Shown: positions 1 to 58,674 of the stretch, in pieces
Layout of the letters: each line of letters opens with the position of its first letter
How positions within the stretch are numbered: the first letter of the stretch is position 1
Assembly: GCA_944325555.1 (NCBI GenBank)
Contig: CALVAN010000013.1
Location: 1 to 58,674 of the forward strand
DNA: 58,674 bases
Direction of reading: 5' to 3'
Origin: Candidatus Gastranaerophilales bacterium
Lineage (GTDB): Bacteria > Cyanobacteriota > Vampirovibrionia > Gastranaerophilales > Gastranaerophilaceae
Notes under the pieces: generated by a model
The model's input: only the letters and a program-made list of their open reading frames with translations
Database searches by the model: none
Told to the model about the DNA's origin: nothing
Made by a program: the position numbers and the translations under genes

Positions 1-237
1 TCACTGGATTGTTTGCTCGGCAGAGTGTGTACCACTCCTAGCTTGAGATGTAGGCGAGTTTACGAGCCGTACATATCTGTCTTGTATTTGCTTAACGCTC
101 GCAGAGATTCGCCTTTTGTGCTTTGCACAAGACGGCTTACTTCTGCTCGCTCACCGGATTCGTTCACTTTGTTCACTCCATCCGTCCGCAAATCCGCAGG
201 ATGCCCTTGGGTACAAGCGAGGTCCCACTCAGACAAA
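1..237 (+). repeat. R1 dispersed repeat, long form, left-truncated by window edge
   Basis: The stretch shares its right end (the block ending GAGGTCCCACTCAGACAAA) with the R1 copies at 12493, 23666, 24530 and 38731. It also shares its middle with the copies at 23666 and 58365: the GTTTGCTCGGCAGAGTGTGT block and the CGCAGGATGCCCTTGGGTAC block. It contains an extra internal segment with an inverted pair (CTTTTGTG/CACAAG) found otherwise only in the 58365 copy. The right end stops two bases before the stop codon of the minus-strand gene at 239. No credible gene lies inside. Confidence 0.85.
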
Positions 238-238
238 C

Positions 239-2746
239 TTAATTAATTTCCGGTGTTATAAAAAAGTCGTTTGAAAAATAATCTATATCATTTTTGGCAG
301 ACTGAGCCGGAGCTGCTTGCTGCGGCATAGCTGATTTTTTGCCGATAGAATATGCAAGCGCTTTTTTTATGGGACTTTTGGATTTTTGATTTTTTCTGTC
401 TATTTCCTCAAGTTCTTCCTGTGTTTTGGCACTCAGGGGAACACCGACAACCTGTCTTGATATAGAATCGTTAATAGATGAAGTTAAAGCTGTCAGAGTA
501 AATGCACCTGCAAGGCTCGAGTTGCAAAGTTTGGATAACAAATTGTGGACAAAAGCCATAATGTAGGCCGATACGCTGATTCTTGATATTTCTTGAGCTG
601 CCCTGTTTTTTGCACTCTTATTGGCATCTTTTCTGTTATCATTACTGTATTGCATTGTAAGGTTATATGCATCCGTAACCAAAAACAGAGTTGTTATAGC
701 TCTCGAGAGATTTATGTTAGTTTGTGCCAGTGTATTGCCGTCATACTCCAGCTGTTTTTCGCCATCAGCACGCATTACGGACTCTTTCAAAAGATTTTGA
801 ACCTTTTTAACATCTGCTGCATCTAGTGTTCCGTCCGGTTTTATTTTAATGTTTTCACGCTTTATTTGTTTATCCAGCCATAGCAGTATGTTTTTAGCAC
901 CTTCTATATCTTCTTTTTCTTTAGATTTTGAGGACACAAACTCTTTAAATATTTCAAGTTTCTTATCAGCCTCAGGCAGCGGAGATGTGTTCCAAACCTC
1001 AAGTTTCATTCTTTGTGCAAGAAAGTCTTCAAAAGCTTTTTTATCTTTGCTGCCATTTGTCAGTACATCATTCAGCTTGTCTTGCCAGTATGTATTTTTC
1101 TTACCGCATATTATGTTGTAGCAGTTGCGCAAGAATATATAAGTTCTTTTGGTAAGATTTTTGACAAAATTAACAGGAACAAGTATGCTCTTGGTCCATT
1201 TGCCCCATACAGTATCTTTGGAGCCTACAGAAATTTTAGAATAAGCATTGTCATTGATTATGTCATTAAATTCCTTGGGCGGCAGCGCATTGTCTATTTT
1301 ATACAATTCAGATTTTTTTACTGATTTTAAAATAGCTTTTTTAATGGTACTTGCTGTTTGTTCGTCAGTTTGCTCAAGAATTTTTATTATCTGAGCAAGT
1401 TTATTTTTGTCAAATAATTTTTCTACTTTATAATACCCTTTAAAAGAAGGCTGAGCATTAGCCTTAAGAGGTTGAGATGCATTTTGACGTGTCAGCGGAG
1501 AAGTTTGAGCAAAAGCTTTGAAGAGTTTGTCATTAGCTTTTGTTTTATTAAAAGTAACCTGTGCTGATTTTGTTTGTATTGCTGCAGAAGGTTCTTTTTT
1601 CTTAACGGTTGTCAAAAGTCTGCCAATTGAAGGAAGTATGCCTTTTTTTTCATACATTTCACGCTCTAATCTGTCGAGCGTATCTTTGTCAGAAGGCATA
1701 ATCGGCTTTCCGACGAGTTTTCTGCCTAAAATTTCCGAAAAAGCAACCGTTGAACCGGACACAAACATTGCAGTGAGCAAGCTTCTGTTAACTGCTGTTT
1801 CAAAAGTACCGAACAGCAGATTTTGAATATACATATTCATGCCTATTCGGGAAAATTCCTGAGCAACACGTGATTTTCTCTGGTTAGCAGCTTCCGTCGG
1901 GTCATTGCTGTAACGCATTGTTGTGTTATAAGCATCGGTACCGAGGAAATAAGAATAAACAATACCTGATATAAGCCTGTTGCCTATCATTAAAGAGTTA
2001 GAGGAATATTTGCCCTTGTTCGGGTCCACCACCTTATTTCTTCTGCGGTTAATTTTGCCTTCAAGCACATCATCCGGAATTAAAAATTTACTGCTTTCGC
2101 TGAATTTTGTATGTCCGCTTTTTTTTCTGTATCCGTTTTCCCATATTTCATGGGATTTTAAAAGCCCTTCCAATGCTCTGAAATTTTTAAGAACTTTTTC
2201 TCTTTCCATTCTGCGCTTTAGTATTGGAGAATCTTTCGGAAGAATTAATTTTTCTCCCCAGTTATAAAGAGCAGTCAACGGCGAAACCAGCTGCGTGAAA
2301 AATTTTGCAATAATAGGTTTTTTAGGAAGGTATATAAGCTGTCCCTGCTGCAGTTTTTCTATCACTTCAGCATTCAAGTGGTTTTGTTTTTGAAAATCCT
2401 CATGTTCAAGTATATACTTGATGTAATCGTCTTTTATACTCGTATAGTATTTAAGCTGCTGTTTATTTATTTTTTTCAACGAATCAAAAACCTTTTCCTG
2501 AAGGTTTTTGGGAACTATTTTTACTATAGGCTTGAGAGAAATGCCCGAATTAAGCGCATTAAAACTAAAACCCTTGAAAGATATTTGCGCATTTGCGCCT
2601 TCTTGCAAGGGTTTTGATAATATACTTTTATTCTGTAAGGTATTTTGTTTGCCCGAGTGGAGCGAACCTTGCTCCGCATATTGGTAACGGATTTCTTTTC
2701 GCTTCAGACCGTATTGATTTTTTGTTTCAATTTGTCCGATTTTCAT
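239..2746 (-). CDS. Unknown FKG-type protein with internal duplication
   Basis: 835 residues; I do not recognise the family. The protein is built from two related halves. Each half begins with a short motif (NAQISFKG near residue 57, NAQPSFKG near 435). Each later carries TDAYN-x-TM-x-YSND (about 270 and 691), then R-x-AQE-[FI]-SRI, then a hydrophobic stretch and R-[KQ]-[LV]-VG-x-P (about 342 and 764). There is no signal peptide; the moderately hydrophobic stretches near 255-335 and 680-760 could be membrane-associated helices. Lys/Gln-rich linkers separate the parts. The FKG motif recurs at the N-terminus of the next gene downstream on this strand and of others in the window. The gene is monocistronic by spacing, and its stop codon abuts an R1 repeat. 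Function unknown. Confidence 0.8.
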   Translation of the reverse strand: MKIGQIETKNQYGLKRKEIRYQYAEQGSLHSGKQNTLQNKSILSKPLQEGANAQISFKGFSFNALNSGISLKPIVKIVPKNLQEKVFDSLKKINKQQLKYYTSIKDDYIKYILEHEDFQKQNHLNAEVIEKLQQGQLIYLPKKPIIAKFFTQLVSPLTALYNWGEKLILPKDSPILKRRMEREKVLKNFRALEGLLKSHEIWENGYRKKSGHTKFSESSKFLIPDDVLEGKINRRRNKVVDPNKGKYSSNSLMIGNRLISGIVYSYFLGTDAYNTTMRYSNDPTEAANQRKSRVAQEFSRIGMNMYIQNLLFGTFETAVNRSLLTAMFVSGSTVAFSEILGRKLVGKPIMPSDKDTLDRLEREMYEKKGILPSIGRLLTTVKKKEPSAAIQTKSAQVTFNKTKANDKLFKAFAQTSPLTRQNASQPLKANAQPSFKGYYKVEKLFDKNKLAQIIKILEQTDEQTASTIKKAILKSVKKSELYKIDNALPPKEFNDIINDNAYSKISVGSKDTVWGKWTKSILVPVNFVKNLTKRTYIFLRNCYNIICGKKNTYWQDKLNDVLTNGSKDKKAFEDFLAQRMKLEVWNTSPLPEADKKLEIFKEFVSSKSKEKEDIEGAKNILLWLDKQIKRENIKIKPDGTLDAADVKKVQNLLKESVMRADGEKQLEYDGNTLAQTNINLSRAITTLFLVTDAYNLTMQYSNDNRKDANKSAKNRAAQEISRISVSAYIMAFVHNLLSKLCNSSLAGAFTLTALTSSINDSISRQVVGVPLSAKTQEELEEIDRKNQKSKSPIKKALAYSIGKKSAMPQQAAPAQSAKNDIDYFSNDFFITPEIN

Positions 2747-2902
2747 TTTTTCAGCTTAATACCTTTGAGAATATTATCTTAACCCGATAAAAAAAATATT
2801 TAAAGGATTTTTTAGACAATTATGTGTCCATTTGCTTTAAACCCTCTAAAAATATTTTTTGCTAGCTGCAATAAATAACTATACAAAAGTTAATACAATA
2901 AA

Positions 2903-2925
2903 AAAGGCTGATATTATCAGCCTTT
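2903..2925 (-). terminator. Rho-independent terminator
   Basis: A 10-bp perfect stem (AAAGGCTGAT / ATCAGCCTTT) with a 3-base loop, followed on the minus strand by a T run. It lies just after the stop of the minus-strand gene at 2930. Confidence 0.85.
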
Positions 2926-2929
2926 CAGG

Positions 2930-4261
2930 TTATTTTGCAAATCTTTCAAAAAATCTTTTGATTTTAACTTTAAGCCTGCGCATATCCATTATAAAAGGAT
3001 CTTGAGAGTAAAATGCTTTATCCATTTCTCTTTTTTCTTTGATTTTTGAGGCTTTTATTTGTTTATCTACAGCATTGAAATCTTTTTTGGAAAATTCAAC
3101 AAGATTTATTCTGTTTAACAGTGCGTATTGCACCAAATCTATACGGGAATTGAGTTTTGCCAAATCAGCATTTGTAAGTGCATCGTCTATTTGCGCAATT
3201 GATTCAAACCTTGATTTTTCACCGACTGTGGCCTCAACAAATTTTCTGGCCTCAGGTTCAGCATCAATCTTTTTAAAAATTTTTTCTACTGTATCTAACG
3301 GAGCTTTGGCAAACTTTTGGTTAATATCAACATGTGATTTTACAAAATCGAAAACTTTGTTGCGTATTGCAAAATTTTGAGGCGTTGTAGAATTGTATAT
3401 ATCCATTATCGCAGCAGCTCTTGCAATTTTGTTTTGATAATCTGCATTGTTAAAATTATAATCACCGGAATATATCCTGTTCAAGTTCTTAAGCAGCTGT
3501 ATTCCCTCGGGTTTGTAGTTTGCTTCTATCAAATCGGGATTTATGTCATTTATCACACCTTTATCCGCAAAGAGTCTTACAACATTCAATTTTTTAAAGT
3601 AAGTTTCACGGTTATATCCTTTTGCAATTTGTTCTTCGAGATTTTTTACAATGTTTTTGTCATTAACATTTAAAATAATATATGGTTTGTATTCTTCAAA
3701 ATTTCGAGCAATTTTTTTAGAAGATTTTGTAGTTAAAAATTCTTGCAGAGTTTCAAACGGAAGTTGAATTTTCGAATTCGTATAAGGATAAACAAAGAGC
3801 AGATTGTCCGCAAGTTCAAGTTTTTTAGGGTCTTTTTCAGTTATATCAAAGATTTTATTTAACTGTTCAAAAGAATAATTTGTTTCGTCTATCAATTTGA
3901 GGTGGCTGTTATTCGGATATTTTATTTTATTGTAAATATCAAAAACCAGAGCTTTTGTTTTTTCGGAATTTAGCTCCTGATTGTTGTAGGTAACAGCATT
4001 ATATTTGTCGGAAAGTCTGTAAAGAAGCTTCATTTTATGTTTTTTTTGCCCCTTGGTAAAAGCTTCAATTTCATTGGGTTTCATATTAAAAATCGCAGAA
4101 ACTCTGCTTTTAAACATTGCTGTATCATAAGTTTTGTTTATGTTTAATGCATATTTTAAAGCTTGCATTCTTGCACCCTTGAATGCAACAGGTTGAGCAT
4201 TTTGCTTATCATTTTTACGGGCAGCCGGCTGCGAATATACACCAATTTTATTAACGTTCAT
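2930..4261 (-). CDS. Unknown FKG-type protein
   Basis: 443 residues, no recognised domain. The N-terminus is polar and Asn/Gln/Lys-rich and ends in NAQPVAFKG (residues 21-29), closely matching NAQPSFKG in the second half of the neighbouring 835-residue protein. The remainder is Lys/Asp/Asn-rich, predicted by eye to be almost entirely helical, without membrane segments or a signal peptide. It ends in a basic tail rich in Arg, Lys and Phe. Its own terminator follows, and 155 bases separate it from gyrB, so it is probably transcribed alone. Whether it is cytoplasmic or exported by a non-classical route cannot be told from sequence. Function unknown. Confidence 0.8.
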   Translation of the reverse strand: MNVNKIGVYSQPAARKNDKQNAQPVAFKGARMQALKYALNINKTYDTAMFKSRVSAIFNMKPNEIEAFTKGQKKHKMKLLYRLSDKYNAVTYNNQELNSEKTKALVFDIYNKIKYPNNSHLKLIDETNYSFEQLNKIFDITEKDPKKLELADNLLFVYPYTNSKIQLPFETLQEFLTTKSSKKIARNFEEYKPYIILNVNDKNIVKNLEEQIAKGYNRETYFKKLNVVRLFADKGVINDINPDLIEANYKPEGIQLLKNLNRIYSGDYNFNNADYQNKIARAAAIMDIYNSTTPQNFAIRNKVFDFVKSHVDINQKFAKAPLDTVEKIFKKIDAEPEARKFVEATVGEKSRFESIAQIDDALTNADLAKLNSRIDLVQYALLNRINLVEFSKKDFNAVDKQIKASKIKEKREMDKAFYSQDPFIMDMRRLKVKIKRFFERFAK

Positions 4262-4374
4262 CTGAAAACCTCTCTTGATTTCTATATATTGTATTTTTAT
4301 TTAAGTTCGTAAAAAAATTTTTTTGCTATAAAAACAGGTTATTTTAATAATTTTTAACCTTTGTTAAAAAACAA

Positions 4375-4397
4375 AAGAGGCACATAATGTGCCTCTT
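4375..4397 (-). terminator. Rho-independent terminator of gyrB
   Basis: Perfect 10-bp stem AAGAGGCACA / TGTGCCTCTT with loop TAA, followed on the minus strand by TTTTGTTTTTTA. It is positioned 20 bases after the gyrB stop codon. Confidence 0.9.
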
Positions 4398-4416
4398 GCG
4401 GTGTAAAGACCTTTTT

Positions 4417-6861
<2,445 letters not shown>

Positions 6862-6956
6862 TTATTATCCCCAATTAGTCTTAAACTCTGTTCATATCAA
6901 TATTTTACTACAAACAAAGTCAATAAACCAATTTGTTAAGATTGTTCGAGAAAATA

Positions 6957-7343
6957 TTAATGACAAAAGCTTACATCACCGATATCGGAGCATTTTGCAT
7001 TGTAATCCCCGTAACCGCCTTTTACCTTTCTTATTCTTGTATAGTTAAGAGTGTTATATCTGAAAGGCACAGTATTCATTTGTGTATAATTAGCTGAAGA
7101 ATAAGGCAAAGAGGCAGCGGCTTCTCTTTGTTTTTGATTGTTTGCATACCAGGTAGAAGTAGAATATGCGGAACTTGAATACGACCTGTTTCCTGAAGAA
7201 GAAGAGACATTGGTCATCTGTTTCCAGTTGCCGGAATAATTACCGTCGTCATCAAACATTGAGCCTGCACAAAAGGCAGGTGATACACAAACTGTCATTA
7301 AAAATAATATTAAAGCCGTATTTATAAAAAACGATATTTTCAT
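6957..7343 (-). CDS. Small exported protein of unknown function
   Basis: 128 residues from the ATG at 7343. That start gives a clean Sec signal peptide (MKISFF, then a hydrophobic core, then VSPAFCA); an in-frame start further upstream would bury it. The mature part is small, Ser/Tyr/Asn-rich (FDDDGNYSGNW, then repeated SSS and YST runs), with no catalytic signature and two late cysteines, probably extracytoplasmic. It is divergent from the acetyltransferase gene at 7399, with only 55 bases between starts, so the two promoters must overlap. Function unknown. Confidence 0.65.
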   Translation of the reverse strand: MKISFFINTALILFLMTVCVSPAFCAGSMFDDDGNYSGNWKQMTNVSSSSGNRSYSSSAYSTSTWYANNQKQREAAASLPYSSANYTQMNTVPFRYNTLNYTRIRKVKGGYGDYNAKCSDIGDVSFCH

Positions 7344-7398
7344 TTCTGTTTTTATCCCATATAATAAACTATTATACCTTATTTTTGCAGGATAAAAA

Positions 7399-7974
7399 AT
7401 GATTACTCTAAAAAGAAGAAATATCAAAGAATTTACACAAATTTATAACGATTTTATGCTCAAGCAATTTCCCGAAACCGAGCTTAAAAGTTATAAAGAT
7501 TTTGTAAAACTCTTAGAGGAAGAACGGCACTGTTACAATTTTTATATTGCACAAAATGCGGATACTACAGTAGGTTATGTTTTACTGTGCAAGGGAACAA
7601 ATTTTATTTGGATAGACTATATCGCAGTATTGCCGCAATTTTATTCGGGCGGGTTCGGCAGAAAGATTATAGAAGGTTTAAAAAACACCTTTACAGGTAT
7701 CAACGGATTGTATTTTGAGGTGGAAAAGCCTGATGAAAATGAGATAAATACAATACGAAGAATAAAATTTTATAATTCTTGCGGGGCTAAAAAGCTGGAT
7801 TGCGAATATTTTTATCCGAACAATGCAGGTGCAATCCCTATGGATTTGTACTTTTTACCGGTTAAAAAGACAGATTTAGGCAAGCCGGAAATTAAAGAAA
7901 ATATAAAAGAGGTTTTTGCAAAACTACACTATATGTGTCCTTGCACAGAGGAAATATTAAACAAAATCAGTTAA
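7399..7974 (+). CDS. GNAT-family N-acetyltransferase
   Basis: 191 residues. The GNAT fold is recognisable. An N-terminal helix pair is followed by central strands ending in IDYIAVLPQFYSGGFGRKII (about 74-93), which corresponds to the acetyl-CoA pyrophosphate-binding motif A, here with G-G-F-G-R in place of the usual Q/R-x-x-G-x-G/A. A following strand (GLYFEVE) and helix RIKFYNSCGAKKL match motif B. Such enzymes move an acetyl group from acetyl-CoA to an amine; the substrate cannot be told. The stop overlaps the end of the convergent histidine kinase gene by eight bases. Confidence 0.75.
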   Translation: MITLKRRNIKEFTQIYNDFMLKQFPETELKSYKDFVKLLEEERHCYNFYIAQNADTTVGYVLLCKGTNFIWIDYIAVLPQFYSGGFGRKIIEGLKNTFTGINGLYFEVEKPDENEINTIRRIKFYNSCGAKKLDCEYFYPNNAGAIPMDLYFLPVKKTDLGKPEIKENIKEVFAKLHYMCPCTEEILNKIS

Positions 7975-9622
7975 CAGGTTCTTTTATCTTTTGGGGTTTT
8001 GCTTCATACAGTCTTGGTATTTTAAAACCGAATATACAGGTGTTGTCGGGCTTGCTTCCCGCATAAATTTCACCGTTATGAGATTTTATAATTTTTTTGG
8101 AAAGATAAAGCCCGAGCCCTGTGCTGGCTTTATTAAATTTTGCATTTTCATTCGTTTTATATTTTTCAAAGATTTCTTTCAGTTTTTCATCACTGATATG
8201 GTAACCTTTGTTGATTACATTAAAAACAATATTATCCTTTTGCTCATACAGCTCAACAATTATATCTGTTTTTTCAAAGCCGTATGTAATAGCATTACCG
8301 AGAAGATTCATAACAGCTCTTTTTATTTGAAGCTTGTCCGCCAGCACCTGTTCGTTAAGAAGTTTGGAGATAATTATTATATTCTGCTGTTTTGTAATTG
8401 CAAGGTTAGCTATTTCTTTTGCCGTTAAGTGAACGAGTTCGTAAAAATTGAATTTTACCGAATCAATATGAGTACCTGTATCTTCTGATTTGTAAGCAGA
8501 AAGTATTGTGGATATCATATTTTTCATATAAATATTTGAATTTTTGCTCAACTCTATCATTTCTTTTTGTTCTTTATTTAACTCTCCGAGGCTGCCGTCA
8601 AGCAAAATATTCATAGCACCCAGCTGTGCATTAGTAGGAGTTTTCAGATCATGAGTTATTGTGGAAACAAGATTCCTTTTTTGAAGCTCTAAGGCTTTCT
8701 CATTATCTATATTTTTTATCATGACTATAATGCCAACCACATTATTTTTGTGATCAAGTATTGGAGATTTGCCTATTTGATACCAGCCTTGAGGTTTGCT
8801 TAAAAATTCGAGCTGTTTTTCAAGAATCAAGCTTTTTTGGGTTTCAATCACTTGTTCGTCTTCTTTTTGCAATTCCGTATATGAGTCTTTAAAATATTCC
8901 TTAGTAAAATTTTTGCCAAGAAGCTTGCTTTGAGGCAGTCCTATTTCTTTTTCAAGATTTTTATTACAAAAGATAAGTCTGCCCTCGCAATCCTTCATAT
9001 ACACAATATAAGGCATATTATTCAATATGCTTTCCAGTTGAGCGTTTTGTATAAACAATTTTTCTTTTAACGTTTCAAATTGTGTAGTATCCCTCAATAT
9101 ACCTATAACACCGGTAATATGCGTTTTATCAGTAACAGGAGCAAGCAATGTTTCATAGATTTTATTCTCTCCGTTCGGCTGTTTTTTTTCAATTTTATAA
9201 GACACTATTCGTCCTGATTTTATAACCTGTTTGTCGTAATAGCGTATAATTTTGGCTGTTTTTCTGGGGTAAAAATCATAATCGGTTTTATTATATATGC
9301 TTTCTTTTTTGTTGAGATTAAGCATAGCTCTCATTACAGGATTGCAATCTTTGTATCTGAGGCTGGCGTCTTTTCGGTAAACCAAATCCGGACAATTTAA
9401 AAAAAGTTTGTTTAACAAATCCGCCTGATTTTTATACTTAACGGAAAGCTTTTTATAAAGATATTTCTTTTCAATTAAAGATTGCGCAAGGAACAAAAGC
9501 AAAATCAAAAAACAAGCATCCCGAAAAGATAGTGCGTTTGTCGGTTCAGCAAGCATCCACGCTATAAACAGCAGAAAAATGGAATAAAACAACATTTTTC
9601 TGTGTAATTTTTTACCTAACAC
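7967..9622 (-). CDS. PAS-domain sensor histidine kinase
   Basis: 551 residues. Two N-terminal membrane helices (about 11-27 and 37-50) with almost no periplasmic loop, then two PAS domains (about 68-185 and 195-308). A dimerisation/phosphoacceptor helix follows with H324 in STITHDLKTP, then an HATPase domain with N-box N439/N443 and G2 box TGLGLYL (501-507). The G1 box reads VINKGYHI, lacking the usual D-x-G-x-G, a variant found in some kinases but worth noting. The start is GTG with an AGGAG ribosome site six bases before it; that site overlaps the TAG stop of the response regulator gene, so the pair is probably translationally coupled. It likely phosphorylates the regulator encoded at 9632. 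The signal is unknown; PAS domains suggest a small ligand or redox cue. Confidence 0.92.
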   Translation of the reverse strand: MLGKKLHRKMLFYSIFLLFIAWMLAEPTNALSFRDACFLILLLFLAQSLIEKKYLYKKLSVKYKNQADLLNKLFLNCPDLVYRKDASLRYKDCNPVMRAMLNLNKKESIYNKTDYDFYPRKTAKIIRYYDKQVIKSGRIVSYKIEKKQPNGENKIYETLLAPVTDKTHITGVIGILRDTTQFETLKEKLFIQNAQLESILNNMPYIVYMKDCEGRLIFCNKNLEKEIGLPQSKLLGKNFTKEYFKDSYTELQKEDEQVIETQKSLILEKQLEFLSKPQGWYQIGKSPILDHKNNVVGIIVMIKNIDNEKALELQKRNLVSTITHDLKTPTNAQLGAMNILLDGSLGELNKEQKEMIELSKNSNIYMKNMISTILSAYKSEDTGTHIDSVKFNFYELVHLTAKEIANLAITKQQNIIIISKLLNEQVLADKLQIKRAVMNLLGNAITYGFEKTDIIVELYEQKDNIVFNVINKGYHISDEKLKEIFEKYKTNENAKFNKASTGLGLYLSKKIIKSHNGEIYAGSKPDNTCIFGFKIPRLYEAKPQKIKEPVN

Positions 9623-9631
9623 TCAAAACTC

Positions 9632-10306
9632 CTAATCTACAATTTTTGTTCTAAGCGCCTTAACTGCAGCTTCTACCCTGTCGGATACCGATAATTTTGA
9701 TAATATGTTGCCGACATGAGCTTTTGCTGTATGTGTGCTGATACACATATCCCGTGCTATCTGGGTATTTGTTTTACCGTCCACTATTTTTTTTAAGACC
9801 TCAAATTCCCGTTCGGTAAGATTTATGTCCGTTGACAATCTGCCGTATAAATTATCAAAATCCGTAGAAATAGGTTTGGGTGCACTTTGCCTTGTTGCCT
9901 CCGACACTCCGGGGTGAATCCACATAACACCTTTATATACACTTCTTATTATATTTTGTATTTCAGAAGCTTCTGTATCCTTCAAACAATAAGCATTGGC
10001 TCCGCAAGCCAATGCCGCAACTACCTCATCAGTTTGTTCATGAGATGTTAAAATAATTATCTTAGTTGAAGGATATTTGTCTTTTAAAATCTTGGTTGCA
10101 CAAAGACCGTTCATATTAGGCAAGCCCAAATCCATGATAACAACATCAGATTGTTTTTTTTCAAAAACATCAAAAAACTCTTCTGCTGTTTCAAAATCAC
10201 CGATTATATCAATATCGTCGGCTTTGTTGACCATCAGTTTTATGGATTTTCTTATTAAATGATAATCCTCTACAAGATAAACAGAAATTTTTTCACATTG
10301 TGTCAA
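9632..10306 (-). CDS. LuxR/NarL-family response regulator
   Basis: 224 residues. An N-terminal receiver domain has acidic pocket E13-D14, phosphoacceptor D59 in VVIMDLGLP and a switch lysine near 104. The C-terminal LuxR-type helix-turn-helix (about 158-215) has LTEREFEVLKKIVDG and the recognition helix STHTAKAHVGNILSKL. It is the first gene of a two-gene operon with the histidine kinase and is divergent from the CpxP/Spy-like gene at 10567, with 260 bases between. That arrangement suggests the periplasmic protein is a target of, or an accessory to, this two-component system; this is inference. Confidence 0.93.
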   Translation of the reverse strand: MTQCEKISVYLVEDYHLIRKSIKLMVNKADDIDIIGDFETAEEFFDVFEKKQSDVVIMDLGLPNMNGLCATKILKDKYPSTKIIILTSHEQTDEVVAALACGANAYCLKDTEASEIQNIIRSVYKGVMWIHPGVSEATRQSAPKPISTDFDNLYGRLSTDINLTEREFEVLKKIVDGKTNTQIARDMCISTHTAKAHVGNILSKLSVSDRVEAAVKALRTKIVD

Positions 10307-10566
10307 TTTAATTTTACTCCTTTTTGAGACACCTTAGATGCCCTGCTAAAAACTTATTAAACAATTGTGTATTTACTACACTTATTATCCTTAATTTTAA
10401 GTTTGTAGTATTACATATATGTAATTTTTTTCAAACTTTAGGGCTATTGACAGTTTAAAAAAGATAATTACACTGGTTATAAGTGGTTTTAATTAATTTA
10501 TAGATAAATATTAAAATTCTTAATAAATTAATTAAAATATCTGTGAATTAGAACAAGGAGAGCTAC
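10307..10566. promoter_or_regulatory. Divergent AT-rich regulatory region
   Basis: This 260-base AT-rich gap separates the response regulator gene from the CpxP/Spy-like gene. For the plus-strand gene there is a TTGACA at 10447-10452 and, further on, TGGTTATAA (10474-10482), which reads as an extended -10. The spacing between them is too long for one promoter, so they may be separate elements. The TGGTTATAA lies inside a small inverted repeat CACT-N7-AGTG (10471-10485) that could bind the neighbouring regulator. AAGGAG before the 10567 start is a good ribosome site. Confidence 0.4.
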
Positions 10567-11277
10567 ATGAAAAAGACACTTTTAACATCTGTAATGCTTG
10601 CAGCAGCTGTTTTTACCTTCTGTACAGTAAACAGCACACCTGCTAATGCGGCATGCCCTGCAAAAAAAGATTGCGTACAGGAAGCACAAATGCCTGAACA
10701 TCATCCGGAAAAATGCTTTAAACCGATGTCACCGGAAGAACATGCAAAAATCAGGGAAGCTAAAAAGGCAGAATTTGAAGCAAGATTAAAACTTACTGAC
10801 GAACAAAAAGCAAAAATTGAAGAATTAAAAGCTTCTGAACAAAAATCTTTAAAATCTTGCAGAGCTAAAATCAAAAAAGAAAAAGAAAAATTAGACAAAC
10901 TTGTTGCTCAGGAAATGGAAACAAGAGCTGAAAACGTTAAAAAGTTTGAAGCTATTTTGACAGAAGAACAAAAAGCAGAATTAAAGAAAATGCATGAAGA
11001 AATGATGGCTGAAAAAGCAAAATTTGTTCCTTGTTCTTGTGATTGCGGCTGTCCTGCATGCCAGAAACACCACGAAGAAGTAAAAGCCGGACACCACGGC
11101 CCCAGAGGTCCTCATCATGGTCCGCAAGACCCTGAATTCAAAGCACCGGAAGCACCTGAAGCTCAACAAGCTGCTGAGCCTGCTCCGGCAGAAGAAGCTG
11201 CAGCACCTGACTCTCCTGCAGAAGTTCCTGCCGCTTCGGTAACACCGGCTGCACCTGCTGCACCGGAAGCAAAATAG
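10567..11277 (+). CDS. CpxP/Spy-like periplasmic protein with Cys/His-rich and Pro/Ala-rich tail
   Basis: 236 residues. The Sec signal peptide ends at about ANA (26-28). The mature part is helical and carries two LTxxQ motifs (LTDEQ at 76-80, LTEEQ at 131-135) typical of the Spy/CpxP/CnrX family of periplasmic chaperones and stress or metal sensors. A cluster CSCDCGCPAC (156-165) followed by KHHEE and HHG-rich sequence looks metal-binding. The last 60 residues are Pro/Ala/Glu-rich and probably disordered or wall-spanning. The gene sits next to a two-component operon in divergent orientation, recalling CpxP beside CpxRA, although the regulator here is NarL-type rather than OmpR-type. A terminator follows. 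The role in envelope stress or metal handling is inferred. Confidence 0.75.
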   Translation: MKKTLLTSVMLAAAVFTFCTVNSTPANAACPAKKDCVQEAQMPEHHPEKCFKPMSPEEHAKIREAKKAEFEARLKLTDEQKAKIEELKASEQKSLKSCRAKIKKEKEKLDKLVAQEMETRAENVKKFEAILTEEQKAELKKMHEEMMAEKAKFVPCSCDCGCPACQKHHEEVKAGHHGPRGPHHGPQDPEFKAPEAPEAQQAAEPAPAEEAAAPDSPAEVPAASVTPAAPAAPEAK

Positions 11278-11295
11278 ACTTCCTTTTAAAGAGTC

Positions 11296-11333
11296 AAAAA
11301 AGTGGTAACGTTTTTATTTCGTTACCACTTTTT
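11296..11333. terminator. Bidirectional terminator
   Basis: Strong stem AAAGTGGTAACG / CGTTACCACTTT with T runs on both sides. It serves the plus-strand gene ending at 11277 and overlaps the last codons of the minus-strand gene ending at 11322. Confidence 0.85.
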
Positions 11334-11666
11334 AAATATAAAAAATACAGCAAGTATTATAAACAAAAAGCCGACTATATAGTTCCATTTAAGATTTTCT
11401 TTTAAATAAAAAACTGAAAAGAAACAAAAAACAACAAGGGTAATAACCTCTTGTATAGTTTTAAGGTGTGCGGCGTCATAATACTCATGCCCGATTCTGT
11501 TAGCAGGAACCTGAAAGCAGTATTCAAAAAACGCAATACCCCAGCTTATCAAAATAACCGCCCACAGCGCAGTATTTTTGTATTTTAAATGACCGTACCA
11601 TGCAAAGGTCATAAATACGTTCGAGATAGTTAATAAAATTATCGGTGCAAACTGTCTGATTATCAT
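11322..11666 (-). CDS. DUF486 (DMT-like) small membrane protein
   Basis: 114 residues with four hydrophobic helices. It matches the DUF486 family signature: NVFMTFAWYGHLK near the N-terminus, SWGIAFFEY in helix 2, VPANRIG in the loop, LKTIQEVITL and VFYLKE-x-LKWN in the second half. The family is distantly related to drug/metabolite transporters; no substrate is established. It is convergent with the CpxP/Spy-like gene and shares its terminator. It is divergent from the SIMPL gene at 11739, with 70 bases between starts. Confidence 0.85.
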   Translation of the reverse strand: MIIRQFAPIILLTISNVFMTFAWYGHLKYKNTALWAVILISWGIAFFEYCFQVPANRIGHEYYDAAHLKTIQEVITLVVFCFFSVFYLKENLKWNYIVGFLFIILAVFFIFKKW

Positions 11667-11675
11667 AAAATAATA

Positions 11676-11705
11676 CTAACAAAAAATTAAAAAATGTTTT
11701 ATAAT
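11676..11705 (+). promoter_or_regulatory. Putative promoter of the SIMPL gene
   Basis: A consensus TATAAT (11700-11705) is preceded after 18 bases by CTAACA, a weak -35. It lies 33 bases upstream of the ATG at 11739, which has an AAGGAG ribosome site. Confidence 0.45.
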
Positions 11706-11738
11706 TAAATTTGTCAAAATTTTTATTAAGGAGTTTTT

Positions 11739-12488
11739 ATGAAAGATATCAGAGGAGTCAAAGATTATCAGATTGTAGTATTAGGACTGTTGATTGCACT
11801 TGGCGCAATTATTTCCACATATATTCTGTCGAATGCGATTGTTTCTTATCAAAAAATGAATACACAAACCCTGACCGTTACGGGTTCAGCCAGTCAGGAG
11901 ATAAAATCAGACCTTGCCGTATGGAACTTAACCTACGAAGTAAGAAGCAAAGACTTAAAAGACGGCTACGCAAAGGTAAACGCCGACAAAAAGCAAATTA
12001 CGGACTTTCTTAACGCAAACGGCGTTGCTGCCGAAGCATACAAGTTTACACCGATTTCTTCTTATCCGGTTTACAAGAGAATGCCTAACGGCTATGATTC
12101 TAACGAAATTGACGGCTACAGACTATCACAAAATCTTGAAGTTACATTAAACGATGTGGATAAACTCACAAAACTCTCTGAAAACACATCACAGCTTGTT
12201 AACAAAAATATCGAAGTGTCTTCAAACAGGGTGGATTATTACGTATCGAACCTTGACGAACTCAAAATTAAAATGCTTGCTCAGGCAACCAAAGATGCAA
12301 AAGAAAGAGCTAAAAGCATGGTGGAAAGCACGGGCGGACACATCGGTATTATGAATGAAGCAAGAATGGGCGTATTCCAGATTGTTGCAAAAAATTCCAC
12401 TGACGTATCCGATTACGGAATTTACAACACAAGCGCCAAAGACAAAAAAATCAATGCGGTTGTAAATGCAACCTTTACAATAAAATAA
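11739..12488 (+). CDS. SIMPL-domain (DUF541) protein
   Basis: 249 residues. One N-terminal membrane anchor (about 12-33), then a SIMPL/DUF541 domain: TLTVTGSASQEIKSDLAVWNL opens the domain (trimmed here to its pattern TVTGSA-x3-KSDLAVW), IDGYRLSQNLEV is the second conserved block, and the sequence ends in NAVVNATFTIK. SIMPL proteins (for example E. coli YggE) are envelope proteins linked to oxidative or envelope stress; the biochemical activity is not settled. The ribosome site is AAGGAG, six to eight bases before the ATG. The stop codon is followed after four bases by an R1 repeat. Confidence 0.88.
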   Translation: MKDIRGVKDYQIVVLGLLIALGAIISTYILSNAIVSYQKMNTQTLTVTGSASQEIKSDLAVWNLTYEVRSKDLKDGYAKVNADKKQITDFLNANGVAAEAYKFTPISSYPVYKRMPNGYDSNEIDGYRLSQNLEVTLNDVDKLTKLSENTSQLVNKNIEVSSNRVDYYVSNLDELKIKMLAQATKDAKERAKSMVESTGGHIGIMNEARMGVFQIVAKNSTDVSDYGIYNTSAKDKKINAVVNATFTIK

Positions 12489-12492
12489 AGAA

Positions 12493-12672
12493 ATTTCATA
12501 TAGTCAACTGACCCCGACAACTTATTGAACGGGTACAATAAACAAGTACAATATTGGCTATACAACAAGGGTACCCGCAACAAGTGCATGGGGTCACTTC
12601 CGTAAGATGCTAGACTCGGCGCCACTCGCACTCCGTGTACCACTCCTACAAGCGAGGTCCCTCTCAGACAAA
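12493..12672 (+). repeat. R1 dispersed repeat, short form
   Basis: 180 bases. The left end is ATTTCATATAGTCAACTGAC and the right end GAGGTCCCTCTCAGACAAA. The left half forms nested inverted repeats: TGACCCC (12509-12515) with GGGGTCA (12590-12596), and CGGGTAC (12530-12536) with GTACCCG (12571-12577). It is nearly identical to the copies at 24530, 36846 and 38731. It fills the whole gap between two genes, four bases after one stop codon and three bases before the next start. Confidence 0.95.
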
Positions 12673-12675
12673 ATA

Positions 12676-13599
12676 ATGAAAACAATAAAAAATGTGCTTA
12701 TATGCGGGCTGGGAGCAATCGGCAGCATATATGCCGTAAAAATTTCCAAGAATAAAAACGCAAACTTAAGCGTGCTTGTTGATGAAGCACGCTTAAAACG
12801 TTACATACAAGAGCCTTTAATATTCAACAATAAAGAATACACCTTTAACTATATAACTCGTGAGCAAAACTTTATTGCCGATTTGATAATTATTGCCACA
12901 AAAAACAATGCTCTTGACTCGGTCTTAAAAGATATAAACAAATTTGTAGGTGAAAACACCATAATTCTTTCTTTGCTAAACGGTTTAAAGAGCGAAGATA
13001 TCATTGCAGATGTATTCGGAAAAGATAAAATTTTATACTCATATTACATCGGACACACAAGCACAAGAACAGGCAGAAAAATAATCCACGATGATATTTA
13101 TACCACTGTATTCGGCGCAAAAAGCAATGTGACTTATACTGAAAATGTACTTGCCGTTAAGAATTTTTTTGAAAAAACAAAAATAGAATATGATATTCCC
13201 GTTGATATGGAATATTCAAGGTGGTGGAAATTTCTTGTAAATGTGGGATACAATCAGGCCTCTGCTGTACTTGAGGCTCCTTATAAGGTATTTCAAAACT
13301 CGCAAAGAGCCAACGATATAGCTGTGCATCTTATGCAAGAAGCCGTTGAGGTTGCCAAAGCATCGGGAGTTAAAAATACGGAAAAACTTATACCGGAAGT
13401 ACTTGAATGCATAAAAACAATGCTTCCGGAAACAAGAACATCAATGCTGCAGGATATTGAAGCTCACAGAAAAACTGAAGTTGATATCTTTGCCGGATAT
13501 GTAAGCTCTCTCGGGAAAAAATACGGAATAAAAACTCCGTATAATGATATATTTTATGAAATTATAAAAGCAATTGAGGACAAAAATAGCAAAAAATAA
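12676..13599 (+). CDS. panE: 2-dehydropantoate 2-reductase
   Basis: 307 residues. NADPH-dependent reduction of ketopantoate to pantoate in pantothenate/CoA synthesis. The Rossmann motif GLGAIGS opens the protein, SLLNGL is the mid-domain NGL motif, and the C-terminal domain has YSRWWKFLVNVGYNQASA and a DIEAHRKTEVD segment that contains the family's usual acidic residue. The start was set at the ATG at 12676, because an in-frame upstream start would add 23 residues encoded wholly by the R1 repeat. As a result the repeat's right end supplies the immediate upstream sequence, and no normal ribosome site is visible; a GAGGT in the repeat is about 17 bases from the ATG, too far. Paralogous ApbA-type reductases of other specificity cannot be excluded. 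Confidence 0.85.
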   Translation: MKTIKNVLICGLGAIGSIYAVKISKNKNANLSVLVDEARLKRYIQEPLIFNNKEYTFNYITREQNFIADLIIIATKNNALDSVLKDINKFVGENTIILSLLNGLKSEDIIADVFGKDKILYSYYIGHTSTRTGRKIIHDDIYTTVFGAKSNVTYTENVLAVKNFFEKTKIEYDIPVDMEYSRWWKFLVNVGYNQASAVLEAPYKVFQNSQRANDIAVHLMQEAVEVAKASGVKNTEKLIPEVLECIKTMLPETRTSMLQDIEAHRKTEVDIFAGYVSSLGKKYGIKTPYNDIFYEIIKAIEDKNSKK

Positions 13600-13620
13600 T
13601 TTGTTCGCACTTAAATAAGT

Positions 13621-14370
13621 ATGAACATAAAAAATACACCGATATCTTTATATTCCCCAAATATCTCACGCACGTTAAGCGGACAAAATTTTACGCCTGC
13701 ATTTAAAAGGAACCTTAACAAAGATATCTTTGAAAAGACCTCTGACAATGTTTTGCAAACAAAATACGGCACCGTTCATTATCACAACGGCAAATTTGTT
13801 TATCTGGAATTTAACAAAGCAAAAAATCTGAAAGACGCACTAAAGGCGATTAAATACGTACAAAACAAATATGACCTGCTTTCCTACGGTATTTCAAGAT
13901 ACGAACACACCTACAAAGACTTTGAAAAAGCATTCGGTGATAAATTTAAGGATATGAGATTTGTTCGCTATTTAGGCGCAGGCAACAGCGCAATGGCTAT
14001 TGAAAATGAAGAGGGCAAGGTCTTAAAACTTTCATCTCTGAACCAATTTACACTTGACAGAAAGCCGGAAAAATTCGATGCACGTGTTTATGAAGCAGGG
14101 ACAACAGATTCCGGATATCACTATTATCTGCAGGAAAAATGCGACATAACAAAAATAAAAAAAGATGATATCGGTAAAATTTCAAAAATTATTGAAGCTG
14201 CCGGCTACACCCCCTTTGACATGTCAGAAGATCAAATAGGGCTAGCCAAAGACGGAAAAGTTTACCTCATTGACCCTGAATGCGCCAAGGATGATAAAGC
14301 ACTGGAAGAAATGCGTGACAGGTGTCTAAAATGGGCATTGGAACACGGTTTGGATTACGATTTTATTTAG
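13621..14370 (+). CDS. Kinase-like FKG-type protein
   Basis: 249 residues. The N-terminus resembles other FKG-type proteins here (MNIKNTPISLYSPN, then FTPAFKR at 24-30). The rest looks like a reduced protein-kinase-like fold. LGAGNSAMA (118-126) stands where the glycine loop should be, VLKLS places K136 as the ATP lysine, YLQEKCD (169-175) is hinge-like, D200 in PFDMSEDQIG could be a catalytic-loop Asp, and D218 in VYLIDPE could be the metal Asp. The loop asparagine is replaced by Q205 and there is no APE-type activation segment, so it may be a small-molecule or degenerate kinase. No signal peptide. It follows panE closely and is convergent with the YkgJ-type gene. The family call rests on motif order only. 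Confidence 0.55.
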   Translation: MNIKNTPISLYSPNISRTLSGQNFTPAFKRNLNKDIFEKTSDNVLQTKYGTVHYHNGKFVYLEFNKAKNLKDALKAIKYVQNKYDLLSYGISRYEHTYKDFEKAFGDKFKDMRFVRYLGAGNSAMAIENEEGKVLKLSSLNQFTLDRKPEKFDARVYEAGTTDSGYHYYLQEKCDITKIKKDDIGKISKIIEAAGYTPFDMSEDQIGLAKDGKVYLIDPECAKDDKALEEMRDRCLKWALEHGLDYDFI

Positions 14371-14431
14371 CCGCTACGTTTTGCGCCCTTACCTCCGATA
14401 TATGACGATTCCTTTGCACAGGAACCTCGTT

Positions 14432-15031
14432 TCAGTTCTCGCCGGTTTCAACAAACCAGTCAATAAGCGGTTTCTTTTCACCAAAAGCAAAGTTAAATTT
14501 TTGCTCAAAGTCAGAACTCGTCAAAAAGCTGTATCTGATATTAAAAGCAACGGGTTCTTCTTCAATACCCGAGGCCTTAAATTTTTCCGCAGAAATTGTA
14601 CTCTGGTCGTCGGCCAGCACGTTGGAATAATTCAGTCCCTGAAAACAGCAAAAAGGAACCTGTGTTCTGCCGTTGGAACCTATATACAAAAGCCCGAAGA
14701 TTCTGCAAATTATCCCCCTGTGCTCGTAAACAGAGCATTTGTCGTTTATTAAAAACGGACAATCATAAAGAAATGAGCCCTCACCTTTAAAATTTCTCTT
14801 TTCTTCCTTTATTCTCTTTACGTTATCCGCAATGATATTTTTGGTTTCCATATCCAGTTTGCTTATACCCATCATCAGATAAGAAACCTCAATTTGAGAA
14901 AACGGAAACTCTGCATTTTTGCAGCATTTTGCACAACCCTCTTTGCAGCGGATATAAGGTTTTTGTTTATGAAAAAATGTAGTCAGTTTGTCATTTAAAA
15001 AGTTTAAATATTTTATATAGTTTTCTAACAT
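14432..15031 (-). CDS. YkgJ-family cysteine-cluster protein
   Basis: 199 residues. The characteristic cluster is visible: C29-x3-C33-x2-C36-C37 near the N-terminus, then C91-x7-C99-SVYEHRG and C109-RIFG. These cysteines are thought to bind metal or an Fe-S cluster in the YkgJ/UPF0153 family, whose function is poorly defined. It has a cytoplasmic appearance with no signal peptide. It is convergent with the kinase-like gene, 61 bases apart. Confidence 0.85.
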   Translation of the reverse strand: MLENYIKYLNFLNDKLTTFFHKQKPYIRCKEGCAKCCKNAEFPFSQIEVSYLMMGISKLDMETKNIIADNVKRIKEEKRNFKGEGSFLYDCPFLINDKCSVYEHRGIICRIFGLLYIGSNGRTQVPFCCFQGLNYSNVLADDQSTISAEKFKASGIEEEPVAFNIRYSFLTSSDFEQKFNFAFGEKKPLIDWFVETGEN

Positions 15032-15065
15032 TCGTAAAATCCCTGTAAAATATGCTCACACAATA

Positions 15066-15088
15066 CACTCTGTGTTATACACAGAGTG
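15066..15088. other. Perfect inverted repeat
   Basis: A 10-bp stem CACTCTGTGT / ACACAGAGTG with a 3-base loop, 35 bases upstream of the YkgJ-type start. No T run follows on either strand, so an operator is more likely than a terminator. Confidence 0.4.
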
Positions 15089-15159
15089 CACACTAATAGT
15101 TCAGTCAATATATTTAGATAAATAAACTCATCTCAGCTCCGTTAACTATCACATCTAAA

Positions 15160-15201
15160 AAATAACCTCTGTTGTTTTCCCTGTTTTAACAGAGGTTATT
15201 T
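15160..15201 (-). terminator. Terminator of the aldo/keto reductase gene
   Basis: A 14-bp perfect stem AAATAACCTCTGTT / AACAGAGGTTATTT with a 14-base loop. On the minus strand it is followed by TTTTTTAG, about 60 bases after the stop codon at 15264. Confidence 0.8.
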
Positions 15202-15263
15202 ATATATTAATTCAAATACAATTTAAAATAAGAATCAAGTTTTTCAAGCGCCTGTACCCTAAA

Positions 15264-16109
15264 CTATCTCACAAGATTAATTATCATCTCGACCGTTTCG
15301 GGATCATAATGAGAAAAGAACAAGCTTTTGCCGGTATCAAGAAGTCTGATTTTATCCATTTCTTCAGGTGTCAGTTCAAAATCGAATATATTAAAGTTCT
15401 GTTCCATTCGTTCTTTTTTAACAGATTTCGGAATTACAATTACGTCCTCTTGAGTAAGAAATCTCAAAGCTACCTGAGCAGAGGATTTGTTGTATTTTTC
15501 ACCTATCGAAACAAGGGTTTCGTTTTTAAACATGTTGTTTCTACCCTCAGCAAACGGGCCCCACGCCATAATACGTGTATTGTATTTTTTCATTATTTCT
15601 CTTGCAGTTTTTTGCTGTTGAAAAACGTGAGTTTCCACCTGATTGATTGCCGGAGGTATTTCACAAAAGTGAGCAAGGTCAATAAATCGGTCAGGATAAA
15701 AATTACTTACACCTATTGCTCTTGCTCTATAATCCTTATTTGCACGCTCCATTGCTCTGTATGTGCCGTAATAATCTCCGAACGGCTGGTGAATTAAAAG
15801 CAGGTCAATATATTCAGTCTGCAATTTTTTCAATGATTCTTTGATTGAAGCAGCAGCTTTTTCTTCGCCCGCATTGGATATCCATATTTTTGTCACAAGG
15901 AAGAACTCATCTCTAGGAATTCCTGAATTTTTAATGGCATTGCCGACAGCCTCTTCATTTCCGTAAGACTGTGCTGTATCGAACATACGATATCCGACTT
16001 CGATAGCTTCGCTGACTGCTTTTTCACATTCAGCTCCGTTAGCCACCTGATAAACCCCAAAACCTAACACAGGCATTTCAACACCGTTGTTTAATTTTAC
16101 TGTTTGCAT
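15264..16109 (-). CDS. Aldo/keto reductase
   Basis: 281 residues, the usual length for the AKR family. NADPH-dependent reduction of aldehydes or ketones. The catalytic tetrad is complete: D44 (MFDTAQ), Y49 (QSYGNE), K74 (VTKIW), H107 (LLIHQPF). The substrate-binding barrel continues with AIGVSNFYPDRF and PPAINQVETHVFQQQ, and the cofactor end has VIVIPKSVKKERMEQNF. It is most like the 2,5-diketo-gluconate reductase (DkgA) group. It lies with an Fe-S flavoprotein gene and a divergent AraC-type regulator; in E. coli the AraC-type YqhC controls dkgA, so the arrangement suggests an aldehyde-response unit. That parallel is inference. Confidence 0.92.
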   Translation of the reverse strand: MQTVKLNNGVEMPVLGFGVYQVANGAECEKAVSEAIEVGYRMFDTAQSYGNEEAVGNAIKNSGIPRDEFFLVTKIWISNAGEEKAAASIKESLKKLQTEYIDLLLIHQPFGDYYGTYRAMERANKDYRARAIGVSNFYPDRFIDLAHFCEIPPAINQVETHVFQQQKTAREIMKKYNTRIMAWGPFAEGRNNMFKNETLVSIGEKYNKSSAQVALRFLTQEDVIVIPKSVKKERMEQNFNIFDFELTPEEMDKIRLLDTGKSLFFSHYDPETVEMIINLVR

Positions 16110-16214
16110 TTTTATTCTCCTTTATTCGTTATTAGCTGCAAAATTGTACAACAACTACGCCGCTGCAATTGTTCTCATCGACGGCCTATATGTTGATGTA
16201 GTATTATTAATTTT

Positions 16215-16847
16215 TTAGTGAATAAAATTTGTATATTCTACTTCTTCGCTTTCGGGCGGATTTATCCCTGCTTTTTGTGCTGCTTCCTTACATTTAAGGT
16301 GATAGGCAAAATTTTTAGCAAGTATGCGCATATTCTGTATACCCTCTTTGTCTTCTTTTACTTCAAAAGGGCTCTGTCCGTGCACCATGTTCCAGTATCT
16401 GCCGGAGATTACCGGCATCTGATTAATCTGAAAATACTTGTTAAGCTGGTCTAATGTTGCAGTTGTGCCAGCGCGTCTGGCAGAAACAATTGCGCAGCCA
16501 GGTTTGTGCTTAAACGAGTCGTGTCCGGACATATAATCAACAAAAAATGCTCTGTCCAAAAACGGAACAAGCACACCTGACGCAGAGCCATAATGAACGG
16601 GTGAGCCTATTATGTAACCGTCAAATTTTCTTGCATATTCCACAAAATCATTAACTTTGTCGTTGATTACGCAGCGGCCTATTTTTCCGCAGGCACGACA
16701 TGCACGGCAGGGAGCAACCGGTTCTTTGCCTATATAATAAATTTCGGTTTCTATACCTTCTTTATTAAGGGTAAGGGCTACCTCACTCAATGCAGTGTAA
16801 GTACAGCCCTTTTCGTTTGGAGAACCATTTATTAACAATACCTTCAT
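16215..16847 (-). CDS. Flavodoxin-family NAD(P)H oxidoreductase with iron-sulfur motif
   Basis: 210 residues from the ATG at 16847. This start was chosen over one 11 codons upstream because AAAGGA lies at the right distance and the protein then begins directly with the flavodoxin strand MKVLLINGSP. The FMN phosphate loop is NGSPNEKGCTYTAL. C47, C50, C53 and C59 form the compact C-x2-C-x2-C-x5-C motif seen in iron-sulfur flavoproteins (Isf family). IIGSPVHYGSASG is the second FMN-binding loop. Likely a soluble electron-transfer or reductase protein. It precedes the aldo/keto reductase on the same strand. Confidence 0.88.
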   Translation of the reverse strand: MKVLLINGSPNEKGCTYTALSEVALTLNKEGIETEIYYIGKEPVAPCRACRACGKIGRCVINDKVNDFVEYARKFDGYIIGSPVHYGSASGVLVPFLDRAFFVDYMSGHDSFKHKPGCAIVSARRAGTTATLDQLNKYFQINQMPVISGRYWNMVHGQSPFEVKEDKEGIQNMRILAKNFAYHLKCKEAAQKAGINPPESEEVEYTNFIH

Positions 16848-16909
16848 TTTTGTGTCCTTTGCTAATGTGTCTAATTCCATTATTAAAAATTTTATGAAAA
16901 TTAAAAGAC

Positions 16910-16941
16910 CTGATTCTCCCTAATTCTTATCTGATTCTCTC
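16910..16941. promoter_or_regulatory. Candidate AraC-type operator (21-base direct repeat)
   Basis: CTGATTCTCCC (16910-16920) and CTGATTCTCTC (16931-16941) are direct repeats exactly 21 bases apart, two helical turns, the spacing typical of AraC-family half-sites. They lie in the gap between the flavoprotein gene and the divergent regulator gene. Confidence 0.5.
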
Positions 16942-16997
16942 ATTTTTATCTTGTAAGAATTTATACAGTGAGGTATTATATAAACAGGAGATTTAGT

Positions 16998-17882
16998 GTG
17001 AAATCAAAGTACGACGAGATTAGAGATATAATATTAAGAATTATACCGGATGTTGGAAATTATCCTACATCAATAAATGGTGTCAGAATTGTAAGAAGAA
17101 ACAACCCGACAGAATTTTTAAGATGTTTTTATAACCCCAGCTGTATACTTGTTTTACAGGGGTTAAAGCATATGCTTTACGGAAACGAAAATATTATATA
17201 CGGCAAAGGCCAGTATGTGGTTTCATGTACAGATATACCTGTTTCCAGCAGAGTTGCACAGGCAACAGAAGAAGCCCCCTTTGTTGTTTTAATTCTTGAA
17301 TTTGATTCAAACCTAATTTCTAATCTGCTATTAGAAACCAAAATTAAAAATACAGTGGATTATGATGCAAAATGCCTTGCAATTTCCGATACAGAAGAGG
17401 AACTTCTTGACGCATTTTTCAGGCTGGCGCAGCTGCTCGAAAAATCAGAATCAGAGCAAAGTCTTATGGCGCCTATGATAATAAAGGAAATTTATTTCAG
17501 GCTTTTAACAGGTCCTCTGGGGAATCAGCTGCGATTAATCAACACAAAAGGTACACGCTCAAACCAGATTGCGCGGGCAATTTCTCTTATAAAGGACAAA
17601 TACAGCGAAAAGCTGAACATGGACGATATTGCACAATGTGTTAATATGGCCCCGTCCTCTTTCTATCGAAATTTTAAAAAGATAACAAGAGTTAGCCCAC
17701 TGCAGTATCAAAAGCAATTAAGGCTTTATGAAGCACAAAGACTAATGCTTTCCGGCAATTACGATGCTGCAAGCGCCTGTTATGAAGTAGGATACGAGAG
17801 TCCTACCCAATTCAGCAGAGAATATAAAAAGCTGTTCGGCAATCCGCCGGCTAAAGATATAAAAAGCCTTGCGGCTGTTTAA
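16998..17882 (+). CDS. AraC-family transcriptional regulator
   Basis: 294 residues from the GTG at 16998, chosen because AGGAG sits seven bases upstream; an ATG ten codons earlier has no ribosome site. The N-terminal AraC_N (DUF4066-like cupin) domain runs to about 150: NPSCILVLQGLKHMLYG and the following PVSSRVAQAT are typical. The C-terminal double helix-turn-helix (about 185-285) has KLNMDDIAQCVNMAPSSFYR and VGYESPTQFSREYKKLFG. It resembles YqhC-type regulators of aldehyde reductases. Divergent from the Fe-S flavoprotein and aldo/keto reductase genes, which it probably controls through the 21-base direct repeats between them. Confidence 0.9.
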   Translation: MKSKYDEIRDIILRIIPDVGNYPTSINGVRIVRRNNPTEFLRCFYNPSCILVLQGLKHMLYGNENIIYGKGQYVVSCTDIPVSSRVAQATEEAPFVVLILEFDSNLISNLLLETKIKNTVDYDAKCLAISDTEEELLDAFFRLAQLLEKSESEQSLMAPMIIKEIYFRLLTGPLGNQLRLINTKGTRSNQIARAISLIKDKYSEKLNMDDIAQCVNMAPSSFYRNFKKITRVSPLQYQKQLRLYEAQRLMLSGNYDAASACYEVGYESPTQFSREYKKLFGNPPAKDIKSLAAV

Positions 17883-17884
17883 AA

Positions 17885-17907
17885 ATTTCATATAATCAAC
17901 TGCCCCC
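17885..17907 (+). repeat. Left-end remnant of R1
   Basis: The sequence ATTTCATATAATCAACTGCC matches the first 20 bases of R1 with two differences and then diverges. It starts two bases after the stop codon of the AraC-type gene, the same placement as intact copies. Confidence 0.6.
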
Positions 17908-17930
17908 CAAAAAAAATAAACAAAATCGTA

Positions 17931-18229
17931 ATTCTGAGGCTTTAGCCGAAGAATCTGTTGCGAATTTAAACACAGATTCTTCGGTCACTATGTTTCCTCA
18001 GAATGACGATATGCCTTATGTCCTTCGGGGGAAAGTTGAAAAAGATGTCATCCTGAGGAGCGAAGCGAGCTCAGGATCTTACTAATAGTGAAAGAAAACA
18101 AAGAACATTGGTCAGATTCTGAACACAAACGATTAATGAAGGCTTCAAAAGCCTAGCGCTTCAGAATGACTATATGTTTTTTGCTTGCTGGCGGGGATTG
18201 TTGCCGGCAGACTAAAGTCTGCCGGCAAC
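17931..18229. repeat. Cluster of REP-like palindromes
   Basis: Four hairpins lie side by side in this 350-base gene-free gap. (1) ATTCTGAGG (17931) with CCTCAGAAT (17996), enclosing CCGAAGAATCTGT / ACAGATTCTTCGG. (2) ATCCTGAG (18050) with CTCAGGAT (18070). (3) ATTCTGAA (18116) with TTCAGAAT (18160), enclosing AGGCTT / AAGCCT. (4) GTTGCCGGCAGACT (18200) with AGTCTGCCGGCAAC (18216), a 14-bp perfect stem. Part of unit 3 recurs in reverse at about 54005-54090. The last may also help terminate the hydrolase gene at 18233, although no T run follows. No gene is visible here. Confidence 0.7.
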
Positions 18230-18232
18230 ATA

Positions 18233-19528
18233 TTAATACACCCATTCTTTATGGCTTGAAAGATATTTTGAATAGAATTCTGCAAGTTTTTCAACCGCTG
18301 GTGCAACATATTCTGTTTGGTCATAAAGAGCAACGTGAGAAGCATTCGGAATAACAAAGTATTCTTTAGGGTCTTTTGCTTTGTCATAAGCTTCTTTACT
18401 AAAATATGCGGTTTCTGCATTACCGCCTACTATAAACAACACTGCACGCGGAGAAATACTTTCCGGTCTGTCAAAAGCAGTAAAAGCCATCTGTTTATCA
18501 AGGCTGCTGAAAAGATATCTGTTTACGGCTCTCGGATGAGCACCGCGGGAAGTCTTGTAGTATTCATATCCCTCTTTATACATAGCAGAAGCATTAGCGG
18601 GAATATCACGTTTGGAATCCGGTACATACTCAACATATTTGTAATCTTTACCGTTTATTTCTCTTGTTCTTTGTTCCGCAACGTTTTTGAGTTTTTGTTT
18701 TTGCTGTTCTTCGGATATGGAATCACCCAGCCCCTGACGTCTTGCCCTGCCGAGGTCAAAAGCTGAAACCGTAGCAACGGCTTTTATTCTCATTTCCGTT
18801 TCGGCAGCGTTAAAGGCATATCCGCCGCCTGCGCAAATACCCAGCACGCCTATGTTATCCTTGTCAACAAAAGGCAGTGTCGTCAGGTAATCAACCGCAG
18901 AACGAACATCTTCAACCCTTGAGGCAGGGTCTTCCACATATCTTGGTTCACCGCCGCTTTCTCCCTGATAAGCAGCATCATAAGCGAGCGTTACAAAACC
19001 TTTTTCCGCAAGTTTTTGTGCGTATAACCCTGCGGTTTGTTCTTTAACTCCGCCTGCGGGATGAACAACTATAACGGCAGGATATTCTTTTGTTTTGTCA
19101 AAATCTTTCGGCACATAGATTTCTGCGGCTATTTTAATGTTGTCGCACTGTTTTGTATAAAAAACTTTTTCCTTCATAAATTCGGGTTCTGTATTTATAG
19201 AAACTTTTTCGGATTTTTTGATTTCTTTATTCTTTTTATTATCTTTTTTGTCCTTTTTGACGTTTTTATCTTTTGCAGCCTGAACATTTTTTTGCGCCTG
19301 CTGTTGTTCAAGCTGAGCCTGTTGTTTTTCTTCAATTAGTTCTTTAGGCTCTGCTTGAGTTGTTTTTTCAAGATCCTTTATATTCTGCGGTTTTTCCACT
19401 TTTAATTCTATTTGCTGCTGTTGTTTTGTTTTCTGTGTTGTTTTTGCCTTTTGTTTTGCATCAGCACCGAACTGTACCAAAGATACAAACAAACAAGCTG
19501 TCAGCAGTGCCGTTAACGTTTTTTTCAT
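18233..19528 (-). CDS. Exported alpha/beta hydrolase (dienelactone-hydrolase-like)
   Basis: 431 residues from the ATG at 19528, which gives a Sec signal peptide ending near GADA and has AAAGG upstream. Residues 25-110 are a low-complexity Lys/Gln/Glu linker. The hydrolase domain starts near 128 (IKIAAEIYVPKDF), with an oxyanion region VVHPAGG. The nucleophile elbow reads G-I-C-A-G-G, making Cys232 the nucleophile, as in dienelactone hydrolases, rather than Ser. H398 (NASHVALYD) is the likely catalytic His; the acid may be near VGGNAETAYF. Substrate unknown; the linker suggests it works in the periplasm tethered to, or spanning, the wall. The same-strand DUF362 gene lies upstream, 75 bases away. 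Confidence 0.82.
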   Translation of the reverse strand: MKKTLTALLTACLFVSLVQFGADAKQKAKTTQKTKQQQQIELKVEKPQNIKDLEKTTQAEPKELIEEKQQAQLEQQQAQKNVQAAKDKNVKKDKKDNKKNKEIKKSEKVSINTEPEFMKEKVFYTKQCDNIKIAAEIYVPKDFDKTKEYPAVIVVHPAGGVKEQTAGLYAQKLAEKGFVTLAYDAAYQGESGGEPRYVEDPASRVEDVRSAVDYLTTLPFVDKDNIGVLGICAGGGYAFNAAETEMRIKAVATVSAFDLGRARRQGLGDSISEEQQKQKLKNVAEQRTREINGKDYKYVEYVPDSKRDIPANASAMYKEGYEYYKTSRGAHPRAVNRYLFSSLDKQMAFTAFDRPESISPRAVLFIVGGNAETAYFSKEAYDKAKDPKEYFVIPNASHVALYDQTEYVAPAVEKLAEFYSKYLSSHKEWVY

Positions 19529-19603
19529 CAAATAAACCTTTCTGCATACTTTCCTATAAACAAACGGGTACAAGGTTTACACACCCTGCACCCGCAGTAA
19601 TAC

Positions 19604-20956
19604 TTATTTTAATTCTATCAATTTATATTTTCTGACTCCGACACCCAGATCGGCAGCTGCTTCAACTGTGTGTATGCCGTGTTTTTCTTCCATTCTTTTG
19701 ATAAGAGAAGCTTTACCCTCGTCTTTTGATTGATAAATCAAATCAACACATGCCTGATCAAGCGCAACAGGATCATCGGAGCCGAGTATGCCTATATCTG
19801 CAATTTCAGGTTCTGCGGGGTTGTTGTTGCAGTCACAGTCAATGGACATTCTGCTCATAACGTTTATAAAGGTAATGTTACCCTTCATATAATCCATAAC
19901 GGATTTGTCTGCATCAGCCATTGATTCCAAAAACTTGTCCTGTTCGCAGGTCCACATTTCATCAGGATTGCCAGCACCGTGGATGTATGCTTTTCCGTAA
20001 GACGAAGCAATACCTATGGACATATTTTTAAGCGCTCCGCCAAATCCGCCCATCTGGTGTCCTTTAAAGTGTGATAACACAAGCATTGAGTCGTAGTTTT
20101 TTAAATGTGAGCCTACATAATTGACTTTGATTTGTTTGCCGTTTTCAACGGGAAGCTCCATTTGTCCATCCTCATCCATAATATCGACTTTGGCAATTTT
20201 GTCAAAGCCGTGTTCCGAGATGGCTTTTTTATGCTCGGCAGTCGTGTTTCTTCTGCCTTCATAAGCGGTGTTGCATTCAACAATCGTAGCGTTGAGGTAA
20301 TCCACAACCGGTTTTACAAAATCAGGCTGCAAAAAGTTGTGACCGCCGGGTTCGCCAGAGTGCAGTTTTACGGCGACTTTACCCGACAAATTTTTGCCCA
20401 GAGTTTTATAGATTTCCACTACGTTTTCCGATTTAATATCCGGTGTAAAGTACACTATGGCGGTGTCCGGATGTATTTTTTTGTAAATCAAGCCGTATGC
20501 CTGAGCAGGACTTGTCGCATTTTTGGTGAGTTCTTCAAACGGACAGAGTCCTGTTTTGTCTTTGTTTTGGATTTCCGCTACAACTTTTTTAGCTTCATAT
20601 TTTACGTTGTGCTGTTTTAAAATTTCGATAGCCGGTTTTGACATTACATCTGCGTAAACATACTGTGCATCTCCATAAACGTACAGATATGCTGCTGCTC
20701 TGCCGACTGTTTTGTCAAAAGCGTATGTACCCTTAAAATTGTTGTTATCCAAATACAGCAATAACGGAACAATCCCGTGTTCGCTGTATGTTTGTACCTG
20801 ATTATCCTTGTAAATTACCAGAGATACGTCTTTGAGTTTGTTAATAAGCATTGATTTGGTTTTGTTCGGCAGCTTGTTTTCTTTGCAAAATGCAGGAGAC
20901 ATTAAAAAGAAAAAGCTAAGCAAGCCGACTAATGCAGCTTTTAAAAATTTGTACAT
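19604..20956 (-). CDS. Exported DUF362 protein
   Basis: 450 residues from the ATG at 20956, selected because GAGGAGGG lies five bases before it and the protein then begins with a signal peptide (YKFLKAALVG, cleaved near AFCK). The body matches DUF362: GGHNFLQPDFVKPVVDYL, MLVLSHFKGHQMGGFGGALKNMSIG, then GILGSDDPVALDQACVDLI. Several conserved acidic and cysteine residues (DCDCNNN) could bind metal. DUF362 proteins are often found with ferredoxin-like domains, but none is present here. Function unknown. It precedes the exported hydrolase on the same strand and may share an mRNA. Confidence 0.82.
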   Translation of the reverse strand: MYKFLKAALVGLLSFFFLMSPAFCKENKLPNKTKSMLINKLKDVSLVIYKDNQVQTYSEHGIVPLLLYLDNNNFKGTYAFDKTVGRAAAYLYVYGDAQYVYADVMSKPAIEILKQHNVKYEAKKVVAEIQNKDKTGLCPFEELTKNATSPAQAYGLIYKKIHPDTAIVYFTPDIKSENVVEIYKTLGKNLSGKVAVKLHSGEPGGHNFLQPDFVKPVVDYLNATIVECNTAYEGRRNTTAEHKKAISEHGFDKIAKVDIMDEDGQMELPVENGKQIKVNYVGSHLKNYDSMLVLSHFKGHQMGGFGGALKNMSIGIASSYGKAYIHGAGNPDEMWTCEQDKFLESMADADKSVMDYMKGNITFINVMSRMSIDCDCNNNPAEPEIADIGILGSDDPVALDQACVDLIYQSKDEGKASLIKRMEEKHGIHTVEAAADLGVGVRKYKLIELK

Positions 20957-21034
20957 TGTAACCCTCCTCACTATTTTTCTATAGTATATAATAAATCCTG
21001 TTTTTACGACAATTAAATGTAAATGTGTATTAAA

Positions 21035-21068
21035 TTGCCTGAGAGGCAGCGAGGTCCCTCTCAGACAA
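21035..21068. repeat. Solo right-end fragment of R1
   Basis: The stretch ends with GCGAGGTCCCTCTCAGACAA, identical to the R1 right end. Here it forms a hairpin with TTGCCTGAGAGG, 12 of 13 positions paired. No other part of R1 is present. Confidence 0.6.
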
Positions 21069-21076
21069 ATATAAAA

Positions 21077-21104
21077 AAGCGGCTTTCAAAACAGAAAACC
21101 GCTT
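21077..21104 (-). terminator. Terminator of the gene at 21126
   Basis: Stem AAGCGG-x-TTTC / GAAAA-x-CCGCTT, with one imperfect position, followed on the minus strand by TTTTTTATA; 22 bases after the stop codon. Confidence 0.8.
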
Positions 21105-21125
21105 CTATTATTCAATATAGAAAAA

Positions 21126-21878
21126 TTATTTTGCCTGTACTTTTTTCAGACATAAGTCTTTGCATAAAATGATTTTAACGGTTTCACCCGCTTTAGCGTG
21201 GTACTTAAGCCCCGGAGTAACAAGACCGGTAATAAGACCTACCGTACAACCGACAGGGATACCTATTGCAAAACCGGCACCGAGTTTTGCAGGGTTAGGA
21301 ATAAAAGCAAAACCTACACCTGCACCTGCACCGACAGCGCCGAGTCCTACAGTAGAACCTGCAATTTTAGCAGCTGTCATCCAGGGACCTTCCTTAAGCG
21401 AACCGTCTTTTGTGAACGGTTTGGCGGACATTGCCATTGCAGAGCCGTCAGGGAATACAATGCATTCAAAATTGAGGTAAACTCTTGCATTTTTATTAAA
21501 CCATTTTGGTTTTTCTATTTTTATTATTGTTGCTACAACTTTTGAATTTGCAGGGATGAGCAGCGTGCCTTCCTGTGTATAAATTGCTTCGGGCGCAACG
21601 AAATTTACTCTTTCGCCTGCTTTAGCTTTTTCTGACCAGAGTTTGCAATCAAAAGCAATTTGGAACACATTGCCCTGTGTAATAATATTGTTGTCCTTTG
21701 TAATATAGACAAGGTCAGTAGTTGCCTTTTTCTCTTTAAACATGTGTTCTTCCGCAAGAATATAAGGATAAGACGGAGAACCTGCGGCAAATGCCTGTGT
21801 ACCCATTAGCATAAGCATTGATACAGCTACTATTTTTTTAGAAAATTTTTTCACAAACATCTCTTTAAGCTGATTCAT
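21126..21878 (-). CDS. Exported protein with glycine-rich hydrophobic segment, MarR-regulon member
   Basis: 250 residues. Signal peptide with a basic start (VKKFSKKIVAVSML) and cleavage near AFAAG. The middle has LLIPANSKVVATI and RVYLNFECIVFPDGSAMAMS, a pattern reminiscent of VirB10/TrbI-like beta domains, though too weak to name. Residues about 165-220 are Gly/Ala-rich and hydrophobic (glycine-zipper-like) and may insert in a membrane. It ends in a strand with two cysteines. GGAG lies eight bases before the ATG. Its promoter region carries TGTTA-N6-TAACA palindromes shared with the efflux locus at 33546 and the TolC-type gene at 55701, so it probably belongs to that regulon. Function unknown. 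Confidence 0.7.
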   Translation of the reverse strand: MNQLKEMFVKKFSKKIVAVSMLMLMGTQAFAAGSPSYPYILAEEHMFKEKKATTDLVYITKDNNIITQGNVFQIAFDCKLWSEKAKAGERVNFVAPEAIYTQEGTLLIPANSKVVATIIKIEKPKWFNKNARVYLNFECIVFPDGSAMAMSAKPFTKDGSLKEGPWMTAAKIAGSTVGLGAVGAGAGVGFAFIPNPAKLGAGFAIGIPVGCTVGLITGLVTPGLKYHAKAGETVKIILCKDLCLKKVQAK

Positions 21879-21909
21879 GATCTTTTCTCCATTTTAATAT
21901 TTCAAACAT

Positions 21910-21963
21910 TGTTATTATGCTAACAATTCTTTGTTATATTAGCATAATGTTGTCATAATAACA
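21910..21963. promoter_or_regulatory. MarR-type operator region upstream of 21126-21878
   Basis: TGTTA-TTATGC-TAACA (21910-21925) and TGTTG-TCATAA-TAACA (21948-21963), with a degenerate copy between (TGTTA-TATTAG-CATAA, 21932-21947). The same 16-base palindrome precedes marR and both TolC-type genes. Confidence 0.65.
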
Positions 21964-22036
21964 ATATATTTTGCATATTATTTAATGTATATTACAAAAT
22001 TGTTAAAATTAATTGAACAGTCGGTTAAAAACAAGG

Positions 22037-23074
22037 TTAATCGTATTTTAGCGCCACTTTAAGACAGTTACTGTTTTTATCAGCAAAGTATGCGTAGGCT
22101 TTTTCGATATCTTGAAAGTCAAAACAGCGGGAAATTAACACATCAGTTGACAGTTTTTTATCTTCAATCATTTTTAAAAGCTTTGCGCAGTGCACTGCGT
22201 CCACACCGCCCGTTTTAAAGATTAAATTTTTGCCGTACATTTGCGGCAGAGGCAGAGTCTGGTTTTCTTCATACATTGCAACTATTGCAACAACAGCGTT
22301 AGGACGGGCTATTTGCCAGGCGGTTTGAAAAGTGTCTTTGCCCCCGGCTGCTTCCACAACGCAGTCAGCCCCCTTGTTGTCCGTTGCTTCTTTTACCGTC
22401 AACAAAACGTCTTGAGCTTTCGGGTTAATTGTAATATCAGCATAGCCTTTAGTCTTAACAAGCTCAAGCCTTGCAGCATTTATGTCGATGCCTATTATTT
22501 TGCCTGCTCCCATTGCTTTTGCGCACTGCATTGTGCAAATACCGACAGGCCCGCAGCCGATAACAGCAACGTTATCGCCCTGTCTTACCCCGCAAAGCTC
22601 CGCTCCGAAATAACCGCTTGAGAGAATATCCCCCACAAACAGAGCGTTTTCGTAAGAAAGTGAATCGGGGATTTTAGTAAGTCCCGTATCAGCAAAAGGT
22701 ACCCGCACATATTCCGCCTGACATCCGTCTATACTGCAGCCGAGTTGCCAGCCGCCGTTTTGACAATTGTTTATAAAACCTTGTTTACAGAAGTAGCATT
22801 CACCGCAGAAGGTTTCGCAGTTTGCGCTAACCCTATCGCCAAGCGACAGGTTTTTAACGGATTCACCGAGTTCAACTATTTCTCCGACAAATTCATGCCC
22901 GAGGGTTGTTCCAATTTTTGCGTTTGGCACTGCGCCGTTAATTATATGCAGGTCGCTTGTGCAGATTGAAGAAAGTGTAACTTTAACAATTGCATCGTGC
23001 GGATGTTGGATTGAAGGCTGCGGCTTTTCAACAAGTTCGATTTTGTGCAAATCCTTCCAGATAAGAGCTTTCAT
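22037..23074 (-). CDS. Zinc-dependent alcohol dehydrogenase
   Basis: 345 residues, medium-chain dehydrogenase family. Catalytic zinc ligands C38 (SSICTSD) and H60-E61 (LGHEF); structural zinc cysteines C90, C93, C96 and C104. The nucleotide-binding loop is VIGCGPVGICTMQ, followed by GIDINAARLEL whose Asp favours NAD(H). It oxidises secondary alcohols or polyols, or reduces the matching ketones; isopropanol- or threonine-dehydrogenase-like activity is plausible. Monocistronic by spacing. It is one of two alcohol dehydrogenases in the window, the other being iron-dependent at 27373. Confidence 0.93.
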   Translation of the reverse strand: MKALIWKDLHKIELVEKPQPSIQHPHDAIVKVTLSSICTSDLHIINGAVPNAKIGTTLGHEFVGEIVELGESVKNLSLGDRVSANCETFCGECYFCKQGFINNCQNGGWQLGCSIDGCQAEYVRVPFADTGLTKIPDSLSYENALFVGDILSSGYFGAELCGVRQGDNVAVIGCGPVGICTMQCAKAMGAGKIIGIDINAARLELVKTKGYADITINPKAQDVLLTVKEATDNKGADCVVEAAGGKDTFQTAWQIARPNAVVAIVAMYEENQTLPLPQMYGKNLIFKTGGVDAVHCAKLLKMIEDKKLSTDVLISRCFDFQDIEKAYAYFADKNSNCLKVALKYD

Positions 23075-23176
23075 AATATACCTCTGAGATTAATTACAGG
23101 TTTATTATACACTATTGTGTAAGAAAAATATTTTTATATTATTATAGACTTATGTTGAAATATGTATATTTGTTTT

Positions 23177-23200
23177 GTTGGGCAGGTATGCCCAACCTAC
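23177..23200 (-). repeat. REP palindrome, copy 1
   Basis: Read on the minus strand it is GTAG followed by GTTGGGCATACCTGCCCAAC, an 8-bp perfect stem with a 4-base loop. A GTAG tetranucleotide directly 5' of a hairpin is the hallmark of REP sequences recognised by RAYT transposases. Confidence 0.8.
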
Positions 23201-23282
23201 GGCAGAATACAGGGTTCAACAAAATTTGCCTCGACTAAGCAAGCGTAGCTTGCGATAGAAATTATGGAGCGAGCGCAGTTTT

Positions 23283-23306
23283 GTTGGGCAGGTATGCCCA
23301 ACCTAC
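23283..23306 (-). repeat. REP palindrome, copy 2
   Basis: Identical to copy 1 over GTAG plus the 20-base hairpin, same orientation, 106 bases downstream. Confidence 0.8.
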
Positions 23307-23344
23307 GGCTCTATCCAACCAATCGGGGCCAAACAACAAAATTT

Positions 23345-23418
23345 GCCTCGGTAGCTCAGTTGGATAGAGCGATAGCGTCCTAAGCTGTGCGTCGTTGGTT
23401 CGAGTCCAATCCGGGGCA
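23345..23418 (+). tRNA. tRNA-Arg (anticodon CCU)
   Basis: 74 bases folding as a cloverleaf. Acceptor stem GCCTCGG / CCGGGGC with discriminator A; D arm GCTC / GAGC with loop AGTTGGATA; anticodon stem ATAGC / GCTGT with loop GTCCTAA, giving anticodon CCT; five-base variable loop; T arm GTTGG / CCAAT with loop TTCGAGT. CCA is not encoded. It reads AGG codons. A run of eight T follows directly. Fragments of its 5' and 3' ends recur on both sides. Confidence 0.95.
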
Positions 23419-23562
23419 AGTTTTTTTTGCGCAGATTTTTGCCTCTCACACGCAGCTGTACGCAAACAAGTTTGCTACACCTGCGGTTTACTTTTCGATT
23501 TGCTGCGCAAATCGCCAGCACTCCGGCACTCTATGGCTCATTCTTCGCCAAGATTGCCGTTG

Positions 23563-23596
23563 CGAGTCCAATCCGGGGCAAATTTTTTTTTGCGCA
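23563..23596 (+). repeat. Duplicate of tRNA-Arg 3' end (attachment-site-like)
   Basis: CGAGTCCAATCCGGGGCA followed by A, a T run and TGCGCA repeats the last 18 bases of the tRNA and its downstream flank (23401-23433), 162 bases away in direct orientation. This is the pattern left by site-specific integration at a tRNA, but only 145 bases lie between the copies and they hold no gene, only a CGATTTG / CAAATCG hairpin. Confidence 0.65.
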
Positions 23597-23665
23597 AGCT
23601 TAATACAATTGTGACTCTCACCGATTCGGATGTATTTTAATGTCCAGTTCGTTGTCTATAGAATA

Positions 23666-23939
23666 ATTTCATATAGTCAACTGACCCCGACAACTTATTG
23701 AACGGGTACAATAAACAAGTACAATATTGGCTATATAACAAGGGTACCCGCAACAAGTGCATGGGGTCACTTCCGTAAAATCTTGGATTTTGCGCCTCTC
23801 GCTACCTCTCACAAACAATTCACTGGATTGTTTGCTCGGCAGAGTGTGTACCACTCCTAGCTTGAGTTGTTGGCAAGCCGAAGGTGAGCCATACAAATCA
23901 GGATGCCCTTGGGTACAAGCGAGGTCCCACTCAGACAAA
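23666..23939 (+). repeat. R1 dispersed repeat, long form
   Basis: 274 bases with both ends present. Its left 100 bases equal the short form. It then carries the GTTTGCTCGGCAGAGTGTGT block and a segment ending GGATGCCCTTGGGTACAAGC that short forms lack. The short form can be derived from it by internal deletion and replacement. Confidence 0.95.
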
Positions 23940-23941
23940 TT

Positions 23942-23965
23942 GTCGGTTGGGCATACCTGCCCAAC
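23942..23965 (+). repeat. REP palindrome, copy 3
   Basis: GTCG followed by GTTGGGCATACCTGCCCAAC, the same hairpin as copies 1 and 2 in opposite orientation, 29 bases before the RAYT start codon. The tetranucleotide differs from GTAG by one base. Confidence 0.8.
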
Positions 23966-23993
23966 AAAACAAATTTTGTGTTAACATCAAATT

Positions 23994-24530
23994 ATGAATT
24001 ACCGCAGAGTATTTGTACCAAACGGATATGTCCATATCATAATAACATCTTATGAACGAAAGCCTGTATTCATTAAAAATATTGAAATATTAAGAACTGC
24101 ATTTAGAAATGTTCAAAAACTCTATAAATTTGAAATTATTGCAATTTGCATTATGCCTGAACACATTCATTTAATTTTGCACCCTGAAAATATAGATAAT
24201 TATCCTAAAATAATATCTTCCGTAAAACATTACTTTTCAAGAAATGTTGTGCAAGTATGCCCAACCGACGATTTAAAAATCGGATATAAAAACAAGCGTG
24301 AAAAAGGAATTTTTCAAAGACGATTTTGGGAACATACAATTAAAGACGAAGAAGAATTAAACAATCAAATTAATTACATTCATTACAATCCCGTAAAACA
24401 CAGTCTTGTAAAAAACGTAAAAGACTGGCAGTATTCTTCTTTTCACAAATTTGTAAAGCAAGGTTTATATGAAAATGATTGGGGCAGCACAGAGGATATT
24501 AAAAATATTAAAGATTTGGATATTGAATAA
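23994..24530 (+). CDS. REP-associated tyrosine transposase (RAYT, Y1/IS200-like)
   Basis: 178 residues. Single-domain HUH nuclease of the TnpA_REP group: the metal-binding H-x-H is H57-I-H59 in MPEHIHLIL, and the catalytic tyrosine is probably Y128 in NYIHYNPVKHSLV. DWQYSSF (144-150) is the usual downstream block of RAYTs. Such enzymes nick single-stranded REP hairpins next to GTAG. There is no companion tnpB. REP palindromes lie on its upstream side and R1 copies on both sides. Residues about 87-100 form an extra loop whose DNA (24251-24269) matches half of the REP palindrome, so a REP fragment may have entered the gene. No clear ribosome site. The stop codon shares a base with the next R1. 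Confidence 0.93.
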   Translation: MNYRRVFVPNGYVHIIITSYERKPVFIKNIEILRTAFRNVQKLYKFEIIAICIMPEHIHLILHPENIDNYPKIISSVKHYFSRNVVQVCPTDDLKIGYKNKREKGIFQRRFWEHTIKDEEELNNQINYIHYNPVKHSLVKNVKDWQYSSFHKFVKQGLYENDWGSTEDIKNIKDLDIE

Positions 24531-24708
24531 TTTCATATAGTCAACTGACCCCGACAACTCATTGAACGGGTGCAATAAACAAGTACAATATTGGATATAC
24601 AACAAGGGCACCCGCAACAAGTGCATGGGGTCACTTCCGTAAAATGCTAGACTCGGCGCCACTCGCACTCCGTGTACCACTCCTACAAGCGAGGTCCCAC
24701 TCAGACAA
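24530..24708 (+). repeat. R1 dispersed repeat, short form
   Basis: 179 bases, over 95% identical by eye to the copies at 12493, 36846 and 38731. It fills the gap between the RAYT stop codon and the stop codon of the convergent gene at 24724. Confidence 0.95.
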
Positions 24709-24723
24709 TCTTTATCACTGCAA

Positions 24724-25593
24724 TTACCAAAACCTGTCTTTTACGTACGGCGCTATATCAAGCCCGATTTTGCGAATTTTTTCATAATCTGAGCCTATCT
24801 CAAGTTTTGTATCGGAGCATATAAAAATAACATTTGTAATATCAATCACACGCTCATCTATATCAAAAAATGCTTTGTAATAGACCCTGTCGGACTCGTT
24901 GCCTTTAAAAACACAAACCTCTTTAAAACAGTCGTGATAAAGCTCAAGCACGGAACGCAAAAATGTGTTTTCCTCGTGTTCAAAATCAGCACTTGAACAC
25001 AAATTTGAAACAAAAATCCCGTTTTTGCTCAAAGATTTTTTAACAAGATTAAAATAATCCTCACTCAAAAACCGGTCGTCTATCCCGTCATCGGACGCAA
25101 CATCAACAACAATGAGGTCGTACTTTTTTGTGTTTTCACGCAAATAAACTATACCGTCCTGCAATATAAAATTTACCTTATCCGTTTTTTTAAAGCCAAA
25201 ATAATTTTGTGCAAGGTCAAAAATATTTTCTTCAATATCAACAACATCGATGCTCTCAAGACGGTCAAAGAGCTTTTCCCAGTCATTGACAATCCTGCCC
25301 GTGCCAAAGCCGATTAAAAGAATGTTTTTTATGTCGGGGTTTATCAGATAAGGGATTAAAAAATAGTTGATATAAGGCAAATTTCCACTGTAAACAGGTG
25401 TATTGATAAACCCCGCCTGATATGTATCTTTGTAATGCAAAAAACGTCCTATTTCGTTTTCCACAACTTTTATATTATGAAAATCCGATTGTTTTTGATA
25501 CAGAACTTTGTCGTCAAAAATCTTGCCGTTGATTATATCAAGCAGCTTTTCGTCGGGTTCATGTATGGCAAGATATTCGGGTACAATAATCAT
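24724..25593 (-). CDS. Spermidine-synthase-family protein
   Basis: 289 residues. The fold of polyamine aminopropyltransferases is recognisable: YQKQSDFHNIKVVENE resembles the beta-domain Q-S-x-Y-x-x-I motif, ILLIGFGTGR is the nucleotide-binding loop (GGGDG in true spermidine synthases), DVVDIEENIFDLAQNYF is the acidic strand-helix and YDLIVVDVASD carries the catalytic-region Asp. The GGGDG loop is altered to GFGTG, so it may be a diverged member acting on another substrate. It is divergent from rsmA, 39 bases between starts. The end abuts an R1 copy. Confidence 0.75.
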   Translation of the reverse strand: MIIVPEYLAIHEPDEKLLDIINGKIFDDKVLYQKQSDFHNIKVVENEIGRFLHYKDTYQAGFINTPVYSGNLPYINYFLIPYLINPDIKNILLIGFGTGRIVNDWEKLFDRLESIDVVDIEENIFDLAQNYFGFKKTDKVNFILQDGIVYLRENTKKYDLIVVDVASDDGIDDRFLSEDYFNLVKKSLSKNGIFVSNLCSSADFEHEENTFLRSVLELYHDCFKEVCVFKGNESDRVYYKAFFDIDERVIDITNVIFICSDTKLEIGSDYEKIRKIGLDIAPYVKDRFW

Positions 25594-25632
25594 AATTTTT
25601 ATTGTATCATATGCTAAAGAAAGATTGTGATT

Positions 25633-26469
25633 ATGAGCGATTATTTTTTAAGGGCAAAATTATTTAAAACAAAAAAACGACTGGGACAGAACTTTCTTGT
25701 GGACGAGTCTGTAATAAACAGAATCGTTGAGGAAGTCACCCCCGAAGACACCGTGCTCGAGATAGGGCCGGGGGCAGGCTTTGTTACGGAAAATATTGTA
25801 AACAAGGCTAAAAAAGTTTATGCGGTGGAAATAGACGAGGACGCAATAGAGGCACTCGCCCATATAAGAACAAACAGATTCTGCCTGATTCACAACGACA
25901 TATTAAAAACAAATCTCAAGGATTTGGAAGACACAACCTTTAAGGTGGTTGCAAACATACCATATTACATAACAAGCCCGATTCTGGCTCATTTGCTGGG
26001 TGAAATCGACGACCTCAACAACGAAAACCGCAAAAGAATCTCGGAAATTATACTGATGGTACAGTGGGAAGTCGCACAAAGACTTGTTGCGAACGAAAAC
26101 TCCCCCTCAAAACAATACGGCTTGCTCTCGATTTTAACGCAGTTTAATGCAGAGGTTGAACTCATACAAAAAGTCGGCAGGCGCTCCTTTTACCCTGCGC
26201 CTAAAGTTGACTCAGCTCTTGTTCGCATAAAAATAAACGACACCCCCCGTGTAACTGTCAGCGACTACACCTTCTTAAAAAGAGTGGTTAAAGCCTGCTT
26301 TGCAACCAGAAGGAAAAACATTAAAAACTCGCTGATAAACGGCGGCTTTGACAAAGCTGCGGTTGCAAAAGCACTGGCAGCCTTAAACATAAGCGAAAAC
26401 ACAAGAGGAGAAACCCTTGCAATAGAAGATTTTGCAAAACTTTCGGAAGAATTAAAGAACAACGGATAA
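25633..26469 (+). CDS. rsmA: 16S rRNA (adenine1518-N6/adenine1519-N6)-dimethyltransferase
   Basis: 278 residues. Dimethylates two adjacent adenines in the 3'-terminal hairpin of 16S rRNA during small-subunit maturation. It opens with RLGQNFLVDESVINRIV; the SAM loop is VLEIGPGAGFVTENI, the acidic residue after strand 2 is in YAVEIDEDA, and the catalytic motif is NIPYYITSPIL. The C-terminal helical domain has FYPAPKVDSALVRI. Start at the ATG at 25633; a GTG two codons before is possible but less likely. ispE follows after four bases, so the two are co-transcribed, a common pairing. Confidence 0.96.
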   Translation: MSDYFLRAKLFKTKKRLGQNFLVDESVINRIVEEVTPEDTVLEIGPGAGFVTENIVNKAKKVYAVEIDEDAIEALAHIRTNRFCLIHNDILKTNLKDLEDTTFKVVANIPYYITSPILAHLLGEIDDLNNENRKRISEIILMVQWEVAQRLVANENSPSKQYGLLSILTQFNAEVELIQKVGRRSFYPAPKVDSALVRIKINDTPRVTVSDYTFLKRVVKACFATRRKNIKNSLINGGFDKAAVAKALAALNISENTRGETLAIEDFAKLSEELKNNG

Positions 26470-26473
26470 AAAA

Positions 26474-27316
26474 ATGGAAACAATTAAACTTGCTGCGCCC
26501 GCAAAAATAAACTTAACGCTTGAGGTTTTGGGTAAAAGACCCGACGGCTATCACAACATAAAAAGCATTATGCAGGCAATAAGCCTGTACGACTTTTTGA
26601 CCATCAGCGCTGAACCCTCTGCTGAAACAGAGATTCTCCTTGACGGAAACAGCGATGAAATCCCCTATAACGACAAAAATCTCGTTTACAAGGCTGCTGA
26701 AAAATTTTTAAATAAAGCCCAAATAACAAATAAAAAAATCAGCTTTTACATAGAAAAACATATTCCGGTAGAAGCAGGGCTTGCAGGCGGAAGCACTGAC
26801 GCTGCAGCTGCTTTTTACGGGTTGAACAAACTATTTGATGAACCTTTGACAGCTGATGAGCTTGAAGAACTCTGCGCCTCAATCGGGTCGGATTTAAACT
26901 TCTGCCTGCACGGCGGCAGAGCCTTGTGCAGCGGGCGGGGAGAACATGTTGAAAGCATACCGGCATCAAACGGTGATGTCACGCTTATAAAGCCGCTGGG
27001 CTTCGGGATTTCGGCAAAAGAAGCCTACACAAAGTTTGCCGCACTTGATAAGAAAGAATTTCACAATTTCAGCGAAAAGCTAATGAAAGAATTTAAAAGC
27101 GAATATCTGCACAACGACCTTGAAACCGCACTGTTAAAGGATTATCCGCAGCTTGAAGAAATAAAAACCAAACTGCCCGCTTCAATGATGAGCGGTTCGG
27201 GGCCTACGTTTTTTGTGTTAAATAACCGCTGCAATGCACTTTTTGACAGAGATAAATTTCTGGTAATAGAAGATTTACAATTTATTAAAGACGGGGTAAA
27301 AATTTTAAATTATTAA
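26474..27316 (+). CDS. ispE: 4-diphosphocytidyl-2-C-methyl-D-erythritol kinase
   Basis: 280 residues. ATP-dependent kinase of the MEP isoprenoid pathway. GHMP-kinase signatures: PAKINLTLEVLGKRPDGYH at the N-terminus with the catalytic Lys, PVEAGLAGGSTDAAA as the glycine-rich ATP loop, and SMMSGSGPTFF as motif 3. It follows rsmA by four bases in one operon and ends in a terminator. Confidence 0.97.
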   Translation: METIKLAAPAKINLTLEVLGKRPDGYHNIKSIMQAISLYDFLTISAEPSAETEILLDGNSDEIPYNDKNLVYKAAEKFLNKAQITNKKISFYIEKHIPVEAGLAGGSTDAAAAFYGLNKLFDEPLTADELEELCASIGSDLNFCLHGGRALCSGRGEHVESIPASNGDVTLIKPLGFGISAKEAYTKFAALDKKEFHNFSEKLMKEFKSEYLHNDLETALLKDYPQLEEIKTKLPASMMSGSGPTFFVLNNRCNALFDRDKFLVIEDLQFIKDGVKILNY

Positions 27317-27350
27317 AAAGCCCCCTTTGTCAAGACAATGAGGGCTTTTT
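27315..27350. terminator. Bidirectional terminator after ispE
   Basis: Stem AAAAAGCCC / GGGCTTTTT extended imperfectly inward (CTTTGT / ACAATG), T runs on both strands; between convergent ispE and the iron alcohol dehydrogenase gene. Confidence 0.85.
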
Positions 27351-27372
27351 AAAAGTATTGTTTTACAAAGAA

Positions 27373-28587
27373 CTATTTATTATAAGGTGTCATAGATTCT
27401 TCATAAATTTGTTTTACTCTTTCTTTTGTTGCTTCATTCGGTGCAATGCTGAGCAAACCGTCTAAAGAAGGTGTTGTAAAGCAGAGGTTTACGAGTTTGT
27501 CCACATCGCCTTCGCAAAAACCGTCATCTTTAAGTTTTTGCGTAACGCCAACTTCAAACAACCATTTTTCTACGAGTTTTGCTGCCTTTTCTGCTTCGTC
27601 GGGTGTACCGTTCAAGCCGGGGGCAATCGGTTCAAGAATATCAGCCAGAGTAGCTGCTCTGTCCGGATAAATTGCTTTCACAACTGCAGGTAATAGCATT
27701 GCAAGACCCAGACCGTGTGACAATTCAGGTTTTACTGCACTCAGCGGGTGTTCAAGAGCGTGTGTATAATGCAGCAATCCGTTATCAAAACCAACACCGC
27801 CTAAAAGTGAAGCGTAAAGCAGGTAGTATCTCGGTTCAGGATCCTCGAGGTTTGCAACTGCTTTAGGCAGATATTTTGCAACGAGTCTGATAGTTTCCTT
27901 TGCCAGAGTGATTGCATAAGGAGAAGCAACAGTTGAGGTTGCGGCTTCCACCACGTGGTTAACGGCATCGATAGCCGTGTACATTGTCTGGTTTTTAGAC
28001 AATTTTGTCATTAACTGCGGGTCGTCAATTGAATATGACGGATAAATGCAATCATATGCAATAGCCGGTTTAAAATCTTTTGAAAGCAGTGTTGCAACGG
28101 CAAATCTGTTAACCTCTGTACCTGTACCGTGTGTAAGGTTGATTGCAACAATAGGAGCAGCCTTTTGCGGAGTAAAGGTGAGTTCGTAAAGTTCTTCCGC
28201 AGTTTTATCAGGATATTCAAGCAAAATAGCAACGCTCTTACCGGTATCAATCGGAGAACCGCCGCCTATTGCGATAACAGCTTTAGCGCCGAAGGCTTTT
28301 GCTTCCGCAGTAGCCTCGTTAATAGCATCAGTGGTCGGGTTTGGTGTAACTTTTGCATAGTTAATATAGCCGATTCCGTTATTATTAAGAGCTTTTTCAA
28401 CATAATCCCAGGCGCCTGTAGATTTGTATGCATTTCTTCCGCTTACAACAATAACTTTATCTATACCTTTGTTCTTTAAGTCTTTTGCAATATCTTCTAT
28501 TTTTGAAATAGCACCTACACCGAAGTAAACATTTGTTTTTACTCGGATTTCTTTAATTTCATTAATGTTTACATCCTTTTCCCACAT
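27373..28587 (-). CDS. Iron-containing alcohol dehydrogenase
   Basis: 404 residues, group III alcohol dehydrogenase. NAD(P) loop GGGSPID (108-114) and THGTGTE (152-158). Iron ligands by family alignment: D207, H211, H276 and H291 in AIDAVNHVVE, HYTHALEHPLS and ELSHGLGL. It interconverts aldehydes and alcohols, in fermentation as an NAD(P)H sink. AAAGGA lies seven bases before the ATG. Monocistronic, with its own terminator region. Confidence 0.93.
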   Translation of the reverse strand: MWEKDVNINEIKEIRVKTNVYFGVGAISKIEDIAKDLKNKGIDKVIVVSGRNAYKSTGAWDYVEKALNNNGIGYINYAKVTPNPTTDAINEATAEAKAFGAKAVIAIGGGSPIDTGKSVAILLEYPDKTAEELYELTFTPQKAAPIVAINLTHGTGTEVNRFAVATLLSKDFKPAIAYDCIYPSYSIDDPQLMTKLSKNQTMYTAIDAVNHVVEAATSTVASPYAITLAKETIRLVAKYLPKAVANLEDPEPRYYLLYASLLGGVGFDNGLLHYTHALEHPLSAVKPELSHGLGLAMLLPAVVKAIYPDRAATLADILEPIAPGLNGTPDEAEKAAKLVEKWLFEVGVTQKLKDDGFCEGDVDKLVNLCFTTPSLDGLLSIAPNEATKERVKQIYEESMTPYNK

Positions 28588-28760
28588 AATGAATTCCTTT
28601 CTTTTTCTATCCGATACTATAATACAACATTTTTTGACATTTGCGTAAAAAAGTTTCTTTACAAAATTTAATATAATGTCGAAGTTGCCTAAAGTTACGG
28701 ATTAAACGTTCCGATATTAGTAATGTGTAAGGTGTGCGTATAAGTCGAACGGGCAAACAA

Positions 28761-31700
28761 ATGGATTTAATACTGGCTGACGGAAGCAAAATAAAATTAA
28801 GTGACCTCGACAAACTGGAAAACAAATCTCCGGATAACAAGTTCCTTAAGTTTTTTGACAAGCTCGCTCTTGGCGGGAACGGAAACAATATTTTTGATAA
28901 AAAAGAAATAGAAAAAATAAAAACTTTTCTTGTGGAAATGTCGCAGGGTGACGGAGTAATAGACCAGAACGACATAAACAAAACACTCTTAAAATACTCA
29001 AGCATATTTGAAAACTACAATTCTTCATCAATGGGAAATGACCTTTCGATGTTGTCTTTGTCGTCATCGCCGCAACCTTCCGGCAGAAACACTCCATCTG
29101 TTTCCGATAAAAAACCTGAGCATACGGTTCGAGCAGGCGAAACAGTAGACAAAATTATAAAATCACTCGGCTATGAGGGTGCTGACGCTAAAAAATACCG
29201 TGAGGCACTTGTTAAACAGCTCGAGGAAAACAACTCTTTTATGAACGACAGACAATGGCTGCTTACAGGTTCTAAAATTGAGCTGCTCAGCGACAAACAA
29301 ATACAGGAGCTGGGTATAAAAAAACCTGCCGTAAAAAAACAAACACCCAAAGTTCCCTCAACCCAAAAGACCTCAAAAGGAGAACTGTACAAGGTACGCA
29401 GCGGCGACACAATAGATAAAATCATAAAATCACTGGGGTATGAAGGCGCAGACGCCAAAAAGTATCGTGAAGCTTTTGTCAAACAGCTTGAAGAAAACAA
29501 CTCTTTTATGAATGATAAACAATGGCTGCTTGCAGGGTCAAAAATCGAACTGCTCGGCGAGGAAACTTTAAAAGAACTCGGAATTACACCGGCAAAAGCA
29601 AAACCGCAGCCCGTAACGCAACAGCCGGTTACGCAGCAGCCCGACAAAGCTGTAAGCACCGAACCCGAGCCGACAGCTGTACCCCCGACAGTGGAGAACA
29701 AACAGAACACAAACGGACAGCTGAAAACCGACCAAAAAGAGCCTATAAACACGGATGACTCACCCAAAGCCGTAAAAAATTCAGCGGAAAGAATAAAAGA
29801 AATTATTACGCAAAGCGGTCACAGAGCTGTTACAATAAGCGAAAACGAATTGACGCCCGAGCAAAAATATCAACTGCGCAGCTACAGCGGACTATACAAA
29901 GTTAAACCCGAGCTTATCAAAGATGCAAATACAGGCGAAATACACATGTTTTTTGATACGGAAAATTCAAAACAGGGCAAATCGCTTGGTATGCAGTCAA
30001 TGGAAATTATTTTCGGCACAAACGGTGCCGACAGAGTTAACCGCTATTATACCAACGGCAAAATAGTACAGGATGTAAGCTTCCACTCAGGGAAAGGCAA
30101 CTACAGCACACTTGTACAGGGGTCACTGGAGCAAAAGCAGAAAACCCGTAAAGTTATTGACAAAGCACTGCCTATAACAATCTCGGTTGACCCGTCGGTT
30201 CTTGCCGATGCCTCGGAGTCGGAAAAAGAAGAAATCCTGAGCTTTGTTCATACTCTTGAAAAAGAAAAACCAAGATTAATGAAGGATCTCGGGATGGATA
30301 ATGACACCTACAACAAATATGCACAAATGGCACTGGCAATAGCAATGCAGGAAACAGATTTCGGCAAATGCAAAAGTTATGCCGTTGATACAGGATTAGG
30401 CGGCGCCTTCGGCATGTTAAAGGACTCGCTTGCCGTAGTAAATATAGGACTAAAAGGAATAGGAATAGACAACCCTGTTAACTCTTCAACGGCTACCTCA
30501 AAAGGACTGACCCAGGTTAAAGTCGGAGATTGGGATGACGACCCGAGAATCAACAAACTTTTTGAAAAATACGGAATAAAAAAAGGCTATTACACAACCC
30601 TCAACGGACAACAATCAGCAGCAGCAACAATGATTGTTTTAAACGAATTAAGAAAAAAAGTCAAAGGTGAAGCTTTCCAAAACGGTATGGAAGCAGCAAG
30701 CGATAAATACTATATATCTAATGCAAAACTTGTAGACGGCGAAAAGCAAACAAGAACAGGCGGTTATCTTATAAAGAACGAAGTAAGCGAAGATGACGCA
30801 CTGTTATATCTTTACAACGGCGCCCCCGGTGCAGTGAAAAGAGGAACTGCAACTCCTGCAATAAGGGTTTATACACACAATGCAAACAGGTATAAAAAGC
30901 TGTTTAAAATCAATGAAAATCAGACACAAAGAAACGCCGCCCTTCAATCGGCAAGGACTGTAACAGAAAATAATCAAAAAGAAAGAGCCTCAATGCAGTC
31001 CGACCTTGGATGGGGCATAGGTCATGTAACTTTTATGCCCAAACTCTATACAGGCGGAACAACAAAAAATACAGCAAAAGAAATCGACAACCTGCAGCAG
31101 ACTCTTTTGCTCAAAGGCTATGATGCCAAAAAGGTTTACAGTTTAATTTCGCAAATCAAACGTGGAGAAATTTCCTTCGGCAACGGATTAACGACCAAAG
31201 AGTGCTCCTCGTTTACCGCACAGGATTTAGATATGCTTCTTGAGCACAGCGCAAAGTTAAAGCAGCAGCTCAAAGGCGTACAAAACGAAAAACAACGCCG
31301 TCAAATAGCAATGAATGCAGAACTAGGTTTTAAAGAAGCTTACCAGACAAGCCATGCACGACAGTTTTCTTTGGGTGAAGTTGAAGGTGGCGCAGTTATA
31401 TTGAATGATTTGGAAAACACAAACGTTTCAAAATATCCCCGCAGCGGTTATCAAACAGGTGCACAAAAACGCTGCAAAAGGTATTTAACGCAGTTAAGAA
31501 GCGGCAGAAATCCTGACGGCGGGCTGTATGCTTATCAAAACAGGGTTAATAGCGGACTTTACACAGGTTTTAACGTAGAACGGGATAAAGGCATAAATAC
31601 AAACAATACCTCATCCGTTGATTTACTTCTTGCCCAAAACGGCGCTGACGCAGCCAACACACTGCGAACAAGCGGAGGATGTTTAACAGGCGCAAAACAG

Positions 31701-32114
31701 GCGCTTATCGGCTCAGGTGCAGTGCAGGCAGAGGAAATGTCTAATTTCAACAACGCCTTCCAGCTTGCAAATTTCCTTTCAAAACATCCGGAAAGATTTG
31801 AAGAAGTAAAATATGTGCAGCTGAGTGATAATGTAGCACGTGAACTTACCGCAGCGGATATTAAAAACCTTCCCGCAGGATATATTGTTGTTTACGGAAA
31901 CAAAAGCAGGATTGATGTTCCGGGACACGCAGCAATCACCAGCGGAAACGGACAGCTCTATGCGGATGAAACAGATAATTCAAACTGGGATAACTTTGCC
32001 TCAAAAGTTCAATCACACAACGGAAAAGGCGAACACGGCTATGTAAGAGTATTCAGGTTGAAGCCGGAGTATTTTGCCGTTAATACGCAAAAGAATGTTC
32101 TTGTTAAAGCTTAA
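28761..32114 (+). CDS. Large modular peptidoglycan hydrolase (EF-hand-like, two LysM-like, SLT-like and CHAP/NlpC-like domains)
   Basis: 1117 residues from the ATG at 28761; a GTG nine codons earlier is possible and neither has a strong ribosome site. Order of parts: two EF-hand-like loops (about 36-47; QGDGVIDQNDIN at 62-73); two nearly identical LysM-like repeats (121-175 and 210-265) that both contain IIKSLGYEGADAKKYREA; a Pro/Gln-rich linker to about 340. Then a lysozyme-like transglycosylase region with E531 in MQETDFGK and KGLTQVK at 581-587. A C-terminal papain-like segment has C974 (SGGCLTGAK) and H1056 (PGHAAITSGNG). So it may cut both glycan and peptide or amide bonds. There is no signal peptide, odd for a wall enzyme. 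No similar gene nearby. Confidence 0.75.
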   Translation: MDLILADGSKIKLSDLDKLENKSPDNKFLKFFDKLALGGNGNNIFDKKEIEKIKTFLVEMSQGDGVIDQNDINKTLLKYSSIFENYNSSSMGNDLSMLSLSSSPQPSGRNTPSVSDKKPEHTVRAGETVDKIIKSLGYEGADAKKYREALVKQLEENNSFMNDRQWLLTGSKIELLSDKQIQELGIKKPAVKKQTPKVPSTQKTSKGELYKVRSGDTIDKIIKSLGYEGADAKKYREAFVKQLEENNSFMNDKQWLLAGSKIELLGEETLKELGITPAKAKPQPVTQQPVTQQPDKAVSTEPEPTAVPPTVENKQNTNGQLKTDQKEPINTDDSPKAVKNSAERIKEIITQSGHRAVTISENELTPEQKYQLRSYSGLYKVKPELIKDANTGEIHMFFDTENSKQGKSLGMQSMEIIFGTNGADRVNRYYTNGKIVQDVSFHSGKGNYSTLVQGSLEQKQKTRKVIDKALPITISVDPSVLADASESEKEEILSFVHTLEKEKPRLMKDLGMDNDTYNKYAQMALAIAMQETDFGKCKSYAVDTGLGGAFGMLKDSLAVVNIGLKGIGIDNPVNSSTATSKGLTQVKVGDWDDDPRINKLFEKYGIKKGYYTTLNGQQSAAATMIVLNELRKKVKGEAFQNGMEAASDKYYISNAKLVDGEKQTRTGGYLIKNEVSEDDALLYLYNGAPGAVKRGTATPAIRVYTHNANRYKKLFKINENQTQRNAALQSARTVTENNQKERASMQSDLGWGIGHVTFMPKLYTGGTTKNTAKEIDNLQQTLLLKGYDAKKVYSLISQIKRGEISFGNGLTTKECSSFTAQDLDMLLEHSAKLKQQLKGVQNEKQRRQIAMNAELGFKEAYQTSHARQFSLGEVEGGAVILNDLENTNVSKYPRSGYQTGAQKRCKRYLTQLRSGRNPDGGLYAYQNRVNSGLYTGFNVERDKGINTNNTSSVDLLLAQNGADAANTLRTSGGCLTGAKQALIGSGAVQAEEMSNFNNAFQLANFLSKHPERFEEVKYVQLSDNVARELTAADIKNLPAGYIVVYGNKSRIDVPGHAAITSGNGQLYADETDNSNWDNFASKVQSHNGKGEHGYVRVFRLKPEYFAVNTQKNVLVKA

Positions 32115-32137
32115 CGGACATGAGTTTTTTGTTTCCG

Positions 32138-33505
32138 CTACAGCCTTGTCCCCGTTGCCTTGTAAAGTGTTATATAATCAGCAAGCCTCTGTGCCTTTGA
32201 AATATCTTTTTCTTTTTGTAAATTTAAAAGGTTTTCTTCATACTGAATAAGGTTTAAATATGATTCAATCCCCGCTTTATAGCGCTCATTAACAAGGTTA
32301 AAGTTTATTGTTTCCAGCTGAACTTTTTTTAAGTTGTCTTTATCCTTTTTAGTGTCGTGTTTTATCTTGCACAAAGCGTCGTTAATCTCCTGTATGGCAA
32401 TTAAATCCGCCTGCTTATATGCTTCAAAAAGCTCCTGATAAACAAGTTTTTTCTTTTTTAGATTAGCGCTCAAATATCCTCCGGTGAAAAGCTTTTGCAT
32501 TGCTGCAACCCCGACAAGTGCAAAAATGTTTTCCCAGTTAAAAAGGTTCTTCAATAAAAGCGCATTATAACCCGCAATTCCGAGGATTTGTATTTGCGGC
32601 AAAAAATCTTTACGAGCGACACGAACATCTATTTTTGCTTTTTGCAGGTCAGCTTCCGCCTTCATTACGTCAGGACGCAGCACAACCACATCAGAAGAAA
32701 TACACTCAGGAATGCAGCCTGTGTATTCAAGAGTATCAAAATCTCCTCTCGCTATGTTTTCTGCAGCACAGGGACAAAAATCCGTATAAACTGCAAGCTG
32801 ATGCAAAAGCAGGCTTCTGTCACGTTTTAAATCATTAAGGTCAATTTGTGCCTGAGTATGCTGCTTGTCTGTGTAGGTTACATCGTATAAAGAAGCAAGC
32901 CCGAGTTTGTAGCGGTCGTTTGTGAGGTCTTTTATCTTTTTTCTTATATCCGTAATTTTTTGCTGGGTGTTTATAAGCTTGTCGAACTTTAATATGTTTA
33001 TGTAAACCGTTGCAACATCGCTTGCCAGTGAAATATCAGCAGATTTTTCTTTGTATTTATAAGCCTCAAATTCTTTCCTTGCAGCTTTTGTTTTGTCATG
33101 GTTTTTTAAAAAGATGTCGGCTTCATAATAGGCAACAAGCGGTATTGCATAGTTATTCGTTCTTATCGTTGCAGTTTCTATATCAAAAAGCTGCTGCTTG
33201 GCTGTTTTTATCCTTGCAAAAGTAGGAGATATCATAAGAGAAGGGAACTCTTTTGCCATTTCGGTTTTTATTGTCTGGCGGTATTGCTCTGTCACATAGG
33301 TTATGCGTTTAAGTTCATGGTTTTTTTCCATTGCAAGGTAAATATATTCTTTTAAAAGCGGGTCGCTAAAGTTATCCCACCAATTTATATTAATATTGCA
33401 TGCTCTTATATTAATTTTTAAAGGCTCATCTTTTGCAAAACAGCTTTGGGCAATCAAAAACATCAGGATAAGAATTATGGATTTTGCAATGTTTTTAGCC
33501 GCCAT
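32138..33505 (-). CDS. TolC/NodT-family outer-membrane efflux channel
   Basis: 455 residues. Signal peptide ending near SCFA; IAQSC could alternatively be a poor lipobox. Two tandem OEP repeats, each with long periplasmic helices; family blocks include YYEADIFLKN, SLASDVATVYINILK, VVLRPDVMKAEADLQKAKIDVRVARKDF (split here as LRPDVMKAEADL and ARKDFLPQI) and NERYKAGIESYLNLIQYEENLL. It forms the outer-membrane duct for a tripartite pump. Divergent from marR-emrA-emrB, with shared operator sequence between them. A paralog of the same length lies at 55701. Confidence 0.92.
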   Translation of the reverse strand: MAAKNIAKSIILILMFLIAQSCFAKDEPLKINIRACNININWWDNFSDPLLKEYIYLAMEKNHELKRITYVTEQYRQTIKTEMAKEFPSLMISPTFARIKTAKQQLFDIETATIRTNNYAIPLVAYYEADIFLKNHDKTKAARKEFEAYKYKEKSADISLASDVATVYINILKFDKLINTQQKITDIRKKIKDLTNDRYKLGLASLYDVTYTDKQHTQAQIDLNDLKRDRSLLLHQLAVYTDFCPCAAENIARGDFDTLEYTGCIPECISSDVVVLRPDVMKAEADLQKAKIDVRVARKDFLPQIQILGIAGYNALLLKNLFNWENIFALVGVAAMQKLFTGGYLSANLKKKKLVYQELFEAYKQADLIAIQEINDALCKIKHDTKKDKDNLKKVQLETINFNLVNERYKAGIESYLNLIQYEENLLNLQKEKDISKAQRLADYITLYKATGTRL

Positions 33506-33545
33506 TTACGCCTCTTTCTTTTTACTTGTTTTTTTTGATGTGTCA

Positions 33546-33576
33546 TGTTAGCATAATAATTGTTATCATAATAACA
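33546..33576. promoter_or_regulatory. MarR-type operators between the TolC-type gene and marR
   Basis: TGTTA-TCATAA-TAACA (33561-33576) is a perfect half-site pair and TGTTA-GCATAA-TAATT (33546-33561) a weaker one. They occupy the divergent promoter, 18 bases before the marR start, so binding should control both directions and the regulator itself. Confidence 0.7.
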
Positions 33577-33593
33577 GTTTGAGAGATTAAGCT

Positions 33594-34055
33594 TTGAAAG
33601 AAATAAATAAAAAACAATTTAATTTAGGTTTTGAACTTGGTTTAACGGTATCAGCATACAGAGCTGCCGGTCAAAAGAGCCTTAAACTTAACGGGTTAGA
33701 GGATATCACTAAAGAACAATTTGGTATATTAATCCTCTTGACGATGAGAGACGGATTGTATCAAACCCAGATAGCTAATATACTCGGAAAAGACCGTCCG
33801 AATATCACAAGAATGATTGATATTCTGGAGACAAAAGGTTATATCAGAAGGGAAAAGGACAGTTCCAACCGGAGAATTTTAAAAGTATTTCTTACGGAAA
33901 AAGGTCAAGAAAAAGCCGAAATAGCTAAACCGGTCAGAGATAAGTTTTCTGAAGTTCAATACAGAGGTTTTAGCAATGAAGACATTGTCACACTTGTAAG
34001 TCTTTTAAGAAGGGTAAGGAACAACTTTAAAGAGGAATATAATTTAGAAATATAA
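33594..34055 (+). CDS. MarR-family transcriptional regulator
   Basis: 153 residues. Winged helix-turn-helix of the MarR family: ITKEQFGILILLTMRDG, QTQIANILGKDRPNITRMIDILETKGYI (recognition helix around DRPNITRMID) and the wing REKDSSNRRILKVFLTEKG. The start appears to be TTG, with GAGAG eight bases upstream; no ATG is available before the domain. First gene of an operon with the HlyD-type and DHA2-type pump genes (12 and 8 bases apart). MarR proteins are dimeric repressors released by small phenolic or drug-like ligands. The palindromes upstream of this gene also occur at 21910 and 57103. Confidence 0.93.
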   Translation: MKEINKKQFNLGFELGLTVSAYRAAGQKSLKLNGLEDITKEQFGILILLTMRDGLYQTQIANILGKDRPNITRMIDILETKGYIRREKDSSNRRILKVFLTEKGQEKAEIAKPVRDKFSEVQYRGFSNEDIVTLVSLLRRVRNNFKEEYNLEI

Positions 34056-34067
34056 GGCGGGGTAAAT

Positions 34068-35177
34068 ATGGAAGAAAACAATAACACTGAAGAAGTTATG
34101 GCTTCAAATGCCGAAACAACCGACAAACCGAAACGCAAAAAGAAAGCTAAAAAAATTGTAAAAAAAAGATTTTTAGTACCTGTAATAATAATTTTAGTGC
34201 TTTGTATTATTGGGTGGATGTATTTTTCTACTTTCGAAACAACAGACGATGCTTTTGTTGAAGGACATATTATAAGAATCAGCCCGAAAGTAACCGGTAT
34301 TATTGAAAAACTTTATATCGACGACAACCAGCACGTTAAAAAAGGCGATTTGCTTCTCGTCATCGACGACAGAGATTACAAAGTAAAATACGAGCAGGCC
34401 AAAGCAGCTTACGAAATGGCACTGTACAGACAAAAATCCGCTGTTGTGGACAAAGTATCAGCAGAAACTGACTTGAAAGTTGCAAAACAGGATTTTGACA
34501 GATACAAAAACCTTTACGAAAAGGGGGCCGTTTCACAACAGGAATTTGATCAGGCAAAATCAAAATATGACGTTGCAAAAGCTAACTATGCAAGCGCACA
34601 GCAGGCTGTTTTTTCTAAAGAAAAAAACAAGGTTGCCGATGCCGAGTTAAAAAGACTCGAAGCAGCAATGAAACAGGCTGAGCTTGAATTATCATATACA
34701 AAGATTTACGCTTCCGATGACGGAAAAATAACAAACCGTTCCGCTGAAGAAGGTGCATACATAAACGCAGGCGCTCCGCTGTTTTCTATAGTACCTGATA
34801 AAAGATGGGTTGTTGCAAACTTTAAAGAAACACAGCTTGACGGAATGAGAGTCGGTCAGCCGGTAAGAATTAAAGTAGACGCATATCCTCATTTAAAACT
34901 TATGGGCAAGGTGGATTCCATACAATCCAGCACAGGCGCAAAAACAAGTATGTTCCCGCCGGAAAATGCTGTGGGCAGCTATGTAAAAGTTGTACAAAGA
35001 GTTCCGGTTAAAATTGTTTTTACGGATAAAATTGATCCGCAGTACAACATTGAACCCGGCATGAGCGTTGTGCCTAAAGTTTTTATAAAGGCTAAACCCG
35101 ACCCGACGGATACAGTCGGACATCAGCAGGATACAGAGGTTGATACTGAAGAACAGCAGGAAAAAACTGCAGAGTAA
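34068..35177 (+). CDS. EmrA/HlyD-family membrane fusion protein
   Basis: 369 residues. A charged N-terminal tail of about 33 residues, one inner-membrane helix (about 36-54), then the periplasmic adaptor: lipoyl half VTGIIEKLYIDDNQHVKKGDLLLVID, a helical hairpin (about 105-205, heptad-like), the second lipoyl half with YTKIYASDDGKITNRS (shortened), and a beta-barrel region with VVANFKETQLDGMRVGQPV and GMSVVPKVFIK. It connects the EmrB-type pump to a TolC-type channel. Translation begins at an ATG preceded by GGCGGGG. Confidence 0.94.
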   Translation: MEENNNTEEVMASNAETTDKPKRKKKAKKIVKKRFLVPVIIILVLCIIGWMYFSTFETTDDAFVEGHIIRISPKVTGIIEKLYIDDNQHVKKGDLLLVIDDRDYKVKYEQAKAAYEMALYRQKSAVVDKVSAETDLKVAKQDFDRYKNLYEKGAVSQQEFDQAKSKYDVAKANYASAQQAVFSKEKNKVADAELKRLEAAMKQAELELSYTKIYASDDGKITNRSAEEGAYINAGAPLFSIVPDKRWVVANFKETQLDGMRVGQPVRIKVDAYPHLKLMGKVDSIQSSTGAKTSMFPPENAVGSYVKVVQRVPVKIVFTDKIDPQYNIEPGMSVVPKVFIKAKPDPTDTVGHQQDTEVDTEEQQEKTAE

Positions 35178-35185
35178 TAAAATAA

Positions 35186-36790
35186 ATGAGCAACGAAGCA
35201 GCAATAACTGATATTGAAAATGCAACCTCGGGTAGAAACCCGTGGTTGAGTGCCGGAGCGGTAATGCTCACTATTTTTATGGTTGTACTGGATTCTTCCA
35301 TTGCAAACGTAGCACTGCCGCATATTGCCGGATCATTCTCCGCAACAAGAGATGAATCTACCTGGGTTTTGACAAGCTACCTTGTTGCTAACGGCGTAAT
35401 TATTCCATCTACGGCGTGGTTTTCTACTCTTATGGGCAGAAAGAATTTTCTGCTCTTATCAACCTTTATGTTTACAATTGCCTCTGCATTGTGCGGAATG
35501 GCAACAAGTATGACAATGCTTATCATCGCACGTGTAATACAAGGTATAGGCGGCGGCGCTGTTATGCCTATAGCACAGGCAGTTATGATGGAAGAATTTA
35601 AACCTGAAGACAGGGGCGTTGCAATGTCGGTATTCGGTTTCGGGGTAATTTTTGCTCCGATTATAGGCCCTACCTTGGGCGGTTGGATTACGGATACATA
35701 TTCTTGGCACTGGATTTTCTTAATAAACGTTCCTATCGGTTTTATTTCTTTATGGCTTATCAAAATGTTTATCGAAGACCCGCCGTACGCAAGAAAAGGT
35801 AAAGTAAACAAAGTTGATTACTGGGGGTTTATCTTCCTTATCATATGGTTATTTGTGCTGCAGGTAATTCTTGATAACGGACAAAAATGCGATTGGTTCG
35901 GTGCACGCTGGGTAAGATGGTCTGCCACCGTTGTAGGTATAACTTTTATTGCATTTATTGTAAGAGAGCTTATGGCAAAAGAGCCTATTGTTAATCTTAA
36001 AGTATTTAAAGATAAAAACTTCGCAATAGGTACTTTTTTGCACTTTGTAATCGGTGCTGTGCTGTATTCAACACTGGCAATTTTGCCGCTGTTTTTGCAG
36101 CAACTGATGGGATATACAGCAACACTGAGCGGGCTTGCAATAAGCCCGAGGGGGTTTGGCTCTTTTGCAGGGCTTGTTACCTGCGCAGTACTTGCCAATC
36201 GTGTTGACCAGAGGTGGGTGATGGCAGGCGGGCTGCTTATACTTGCAGTATCAAACCTCATGTTCGGTACATTGAATCTTCAAATTTCAATGTCTAATAT
36301 TATAATTCCCAATATTATTTGCGGTTTTGCCTTCTCTGTATTGATGATACCACTGATGACGGTAGCGTTTGTAACTTTAAAGAACAATCAGATGACAAAC
36401 GCAACGGGTGTATTTAACCTTGCAAAAAGCGTAGGCGGGGCAATAGGTACCTCTGCGGTTAACACAATGGTTTCACGTATGAGTCAGGTGCACCAGACAC
36501 ATTTGATAAGAAACCTGACATACTCTCATACAGGTTTTACAGAAAAAGTTAATGCAATGCAAAGCGCAATAGCAATGATGTCAGGCAATGCTTTAGCCGG
36601 AATAAAAGCCAACACAATGGCATACAAACAGCTTGTTCAGCAATCTACCTTAATGGCTTATATGGATTGCTTTAAGATATTTGCACTGCTGCTTATATTC
36701 CTTGTTCCGTTAATTTTCCTCTTCCAGAAGGTTAAATATAAAAAACAAAAAAAGAATAAACAGGAGCAGCCCCTGACGGCAGCAGAATAA
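35186..36790 (+). CDS. EmrB/DHA2-family drug efflux transporter
   Basis: 534 residues, 14 predicted membrane helices as in the DHA2 branch of the major facilitator superfamily. ALPHIAGSFSATRDESTWV and the loop LMGRKNFLL give motif A; GVIFAPIIGPTLGGWITD gives antiporter motif C. It is a proton-coupled exporter of hydrophobic drugs, bile-salt-like or phenolic compounds, working with the adaptor encoded just upstream and one of the TolC-type channels. Last gene of the marR operon. No good terminator is seen before the R1 repeat that begins 55 bases downstream. Confidence 0.95.
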   Translation: MSNEAAITDIENATSGRNPWLSAGAVMLTIFMVVLDSSIANVALPHIAGSFSATRDESTWVLTSYLVANGVIIPSTAWFSTLMGRKNFLLLSTFMFTIASALCGMATSMTMLIIARVIQGIGGGAVMPIAQAVMMEEFKPEDRGVAMSVFGFGVIFAPIIGPTLGGWITDTYSWHWIFLINVPIGFISLWLIKMFIEDPPYARKGKVNKVDYWGFIFLIIWLFVLQVILDNGQKCDWFGARWVRWSATVVGITFIAFIVRELMAKEPIVNLKVFKDKNFAIGTFLHFVIGAVLYSTLAILPLFLQQLMGYTATLSGLAISPRGFGSFAGLVTCAVLANRVDQRWVMAGGLLILAVSNLMFGTLNLQISMSNIIIPNIICGFAFSVLMIPLMTVAFVTLKNNQMTNATGVFNLAKSVGGAIGTSAVNTMVSRMSQVHQTHLIRNLTYSHTGFTEKVNAMQSAIAMMSGNALAGIKANTMAYKQLVQQSTLMAYMDCFKIFALLLIFLVPLIFLFQKVKYKKQKKNKQEQPLTAAE

Positions 36791-36845
36791 TAATTTAGAA
36801 CTACTCAAGCAACTGCTGTCCGACTATAAAAATAACCACGCTGTT

Positions 36846-37023
36846 ATTTCATATAGTCAACTGACCCCGACAACTTATTGAACGGGTACAATAAACAAGT
36901 ACAATATCGGCTATACAACAAGGGTACCCGCAACAAGTGCATGGGGTCACTTCCGTAAGATGCTAGACTCGGCGCCACTCGCACTCCGTGTACCACTCCT
37001 ACAAGCGAGGTCCCACTCAGACA
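36846..37023 (+). repeat. R1 dispersed repeat, short form
   Basis: 178 bases, with the nested TGACCCC / GGGGTCA and CGGGTAC / GTACCCG inverted repeats. It lies 55 bases after the emrB-type stop. The remaining 145 bases before gpmI are AT-rich leader and promoter; I see no further gene or repeat there. Confidence 0.95.
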
Positions 37024-37168
37024 TTTTAATTTATGCGTGAGGATTGTTTTTGGCGCAACAGCTGATATTCAATTAAAGAACAAAAGGATAATATAAAATA
37101 ACTTCTGGATAAAATTTCTTTAGCGTAGATAATATAAACAGACACAACTTTATTACGGGAGATAAATT

Positions 37169-38701
37169 ATGACAGACAATAAAAGAGTTTTGTTGTGTAT
37201 TATGGACGGATGGGGAATAGCAAAAGACTCTCCTAAAGACGCTACCAAAACAGCTAATACACCAAATTTTGACAAACTTAAAAAAGAAGAAGTCTATACA
37301 CAAATTAACGCCTCAGGTGAATACGTTGGTTTGCCTGACGGTCAGATGGGCAACTCGGAAGTAGGACACCTTAACCTCGGTGCAGGCAGAGTTGTTTATC
37401 AGGATTTGACAAGAATCAACAAAGAAATAAGAGAAGGCAAATTCTTTGAAAACAAAGAGTTCAAAGCGGCAATAGAACACGTTAAAAAGAATAACTCCTC
37501 GCTTCACCTGTACGGACTCGTTTCCACCGGCGGCGTGCACAGTTCTTTTGAACACTTAAAAGCTTTAATCAAAATGGCTGCTGATAACGGACTTAAAAAA
37601 GTTTACGTTCACGCTTTCTTAGACGGCAGAGATACTCCGCCAAAAAGTGCTGTTGGCTTTTTAGCAGAGCTTGAAGCTGAACTTAAAAAATACAACCTGC
37701 CCCAAATTGCAACCATATCAGGCAGATACTGGGCTATGGACAGAGATAACAGATGGGAAAGAGTAGAAAAAGCATATAACGCTTTGCTGCTGGGCGAAGG
37801 CGTTAAGGCTGCAAATTCAGATGAGGCAATCAAAGCTTCTTACGACAAAGACGTAACCGACGAGTTTGTTGAACCTACAATTACAAACACAGACCCTGAC
37901 TCAAGAATCAAAGACAACGACGCTATAATTTTCTTCAACTACAGACCTGACAGAGCACGTGAAATTACAAGAGCAATGACTTTTGAAGAATTCTCAGGCT
38001 TTGAAAGAAAAGCAGTAAGAAAAAATCTTTACTATGTCTGCATGGCACAGTATGATGAAACTTTCCCGCTTCCGATTGCTTACCCGCCGGAAAAACTTAC
38101 AAATATTTTAGGCGATGTGCTGGACGCTAACGGAATCAAACAGTTCAGAACTGCAGAAACCGAAAAATACGCACACATCACCTTCTTCTTCAACGGCGGT
38201 GAAGAAAAATCAGGCAAGCTGGAAACACGTGCGCTTGTTGCTTCACCCAAAGTTGCAACCTACGACCTGCAGCCGGAAATGAGTGCTCCTGAAGTTTGCG
38301 AAAACGTGTTAAAAGCGCTTGAGGATCCGCAGTACGGATTTATCCTCGTAAACTTTGCAAACCCTGATATGGTAGGCCATACCGGTGTTTTTGAAGCAGC
38401 TGTTAAAGCCTGCGAAACCGTTGACACCTGTGTAGGCAAAATTGCTCAAAAAGCTAAAGAAAACAATGTAATTATGCTTTTAACAGCTGACCACGGCAAC
38501 TCCGAATATATGGAAGATGCTAAAACACACGCACCTTTCACTGCTCACACAACCAATCCGGTTCCCTTTATTTTAATAAACGGCAACGGCAAATATCAGC
38601 TTAAAGATACCGGTGCACTGTGTGACGTTGCTCCAACAGTTCTTCAACTGTTAGGTATTAAACAACCTGAAGAAATGACAGGACACAGTTTGATAAAATA
38701 G
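37169..38701 (+). CDS. gpmI: 2,3-bisphosphoglycerate-independent phosphoglycerate mutase
   Basis: 510 residues. Converts 3-phosphoglycerate to 2-phosphoglycerate in glycolysis using two Mn ions and a phosphoserine. D13 in LLCIMDGWG is a metal ligand and S63 in MGNSEVGHLNLG the phosphorylated serine. HAFLDGRDTPP, GRYWAMDRDNRW, FFNYRPDRARE and LTADHGNSEYM are the conserved substrate and metal blocks. GGGAGA lies six bases before the ATG. An R1 copy sits between its stop codon and the first downstream terminator. pgk is elsewhere in the window, at 48455. Confidence 0.98.
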   Translation: MTDNKRVLLCIMDGWGIAKDSPKDATKTANTPNFDKLKKEEVYTQINASGEYVGLPDGQMGNSEVGHLNLGAGRVVYQDLTRINKEIREGKFFENKEFKAAIEHVKKNNSSLHLYGLVSTGGVHSSFEHLKALIKMAADNGLKKVYVHAFLDGRDTPPKSAVGFLAELEAELKKYNLPQIATISGRYWAMDRDNRWERVEKAYNALLLGEGVKAANSDEAIKASYDKDVTDEFVEPTITNTDPDSRIKDNDAIIFFNYRPDRAREITRAMTFEEFSGFERKAVRKNLYYVCMAQYDETFPLPIAYPPEKLTNILGDVLDANGIKQFRTAETEKYAHITFFFNGGEEKSGKLETRALVASPKVATYDLQPEMSAPEVCENVLKALEDPQYGFILVNFANPDMVGHTGVFEAAVKACETVDTCVGKIAQKAKENNVIMLLTADHGNSEYMEDAKTHAPFTAHTTNPVPFILINGNGKYQLKDTGALCDVAPTVLQLLGIKQPEEMTGHSLIK

Positions 38702-38730
38702 CCTTTATGGGGAATACCCTTTTAGACTAA

Positions 38731-38910
38731 ATTTCATATAGTCAACTGACCCCGACAACTTATTGAACGGGTACAATAAACAAGTACAATATCGGCTATA
38801 CAACAAGGGTACCCGCAACAAGTGCATGGGGTCACTTCCGTAAGATGCTAGACTCGGCGCCACTCGCACTCCGTGTACCACTCCTACAAGCAAGGTCCCA
38901 CTCAGACAAA
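38731..38910 (+). repeat. R1 dispersed repeat, short form
   Basis: 180 bases, same structure as the 12493 copy. It begins 30 bases after gpmI and ends 28 bases before the terminator at 38938. Confidence 0.95.
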
Positions 38911-38937
38911 ATGTTAACAATTGTAAATATTACACCT

Positions 38938-38970
38938 AAAAAGCGTCAAAATAAAAAATTGACGCTTTTT
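38938..38970 (+). terminator. Terminator upstream of the small gene at 39014
   Basis: Stem AAAAAGCGTCAA / TTGACGCTTTTT with a 9-base loop. It probably ended the gpmI transcript before R1 inserted. The same stem recurs at 39338. Confidence 0.8.
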
Positions 38971-39013
38971 AGACCCGATACACACTTAAACCAAACAACA
39001 AAAAGGAGAAAAA

Positions 39014-39289
39014 ATGAGAATCAACAGAGAAGCAGCAAGCCAAATAATAACAAAAATGAATGAAAACTTCCCGGGCTTGAGAAATGCAGCAAGAAAAGAA
39101 AGAAAAGTAATTGCTAAAGATGTACAAAAAGATCCTGTTGGAACTGCTTACAGAGCCGCTCACGGTTATTATAACAGCGTAAATGATTTCAAATACAATC
39201 AGGAACTCATCAAGCTTAAAGAACAAGTTGCAAAAGAACAATATTCAAAAAGCAACCCTGTTGTTAAAGCAAGTACAATTTTTGGATAA
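39014..39289 (+). CDS. Small basic protein of unknown function
   Basis: 91 residues, with a strong ribosome site (AAGGAG seven bases before the ATG). Lys/Arg-rich and predicted mostly helical, no signal peptide or membrane helix. It contains NENFPGLRNAARKERKV and a repeat-like KLKEQVAKEQYSKS. It is bracketed by two terminators with the same 11-12-bp stem, one just upstream and one just downstream, so it must have its own promoter in the short interval 38971-39000. No family recognised. Confidence 0.7.
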   Translation: MRINREAASQIITKMNENFPGLRNAARKERKVIAKDVQKDPVGTAYRAAHGYYNSVNDFKYNQELIKLKEQVAKEQYSKSNPVVKASTIFG

Positions 39290-39337
39290 TTTGTTACAAA
39301 ATAGACATATATGTAAAACTTTGTAAAAATAGTATAG

Positions 39338-39370
39338 AAAAGCGTCAATTTTTAAGGTTGACGCTTTTTT
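39338..39370 (+). terminator. Terminator of the small gene
   Basis: Stem AAAAGCGTCAA / TTGACGCTTTT followed by TTATT; identical stem sequence to the terminator at 38938. Confidence 0.85.
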
Positions 39371-39427
39371 ATTAAAGAACAACGTGTGAAGGGTTACAAA
39401 TTATTAAAGGTTTCAAAGGAGTTTACA

Positions 39428-39697
39428 ATGCCAAGCATTAACAGAGTTTCAACGTACATTCCCTCAGGTGCGGAACTGGAGAAAGCCGCACGTGCTGCAA
39501 TAGAAAACATTGACAGACAATTAAAAAATATGCCGCCTATGAAAAAACCGGCAAGTGCAGCCGACAATTTTCCGGGGATTTATAATGATCCGTCAGCTTT
39601 TAAAGTTCATATTCTCGGTCAAAGAGAGCCGATACATGTTAAATTAAGACCGATTATGACAGAAAAAGCAATTAATGTTTACAAAAATGCAGGCTAA
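39428..39697 (+). CDS. Small protein of unknown function
   Basis: 89 residues from the ATG at 39428, which has AAAGGAG seven bases upstream; an in-frame start 14 codons earlier has none. Proline- and alanine-rich in the middle (MPPMKKPASAADNFPG), no signal peptide. No family recognised. The end, at 39697, faces the convergent AsmA-like gene. It is the second of two small genes in a row, but a terminator separates them. Confidence 0.6.
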   Translation: MPSINRVSTYIPSGAELEKAARAAIENIDRQLKNMPPMKKPASAADNFPGIYNDPSAFKVHILGQREPIHVKLRPIMTEKAINVYKNAG

Positions 39698-39799
39698 ACA
39701 TTGCAGCCAAAAAGCCTCTTGTTTAGCATTTGCACAATGTATTTTACATGGCAGAGGCGTAATAAAGCTATACAAAAATACAAGCCCGAATTGAACAAA

Positions 39800-42700
39800 T
39801 TATTCCATCCAGCGGAAGTTTTTAACAAATTTATTTTCGTTAATTTTGCCGTCAATCTTTACGGTAAAAATACGGTACTGCTCGTCATCAAGCTCAACTC
39901 CGGGGATTTTGTTTAAATCACTGATAAAGCCTTTTTTCTCATCCTTACCGAGTTTCATTCCGGGTATAGCGTTTAAAAGCGAATTAAACGACAGGTTGCC
40001 GATTGGTCCGAGTATATTTGTTGCTCTTTTGGTCAACCTGCCAAAAACACGCATATTGGCATAGTTTTCCAGAACATCGTATTCGCCGTTAATGTAAAGA
40101 TTAAGATTATCGCCTTTGGAATAGATTTCCATATTCTGTGCAATACCGTTTTTAAGGGTAAAACTTCCCTTGATGGAGTCAAAATGTCCTGTTTTTATCG
40201 GTGCAATTAAATCAAGAAGGTTGTTAAGATTTGCGCCGGTTATACCGCTTTTTAGTACATTGCCTGCCTTAAGAAGGTATTCAACAGACCCGAGTTTGGG
40301 CATTTTCCCGTCAGCAACTTCAAAATAAACGTAGCCGAACATATTTTTCAAACGTTCCTCAACACTGGCGCCGTGTGTTGTTACTGCAATGTTTCCGTTT
40401 GAAGAGCCGAATATCTGATCTTTAAACCCGAAAAGCGAGGAAGCTACCTTGTTGGAATCAACATTCAAAGCAGAAATGTTAGTTTTTATCTTTCCGTTGG
40501 AAAAATCATAATCTGCTGTTCCCATCATCTGTCCGGTGGTAACATCAAAGTATATTTTGTCCGCCTTGAGTATCATATTTTCATCCAGAGTAAAATCTGA
40601 AGAATAATTTGTTGCGCTTAAGTCACTTATAACAATTTCATCAGCGGTCATTTTTCCGCTTTTAATCTGCACGTCAGATATATTGAAAGAAGGCAGTATT
40701 ACACTGATATTTGCACTTCCCGAACCCGAATCCACAAGCCTTGCAGTGGTGTCAGGGGTTGGGATTTTTGTAAGTGAATCAATAAAATTGTCAATATTTA
40801 CATGTTTTGAGTGAAGCTCCAGCCTGTCTATAATATATGGTCTTGTTAACTTGTTTGCTCCGATTATATCGAGCTTGAAATCCGACCCCAGAGTCTCTCC
40901 CGTCACTTTTGCATACAATGATTTTCCCTGAAATTTTGCATCAATTGATTTTAAAACAGTGTCGTACAATGGCATATCGAGATTTTTCATATTAACGGTA
41001 CCGAGTATGGTAGGGCTTTCAAAATCACCATTGATGTTGAGTTTACAATTGAACATTCCATTTTTTAGCACGGATTTTTTAAACAGTATGTTAAAAAGTT
41101 TTACATTTGCACTGTTAATCGTATGTATATTCAAACCGTCAGCATAGAAACCGTCATGCGTTTGTCTTACGGTACCGTTTACTTTAAATACCGGATGCTG
41201 GGTTTTTCTGTTATTTTGTGAGGTAATATAGCGTTTATAGATAAAATCATGTATATAAAAAACATCGCCGTCTTTTATCGTAACATCCGCATTAAGTTCT
41301 CTTGGTTCCTGCTCATCGCCGAGGCTGGCCCCCATGTAATAGACATCGGCTCCGGGAGCAAATTTTATTTTCGGCTTTAATCTTATGTTGTTTATATTTC
41401 CGCTTATATCAGTTGTTATTGTGATATCGCCTCTGGGTTTTACGGGATAAGTCAACTGTGTGTTTATATATTTGTTAACAAACTGTTCCGTTAGTTTTGT
41501 CGTAAAATATCCGCCCAGTTTCATTGTTTTATCCAAATCACGTACGGACAAATTCAAAAATACAGGTGTATCATCAATTTGCGCAATAATCGAATGCAGT
41601 GTGATTTTTGTTCCCTCAAGAAGTATATCTCCTCTTTCAACAGACACAGGCGTTTTAAAATAGCTGTGGTTAAATTTTATGTTTTTAAGATTAATTTTCC
41701 CGTCAAGATTGTTGTTGCTGCAAGATATATCAGCGTCCGCATAGCCCTGATAATTGTCATACGCATTTAAAAGACTCTGCAAATAATCCGGCAGCACCGG
41801 CATGTTTTTTATGGAGTTGAAGGCTGAAATGTTGAAATTATGCATCTTCAGCTTACCGGTTATCAAATAATCTTTGGAAAAGAAATTGTTAATATGTCCG
41901 TCAGCTGATATTTGCGAGTTAAAAAGTTTTGCCTTAAAATTTTTCAGAGTAAGTTTTCCGTTGTGAACATCAAAGCTGCCTGAAGAAATAACAAAATCGT
42001 TATCCTTTTTATTTTTAGCAGAACTTTTGTAAGGACTAAAACTGCCTTTTGCACTAATGCCTTCAAAGTCAATTTGCTGCGGTGAGCCTTTTGTGCCTTT
42101 TGTACAATAACGAGCAAACAAACTCATGTATGAATTTGTCGCAGGCAGCTGAGGAATTTTTTTGCTGCCCCTATCAATTTTTTTATTTTGCGAATCCACA
42201 AATGCCTTAATAAGTTCATCTGTTTTTAGCGCAGGAGCACTAAGCGACAGATCAGTTTTTTCCCCCGTACTTGCACCCTTAATTTTTATGGGTGCGCTGC
42301 CGGCAAGCCCGTTCAAATCAATATTCCATCCGGAATTGTGAAAACCTATTTTCCCTTTTAATTTGTGTGCTGCAACCGGAAGATATTTAATTTCTCCTAC
42401 AGAATCACTAAGCTGCAGCGTGCCCGAAATATCCAGAGTATTCTTTTTTAATACCTCGCCGAAATCTTTTACAACACCTTTTATTTTTATGGTCGTTTTA
42501 ACTTTGCCCGAAGCCTTTTCAACAGGTGACGCCATAGCCTTTTTGTCAGCCAGAATTGAGCTTGTTCTTAAAATATTCAACAATTCAGCAAGCTCCATAG
42601 AATCCGAACTTACATCAAAATCTATATTGCCGTTAAGGTTAGCTTTGCCATCAATTTTTAGAGGATGATTTTTGACAAAAGCCTTTTTGGTATAAAAATG

Positions 42701-44326
42701 CATATCCTTGCCGTTGAAATCAAGTACCCCTTCTGCATTTTCAAGCTTTGTATTAAGCCCCTGCAAGGTTGCCGTAGTGTTGCGGAAGTTAAACTGACCG
42801 TAGGCAAAACCGTCCAGCACGGTACCGTTTGTACGCAGGTCAATATTGCCTTTGCCCTGTATTTTCATATAAGGAACAGGGCCAACGTCAAACCCGACAA
42901 TCTCGTGTATCGGAACCAGCATATATTCTGCTGTACCAAGGTCAACATTTTTTGATGACACAACGTGGAAATCCCCCGGAGCATACAGCCCCATATCAGC
43001 AGTGCCTTCGATATCAACATATTCACCATGTCCCGCAAAAACCCTTGTTTTTATATAGAGTTTATCACCGAGAAGTTTTGTGTAGATTTTACAATGAGGA
43101 ACAACAGGGTTGTCTTTTACTATGTAGACATCAGTTAAGTTAAGTTCGCCGTACAAAAGCGGATTTTTGAGGCTGCCCTTTATGTCAATTGCCCCGTTTG
43201 CCCTGCCCCAGGCGCCGTATTTTTTGAACTTTTGAATTACAAAAGTTTCATCCTCTTTAAAGGTTGGCACCAGCCAGTACATAGCATTTATATCAGAATC
43301 TTTAACTTCTGCATGCAAATCCGGCTGAGGGTTTGATGAGCCATAATTTTTTATCTTGCCGCTAACCTCGACAGTCCAGTCATCTGTTAAAACTTTGGCT
43401 TTTTCAAGAACAAGATTTTTAGGTTCAAAATTTATTACCGAAATCGCACGCAAAGTTGACTTAGAGCGTATGGAATCAAGAGGGTTCTGCATTTGTATAT
43501 TTAAGTTTTTCAATTTTAGCGTTGTATCAAGCGCATTGCCTTGACTTTTCACAACAATATCCAGCACGCCCGAAGCGGATTTAACCTCTTGGTGCATTAA
43601 ATAAGAAAGATAATTTGAAAAATCCGAAAGATTAAGAGAATTTATTTGCAGGAAAAACTTTGTTCTGCCTTTGCTCAGACTTTTTTCCAAAGGAAGAGCC
43701 GACGCAATGTCCGCAGCAATATCCGTCTGTTTCTTTCCGTTAACAAATACACCGGCATCAAGAATCAGGTTAAGACGTTTGTGTTTTTTATACAAAAAAT
43801 CGGCTGATTTTATTTTGAGGTTTGTTTTTTGCTTTATCAGGACATCGTCAAATGTTATATCCGCATCGGATATTGTCAAAGCATCAATATCAGGGTGAAA
43901 ATCCCGGTCCGGATCAATGTTTAAATTCAGCGCATAGCTGCCCAAATAAACATTTTTGTCGGCACGTCTTGAAATATTAAGGTTAAAATCCTGAGCATTA
44001 AACGATTTTATTGACAAATCCTTAAACAACAGCGGCAAAAGGCGCAAGGTAACGTCAAAATCAGAGGTTTTGAGCACCTCGTTTTTGGAAGAATCCGTTA
44101 CGGAAACATTTGCCCCTTCAAATTTAAGCGACAAATCCGGATAGGCTGTAATTTGAGCTTTGTCAAAATTAAGATTCAGTCCGGTTTTTTCTTTAAGCAG
44201 CGCACTCACACCGCCGTTTTGGAGCTTGCGGTTTACAACTGCCGGTAATACTGTTATAAAGACGAATTGAGCAGCCAGCACAATTATCAGTGCCGCTAAC
44301 AAAATTCTTTTTATTGTTATATTCAT
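39800..44326 (-). CDS. AsmA/YhdP-like giant envelope protein
   Basis: 1508 residues. N-terminal signal anchor (about 7-30), then a very long run of short beta repeats containing many 'G-x-(I/L)-x-(L/F)-x-(N/D)' strands, typical of AsmA-like and TamB/YhdP bridge proteins. The C-terminal AsmA-like block has YFEVADGKMPKLGSVEYLLK, LDLIAPIKTGHFDSIKGSF and NMRVFGRLTKRATNILGPIG, matching the YhdP/AsmA_2 ending. Such proteins form a hydrophobic groove across the periplasm and move phospholipids to the outer membrane. It is divergent from the Skp-like chaperone gene, with 131 bases between starts, which fits outer-membrane biogenesis. Confidence 0.85.
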   Translation of the reverse strand: MNITIKRILLAALIIVLAAQFVFITVLPAVVNRKLQNGGVSALLKEKTGLNLNFDKAQITAYPDLSLKFEGANVSVTDSSKNEVLKTSDFDVTLRLLPLLFKDLSIKSFNAQDFNLNISRRADKNVYLGSYALNLNIDPDRDFHPDIDALTISDADITFDDVLIKQKTNLKIKSADFLYKKHKRLNLILDAGVFVNGKKQTDIAADIASALPLEKSLSKGRTKFFLQINSLNLSDFSNYLSYLMHQEVKSASGVLDIVVKSQGNALDTTLKLKNLNIQMQNPLDSIRSKSTLRAISVINFEPKNLVLEKAKVLTDDWTVEVSGKIKNYGSSNPQPDLHAEVKDSDINAMYWLVPTFKEDETFVIQKFKKYGAWGRANGAIDIKGSLKNPLLYGELNLTDVYIVKDNPVVPHCKIYTKLLGDKLYIKTRVFAGHGEYVDIEGTADMGLYAPGDFHVVSSKNVDLGTAEYMLVPIHEIVGFDVGPVPYMKIQGKGNIDLRTNGTVLDGFAYGQFNFRNTTATLQGLNTKLENAEGVLDFNGKDMHFYTKKAFVKNHPLKIDGKANLNGNIDFDVSSDSMELAELLNILRTSSILADKKAMASPVEKASGKVKTTIKIKGVVKDFGEVLKKNTLDISGTLQLSDSVGEIKYLPVAAHKLKGKIGFHNSGWNIDLNGLAGSAPIKIKGASTGEKTDLSLSAPALKTDELIKAFVDSQNKKIDRGSKKIPQLPATNSYMSLFARYCTKGTKGSPQQIDFEGISAKGSFSPYKSSAKNKKDNDFVISSGSFDVHNGKLTLKNFKAKLFNSQISADGHINNFFSKDYLITGKLKMHNFNISAFNSIKNMPVLPDYLQSLLNAYDNYQGYADADISCSNNNLDGKINLKNIKFNHSYFKTPVSVERGDILLEGTKITLHSIIAQIDDTPVFLNLSVRDLDKTMKLGGYFTTKLTEQFVNKYINTQLTYPVKPRGDITITTDISGNINNIRLKPKIKFAPGADVYYMGASLGDEQEPRELNADVTIKDGDVFYIHDFIYKRYITSQNNRKTQHPVFKVNGTVRQTHDGFYADGLNIHTINSANVKLFNILFKKSVLKNGMFNCKLNINGDFESPTILGTVNMKNLDMPLYDTVLKSIDAKFQGKSLYAKVTGETLGSDFKLDIIGANKLTRPYIIDRLELHSKHVNIDNFIDSLTKIPTPDTTARLVDSGSGSANISVILPSFNISDVQIKSGKMTADEIVISDLSATNYSSDFTLDENMILKADKIYFDVTTGQMMGTADYDFSNGKIKTNISALNVDSNKVASSLFGFKDQIFGSSNGNIAVTTHGASVEERLKNMFGYVYFEVADGKMPKLGSVEYLLKAGNVLKSGITGANLNNLLDLIAPIKTGHFDSIKGSFTLKNGIAQNMEIYSKGDNLNLYINGEYDVLENYANMRVFGRLTKRATNILGPIGNLSFNSLLNAIPGMKLGKDEKKGFISDLNKIPGVELDDEQYRIFTVKIDGKINENKFVKNFRWME

Positions 44327-44382
44327 ATAAATTATCTTTATCTGATAATTATTAATTATATCTCAATATTATTTTTTTTCAC

Positions 44383-44411
44383 TTGTCTTTACAATTAATT
44401 ATTGTTAAAAT
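44383..44411 (+). promoter_or_regulatory. Putative promoter of the Skp-like gene
   Basis: TTGTCT (44383-44388) and TAAAAT (44406-44411) separated by 17 bases, about 45 bases before the ATG at 44458. Confidence 0.45.
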
Positions 44412-44457
44412 TATGAAATTAAAAGGATACCTACACAACGACTACGGGGAGCTTATT

Positions 44458-44934
44458 ATGAAAAAAATTAACGCTATATTAATTGCCGCAGCTGCATTAT
44501 TTACTTTTGCCTCGGCAAATACTCAGGCACAGGCGCAGACTATCGGATACGTTAACTACAAAAACGTGGAATCAAACTATGAATACGCAAAAAATGCCTA
44601 CAAAGAAATTGATACAAAATATCTTGAACTGCAGCAGTTTTTAATGGATAAAGAAAAACAGTACAAAAATATTGACTCGCCCATAAACAAAAAGAACTTT
44701 GAAGAACAGGTGCAAAAGGATTTCAAAGCTAAGAGCGAAGAATTTGACAAGCTTAAGCTAAAAAGAGCACAAGAGGTTGAAAACAACATTTTGCAGGCAA
44801 CAAAAGCGGTTGCTGCCGACAAAAAAATCGATGTCGTACTTGATTACCGTGTAATCTTCACTGGCGGAACGGATTTGTCGCAGGATGTAATCAACTATCT
44901 TAACTCTGGCAAGTTTAAACCCATAAACAAATAG
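44458..44934 (+). CDS. Skp/OmpH-like periplasmic chaperone
   Basis: 158 residues from the ATG at 44458, which has GGGGAG upstream and gives a signal peptide cleaved near AQAQ. The mature part opens with the OmpH strand TIGYVNYKNVESNYEYAK, continues as a long charged coiled coil (about 50-120), and closes with the C-terminal pair KKIDVVLDYRVIFTGGTDLSQDVINYL, whose 'V-L-D-x-x-x-I-F-x-G-G-x-D-L-T/S' end is diagnostic of Skp. It holds unfolded outer-membrane proteins in the periplasm. Divergent from the AsmA-like gene. Confidence 0.9.
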   Translation: MKKINAILIAAAALFTFASANTQAQAQTIGYVNYKNVESNYEYAKNAYKEIDTKYLELQQFLMDKEKQYKNIDSPINKKNFEEQVQKDFKAKSEEFDKLKLKRAQEVENNILQATKAVAADKKIDVVLDYRVIFTGGTDLSQDVINYLNSGKFKPINK

Positions 44935-45092
44935 CAATCCTATATCTTTGAAAACGGAAAGTTACAACAGATTATATCAGCTAAAGCAAACGTCGGAAAT
45001 TTTGCTGTTTAATTCATATAGAGTATGTCTTTCATTACACAATATGATTAAATTAAATATAGTATTTGCATAAAGGAGTAATTAAACAGATT

Positions 45093-45509
45093 ATGAAATT
45101 AAATAAATATATTTTATCTTTTGTAATGTTATGTTTATCAATACCTGCGACATATGGTGCAGAGGCGTATTATTGTCAATATAAAGATAACAATAATACA
45201 TATCATTCCAGCATGTATTATGATGATGCAAGAGAGTGCGATATCTGGAAAAGCGAGAATATGAGGCATATGAATCCGGGTGTCTATGAAGATTGTATGC
45301 AAGATCACGTCAAATACCAACAATCCTTAGCTAATGGTGGCTGCATTCCGCTTTACAAAGAAAGCATGTCTACAAACAACGGCGAATGTTATTGCTTGCT
45401 CAGTCATAAACATAAAAAGGTATATGCATATAACTGTAATGGTAGTGGAGATATTTTTAACACTTTTAAACAAAAATTAAAAACAAAATATCCAGATTAT
45501 AAACTCTGA
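45093..45509 (+). CDS. Secreted cysteine-rich protein, tandem paralog 1
   Basis: 138 residues from the ATG at 45093, which yields a signal peptide (KLNKYILSFVMLCLS, cleaved near YGA). AAAGGAG is present but about 14 bases away, so the start is a little uncertain. The mature part is small, with cysteines arranged as YYC, then C-x-IWKSE, C (in YEDCMQ), GGC, CYC and a final YNC. The order, spacing and the C-x-WKSE motif match the next gene, so the two are paralogs. Probably disulfide-bonded outside the cytoplasm. No family recognised. Confidence 0.7.
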   Translation: MKLNKYILSFVMLCLSIPATYGAEAYYCQYKDNNNTYHSSMYYDDARECDIWKSENMRHMNPGVYEDCMQDHVKYQQSLANGGCIPLYKESMSTNNGECYCLLSHKHKKVYAYNCNGSGDIFNTFKQKLKTKYPDYKL

Positions 45510-45549
45510 TATTTTCAAAATAAATTACAAATTAAGATATTAACTTATT

Positions 45550-45960
45550 ATGAAAGCTATCAAATTATTATTTTTATTGTCAATTATCTTTCTGTCCATG
45601 CAGTCTGCACAAAGTGAAGAAGTTTACTGCGTGGATGTTAAAGGTTCAAATTACACTTTTTCTCAAGTTTTTGACACAAACAGCACTGATGCAAGCTGTA
45701 ATGCTTGGAAAAGTGAATTTTGGCAAAAAAACTCACCCGATGCATATCAAAACTGTTTAAACACCAATGCCCAGTTAAGAGCGGCATACCGCAGCGGCAA
45801 ATGCTCGCCCGTTGTTGAAAAAGTACACAATTTCGGTTCAACAACTTGTAAAATCAAGTTAAGCTACAAATACAAAAAGAAACTTGGCACATATTGCAGC
45901 GGTCAGGAAGCCAATAAATATTCGAAAAAACTTGATTATATGTATCATGATTTTAACTAA
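45550..45960 (+). CDS. Secreted cysteine-rich protein, tandem paralog 2
   Basis: 136 residues with a signal peptide (KAIKLLFLLSIIFLS, cleaved near AQS). Cysteines follow the pattern of the preceding gene: VYC, C-NAWKSE, NC, KC, TC and YC, with YKYKKK between the last two where the paralog has HKHKK. Six cysteines conserved in position between the two suggest three disulfides. It lies 40 bases after paralog 1, so the two are one transcription unit ending in the terminator at 45963. Sequence identity is low, so duplication is not recent. Function unknown. Confidence 0.72.
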   Translation: MKAIKLLFLLSIIFLSMQSAQSEEVYCVDVKGSNYTFSQVFDTNSTDASCNAWKSEFWQKNSPDAYQNCLNTNAQLRAAYRSGKCSPVVEKVHNFGSTTCKIKLSYKYKKKLGTYCSGQEANKYSKKLDYMYHDFN

Positions 45961-45962
45961 AT

Positions 45963-45989
45963 AAAAAGGAACCATTACGGTTCCTTTTT
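45963..45989. terminator. Bidirectional terminator
   Basis: Stem AAAAAGGAACC / GGTTCCTTTTT with a five-base loop, T runs on both sides; between the cysteine-rich gene pair and metG. Confidence 0.9.
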
Positions 45990-45993
45990 TATT

Positions 45994-47568
45994 TTATCCT
46001 TTTTTGGAAGCCCCTGCAATTTCGGAATCCAGCCTTAAAAATACCGGTTTTATCTTTGATTTTTCCGTAATCACGCCTGCGGGAATCTCTCCCCATTTGA
46101 GGCTGTCGAGCATTACGGCGCAAGGATCCGTTTCAAGATTCAACTGACCGTAAACATCTTTTGCAATGTTCGGGCAGTAGGGCGCAAGCAGCGTTGCAAT
46201 AAATCTCATGGATTCTAACACCGTGTACAAGACCTCGGCACATTCCTGCATTTTGCCTTCTTTTGCCAGTCCCCACGGAGCAGTATCATTAACATATTTG
46301 TTAACAACATTAGAGAAGTTTACAATCTCCTGCGCCGCTTCGGCTACTTCGTACTTATCAAATCTTGCTTTGACCGCTTCTACTGTTTTCATTGCTTCTT
46401 TTGCAATTTCCGTGTCAGCAGAGGTAATAAAGCCGCTCTTGATTTCACCGTCAAAATATTTCACCTGCATGTTAAGCGTTCTGTTGAGCAGGTTGCCTAT
46501 GTTGTTGGCAAGGTCGGCGTTTACTCTTTCTTTAAAATCAAGGTCGGAGTAGTTGCCGTCACGTCCCGTAGGTGCAGTGACCATCATAAAGTATCTGAAA
46601 GCATCCGGATGTGCGAGTTCAAAAGCGTCCAATACATCTTTAGGAGCAATGACATTGCCTAAAGATTTGCTCATTTTTGTCTGGTCTATGGTAATCCAGC
46701 CGTGCGCAAGGATTGTTTTAGGCAGAGGGATATCAAGAGCCAGCAGGAATGCGGGCCAGTATATTGCGTGGAATTTAAGGATATCTTTACCTATCACCTG
46801 TACATCGGCAGGCCAGTATTTTTTGAACATATCAGAGGGAGTTTCCGGGTCATAGCCCAATGCCGTGATGTAGTTTGACAGAGCGTCAATCCACACGTAA
46901 ATAACCTGAGATTCATCCCCGAGAACCGGAATACCCCAGCTTACGGATTCCTTTGAACGTGAAACAGAGATATCTTCGATGTGTTCAAGCTGATTAATTA
47001 CTTCGTTTGCTCTGAAATCCGGCTGAATAAATTCCGGATTCTTTTTTATGTGTTCGATAATTTTGTCTTTGTATTTTGAAAGTTTGAAGAAATAGTTTTC
47101 CTCTTTAACTTCTTCTGGTTTTTTAAGGTGGTCGGGGCAAAGTCCGTCTTCCGTGAGGTCACGGGGATTTAAGAAGGATTCGCATCCCGAGCAGTACAAG
47201 CCTGTGTAGGAGTGTTTGTAAATATCTCCGTTCTCCTGAAGTTTTTTAAATATTTTTTGTACGATTTTTTCATGCTCATCGTCTGTTGTACGGATAAACT
47301 TGTTATAAGATATATCAAGCCCTGCCCAGCACTCTTTAAACTTGTTTGCGTTAATATCGCAGAGTTCTTTCGGGGTAATACCCATAGAAGCTGAGGTTTT
47401 TTGTATTTTTATGCCGTGCTCGTCCGTTCCTGTTAAAAAGAATACGTCGTCGTATCTCTGGCGGAAGTGGCGGGCAAGAACGTCTGTTTGAATTTTTTCA
47501 TAAGCGTGGCCGATATGCGGTGCGCCGTTTACATAATCAATTGCCGTTGTTAAGTAAAATTTTGTCAT
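45994..47568 (-). CDS. metG: Methionyl-tRNA synthetase
   Basis: 524 residues. Charges tRNA-Met with methionine. HIGH at 18-21 and KMSKS at 298-302 mark the class I catalytic site. A single zinc knuckle is present (C126, C129, C144 and H147), and VIYVWIDALSNYITALGY is the methionine-pocket region. The C-terminus ends after the anticodon-binding helices, so the EMAP-type dimerisation domain is absent. Divergent from rph, 73 bases between starts. Confidence 0.97.
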   Translation of the reverse strand: MTKFYLTTAIDYVNGAPHIGHAYEKIQTDVLARHFRQRYDDVFFLTGTDEHGIKIQKTSASMGITPKELCDINANKFKECWAGLDISYNKFIRTTDDEHEKIVQKIFKKLQENGDIYKHSYTGLYCSGCESFLNPRDLTEDGLCPDHLKKPEEVKEENYFFKLSKYKDKIIEHIKKNPEFIQPDFRANEVINQLEHIEDISVSRSKESVSWGIPVLGDESQVIYVWIDALSNYITALGYDPETPSDMFKKYWPADVQVIGKDILKFHAIYWPAFLLALDIPLPKTILAHGWITIDQTKMSKSLGNVIAPKDVLDAFELAHPDAFRYFMMVTAPTGRDGNYSDLDFKERVNADLANNIGNLLNRTLNMQVKYFDGEIKSGFITSADTEIAKEAMKTVEAVKARFDKYEVAEAAQEIVNFSNVVNKYVNDTAPWGLAKEGKMQECAEVLYTVLESMRFIATLLAPYCPNIAKDVYGQLNLETDPCAVMLDSLKWGEIPAGVITEKSKIKPVFLRLDSEIAGASKKG

Positions 47569-47641
47569 AATCTATCCCACTTTAAACTAATTTGATAAGA
47601 TTAAATTAACACAAAAAGATTATATAAAAAAGGAGATAAAA

Positions 47642-48343
47642 GTGTCTGAGCGTTATAACAACAGGGGTAATAAAGAATTAAGACCGATAAAATTCACAAA
47701 AGATTACACAAAGCATGCGCTAAGTTCCGTGCTGGTTGAGTTTGGCGATACAAAAGTTATTGTGACCGCAACAGCTGAGGAAAAAGCGCCAAAATGGATG
47801 GAAAAAGACGACCCCAGAGGCTGGATTACAGCTGAATACTCCCTCTTGCCGACTTCTACACACACACGCTGCCAGAGAGAAAGAACAAAAATTTCAGGAC
47901 GTACACAGGAGATTCAAAGGCTCATCGGCAGGAGCCTGCGCTCTTGCGTTGATTTGGAAAAAATGACAGGATTAACTATCACCATAGACGCAGACGTTAT
48001 ACAGGCTGACGGCGGAACACGCTGTGCCAGTATTTGCGGCGGGTATATTGTTCTTGAAGAGGCTTTTAAAAAACTCCTTGAACAGGGTGTTGTACAAGAA
48101 AACCCGATACTTGAACCTATTGCGGCAGTGTCTGTCGGGCTGTTTGACGGCGAAGTTAAGCTGGATTTGGATTATGCAGAGGATTCTCATGCGCAGGTGG
48201 ATTCCAATGTAGTTATGACCAAAAGCGGAAAAATTATAGAATTTCAAACAACGGCAGAGGGCAACCCGTTTACAAAGCCGCAGCTGTATGAAATTTTGGA
48301 CACTGCAGAAGCCGCAATACAAAATATAATCAGTTTGTATTGA
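47642..48343 (+). CDS. rph: Ribonuclease PH
   Basis: 233 residues, GTG start with AAGGAG eight bases upstream. Phosphate-dependent 3'-exoribonuclease trimming tRNA 3' ends. PH-domain motifs: RPIKFTKDYTKHALSSVLV, DPRGWITAEYSLLP, the RNA-binding SGRTQEIQRLIGRSLRS with the family's conserved arginines, and IDADVIQADGGTRCASI with the catalytic Asp. The remnant left end of an R1 repeat begins two bases after the stop codon. Confidence 0.97.
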   Translation: MSERYNNRGNKELRPIKFTKDYTKHALSSVLVEFGDTKVIVTATAEEKAPKWMEKDDPRGWITAEYSLLPTSTHTRCQRERTKISGRTQEIQRLIGRSLRSCVDLEKMTGLTITIDADVIQADGGTRCASICGGYIVLEEAFKKLLEQGVVQENPILEPIAAVSVGLFDGEVKLDLDYAEDSHAQVDSNVVMTKSGKIIEFQTTAEGNPFTKPQLYEILDTAEAAIQNIISLY

Positions 48344-48344
48344 T

Positions 48345-48385
48345 ATTTCATATAGCACCTCAGCTTATTGAACTGTGTTAAATTA
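48345..48385 (+). repeat. Decayed R1 remnant
   Basis: ATTTCATATAG followed by CACCTCAGCTTATTGAACTG matches the first 45 bases of R1 after small deletions, then similarity fades. It starts immediately after the rph stop codon. Confidence 0.6.
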
Positions 48386-48454
48386 GTATCTTTACTATTT
48401 GCCATGTTTTTAAGAAAATAAGACTGTACGGATGATACAAAAAAGAGGTGTATT

Positions 48455-49660
48455 ATGAAAAAATCTATTCACGATTTAGGTGACATCAAAGGTAAAAGAG
48501 CTCTCGTACGTGTTGATGTAAACGTTCCTATGGACGAAAACAAAAACATCACTGATGACACAAGAATCAGAGCAATATTGCCTACATTACAATTTTTAAA
48601 AGATAAAGGTGCAAAAATTATCCTTATGGCTCACCTTGGCAGACCAAAAGGAGAATGGAAACCTGCTGAATTTTCACTGGAGCCGGTTGCAAAATATATG
48701 TCTAAACTTCTTGGTGAAGATGTATTGTTTGTAAAATCTCCCGTAGGTGAAGGTGCGGACAAGGAGCTTGAAGCATTAAAAGACGGTCAGGTTGCATTAT
48801 TGGAAAACATCCGTTTCTACAAAGCTGAAGAAGCAAAAGACGACGATATGACTTTTGCAAACGAACTGGCTAAACTCGGTGATTTCTATGTTAACGATGC
48901 CTTCGGCGCTGCACACAGAAACCACACTTCAACAGCTAAACTTGCTAAAGTTTTAAAACCTGCTGTTTCCGGTCTTTTGATGGAAAAAGAAATCAGATGC
49001 CTGTCACAGGCTCTTGATAATCCTGTAAGACCTTTCACTGCTGTTGTCGGCGGTGCAAAAGTTTCTTCCAAAATCGGTGTTTTGGAAAACTTAATCGACA
49101 AAGTTGACAATCTGATAATAGGCGGCGGTATGGCTTATACTTTCGTAAAAGCTAACGGCGGCAAAATCGGCAACTCTATCTGCGAAGACGACCAGATGGA
49201 TGTAGCAAAAGCTATTGAAAAGAAAGCTGCCGAAAAAGGCGTAAAAATCGTTATGGCAACTGATGTACTTGCTGCAGATGATTTCTCCGGCAAAGGCACT
49301 AACAAAATCACTCCGATTAACGAAATTCCTGACGGTTTTGAAGGTGTTGATGCAGGCCCTGAATCAGTTAAAAAATTCGCAGAAGTTATTGAAAATTCAA
49401 AAACTATCCTGATGAACGGCCCAGTCGGCGCTTTTGAAAACCCCGTTTTTGCTAACGGAACAAAAGCAGTTTTGGAAGCTATTGTTGCAGCAACCAAAAA
49501 CGGTGCAGTTTCTGTTATCGGCGGCGGCGATTCGGTTTCTGCAGCTAAACAGTTCTGCAAAGCAGAAGACTTCACTCACGTTTCAACAGGCGGCGGCGCT
49601 TCTCTAGAATTTATTGAAGGTAAAGTGCTCCCCGGTGTTGATGCATTGGATAACAAGTAA
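48455..49660 (+). CDS. pgk: Phosphoglycerate kinase
   Basis: 401 residues. Transfers phosphate from 1,3-bisphosphoglycerate to ADP. N-domain: RVDVNVPMDENKNITDDTRI (substrate Asp and Arg), MAHLGRPKGEW and LLENIRFYKAEE. C-domain: VGGAKVSSKIGVLENL, LIIGGGMAYTF, and the nucleotide loop SVIGGGDSVSAAKQF with STGGGASLEF near the end. Ribosome site AGAGGTG before the ATG. Monocistronic with a clear terminator. Confidence 0.98.
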   Translation: MKKSIHDLGDIKGKRALVRVDVNVPMDENKNITDDTRIRAILPTLQFLKDKGAKIILMAHLGRPKGEWKPAEFSLEPVAKYMSKLLGEDVLFVKSPVGEGADKELEALKDGQVALLENIRFYKAEEAKDDDMTFANELAKLGDFYVNDAFGAAHRNHTSTAKLAKVLKPAVSGLLMEKEIRCLSQALDNPVRPFTAVVGGAKVSSKIGVLENLIDKVDNLIIGGGMAYTFVKANGGKIGNSICEDDQMDVAKAIEKKAAEKGVKIVMATDVLAADDFSGKGTNKITPINEIPDGFEGVDAGPESVKKFAEVIENSKTILMNGPVGAFENPVFANGTKAVLEAIVAATKNGAVSVIGGGDSVSAAKQFCKAEDFTHVSTGGGASLEFIEGKVLPGVDALDNK

Positions 49661-49679
49661 TTATTATTTGTTAATACAA

Positions 49680-49711
49680 AAAATGCCCTTGCTTTTTAGC
49701 AGGGGCATTTT
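49680..49711. terminator. Terminator of pgk
   Basis: Stem AAAATGCCC-TTGCT / AGCAG-GGGCATTTT, A/T tails on both strands, so it may also serve the convergent gene ending at 49771. Confidence 0.88.
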
Positions 49712-49770
49712 ATTTTATATTGTTGCTGTAAACATACGATATATTATAGTGATGTTTTCATTTTTTTCAA

Positions 49771-52095
49771 TTAATGCAAGCCCTTATCCGAAAATACATC
49801 AAAATAATAATCTTTTTGCGAAGCCAATAAACGGTCATCATGGTTCGCCAGCTTTATTTCCATTTTGTATTCCATAGCTTTGTTATTTTTGGTAGTTCTC
49901 TTTATACCGGAGGTTCCCCACTCGGTTGCAAAAGTTGTCATTGCTTTTTCAAAATCATACATAAAATCCAGACATCCGGGGAACATATATTTGTCGAGTA
50001 TTTGCTGTTTTGCTCCCGCAGTTATTGTTACGTCAACAGTATCATTATCATTTACATTAGCTTGAGAAACAGTATCTGTTTTTATATATTCATTTTCGAT
50101 AATATTTTTAAGTAAAAACTTTTCAACATTGTCCTTCTGGTTAAAATTGTCAATAAAGCTCAACAAATGCGTTTTTTCTTTCTCAGGCAGCTGTTTGTAT
50201 TCCTCGTATTTGCTGAGGTATTTTATGGCTTTTTCCTGCGTGTCGGCTTTTGTTATAACAGCGTTTACTATATCCCTGTCCGGCAGATATTCAAGTGTCT
50301 GCTCAGGGTTCAAGACAATTTCAGCACAGTTCAAGTAAATACCGGCTTTATTTACGTCAATCGAATCATCAGCACAGAGAGCATATTGCCGTGCCGCCGC
50401 AAGCAGGCTGCTGTCAGGCTCGTTGTCTTTGTAATAGTTATATGTATCCCAGTTTTTTATTATATATTTTACATTTGTGAAATCATCGCTTTTCTTGTCG
50501 AAAACAAGATTAATCACAAATTTTGCCTTTTCAATTGCTTCCTCATCAAGATTAGTTGGCCTGTATTTTGTACACAATGCAGCAATGTTGCCTAAATCAT
50601 TTTGATAAAGAATATTCATGGCGTTATCAAACTCGGATTTTATAAAATTGAGTTCAAGAGCTTGTTTTTGGCGAAGCTTTAAGGCATCGACAACCTTTTG
50701 TTTTTCTTCTTCATTCAGCTTTTCCGTTTCTAAGGGTCTAATGGCTTCTCTTTTGAGAATGTCAACAGTTTCGGCTTCCGTTATCTCTCTATCCTGCAGG
50801 GAATCCAGCAGCCTTAAAAATTTAATAAGGTATTTTTTATCCTGCTCTCCAAAGTTGCAGGAGTCAAAGGCTACAATATGTTCAAATATTTGTTCATTGT
50901 TGCCGGCATTGCTGCCTGCGTATTTGTTTAAACATTCTCTCAATGCAGTATCATCAAAATGCTCATAATCACGTTTTGCCGCTTGTATCTGTTTTGCAGT
51001 TGAAATCATTGATTTAATTTTTTCTGATACCTTTTCAAACTTATAGCAGTTTTCCTTTAGAGACGAAACCGGTATTGCTATGTCTTGTTCTGCATATGTT
51101 ATTTCGTTTGGCTTTTTACCGTGCAGGTATTGTTCTCTTAATACATGCAATACAAAATTCTCAAAATTTATCGCCAACAGTTTTACATCATTATCACTGA
51201 TTTGTATTGTTTTATTTTTTCTAAACTGTGGAAGAGAAGCAAAAGTATCTTCTTCTCTAAGTTTCTCATATTTATCAAGAATTAATTTTGAAGCAGGAAT
51301 CACAACAAGAACATAAATTTCAGCTGTATCTGTTTTTCTGCTTTGGGCGATTACTTCTTTTATTTTACCCGTAACAAAATCATAAATAGCCTGCTCATCT
51401 TTTTTGTGCATCAAAAAATCGAGTTCTTCGTAAAAATCACGTGTTAAAACTCCTGAAATTTTTTCGGCAATAACATCTGCAGGGTTTGTCGGAAGTTTTA
51501 TTTTAGGATAAACTTTGTGCAATTCTTCCAAATTATTTATATCCTTCAAAGAACTGTAATAATCATTAAAAACTTTATCAAGGTTATAATTTTCTTCAAG
51601 CAAAGCAACTTTAAATCTGCTAATCAAAGCATTATCCAACTCAGGAGCAACCGGTTTTGGCATAACAAAAGGTTTGAATTTAAAAATATTTTTTTGTATT
51701 GAGTTAAACTCTTTTTCTAAAGACAACATTCGCTCTATCATTTGCTGCTCATTCAAATATTTGGCGTTTGCAAGATTTTCAGCATTTTTTAAAAGTTCAT
51801 CAGCTCTTCTCTTTTTTTGTTCCATCTGAGCAATAAGCTGCCTTTCATACAGACGGATAAGTTCTTCTATATCCATATCGGATTCCAAAATTGAGTCAAA
51901 CTGTTTTAAAAGTTTTTTTGTTTCGTTTTCGGGATCAATTTTTTTTGTCTTTGCTTTAAAAGAAATATATGAATATCCGTACGGATACTCGGCGGGTCTT
52001 TGCAAATCACTATCAGAATCGTTTTTATTGGTTATATTTTGTAATCTGTTGAACTTTGGTGTATAAAAACCTGTTTGAATATAGTTAATTTTCAT
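49771..52095 (-). CDS. Unknown large FKG-type protein
   Basis: 774 residues, no family recognised. N-terminus MKINYIQTGFYTPKFN leads to YSYISFKAKTKK (41-52), the FKG-like motif with Ala in place of Gly. The rest is Lys/Glu/Asp-rich and helical with a likely coiled coil at about 75-130 (LYERQLIAQMEQKKRRADELL, split here), followed by many helical segments of about 35-40 residues ending in YLPDRDIV and KYLSKYEEYKQL. There is no signal peptide and no membrane helix. The leucine and acidic patterns recall scaffold proteins. Divergent from the GNAT gene at 52195. Function unknown. Confidence 0.78.
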   Translation of the reverse strand: MKINYIQTGFYTPKFNRLQNITNKNDSDSDLQRPAEYPYGYSYISFKAKTKKIDPENETKKLLKQFDSILESDMDIEELIRLYERQLIAQMEQKKRRADELLKNAENLANAKYLNEQQMIERMLSLEKEFNSIQKNIFKFKPFVMPKPVAPELDNALISRFKVALLEENYNLDKVFNDYYSSLKDINNLEELHKVYPKIKLPTNPADVIAEKISGVLTRDFYEELDFLMHKKDEQAIYDFVTGKIKEVIAQSRKTDTAEIYVLVVIPASKLILDKYEKLREEDTFASLPQFRKNKTIQISDNDVKLLAINFENFVLHVLREQYLHGKKPNEITYAEQDIAIPVSSLKENCYKFEKVSEKIKSMISTAKQIQAAKRDYEHFDDTALRECLNKYAGSNAGNNEQIFEHIVAFDSCNFGEQDKKYLIKFLRLLDSLQDREITEAETVDILKREAIRPLETEKLNEEEKQKVVDALKLRQKQALELNFIKSEFDNAMNILYQNDLGNIAALCTKYRPTNLDEEAIEKAKFVINLVFDKKSDDFTNVKYIIKNWDTYNYYKDNEPDSSLLAAARQYALCADDSIDVNKAGIYLNCAEIVLNPEQTLEYLPDRDIVNAVITKADTQEKAIKYLSKYEEYKQLPEKEKTHLLSFIDNFNQKDNVEKFLLKNIIENEYIKTDTVSQANVNDNDTVDVTITAGAKQQILDKYMFPGCLDFMYDFEKAMTTFATEWGTSGIKRTTKNNKAMEYKMEIKLANHDDRLLASQKDYYFDVFSDKGLH

Positions 52096-52194
52096 TTATC
52101 TCTCCTGCAATTTAGGAAAAAGTCGTAAAGATATTTTTTGTCGTAAATATTTGCAGATTGTTATAAAATTTTACAATAAATAAAGGAACTTCCA

Positions 52195-52704
52195 ATGAAT
52201 ATAAGACAAGAAAATACAAAAGATTATAATGAAGTTTATAATTTAATTAAAAGTGCATTTAAAAATGCAGAACACAGCGACGGAAATGAACAGGATCTGG
52301 TTTGTTCGTTGAGAACAAGTAAAAATTTTATTCCCGAACTTTCTCTTGTTGCAAATATAGAAAATAAAATAGCCGGACATATTATGTTCACAAAAGCAAA
52401 AGTAGATAACGAAAACATTCTTGTCTTAGCGCCTCTGTCTGTACTGCCCGAATTTCAAAACAGAGGTATCGGCTCTGCTTTGATAAACGAAGGACATAAA
52501 ATAGCTTGTAAACTGGGATACGGATACTGTGTTGTTCTTGGCAGCGAAAAATATTATCCCCGTTTCGGGTACGTAGTTTCCGGCAATCTGGGGATACAAG
52601 CTCCCCCTGGGGTACCTGTAAAAAACTTTATGGCCGTCAAACTTTTAAAAAATGCAAAACCTGTTAACGGTTATGTAAAATTTGCAAAAGAATTTGGTAT
52701 TTAA
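52195..52704 (+). CDS. GNAT-family N-acetyltransferase (YhbS-like)
   Basis: 169 residues. APLSVLPEFQNRGIGSALINEG (split: LSVLPEFQNRGIGSALI at about 82-98) carries the canonical Q-N-R-G-I-G acetyl-CoA loop. VVLGSEKYYPRFGYV is the YhbS-type motif B. AAAGGAACT lies before the ATG. Acetylates an unknown small molecule or protein. The next gene starts 48 bases downstream and may be co-transcribed. Confidence 0.9.
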   Translation: MNIRQENTKDYNEVYNLIKSAFKNAEHSDGNEQDLVCSLRTSKNFIPELSLVANIENKIAGHIMFTKAKVDNENILVLAPLSVLPEFQNRGIGSALINEGHKIACKLGYGYCVVLGSEKYYPRFGYVVSGNLGIQAPPGVPVKNFMAVKLLKNAKPVNGYVKFAKEFGI

Positions 52705-52752
52705 AAATTTTTACTAGCAAAAAATATTTTATTGTGGTTTTATAAAGCAAAT

Positions 52753-53457
52753 ATGAATATAATAAACAATATAAATTTAAAGAAAACTCTTGGTCTTACA
52801 CTTGCCGCAGCTTCAGTTTGCACAGTAGCTTCTTGCGGAAGAACGAACAGTATGACACAGCCGCCGGATATTTTTGTACAAACCGACACACTGCCATTAA
52901 AAACAGATTCTGCTCAGCTGCCTAAAGATACCCTTGTGCTATCAAAAGACACCTTTGAACTGAAAGCTGATACAATTCTGCCGCAGGGCACTGACTCGCC
53001 GTCTGTGTTAAAGAAGGCACCCAGCCCCAAAATAAAGTTGTGCGGCAAAGACACGCTGGCTAAAATCATCGTGGATGTATCTAAAAACGTTCTTTACAAA
53101 TATGATGAGAACGGAGAACCGGTTAAAGCATATCTGGTTGCGACAGGAAAGCCGAGAACCCCGACGGATAAAGGGTTAAGAGTCGTTATAGCTGTTGAAT
53201 CGTACCCTTATAAATCAGCACCGCCGTCTACAAAACGCCGTAAAAAACCCTGGGATTACGGACCAAGAGCACTAATACTTGAAAAACTTGACCCCGAAAC
53301 CGGTGCACGTTCAAAAACAGGCGAATTTATACACGGAAACAACAACCCAAAAAGTCTTGGCAAATACGCTTCTTTAGGGTGCATAAGAATGGATAACGAA
53401 GTTATTAAGCAGATTGCAAAAGAAGCCAAACGGGGCGATCTTGTTGTTATACAATAG
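52753..53457 (+). CDS. L,D-transpeptidase (YkuD) lipoprotein
   Basis: 234 residues from the ATG at 52753. Signal sequence ends in the lipobox VAS-C28, so it is probably a lipoprotein. Residues 30-100 are a Thr/Asp/Lys-rich linker. The YkuD domain starts near KIIVDVSKNVLYKYDENG and holds the catalytic block with H194 and C210 (HGNNNPKS, then SLGCIRM). Such enzymes form 3-3 cross-links in peptidoglycan or attach proteins to it. KAPSPKIKLCGKDTL contains a second cysteine of unclear role. Confidence 0.92.
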   Translation: MNIINNINLKKTLGLTLAAASVCTVASCGRTNSMTQPPDIFVQTDTLPLKTDSAQLPKDTLVLSKDTFELKADTILPQGTDSPSVLKKAPSPKIKLCGKDTLAKIIVDVSKNVLYKYDENGEPVKAYLVATGKPRTPTDKGLRVVIAVESYPYKSAPPSTKRRKKPWDYGPRALILEKLDPETGARSKTGEFIHGNNNPKSLGKYASLGCIRMDNEVIKQIAKEAKRGDLVVIQ

Positions 53458-54271
53458 CGTCTGCCATAACAGACAAGCCAGATAAATTTTGTTGCTTTTG
53501 TTACAAGTATCTGCCGCATTGCCGCACTCACTGACGTTCGCTCGCAATGACGGCTAATATTATTGTTTTTATTACAGGTAGATCCTTCGGGTTTCACCCT
53601 CAGGATGACGCATATTTCCATCGTCATTCTGAGCGTAGCGAAGAATCTCTATTGCGGTACTCAAATAAGTGTCATTGCAAGAACCTTAGTTTTTGTTTGA
53701 TGTATTTTTTTGCTTATTCGAAGCAATCCAGACATACAATAAGGGTTTTTGTTATTTATTTTATTTGTTCATTTCTTTCTCTTTTTTGCGACCAAAAGAG
53801 AAAGAAACGAACCAAAGAAAGAGAAAAGAACGCTAATCAAAAAACACTGTAAATTTTTAGAATAAATTTTGCATCCACTTCACTGTGTTTCGGTCTGTCA
53901 AAATTCACTCTAAAAACTAACAGTGTTTAATCATATTCCTGCGGCAGAGCCGCTGACTTGGGCTCGTACTGACATTTCTCGCAATGACGGGAAATTGTCA
54001 TTCTGAAGCTCAAGTCGCTGCGATTTGCAAGGATTGTGTGTGTTCAGAATCTTTCCAATGTTCTTGGCTGTCTTTCTCTACCGGTAAGATACTGAAACAC
54101 AAGGTAGGGGCATAAAATCACGTTTCGACTTCGTCTCAACGGATTTTGCAGCCGGTTCAGGATGACAGCTAATTTTGTTGCTTTTGTTACAAGTATCTGC
54201 CGCATTGCCGCACTCACTGACGTTCGCTCGCAATGGCTGTCCGTGCGGTTTATTCGTGATATTATTAAACT
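53458..54271. repeat. 814-base gene-free, repeat-rich gap
   Basis: No credible gene. It contains a 65-base direct repeat (53485-53549 and 54171-54235) beginning AATTTTGTTGCTTTTGTTAC. It also holds REP-like fragments of the GTCATTCTGAGCGTAGCGAA type (53622), a perfect 14-bp inverted repeat TTTCTTTCTCTTTT / AAAAGAGAAAGAAA (53772-53807), and a reversed relative of the 18085-18172 palindrome at about 54005-54090. It has the look of an accumulated nest of small repeats. Confidence 0.75.
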
Positions 54272-55606
54272 ATGTTTGACGTAGATTACAAAAAAGCACT
54301 GGCTAAGGAACTCAAAATCACTGATTTATCTTTATTAGATTCTATTGTCGGAGAAAACGAGTTTCGCTTTTTGCTCTCAAAGCTTGATGAACAAAGCTTT
54401 TCTCCGGGGATGCGCACTGACAAAAACAAAATTGATACTTTTGATTCGTCAAACTTAAAAAATCATAAGTTTTGTGCAAATTTACACGTACACACAAACG
54501 CATCTGACGGTCTTGCTGATATTGAAGGAATTCTTGAGGCTGCATTAAAAATAGCCGACGAAAATGTTTCAAACGGCGGGTTCGGCTTTTTACTGGGCAT
54601 TACCGACCACGACACGGTTAAAAATGCACAAAGGGCGCTGCAAATAGTTTCGGCAAACAAAGACAAATACAAAAACCTAAAGCTGGTCTTGGGGGTAGAA
54701 ATCTCGACTGTTGCAACTGAATTTTCTCATCAGATTAAGACCCTTGATATCCACACTCTTTTGTATTGCATTAACCCGTTTGAAAAAAGATTATGCGACT
54801 ATCTCGAAAACAAGATGGAGTTGAAGTTTGAACTTGCCAACAAAACGCTTAATGCTTTAAAAGAAGCTCTTGCCCCTTTGCTTAAGGACTTAAAACTCTC
54901 ACTGACACTCGAAGAGGCTGCAAAGATTCATCCAATGATCACAAAAGGACAGGATGAAGTCAGCCATCCGCTTAAAAAGTACATTTTTGCCGGCACGCTA
55001 TATGCATGCTATGCGGATAACAATCCGCAAATACAAGCAATACTGCAAAAAGAAGGGGTTAATAAAGAGCTTTTAAGCTACGAAAAGCCGGTGTTTAAGT
55101 ATAAAAGCATGTTCAATAACGAAAGATATTTCTACATTTACAAAGAAGCGCTTGAAAAATATCTTAATTTTATAACGGACGGCAAATACGGTATTACGCT
55201 GCCGCAGATACCGGAGAATATTGAACAATATCTTTTAAAAGCAAAAGAAATCTGCGAATGCTCACATCCGCAAAAGGGAAGAAAAATCGAGGCATTTTCC
55301 GAATTTTCTCAAACCCTGAAATTTATAAACACTCTTGATTACGGCTTGGCAAGCATAGCGCACCCCGCAAGAATAAACTCAAATTACATAGATTCACCCT
55401 TGGACGTATTTTTTGACGAGTTCTGGCACATGTACAAAAAATACGGCACAGACAGAGCATACGCATATGAAAAATATTACCAATCGTACTCGGGGAAAAA
55501 ACATTTTGAACGTATTGAAGCTATAAATTCAACAGCTAAAAAATACAATTTTGCTCACACGGGCGGGATAGATTCTCACGGATACGGGGTCTGCTCAAGA
55601 GCATAA
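54272..55606 (+). CDS. PHP-domain phosphoesterase
   Basis: 444 residues. Metal-binding PHP motifs: LHVHTNASDG (H72, H74, D79), GITDHDTV (D112, H113, D114), LGVEIS, and late SIAHPARI and GGIDSHGYG. The fold is that of polymerase-and-histidinol-phosphatase-like phosphoesterases, whose bacterial members include 3',5'-nucleoside bisphosphatase and RNase AM. A long helical insert lies at about 165-330 and is unusual for the small enzymes. No clear ribosome site before the ATG. It follows the repeat-rich gap, so it has its own promoter. Confidence 0.85.
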   Translation: MFDVDYKKALAKELKITDLSLLDSIVGENEFRFLLSKLDEQSFSPGMRTDKNKIDTFDSSNLKNHKFCANLHVHTNASDGLADIEGILEAALKIADENVSNGGFGFLLGITDHDTVKNAQRALQIVSANKDKYKNLKLVLGVEISTVATEFSHQIKTLDIHTLLYCINPFEKRLCDYLENKMELKFELANKTLNALKEALAPLLKDLKLSLTLEEAAKIHPMITKGQDEVSHPLKKYIFAGTLYACYADNNPQIQAILQKEGVNKELLSYEKPVFKYKSMFNNERYFYIYKEALEKYLNFITDGKYGITLPQIPENIEQYLLKAKEICECSHPQKGRKIEAFSEFSQTLKFINTLDYGLASIAHPARINSNYIDSPLDVFFDEFWHMYKKYGTDRAYAYEKYYQSYSGKKHFERIEAINSTAKKYNFAHTGGIDSHGYGVCSRA

Positions 55607-55610
55607 AAAA

Positions 55611-55649
55611 ATACCGCATTGAACATTGGGAGGTTCGTGTCTGCGGTAT
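55611..55649 (-). terminator. Terminator of the TolC-type gene
   Basis: Stem ATACCGCA / TGCGGTAT with a 23-base loop, followed on the minus strand by TTTTTTTATG; about 50 bases past the stop codon. Confidence 0.65.
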
Positions 55650-55700
55650 AAAGTTCTTATATAAGAAGTGTGTGGTTATTATGAATTATTGGATTAGTTG

Positions 55701-57080
55701 TTATTGTATTTTTGCACCGGTTGCCTTATACAAACCAATGTAATCAATGTTGCAGTCAAGTTTGTTTGCAACAACAAGTTTTTTCATTGACAAAAGGTTT
55801 TCCCTTCTTTGCAGCAAGTCCAGATAAGATATCAGCCCTTCATCGTATTTGTGCGTGCTGTAGCCGAAATCCTGTTCTTCAAGATTATATACATTCAGGT
55901 TTGTTTTGTATTTTTTGTCATCCTGTTTCAGCGAAACAAGAGAATCGTTAACCTCTTGTATAGCTGTCAAATTCGTTTTGTAATAATTTTCTAAGGTCTG
56001 TTCAAATTGGTTCTTTTTCAGTTTTAAGTTTGCAACTTTTCTGCCGCCTGCAAACAAATCCAACATTGCGCTTGCACCTAAAAGCCCGAGTATATTGCTC
56101 CAGTTAAATGCAGAATTTAAAGCGGAAGCACCGAAAGACACCATACCTATCAAATCGATTCTCGGTAAGAATTCTTTCTTAGCGGCTCTTTTATCTATGC
56201 CGGCTTTTTCAACCGCAATTTCTGCTGCAAGAAAGTCCGGACGCTGGTCAATGATTTCTGACGGAATGGATTCCGGAACTTTTACAAGATATGTATCATC
56301 ATAGCTTGCCCTTGGTAAAGATGCACTGTTAGCCGGACTTTCGCCTATCAAAACAGCTAACGAATTTAGCAGAGTTGTTCTTGATTTTTCAAGGTCAAGC
56401 AAATCAGCCTGAGCAGAAACAAACGCCTTGTTTGCTCTTACAACGTCAGCGGTTGATGTCAAACCGACTTTGTTTCTTTCAGACATCAAGTCATATATTT
56501 CTTTTCTATCTTTAATAATATCTTTTTGCAGTTCAATCAGCTTGTCTGCTTTGATTATGTTAAAGTAGGTGGAACCAACTGCGGAAGCCACAGTAATGAA
56601 GGCAGACCTTTCTTCTATTTTTGCTTTTTCCCAGTCCTTTTTGGCAGAGCGTGTTTTATCTCTGTTTTTTAAGAAGATATCGGCTTCATAATGAACCATA
56701 AGCGGAAACGCCCACATGCCCGTTGTATTGGTTTGACCGGGCATTTTCAAACCTGTTGGTGCAAAACCTGCCGATACCGTAGGCAGTTCATTAGCCAGCT
56801 GCAATTTTTCAAGCTGTCTGTACTGTTCTATGCGCAGAGTTGCAACTTTTAGGTCATGGTTGTTTCTTATAGCTTTGTCGATGTAGCCGTTCAGGTATTC
56901 ATCGTTAAAGGTTTCCCACCAGGGCATGTTGATATAATCTATCTGATACTGAGATACCTGTGATTTTATAACTTTATTTTCTTCATTTTTTTTACTTTTG
57001 GCCAGTGCCGGCAGCGGGAGCATGTACATGCCCGTAATGCTTAGTGTTATAAGCGCAGCCAGTGCTTTTTTATACTTCAT
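55701..57080 (-). CDS. TolC/NodT-family outer-membrane efflux channel, second copy
   Basis: 459 residues, same length and block order as the channel at 32138. Signal peptide ends ALA; then INMPWWETFNDEYLNGYIDKAI, HYEADIFLKNRDKTRSAKKDW, IDQRPDFLAAEIAVEKAGID and EGLISYLDLLQRRENLLSMK. It is a paralog, not a fragment. No adaptor or pump gene lies beside it; its promoter has three copies of the palindrome that precedes the efflux operon, so the same MarR-type regulator probably controls it. It could serve as an alternative channel for the same pump. GAGGAG lies before the ATG. Confidence 0.92.
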   Translation of the reverse strand: MKYKKALAALITLSITGMYMLPLPALAKSKKNEENKVIKSQVSQYQIDYINMPWWETFNDEYLNGYIDKAIRNNHDLKVATLRIEQYRQLEKLQLANELPTVSAGFAPTGLKMPGQTNTTGMWAFPLMVHYEADIFLKNRDKTRSAKKDWEKAKIEERSAFITVASAVGSTYFNIIKADKLIELQKDIIKDRKEIYDLMSERNKVGLTSTADVVRANKAFVSAQADLLDLEKSRTTLLNSLAVLIGESPANSASLPRASYDDTYLVKVPESIPSEIIDQRPDFLAAEIAVEKAGIDKRAAKKEFLPRIDLIGMVSFGASALNSAFNWSNILGLLGASAMLDLFAGGRKVANLKLKKNQFEQTLENYYKTNLTAIQEVNDSLVSLKQDDKKYKTNLNVYNLEEQDFGYSTHKYDEGLISYLDLLQRRENLLSMKKLVVANKLDCNIDYIGLYKATGAKIQ

Positions 57081-57102
57081 TCTATTCTCCTCGAAGAATT
57101 AT

Positions 57103-57156
57103 TGTTATTATACTAACATAATGTTATCATAATAACAACATGTTGTTATGACAACA
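57103..57156. promoter_or_regulatory. Triple MarR-type operator upstream of the second TolC-type gene
   Basis: TGTTA-TTATAC-TAACA (57103-57118), TGTTA-TCATAA-TAACA (57122-57137) and TGTTG-TTATGA-CAACA (57141-57156), all 19 bases apart centre to centre. The middle one is identical to the marR site at 33561. Confidence 0.7.
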
Positions 57157-57177
57157 ATTTGTTTTTTCTTAATAAAA

Positions 57178-57657
57178 TTATGGATTTATTTCCGGAATTT
57201 TGCAAATATCAACCCACTCCTGCGCTTTGGCTATGTTGAACAGTTCATCACAGGTGAGTTCAATAGCGGAATTGGCACTTCCGCAGGCCGGAAAAACAGT
57301 AGCAAATCGTTGCAAAGAAACATCGCAATAAATACGGACATTTTCTTTCACTCCGAAGGGGCAAACCCCGCCTATTGCGTGACCAATGTATTCAACAACC
57401 TCATCGGGGGTGAGCATTTTTGCTTTTGTGCCGAAATAATTTTTGTATTTTTTGTTATCAATTTTTGTGTCGCCTGCCGTAACAATCAGCACGCAGCCTT
57501 CATCGGTTTTAAAAGAAAGAGTTTTAGCTATCCTTGCGGGAATTACGCCAAGTGCCTTTGCTGCAAGTTCAACGGTTGCGGTTGAGTCTTTGAGTTCAAT
57601 AACGTCTTTGTCTTTATTAAATTGTTTGAGGTATTCTTTAGCTTTTTCAATTGACAT
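57178..57657 (-). CDS. YbaK/EbsC-family aminoacyl-tRNA deacylase-like protein
   Basis: 159 residues. YbaK domain: ELAAKALGVIPARIAKTLSF with the conserved lysine of the AKTL strand, VLIVTAGDTKIDNKKY, GHAIGGVCPFG (the conserved G-x-x-P loop) and IYCDVSLQRF with the usual hydrophobic end. Members hydrolyse mischarged tRNAs such as Cys-tRNA-Pro or Ala-tRNA-Pro; specificity here is not visible. Upstream of, and in the same direction as, the second TolC-type gene, but the operator array lies between, so it is transcribed separately. Confidence 0.88.
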   Translation of the reverse strand: MSIEKAKEYLKQFNKDKDVIELKDSTATVELAAKALGVIPARIAKTLSFKTDEGCVLIVTAGDTKIDNKKYKNYFGTKAKMLTPDEVVEYIGHAIGGVCPFGVKENVRIYCDVSLQRFATVFPACGSANSAIELTCDELFNIAKAQEWVDICKIPEINP

Positions 57658-57774
57658 TTTATTATCCTTTCAATGTGTAATTATAATACAATTCAGACGT
57701 ATATTGGACTTTTATATAAGATTACTCCTACAAACAATACTTTACTAAATCACAAAAATCATTATCATATAATT

Positions 57775-58362
57775 ATGAAAAGATTTTTTACCTGTTACCT
57801 GTTACTTATGTTTTTTCTGCCTGCATTGCCGTGTGCGGCATTTGACGATGATTTTTGGGATGAACCCATAAAAATAGACGAAGCAGCCAAAAGCCAGCAA
57901 AGAGCAGTGACAGATCAAGAGTTTAACAAGGTTTTGGACTTTTTCACCCGTAAAAAAAAGAAGAAAGAAGACAAGAAAAAACCTAAAGGTTCTCCCATTG
58001 GTCCTCAGCTTCCCGAAGGTCAGACTCCGCCGCCTGACAATAACGTCATTCCCACAAAATATGACGATTACCCTACAGTTATGATTCCGGTGACACTTAT
58101 TACCCGCTCCGGCACTGAGATAGAACCGGGGTACTACAGAATTCTATCCGTTAAAGGTGAAAACCAAACCTTCTATTTAAACTTTTATCAGGGCAATCAG
58201 CTGATTGCAAAAATCAAAGCCTACGAGGTAAACACAGACCACAACCAGCAATCACTTAATTATGCAAAAGTAATTCCGGTTGATGATATGTATATGAAGG
58301 TGATTTACGGAGATATTGACTGCAATATTGAGGCAACGGTCGATATAAAACAACAACATTAA
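57775..58362 (+). CDS. Exported protein of unknown function
   Basis: 195 residues from the ATG at 57775, which gives a signal peptide (KRFFTCYLLLMFFLPALPC, cleaved near CAA). Mature part: an acidic segment FDDDFWDEP, a strongly basic linker (TRKKKKKEDKKKPK, about 62-75), a Pro-rich stretch, then a beta-rich domain (VMIPVTLITRSGTEIEPGYY and YLNFYQGNQLIAKIKAYEV) with no catalytic motif. Probably a periplasmic or outer-membrane-facing protein. An R1 repeat begins immediately at its stop codon. No family recognised. Confidence 0.7.
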   Translation: MKRFFTCYLLLMFFLPALPCAAFDDDFWDEPIKIDEAAKSQQRAVTDQEFNKVLDFFTRKKKKKEDKKKPKGSPIGPQLPEGQTPPPDNNVIPTKYDDYPTVMIPVTLITRSGTEIEPGYYRILSVKGENQTFYLNFYQGNQLIAKIKAYEVNTDHNQQSLNYAKVIPVDDMYMKVIYGDIDCNIEATVDIKQQH

Positions 58363-58674
58363 CCTGTCTGAGAGGGACCTCGCTTGTACCCAAGGGCATC
58401 CTGCGGATTTGCGGACGGATGGAGTGAACAAAGTGAACGAATCCGGTGAGCGAGCAGAAGTAAGCCGTCTTGTGCAAAGCACAAAAGGCGAATCTCTGCG
58501 AGCGTTAAGCAAATACAAGACAGATTTGTATGGCTCGCCTTCGGCTTGCCAACAACTCAAGCTAGAAGTGGTACACACTCTGCCGAGTCAATGTGCCGTA
58601 ATAACAATTAGGAGAGGCAGCGAGGTCGCCTAAGCTATAATTTTGTTAAAGTGACCCCATGCACTTGTTGCAGG
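58363..58674 (-). repeat. R1 dispersed repeat, long form, truncated by window edge
   Basis: On the minus strand it reads from the nested-hairpin half (GCAACAAGTGCATGGGGTCA at the window edge) through CGGCAGAGTGTGTACCACTT to the right end at 58365. It includes the same extra segment (CTTTTGTGCTTTGCACAAGA) as the copy at 1-237. The right end touches the stop codon of the preceding gene. Confidence 0.88.

What the first reader, a model, noticed from the sequence alone, without database searches (positions are those of the whole stretch)
1..58674. R1: a modular dispersed repeat that fills gaps right up to stop codons
At least seven copies (1-237, 12493-12672, 23666-23939, 24530-24708, 36846-37023, 38731-38910, 58363-58674) plus remnants share fixed ends: ATTTCATATAGTCAACTGAC on the left and GAGGTCCCACTCAGACAA on the right. 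The left half holds nested inverted repeats. Long forms of 274 to over 310 bases contain internal blocks missing from the 180-base forms. Ends lie 0-5 bases from stop codons at 12488, 24530, 239 and 58362, and remnants sit 2 bases after 17882 and 48343. Such precise placement in otherwise compact DNA suggests either target choice at gene 3' ends or a role in transcript ends. I know no described family with these ends.
Basis: seen in the sequence. Interest (0 to 1): 0.8.

Follow-up and report, generated by a model that had tools for sequence, protein, structure and literature searches.

The report
Shape-shifting hairpin jumping elements, Gastranaerophilales
The repeat is a small gene-less jumping DNA element that folds into a bouquet of hairpins, inserts cleanly into AT-rich spots (often at gene ends), in some species points the way DNA replication runs, and seems to gain or lose whole hairpin arms; the enzyme that moves it is unknown.

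Summary
The repeat is real: about 100 copies in this 2.3 Mb draft genome, in 20 of 23 searched genomes of the genus, and patchily in two other genera of the family. Its ends are exact: WTTTCATATAGTCAACTG ... CTCAGACA. Six natural empty sites show insertion without target-site duplication, three of them exact at the junction. Ends share no inverted repeat. Inside, a folded core with a covarying stem carries optional hairpin arms with fixed 'shoulders' and exchangeable self-complementary stems. At five of six insertions shared by two sister species, whole arms differ (assembly error not excluded). Orientation follows GC skew, not gene strand, here and clearly in one of three further species; a second is weak and confounded, the third shows nothing. 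This hints at insertion into single-stranded DNA at the replication fork. Y1, RVT_1 and IS110 enzymes are undetected in most R1-rich genomes. The stop-codon bias is real (12 of 50 copies within 4 nt) but partly target preference for TAA-like sequence, probably plus selection. Verdict: a new family of non-autonomous, TSD-free, modular hairpin elements; mobilising enzyme unknown.

The parts
1..235 (+). R1 copy (right part; cut by contig start), long form with extra arms
12493..12670 (+). R1 copy, 178-nt basic form, 4 nt after the stop of the DUF541 gene (11739-12488)
12531..12576 (+). covarying core stem-loop of that copy: 12531-12536 pairs with 12571-12576
17885..17914 (+). R1 left-end remnant, 2 nt after a stop codon
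21048..21067 (+). R1 right-end remnant
23666..23937 (+). R1 copy, long form with two extra arms
23803..23845 (+). H arm of that copy: shoulders TACCTCTC...GGCAGAGT around a variable self-complementary stem
23859..23913 (+). S arm of that copy
   Evidence: compare the gain/loss of this arm (L231/L265)
24530..24707 (+). R1 copy, basic form; its first base is the last base of the stop codon of the Y1 gene
36846..37023 (+). R1 copy, basic form, 55 nt after the MFS gene
38731..38908 (+). R1 copy, basic form, between the iPGM stop codon (29 nt) and a downstream hairpin that two R1-free relatives (L125, L126) keep
48345..48380 (+). weak R1 left-end remnant after the stop at 48343 (by eye only)
   Evidence: printed sequence; not found by BLAST there
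58365..58674 (-). R1 copy, long form, cut by the contig end

Best explanation
R1 is a non-autonomous mobile DNA element without genes. SHOWN: exact ends (WTTTCATAT...CTCAGACA), insertion into AT-rich sites (roughly AAWT^AWTT) without target duplication, no terminal inverted repeats, a folded core with a compensating stem, optional hairpin arms whose stems change while staying self-complementary, different arms at shared insertion sites in two draft assemblies, and orientation that follows GC skew clearly in two of four species (this genome and G021; G001 weakly and confounded with gene strand, G011 not). INFERRED: the element moves as folded single-stranded DNA and is inserted at the replication fork, most likely into the lagging-strand template with the bottom strand (5'-TGTCTGAG...TATGAAAW-3', lower folding energy) as the active one. 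A trans-acting enzyme would recognise the folded ends. No Y1 match was found in six R1-rich genomes, and no RVT_1 or IS110 match in this genome, G001, G007, G011 or G021, so an unidentified HUH enzyme or recombinase is required. Arms are probably exchanged between copies by very short recombination or template-switch tracts, because the folded core tolerates them. Copies accumulate near stop codons because TAA-containing sequence fits the target, the left end supplies stops in all three frames within 36 nt, and insertions elsewhere are lost by selection.
For: Copies: 100 left-end and 93 right-end matches in this genome, 0 for reversed-pattern controls. Empty sites: L250/L255, L245/L259 and L227/L263 exact at the junction; L226/L261, L235/L256 and L096/L257 nearly so; no duplication in any; no convincing flank correlation in 63 copies (best z 3.5 among 400 position pairs). 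No TIR (one copy). Core stem: 5 of 6 pairs with changes on both sides in 34 sequences; covariation score of the whole structure 0.249 against 0.124 shuffled, 0 of 500. Arms: 46 H-arm occurrences in 22 captured strings (two are longer captures of listed arms), 18 of 22 with a perfect stem of 8 or more (shuffled means 3.4-5.1); same arm positions in another genus, by eye; a 420-nt form folds at z -9.0. Arms differ at 5 of 6 shared sites. Orientation: own 33 of 43 copies (Fisher P 0.0012; stretch-level P 0.047), 35 of 43 by balanced coding skew (stretch-level P 0.015); rule written down before testing: G021 21 of 25 (stretch-level P 0.0014), G001 13 of 21 (P 0.016), G011 11 of 22 (P 0.95), pooled 45 of 68, stretch-level permutation P below 0.0002; pooled gene strand P 0.18. 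Bottom strand has the lower energy: RNA -56.7 against -40.8 kcal/mol, DNA -20.8 against -18.9, consensus -19.9 against -10.0. Enzyme screens.
Against: No enzyme is identified. G011, the genome with the most copies (151), shows no orientation bias (11 of 22), though its skew is weak. In G001 only total GC skew is significant (intergenic P 0.11, balanced coding P 0.31, Fisher P 0.31) and gene strand correlates as well (P 0.015); G021 carries much of the pooled result. Copies within a stretch are not independent, stretches were picked because they hold listed copies, and 3 of the 43 own copies lie at contig ends, where orientation is set by the assembly (31 of 40 fit without them, my recount). 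That the G-rich strand is the leading strand is assumed; it is only indirectly supported by gene strand correlating with intergenic skew (rho 0.37, P 0.003). The 178-nt form alone does not fold clearly better than shuffles on either strand (z -0.7 and -1.7), so the lower bottom-strand energy is partly composition. A GU-free consensus fold keeps only nine pairs and cannot tell the strands apart. In one search the number of further pair types (13) does not exceed shuffles (13.9). All genomes except the named records are unnamed drafts: assemblers can splice repeat copies, which could mimic arm exchange. RVT_1 genes do occur in two R1-bearing genomes, G014 and G150.
Confidence: 0.55

Rival explanations
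1. Orientation follows replication because of selection, not insertion chemistry: R1 (or its hairpins) acts as a polar chromosome-organising or fork-related motif, or inverted pairs within one replichore are purged because they recombine.
For: Orientation correlates with skew and not with gene strand in this genome and G021; many near-identical repeats could recombine.
Against: Copies differ between sister species (5 of 17 G007 sites clearly empty in G014), and number runs from 0 to 151 between species, which fits a parasite better than a housekeeping motif.
Confidence: 0.17
2. R1 is moved by a tyrosine recombinase that recognises folded single strands, like integron attC sites.
For: Structure conserved while arm sequence varies, no target duplication, skew-linked orientation in part of the species.
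Against: No attC core motifs (RYYYAAC, GTTRRRY; recalled) in the one copy tested; copies are dispersed and carry no gene. The integrase family was not searched.
Confidence: 0.12
3. R1 is moved by the REP-associated Y1 transposase (RAYT), as REPINs are.
For: The only Y1 match of this genome (23994-24530) lies between two R1 copies; RAYTs are IS200/IS605-related (abstract of PMC2817692).
Against: That gene has its own REP-like hairpins; no Y1 match in G007, G008, G010, G011, G014 or G021, all with many R1 matches or candidates; of the 12 Y1 loci read, 10 show no R1 end in the DNA held, only L112 (own) and L115 do.
Confidence: 0.08
4. Classical MITE derived from a DDE insertion sequence.
For: Short, gene-free, many copies, AT-rich targets.
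Against: No terminal inverted repeats and no target duplication.
Confidence: 0.03
5. R1 is a functional RNA or terminator of gene 3' ends.
For: Stop-codon bias; the copy at 38731 lies between a stop codon and a hairpin kept by two R1-free relatives.
Against: No clear orientation bias relative to the upstream gene (17 to 10), 11 copies between divergent genes, strong copy-number differences, no Rfam match at gathering scores.
Confidence: 0.05

Closest known systems
REPIN / BIME elements moved by RAYT transposases
   Same: Short, extragenic, hairpin-forming, non-autonomous, many copies, mosaic composition (abstracts of PMC3116915 and PMC2817692).
   Different: R1 is longer (REP sizes recalled), lacks the REP hairpin-plus-tetranucleotide pattern seen separately here, and six R1-rich genomes lack a detectable Y1 enzyme.
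IS200/IS605 insertion sequences and their non-autonomous derivatives (IS608, ISDra2)
   Same: No target duplication or terminal inverted repeats (family traits recalled); secondary structures near the ends and use of the lagging-strand template (start of the abstract of PMC6006769, listing).
   Different: No fixed target tetranucleotide, no Y1 gene detected in six R1-rich genomes, exchangeable arms.
Integron attC sites
   Same: Structure rather than sequence is what is conserved, and single strands recombine (start of the abstract of PMC2727003, listing).
   Different: No core boxes in the copy tested, no cassette gene, dispersed.
Repetitive hairpin-forming elements of mitochondria
   Same: Invading, structurally divergent hairpin repeats of intergenic DNA (abstract of PMC2800124).
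   Different: Organelle DNA; no sequence relation was tested.
Bacterial MITEs
   Same: Short non-autonomous dispersed repeats.
   Different: MITEs have inverted ends and target duplications (recalled); R1 shows neither.

Membership tests
MITE (DDE-derived) | terminal inverted repeats | tested here: not met
   one copy: local score of left end against reversed right end no better than shuffles (348-729 of 1000 reach it)
MITE (DDE-derived) | target-site duplication | tested here: not met
   6 empty sites; 63 copies, flanks uncorrelated
MITE (DDE-derived) | autonomous relative with the same ends | tested here: inconclusive
   no gene-bearing element seen among the end pairs read in this genome, but many contigs break inside R1
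REPIN/RAYT | cognate Y1 transposase in genomes with many copies | tested here: not met
   no match in six R1-rich genomes; these drafts are 85-96% complete and may miss one
REPIN/RAYT | REP hairpin with adjoining tetranucleotide | tested here: not met
   that pattern belongs to a separate repeat beside the Y1 gene (tetranucleotide rule recalled)
IS200/IS605-type element | no target duplication, no terminal inverted repeats | tested here: met
IS200/IS605-type element | fixed short target next to one end | tested here: not met
   only a loose AAWT^AWTT preference
IS200/IS605-type element | orientation linked to replication strand | tested here: inconclusive
   clear in G000 and G021, weak and confounded in G001, absent in G011; replication direction only inferred from skew
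IS200/IS605-type element | Y1 transposase | tested here: not met
   six R1-rich genomes without a match
Integron attC site | R''/R' core boxes | tested here: not met
   on one copy; motifs recalled
Integron attC site | integrase gene IntI | not tested
IS110 / RVT_1-driven retroelement | DEDD transposase or RVT_1 reverse transcriptase in rich genomes | tested here: not met
   neither in G000, G001, G007, G011, G021; RVT_1 is present in R1-bearing G014 and G150
Rfam RNA families | match at gathering score | tested here: not met
   whole window; two stretches, sub-threshold matches only

The most novel reading that the evidence does not exclude
R1 belongs to a class of mobile elements recognised by overall single-strand fold rather than sequence: a branched core into which self-contained hairpin arms are plugged in and out as units, inserted at replication forks by an enzyme family outside the known Y1, IS110 and RVT_1 reverse-transcriptase groups. 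The arms (H, M, P, S) may themselves be mobile cassettes, since the M cassette also sits in unrelated repeats.
Probability: 0.25. Interest if true: 0.85.

Novelty: new variant of a known kind. Interest (0 to 1): 0.65.

Why it matters
Most small repeats described in bacteria are explained by a transposase that leaves a target duplication or by a Y1 enzyme (recalled). R1 is abundant, differs between sister species, leaves no duplication and in some species is oriented with GC skew, yet the usual enzymes were not detected in most of its richest hosts, which points to an enzyme still to be found. If its arms really change at fixed insertion sites, it is a natural record of how structured nucleic acids gain and lose stems. 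It also helps explain why assemblies of these gut bacteria break, since many of the listed ends lie close to contig ends.

Tried and rejected
RAYT as mover: attractive because the single Y1 match lies between two R1 copies, dropped because it carries its own REP-like hairpins and rich genomes lack a Y1 match. Autonomous element at C4:11333-13242 (1.9 kb): turned out to be two separate damaged copies around ordinary ORFs. Empty sites through the iPGM gene (80 loci, all scanned for R1 ends; 8 inspected): flanking synteny too poor for exact junctions. First base W as a 1-bp duplication: rejected, W goes with subfamilies (by eye) and is uncorrelated with nearly all flank positions (one of 18 tests P 0.026). 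RNA strand choice from wobble pairs: inconclusive. Viral contigs (exact pattern), phages and plasmids: no match. Rfam at lax thresholds gave only sub-threshold matches. Literature searches: small dispersed repeats/cyanobacteria, Gastranaerophilales/repetitive, HEARO, palindromic/no target site duplication, double-hairpin elements, attC, Melainabacteria/transposable elements/repeats, intergenic repeats/stem-loop/modular, IS608/lagging strand; no listed title or abstract start describes these ends, and subscription journals are mostly not held. Papers: abstracts and outlines only for PMC3116915, PMC2817692, PMC2800124; listing abstract starts only for PMC6006769 and PMC2727003. Rows dropped: 17 G007 sites were queried; in G014 5 are empty, 6 occupied, 6 unresolved (L228, L229, L237, L238, L239, L248). 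Further G011 comparisons (L250/L260, L226/L264, L245/L272, L231/L258, L232/L266) were too diverged for exact junctions. Of 63 own copies 9 inside ORFs and 4 at edges were left out of the stop-distance test. Of the left ends counted the orientation test saw 25 copies in G021 (68 counted), 22 in G011 (151) and 21 in G001 (76), chosen from the listed places; its pattern was slightly looser than that. Genes are from my own ORF caller, not a gene finder.
Full report
What was checked. The seven reported copies are present and share exact ends. The left-end pattern gives 6 matches in the window and the right-end pattern 8, against 0 in 100 shuffles. The element proper runs from WTTTCATAT (W is A or T) to CTCAGACA; what follows is flanking DNA. 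The copies at both window ends are cut because the window is a contig (C13 of 60) that breaks inside R1 on both sides.

Abundance and distribution. In this 2.32 Mb draft genome the left end occurs 100 times (45 plus, 55 minus) and the right end 93 times (44 and 49) at up to 3 mismatches; reversed patterns give 0. R1 similarity was found in 20 of 99 genomes searched: this one and 19 of 22 same-genus relatives; 0 of 76 outside the genus. A more sensitive end pattern matched 8 of 117 family genomes and 13 of 192 order genomes (overlapping samples), all in this family: this genus plus G150 (26 copies) and G123 (1) of a second genus and G120 (1) of a third; 0 of 22 genomes of other families. Copy number by that pattern is bursty: G011 151, this genome 83, G001 76, G021 68, G019 16, G016 7, five other same-genus relatives in the sample 1-2 or fewer and two 0. 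Viral contigs, phages and plasmids gave no match.

Anatomy. The 63 paired elements read in this genome run from 163 to 544 bp; a 64th pairing of 1.9 kb was spurious. A core is shared: GTCAACTGAC near the left end, then a long imperfect hairpin whose inner six-pair stem changes with compensation. In 34 sequences from many species, 5 of its 6 pairs show changes on both sides; for the whole 14-pair structure the covariation score is 0.249 against 0.124 in shuffles (0 of 500 reach it) and 0.03-0.09 for slid partners, although the count of further pair types (13) does not exceed shuffles. Another genus carries yet another compensated version, by eye. At fixed points optional arms are added. The H arm keeps its shoulders (CCTCTC...GGCAGAG) while the stem between them is replaced: among 105 distinct elements of all species there are 46 occurrences in 22 captured strings, two of them longer captures of listed arms; 18 of 22 have a perfect stem of 8 or more, and by eye they fall into about six unrelated stems. 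The same arms occupy the same positions in G150 and G120 of other genera, by eye. One 420-nt form folds far better than shuffles (z -9.0); the basic form does not clearly do so (z -0.7 and -1.7).

Insertion without duplication. Sister species G014 and G011 (94% and 87% identical to G007 at a test locus) supplied empty sites for G007 insertions. Three are exact at the junction (L250, L245, L227) and three nearly so (L226, L096, L235): the element sits between two bases of the empty site with nothing duplicated. In 63 own copies the two flanks show no convincing correlation. Ends of the copy tested share no inverted repeat. The target is loosely AAWT^AWTT.

Gene ends. With ORFs called by my own script on rebuilt empty sites, 63 copies fall 27 between co-directional, 12 convergent, 11 divergent, 9 inside ORFs and 4 at edges. 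Of the 50 scored, 12 lie within 4 nt of a stop codon; uniform placement expects 5.0%, target-weighted placement 9.2% (P 0.0016). Five of the nine inside-ORF copies lie in the last four codons and four within the first 17 codons of a predicted ORF. Of eight natural empty sites examined, one lies at 30% of a 576-aa ORF of G014, one at 90% of a 223-aa ORF, two in ORFs under 100 aa and four in none. The left end has stops in all three frames within 36 nt.

Arm differences in place. Six G007 insertions are also present in G014 at the same site. Five differ by whole arms (L231, L235, L236, L241, L243) and one carries the same arms (L232); outside the arms L231, L235 and L241 are nearly or fully identical, while L236 and L243 differ elsewhere too. 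Short-tract recombination between copies is the simplest cause; mis-assembly is the main worry. A two-hairpin M cassette also occurs outside R1, in other repeats.

Skew-linked orientation. Copies on one contig tend to point the same way (73 interior copies, 74 of 114 pairs, P 0.009). In 21 stretches of this genome plus-oriented copies sit where GC skew is negative: 33 of 43 copies fit (Fisher P 0.0012; stretch-level P 0.047); gene strand does not matter (P 0.55). Three of the 43 lie at contig ends; 31 of 40 fit without them. I wrote this rule down and then tested three other species: G021 21 of 25 (stretch-level P 0.0014), G001 13 of 21 (P 0.016 for total skew only; gene strand also correlates, P 0.015), G011 11 of 22 (P 0.95). 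Pooled 45 of 68, stretch-level permutation P below 0.0002; gene strand P 0.18. If the G-rich strand is leading, the bottom strand of R1 lies on the lagging-strand template. That strand also has the lower folding energy, partly through composition.

Which enzyme. This genome has one Y1 match (23994-24530) between two R1 copies, but with its own REP-like hairpins; six R1-rich genomes have no Y1 match. RVT_1 and IS110 searches found none in G000, G001, G007, G011 or G021; RVT_1 genes occur in G014 and G150 among others. Tyrosine and serine recombinases were not searched. The mover is therefore unknown.

Judgement. R1 works like a single-strand transposable element of the IS200/IS605 or attC style but fails defining features of each tested family, so it is filed in none of them. 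Modularity, TSD-free insertion and covariation are shown; fork-coupled insertion, the active strand and the route of arm exchange are inferred.

Noticed in passing
window 23177-24530: A REP-associated-type Y1 transposase gene (PF01797, E about 1e-12, only match in the genome) with REP-like hairpins (GTTGGGCATACCTGCCCAAC and near copies) at 23177, 23283, 23946 and, unusually, inside its own coding sequence at 24246.
   Followed up: partly
L071 and L055: A second repeat with long inverted ends (GTCATTCTTGTATATGTTAC...) nested inside R1 copies; its extent was judged by eye.
   Followed up: partly
L043, L055, L206: The M two-hairpin cassette (TATACGGCACG[stem]TTAGCCTGCCTCT[stem]AGAGTTC) occurs outside R1, also in another species (L206).
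   Followed up: partly
window 23344-23583: A tRNA-Arg gene is followed about 140 bp downstream by a copy of its 3' end (CGAGTCCAATCCGGGGCAA), as an integrated element might leave.
   Followed up: no
window 17915-18030 and L031:3965-4040: Another dispersed repeat of the type TCATTCTGAGG...GAAGAATCT next to R1 remnants.
   Followed up: no
window 53485-53549 and 54171-54235: A perfect 65-nt direct repeat 686 bp apart.
   Followed up: no
window 29136-29584: Two 182-nt direct repeats, 79% identical, inside the 1126-aa ORF 28734-32114.
   Followed up: no
L298 (G150) and L303 (G123): One R1 insertion is shared by two species of another genus with the same flanks, an old retained copy.
   Followed up: no

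What the first reader, a model, noticed from the sequence alone, without database searches (positions are those of the whole stretch)
28761..32114. Two-headed peptidoglycan hydrolase with calcium-like loops and no signal peptide
EF-hand-like loops, two nearly identical LysM-like repeats, a transglycosylase-like segment (E531) and a C-terminal Cys/His peptidase-like segment (C974, H1056) lie on one chain. The LysM-like copies are so similar (shared IIKSLGYEGADAKKYRE) that duplication looks recent. Absence of a Sec signal suggests release by lysis or an unusual export route, as for phage or toxin-like lysins.
Basis: partly seen in the sequence, partly recalled or inferred. Interest (0 to 1): 0.6.

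Follow-up and report, generated by a model that had tools for sequence, protein, structure and literature searches.

The report
Signal-less two-enzyme cell-wall hydrolase, effector-like
A gut bacterium of the non-photosynthetic cyanobacteria (Gastranaerophilales) encodes a large protein that carries two enzymes able in principle to cut both the sugar and the peptide part of bacterial cell wall but no ordinary export signal, and its front end is shared with a previously unremarked set of large mosaic proteins that look like secreted effectors.

Summary
ORF 28761-32114 (+, 1117 aa) carries an EF-hand-like N-terminus, two LysM-like repeats, a lytic-transglycosylase/goose-lysozyme-like domain (E531) and a C-terminal NlpC/P60-like Cys/His peptidase (C974, H1056), with no Sec signal. 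The three catalytic residues are invariant across the homologues aligned. AlphaFold models of both enzyme domains find the expected folds (MltC Z 8.7; Tae3 amidase Z 10.1, then NlpC/P60). Purifying selection is strong. The missing signal is a family trait, not an annotation slip. Homologues were found only in Gastranaerophilaceae; none in viral contigs or phage records. The 'recent' LysM duplication is wrong: the copies are 73% identical in DNA and predate species divergence. New here: the ~80-residue EF-hand-like N-terminus heads about 107 mostly long proteins in 70 of 146 family genomes (25 of 41 genera), with varied C-terminal modules (LysM, calpain-like, ADP-ribosyltransferase, DnaJ, FHA, lipase). 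I read the hydrolase as one cargo of a lineage-specific, EF-hand-headed, effector-like family. The export route is unproven; a second type-III-like export gate is a candidate, but it is nearly universal in the family, so co-occurrence cannot test it.

The parts
28761..32114 (+). Whole gene: 1117-aa signal-less EF-hand-like / LysM x2 / lytic-transglycosylase-like / NlpC-P60-like protein (GTG at 28734 is an alternative start)
   Evidence: dN/dS about 0.08 against two orthologues
28764..29006 (+). EF-hand-like N-terminal leader module (residues 2-82), shared with many other long proteins of the family; loops degenerate in this copy
   Evidence: profile A9 match 3.9e-29 (this copy is a row of A9); hhalign to bona fide EF-hand N-termini 91.9%
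29109..29330 (+). LysM-like repeat 1
   Evidence: 72% aa identity to repeat 2; hhalign 98.6% to an LysM that passes the Pfam cut-off in homologue L110
29376..29600 (+). LysM-like repeat 2
29601..29795 (+). Pro/Gln/Thr-rich linker, fastest-evolving part
   Evidence: dN 0.24-0.31 against the two nearest orthologues
30192..30896 (+). Lytic-transglycosylase / goose-lysozyme-like domain
   Evidence: profile A3 (this copy is a row of A3); AF2 model pLDDT 82.8; MltC Z 8.7
30351..30353 (+). E531, presumed catalytic acid (AMQETDFG)
   Evidence: invariant in 34 homologues
30498..30515 (+). S580-K-G-L-T-Q585, second transglycosylase motif
   Evidence: S580, G582, T584 invariant; Q585 at least 90%
30993..31400 (+). 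Helical domain between the two enzymes, conserved, function unknown
   Evidence: AF2 model pLDDT mostly above 90; no clear fold match
31584..32075 (+). C-terminal papain-like (NlpC/P60-like) peptidase domain
   Evidence: profile A2 (this copy is a row of A2); Tae3 Z 10.1, NlpC Z 7.6
31680..31682 (+). C974, presumed nucleophile
   Evidence: invariant in 49 homologues
31926..31928 (+). H1056, presumed base
   Evidence: invariant in 49 homologues
31974..31976 (+). D1072, candidate third residue of the triad (inference; geometry not measured)
   Evidence: invariant in 49 homologues

Best explanation
A lineage-specific peptidoglycan hydrolase of Gastranaerophilaceae that cuts glycan strands with its lytic-transglycosylase-like domain (E531) and stem peptides or cross-links with its NlpC/P60-like domain (C974/H1056), held on the wall by two LysM repeats. 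It has no Sec signal because it belongs to a class of large mosaic proteins that share an ~80-residue EF-hand-like N-terminal module. I infer that this module is a trafficking module for a non-Sec export route and that the hydrolase is one of several effector-like cargos. Shown: domain identities by conservation and predicted fold, family-wide lack of a hydrophobic N-terminus, the shared leader, purifying selection. Inferred: catalytic activity, export, the leader's role, and the target (own wall or a neighbour's).
For: Catalytic residues invariant across homologues. Some members match Pfam SLT (2.8e-4) and CHAP (5.5e-5) on their own. AF2 folds: LT domain to MltC Z 8.7, Cj0843 8.3, GH23 chitinase 8.2, MltF 8.1, cod goose lysozyme 7.5; peptidase to Tae3 Z 10.1 (112 of 115 residues), NlpC B3 7.6. 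dN/dS 0.03-0.14 per measurable domain against the two nearest orthologues, lowest in the peptidase. No Sec signal in any readable homologue. The leader matches in 70 of 146 family genomes and 25 of 41 genera; in a phylum-wide sample every listed match lies in the same family. In the fetched loci it sits near the N-terminus with no strongly hydrophobic segment before it. C-terminal modules are swapped between members and include ADP-ribosyltransferase 2.3e-23, DnaJ 4.5e-12, FHA 4.2e-9, Lipase_3 8.2e-7, LysM 6.8e-7, calpain 1.2e-5.
Against: No activity or secretion data exist. Whole-protein Pfam and NCBIfam searches found no significant domain for this copy, and Foldseek alone gave no match at E below 0.001; the fold assignments rest on structural Z-scores around 8-10. 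The leader could equally be a regulatory or binding domain. Only 18 of 146 sampled family genomes carry this hydrolase, so it is dispensable. No conserved neighbour, immunity gene or secretion gene accompanies it.
Confidence: 0.6

Rival explanations
1. An autolysin or housekeeping wall-remodelling enzyme that reaches the wall only when cells lyse or leak; the EF-hand-like head is a calcium switch or interaction domain, not a trafficking module.
For: No conserved neighbour, no immunity gene, no linked secretion gene. A cytoplasmic wall hydrolase is harmless to its maker. Other signal-less peptidase-domain proteins of about 250 aa are widespread in the family.
Against: The same head is found on many unrelated long proteins. 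Wall-binding LysM repeats and two wall enzymes kept under strong selection argue for a regular route outside. Patchy distribution is unlike a housekeeping enzyme.
Confidence: 0.22
2. A substrate of a flagellum-type (type III) export apparatus, either a wall-opening accessory working like FlgJ or an effector working like the transglycosylases exported by plant-pathogen injectisomes. (A specific form of the best explanation: its probability overlaps with it.)
For: 145 of 146 family genomes have a FlhA/SctV gate. Besides the canonical flagellar FlhA (58 of 146 by score class) there is a second gate, 78-94% identical across the family, in this genome beside FliI/SctN-, FliH/SctL- and FliF/SctJ-like genes. 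[quoted passage not shown] see also Di Rienzi 2013 (PMC3787301). Type III substrates need no Sec signal (established knowledge).
Against: The second gate is nearly universal, so co-occurrence cannot test the link. Hydrolase presence is not associated with the canonical flagellum (4 of 18 versus 54 of 128, Fisher p 0.13). The gene is not near any export gene. No type III chaperone or signal was tested.
Confidence: 0.3
3. A phage or phage-tail-like endolysin, or a prophage remnant.
For: Signal-less, multi-domain, LysM-bearing hydrolases are common in phages. PHROG 4602 (transglycosylase) matches the LysM region at 2.7e-6.
Against: No relative in viral contigs or phage records. Neighbours differ from genus to genus and no phage genes were seen among them. 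The sheath gene of this genome is on another contig.
Confidence: 0.04

Closest known systems
SLT-type lytic transglycosylases / GH23 and goose-type lysozymes (MltC, MltF, Cj0843, Ralstonia chitinase domain)
   Same: Predicted fold, invariant Glu in a Q-E-T context, S-x-G-x-T-Q motif and a (Y/W)-N-G motif
   Different: Sequence so divergent that this copy passes no Pfam cut-off; embedded in an 1117-aa protein without signal peptide or lipobox
NlpC/P60 and CHAP peptidases; type VI amidase effector Tae3
   Same: Papain-like fold (Tae3 Z 10.1), invariant Cys and His in the expected order
   Different: C-terminal part of a large chain; no linked immunity gene and no type VI context seen; third catalytic residue unproven
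Bifunctional conjugation hydrolases such as CwlT (SLT plus NlpC/P60) and TraG of pSK41 (SLT plus CHAP); compared from memory
   Same: The pairing of a glycan-cutting and a peptide-cutting domain on one chain
   Different: Those sit in conjugative elements with a signal or membrane anchor; here no conjugation genes were seen nearby, no signal, and added EF-hand-like and LysM modules
Flagellar FlgJ and type-III-exported transglycosylases; compared from memory
   Same: Wall hydrolases exported without Sec by type III machinery
   Different: Export by this route is untested here; no rod-cap domain identified

Membership tests
SLT/GH23-like lytic transglycosylase | Catalytic Glu conserved | tested here: met
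   E531 invariant in 34 homologues
SLT/GH23-like lytic transglycosylase | Lysozyme-like fold | tested here: met
   AF2 model; MltC Z 8.7, and the top 45 rows are lytic transglycosylases, lysozymes, GH23 chitinase or related muramidases/endolysins
SLT/GH23-like lytic transglycosylase | Match to a curated sequence model | tested here: inconclusive
   10 of 34 homologues match Pfam SLT, best 2.8e-4; this copy does not
SLT/GH23-like lytic transglycosylase | 1,6-anhydro product from glycan strands | not testable with these tools
   needs biochemistry
NlpC/P60 or CHAP papain-like peptidase | Cys and His in order, invariant | tested here: met
   C974 and H1056 invariant in 49 homologues
NlpC/P60 or CHAP papain-like peptidase | Papain-like fold | tested here: met
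   Tae3 Z 10.1, NlpC B3 Z 7.6, further NlpC/P60 chains and amidases
NlpC/P60 or CHAP papain-like peptidase | Polar third catalytic residue | tested here: inconclusive
   D1072 invariant, N1073 at least 90%; geometry not measured
LysM | Sequence match to LysM | tested here: met
   homologue L110 passes the Pfam cut-off; the window repeats' profile aligns to it at 98.6%. Indirect: three of seven repeats match Pfam LysM alone, best 0.0056
EF-hand | 12-residue loops with acidic position 1 and Glu/Asp 12 | tested here: not met
   loop 1 GGNGNNIFDKKE lacks the first acid; no Pfam hit for this copy. Homologues in other genera do meet it (3.3e-9)
Phage endolysin | Relatives in phages or prophage context | tested here: not met
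Interbacterial toxin with immunity gene (type VI Tae-like) | Adjacent conserved immunity gene | tested here: not met
   no conserved neighbour across genera
Type III secretion substrate | No Sec signal | tested here: met
Type III secretion substrate | Export dependent on the type III gate | not testable with these tools
   needs genetics; a second gate is nearly universal in the family

The most novel reading that the evidence does not exclude
The EF-hand-like N-terminal module is a dedicated secretion or trafficking leader, and Gastranaerophilaceae export through a non-Sec, possibly flagellum-derived type III apparatus a large mosaic repertoire of effector-like proteins: wall hydrolases such as this one, an ADP-ribosyltransferase, calpain-like proteases, lipases and DnaJ/FHA proteins.
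Probability: 0.3. Interest if true: 0.78.

Novelty: new variant of a known kind. Interest (0 to 1): 0.52.

Why it matters
Gastranaerophilales are common, little-cultured gut relatives of cyanobacteria whose interactions with hosts and neighbours are almost unknown. A family-specific set of signal-less proteins that share one N-terminal module but carry hydrolase, ADP-ribosyltransferase, protease and lipase modules, in genomes that keep a second type-III-like export gate even where the canonical flagellar gate was not seen, gives a concrete and testable candidate for how they act on other cells, and a possible reason why partial flagellar gene sets are retained.

Tried and rejected
Whole-protein Pfam and NCBIfam scans of this copy found no significant domain; sequence search of the PDB gave only chance hits. 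Foldseek alone gave no significant hit for either model; the structural second look did. The part between the enzymes (residues 745-880) gave no convincing fold match; it was not predicted alone. Phage origin: no viral or phage relative. Recent LysM duplication: rejected. Linkage to the canonical flagellum by co-occurrence: not significant (Fisher p 0.13; the counts were read by hand, and genomes are not phylogenetically independent, so the p-value is only indicative). Linkage to the neighbouring TolC-like gene: the downstream outer-membrane-factor genes of window and L094 are on different strands and not detectably homologous, so adjacency is not conserved. Searches of the open-access library on secretion or wall hydrolases in this group found nothing that treats either.

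Full report
What is there. The ORF at 28734/28761-32114 (+) encodes 1126 or 1117 residues. ATG 28761 is the likelier start: in orthologues L003 and L002 a stop stands one codon before the equivalent ATG. The relatives returned by the scan are almost all Gastranaerophilales MAGs (some records are unnamed and a few carry odd labels such as Fusobacterium). The window is contig 13 of a 2.3-Mb genome.

Domains. Direct searches with this copy are nearly blank, so the assignments rest on the family. Aligned homologues keep E531, C974 and H1056 invariant. Some homologues match Pfam SLT (2.8e-4), CHAP (5.5e-5), LysM (4.9e-5, above cut-off) and EF-hand (3.3e-9, above cut-off) on their own. Profile comparison links the window's N-terminus to genuine EF-hand heads (91.9%) and its repeats to a genuine LysM (98.6%). 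AlphaFold2 models built from 34 and 49 natural homologues have pLDDT 82.8 and 90.4. The first aligns best to lytic transglycosylases and goose lysozymes (MltC Z 8.7, 145 residues, rmsd 3.8), the second to the type VI amidase Tae3 (Z 10.1, 112 residues, rmsd 2.9) and to NlpC/P60 peptidases. Z of 8-10 is moderate, but the top rows belong consistently to the expected enzyme families, and the conserved residues fit.

Selection. Against the two 82%-identical orthologues dN/dS is about 0.08 overall and 0.026 in the peptidase; the linker evolves fastest. This is a functional gene. Synonymous sites are near saturation (dS above 1), so the ratios are approximate.

LysM repeats. The two copies are 72% identical in protein and 73% in DNA; 10 of the 17 codons of the identical core differ. 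Copy 1 is closer to copy 1 of L003 and L002 (88% and 86%) than to copy 2 (72%). All genus members whose N-terminal half could be read carry both copies. The duplication predates these species and is not recent.

No signal. Every readable N-terminus of the family is hydrophilic, and no transmembrane-like segment appears anywhere; window neighbours with signal or anchor sequences score far higher on the same measure. Because homologues with quite different N-termini (canonical EF-hand, degenerate EF-hand, unrelated helical) all lack a signal, this is a family trait. The measure is a simple hydropathy scan, not a trained signal-peptide predictor.

Context. The gene's neighbours differ from genus to genus; no neighbour is conserved across genera. 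In the family sample, 18 of 146 genomes carry the large form (counted), and a related peptidase domain occurs in 100 of 146.

The shared head. A profile of the N-terminal module (A9) matches about 107 proteins in 70 of 146 family genomes and 25 of 41 genera, mostly long (280-2800 aa). In a phylum-wide sample of 146 genomes covering 76 genera, all listed matches are in the same family. In the fetched loci with a clear match the module lies near the N-terminus, behind a hydrophilic start (in a few the start codon is uncertain). All-against-all BLAST of 29 such proteins shows shared N-terminal halves joined to swapped C-terminal modules. Pfam finds EF-hand and LysM in 6 of 27 each, and DnaJ, FHA, RamC_N, Lipase_3, calpain-like, ADP-ribosyltransferase and others. 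The ADP-ribosyltransferase bearer (L216) has only a weak leader match (1.5e-5), but its C-terminal half resembles that of L192, a clear leader protein. The weaker leader matches could include ordinary EF-hand proteins, so 107 is an upper figure. This mosaic pattern is what a trafficking or delivery module would give; that is inference.

Possible route. Nearly all family genomes have a second FlhA/SctV-like gate besides, or without, the canonical flagellar one. It scores below the curated cut-offs of both FlhA and SctV (698 against 772; 590 against 692 bits), is 78-94% identical across genera, and in this genome lies with FliI/SctN-, FliH/SctL- and FliF/SctJ-like genes. Published work noted partial flagellar sets in this order that could not make a flagellum (PMC4040986) and a flagellum-related core that includes two flhA genes (PMC3787301). 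Because the second gate is nearly universal, its presence says nothing for or against exporting this protein. Hydrolase presence is not tied to the canonical flagellum.

Judgement. Two-enzyme wall hydrolase: well supported by sequence and predicted fold, untested biochemically. Non-Sec export with the EF-hand-like head as trafficking module: plausible, unproven. Phage lysin: not supported. Recent repeat duplication: wrong.

Noticed in passing
L145:13142-19998 (G000 contig 6), with L148-L151 in relatives: Second type-III-like export cluster: FliI/SctN-family ATPase, FlhA/SctV gate below the curated cut-offs of both types, FliH/SctL-like, an unknown 351-aa protein, FliF/SctJ-like. The gate is found in 39 of 40 sampled family genomes (38 clearly of this class, 78-94% identity where full-length), including genomes where no canonical flagellar FlhA was seen.
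   Followed up: partly
G000:C16:10448-11536 and equivalents in most genomes: A third, ~490-aa protein that matches only the C-terminal (cytosolic) half of FlhA occurs in nearly all family genomes sampled.
   Followed up: no
L182-L220: EF-hand-headed mosaic proteins of up to about 2800 aa with swapped C-terminal modules (ADP-ribosyltransferase in L216, calpain-like in L197, RHS-like in L190, LysM in L209 and L218).
   Followed up: partly
L089:858-5138: 1427-aa EF-hand-headed protein with a RamC_N (lanthipeptide-synthetase-like) domain, E 1.5e-12.
   Followed up: no
L074:1710-2444 (G000 contig 5): Second peptidase-domain protein of this genome, 245 aa, CHAP 1.4e-4, with a Met/Phe/Pro-rich N-terminus and no obvious signal; similar-sized proteins occur in many family genomes.
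   Followed up: partly
L006 and L018 (G007 contig 47): The G007 copy of the hydrolase is split into two frames (719 and 405 aa): a real break or an assembly error.
   Followed up: no
L005 (G005 contig 7), LT domain: A run KLFFFFWIKRG replaces the conserved KLFEKYGIKRG; looks like a sequencing or assembly error.
   Followed up: no
G000:C16:44663-45190: Phage tail-sheath-like gene (PF04984, 4e-26) elsewhere in this genome, probably a prophage.
   Followed up: no
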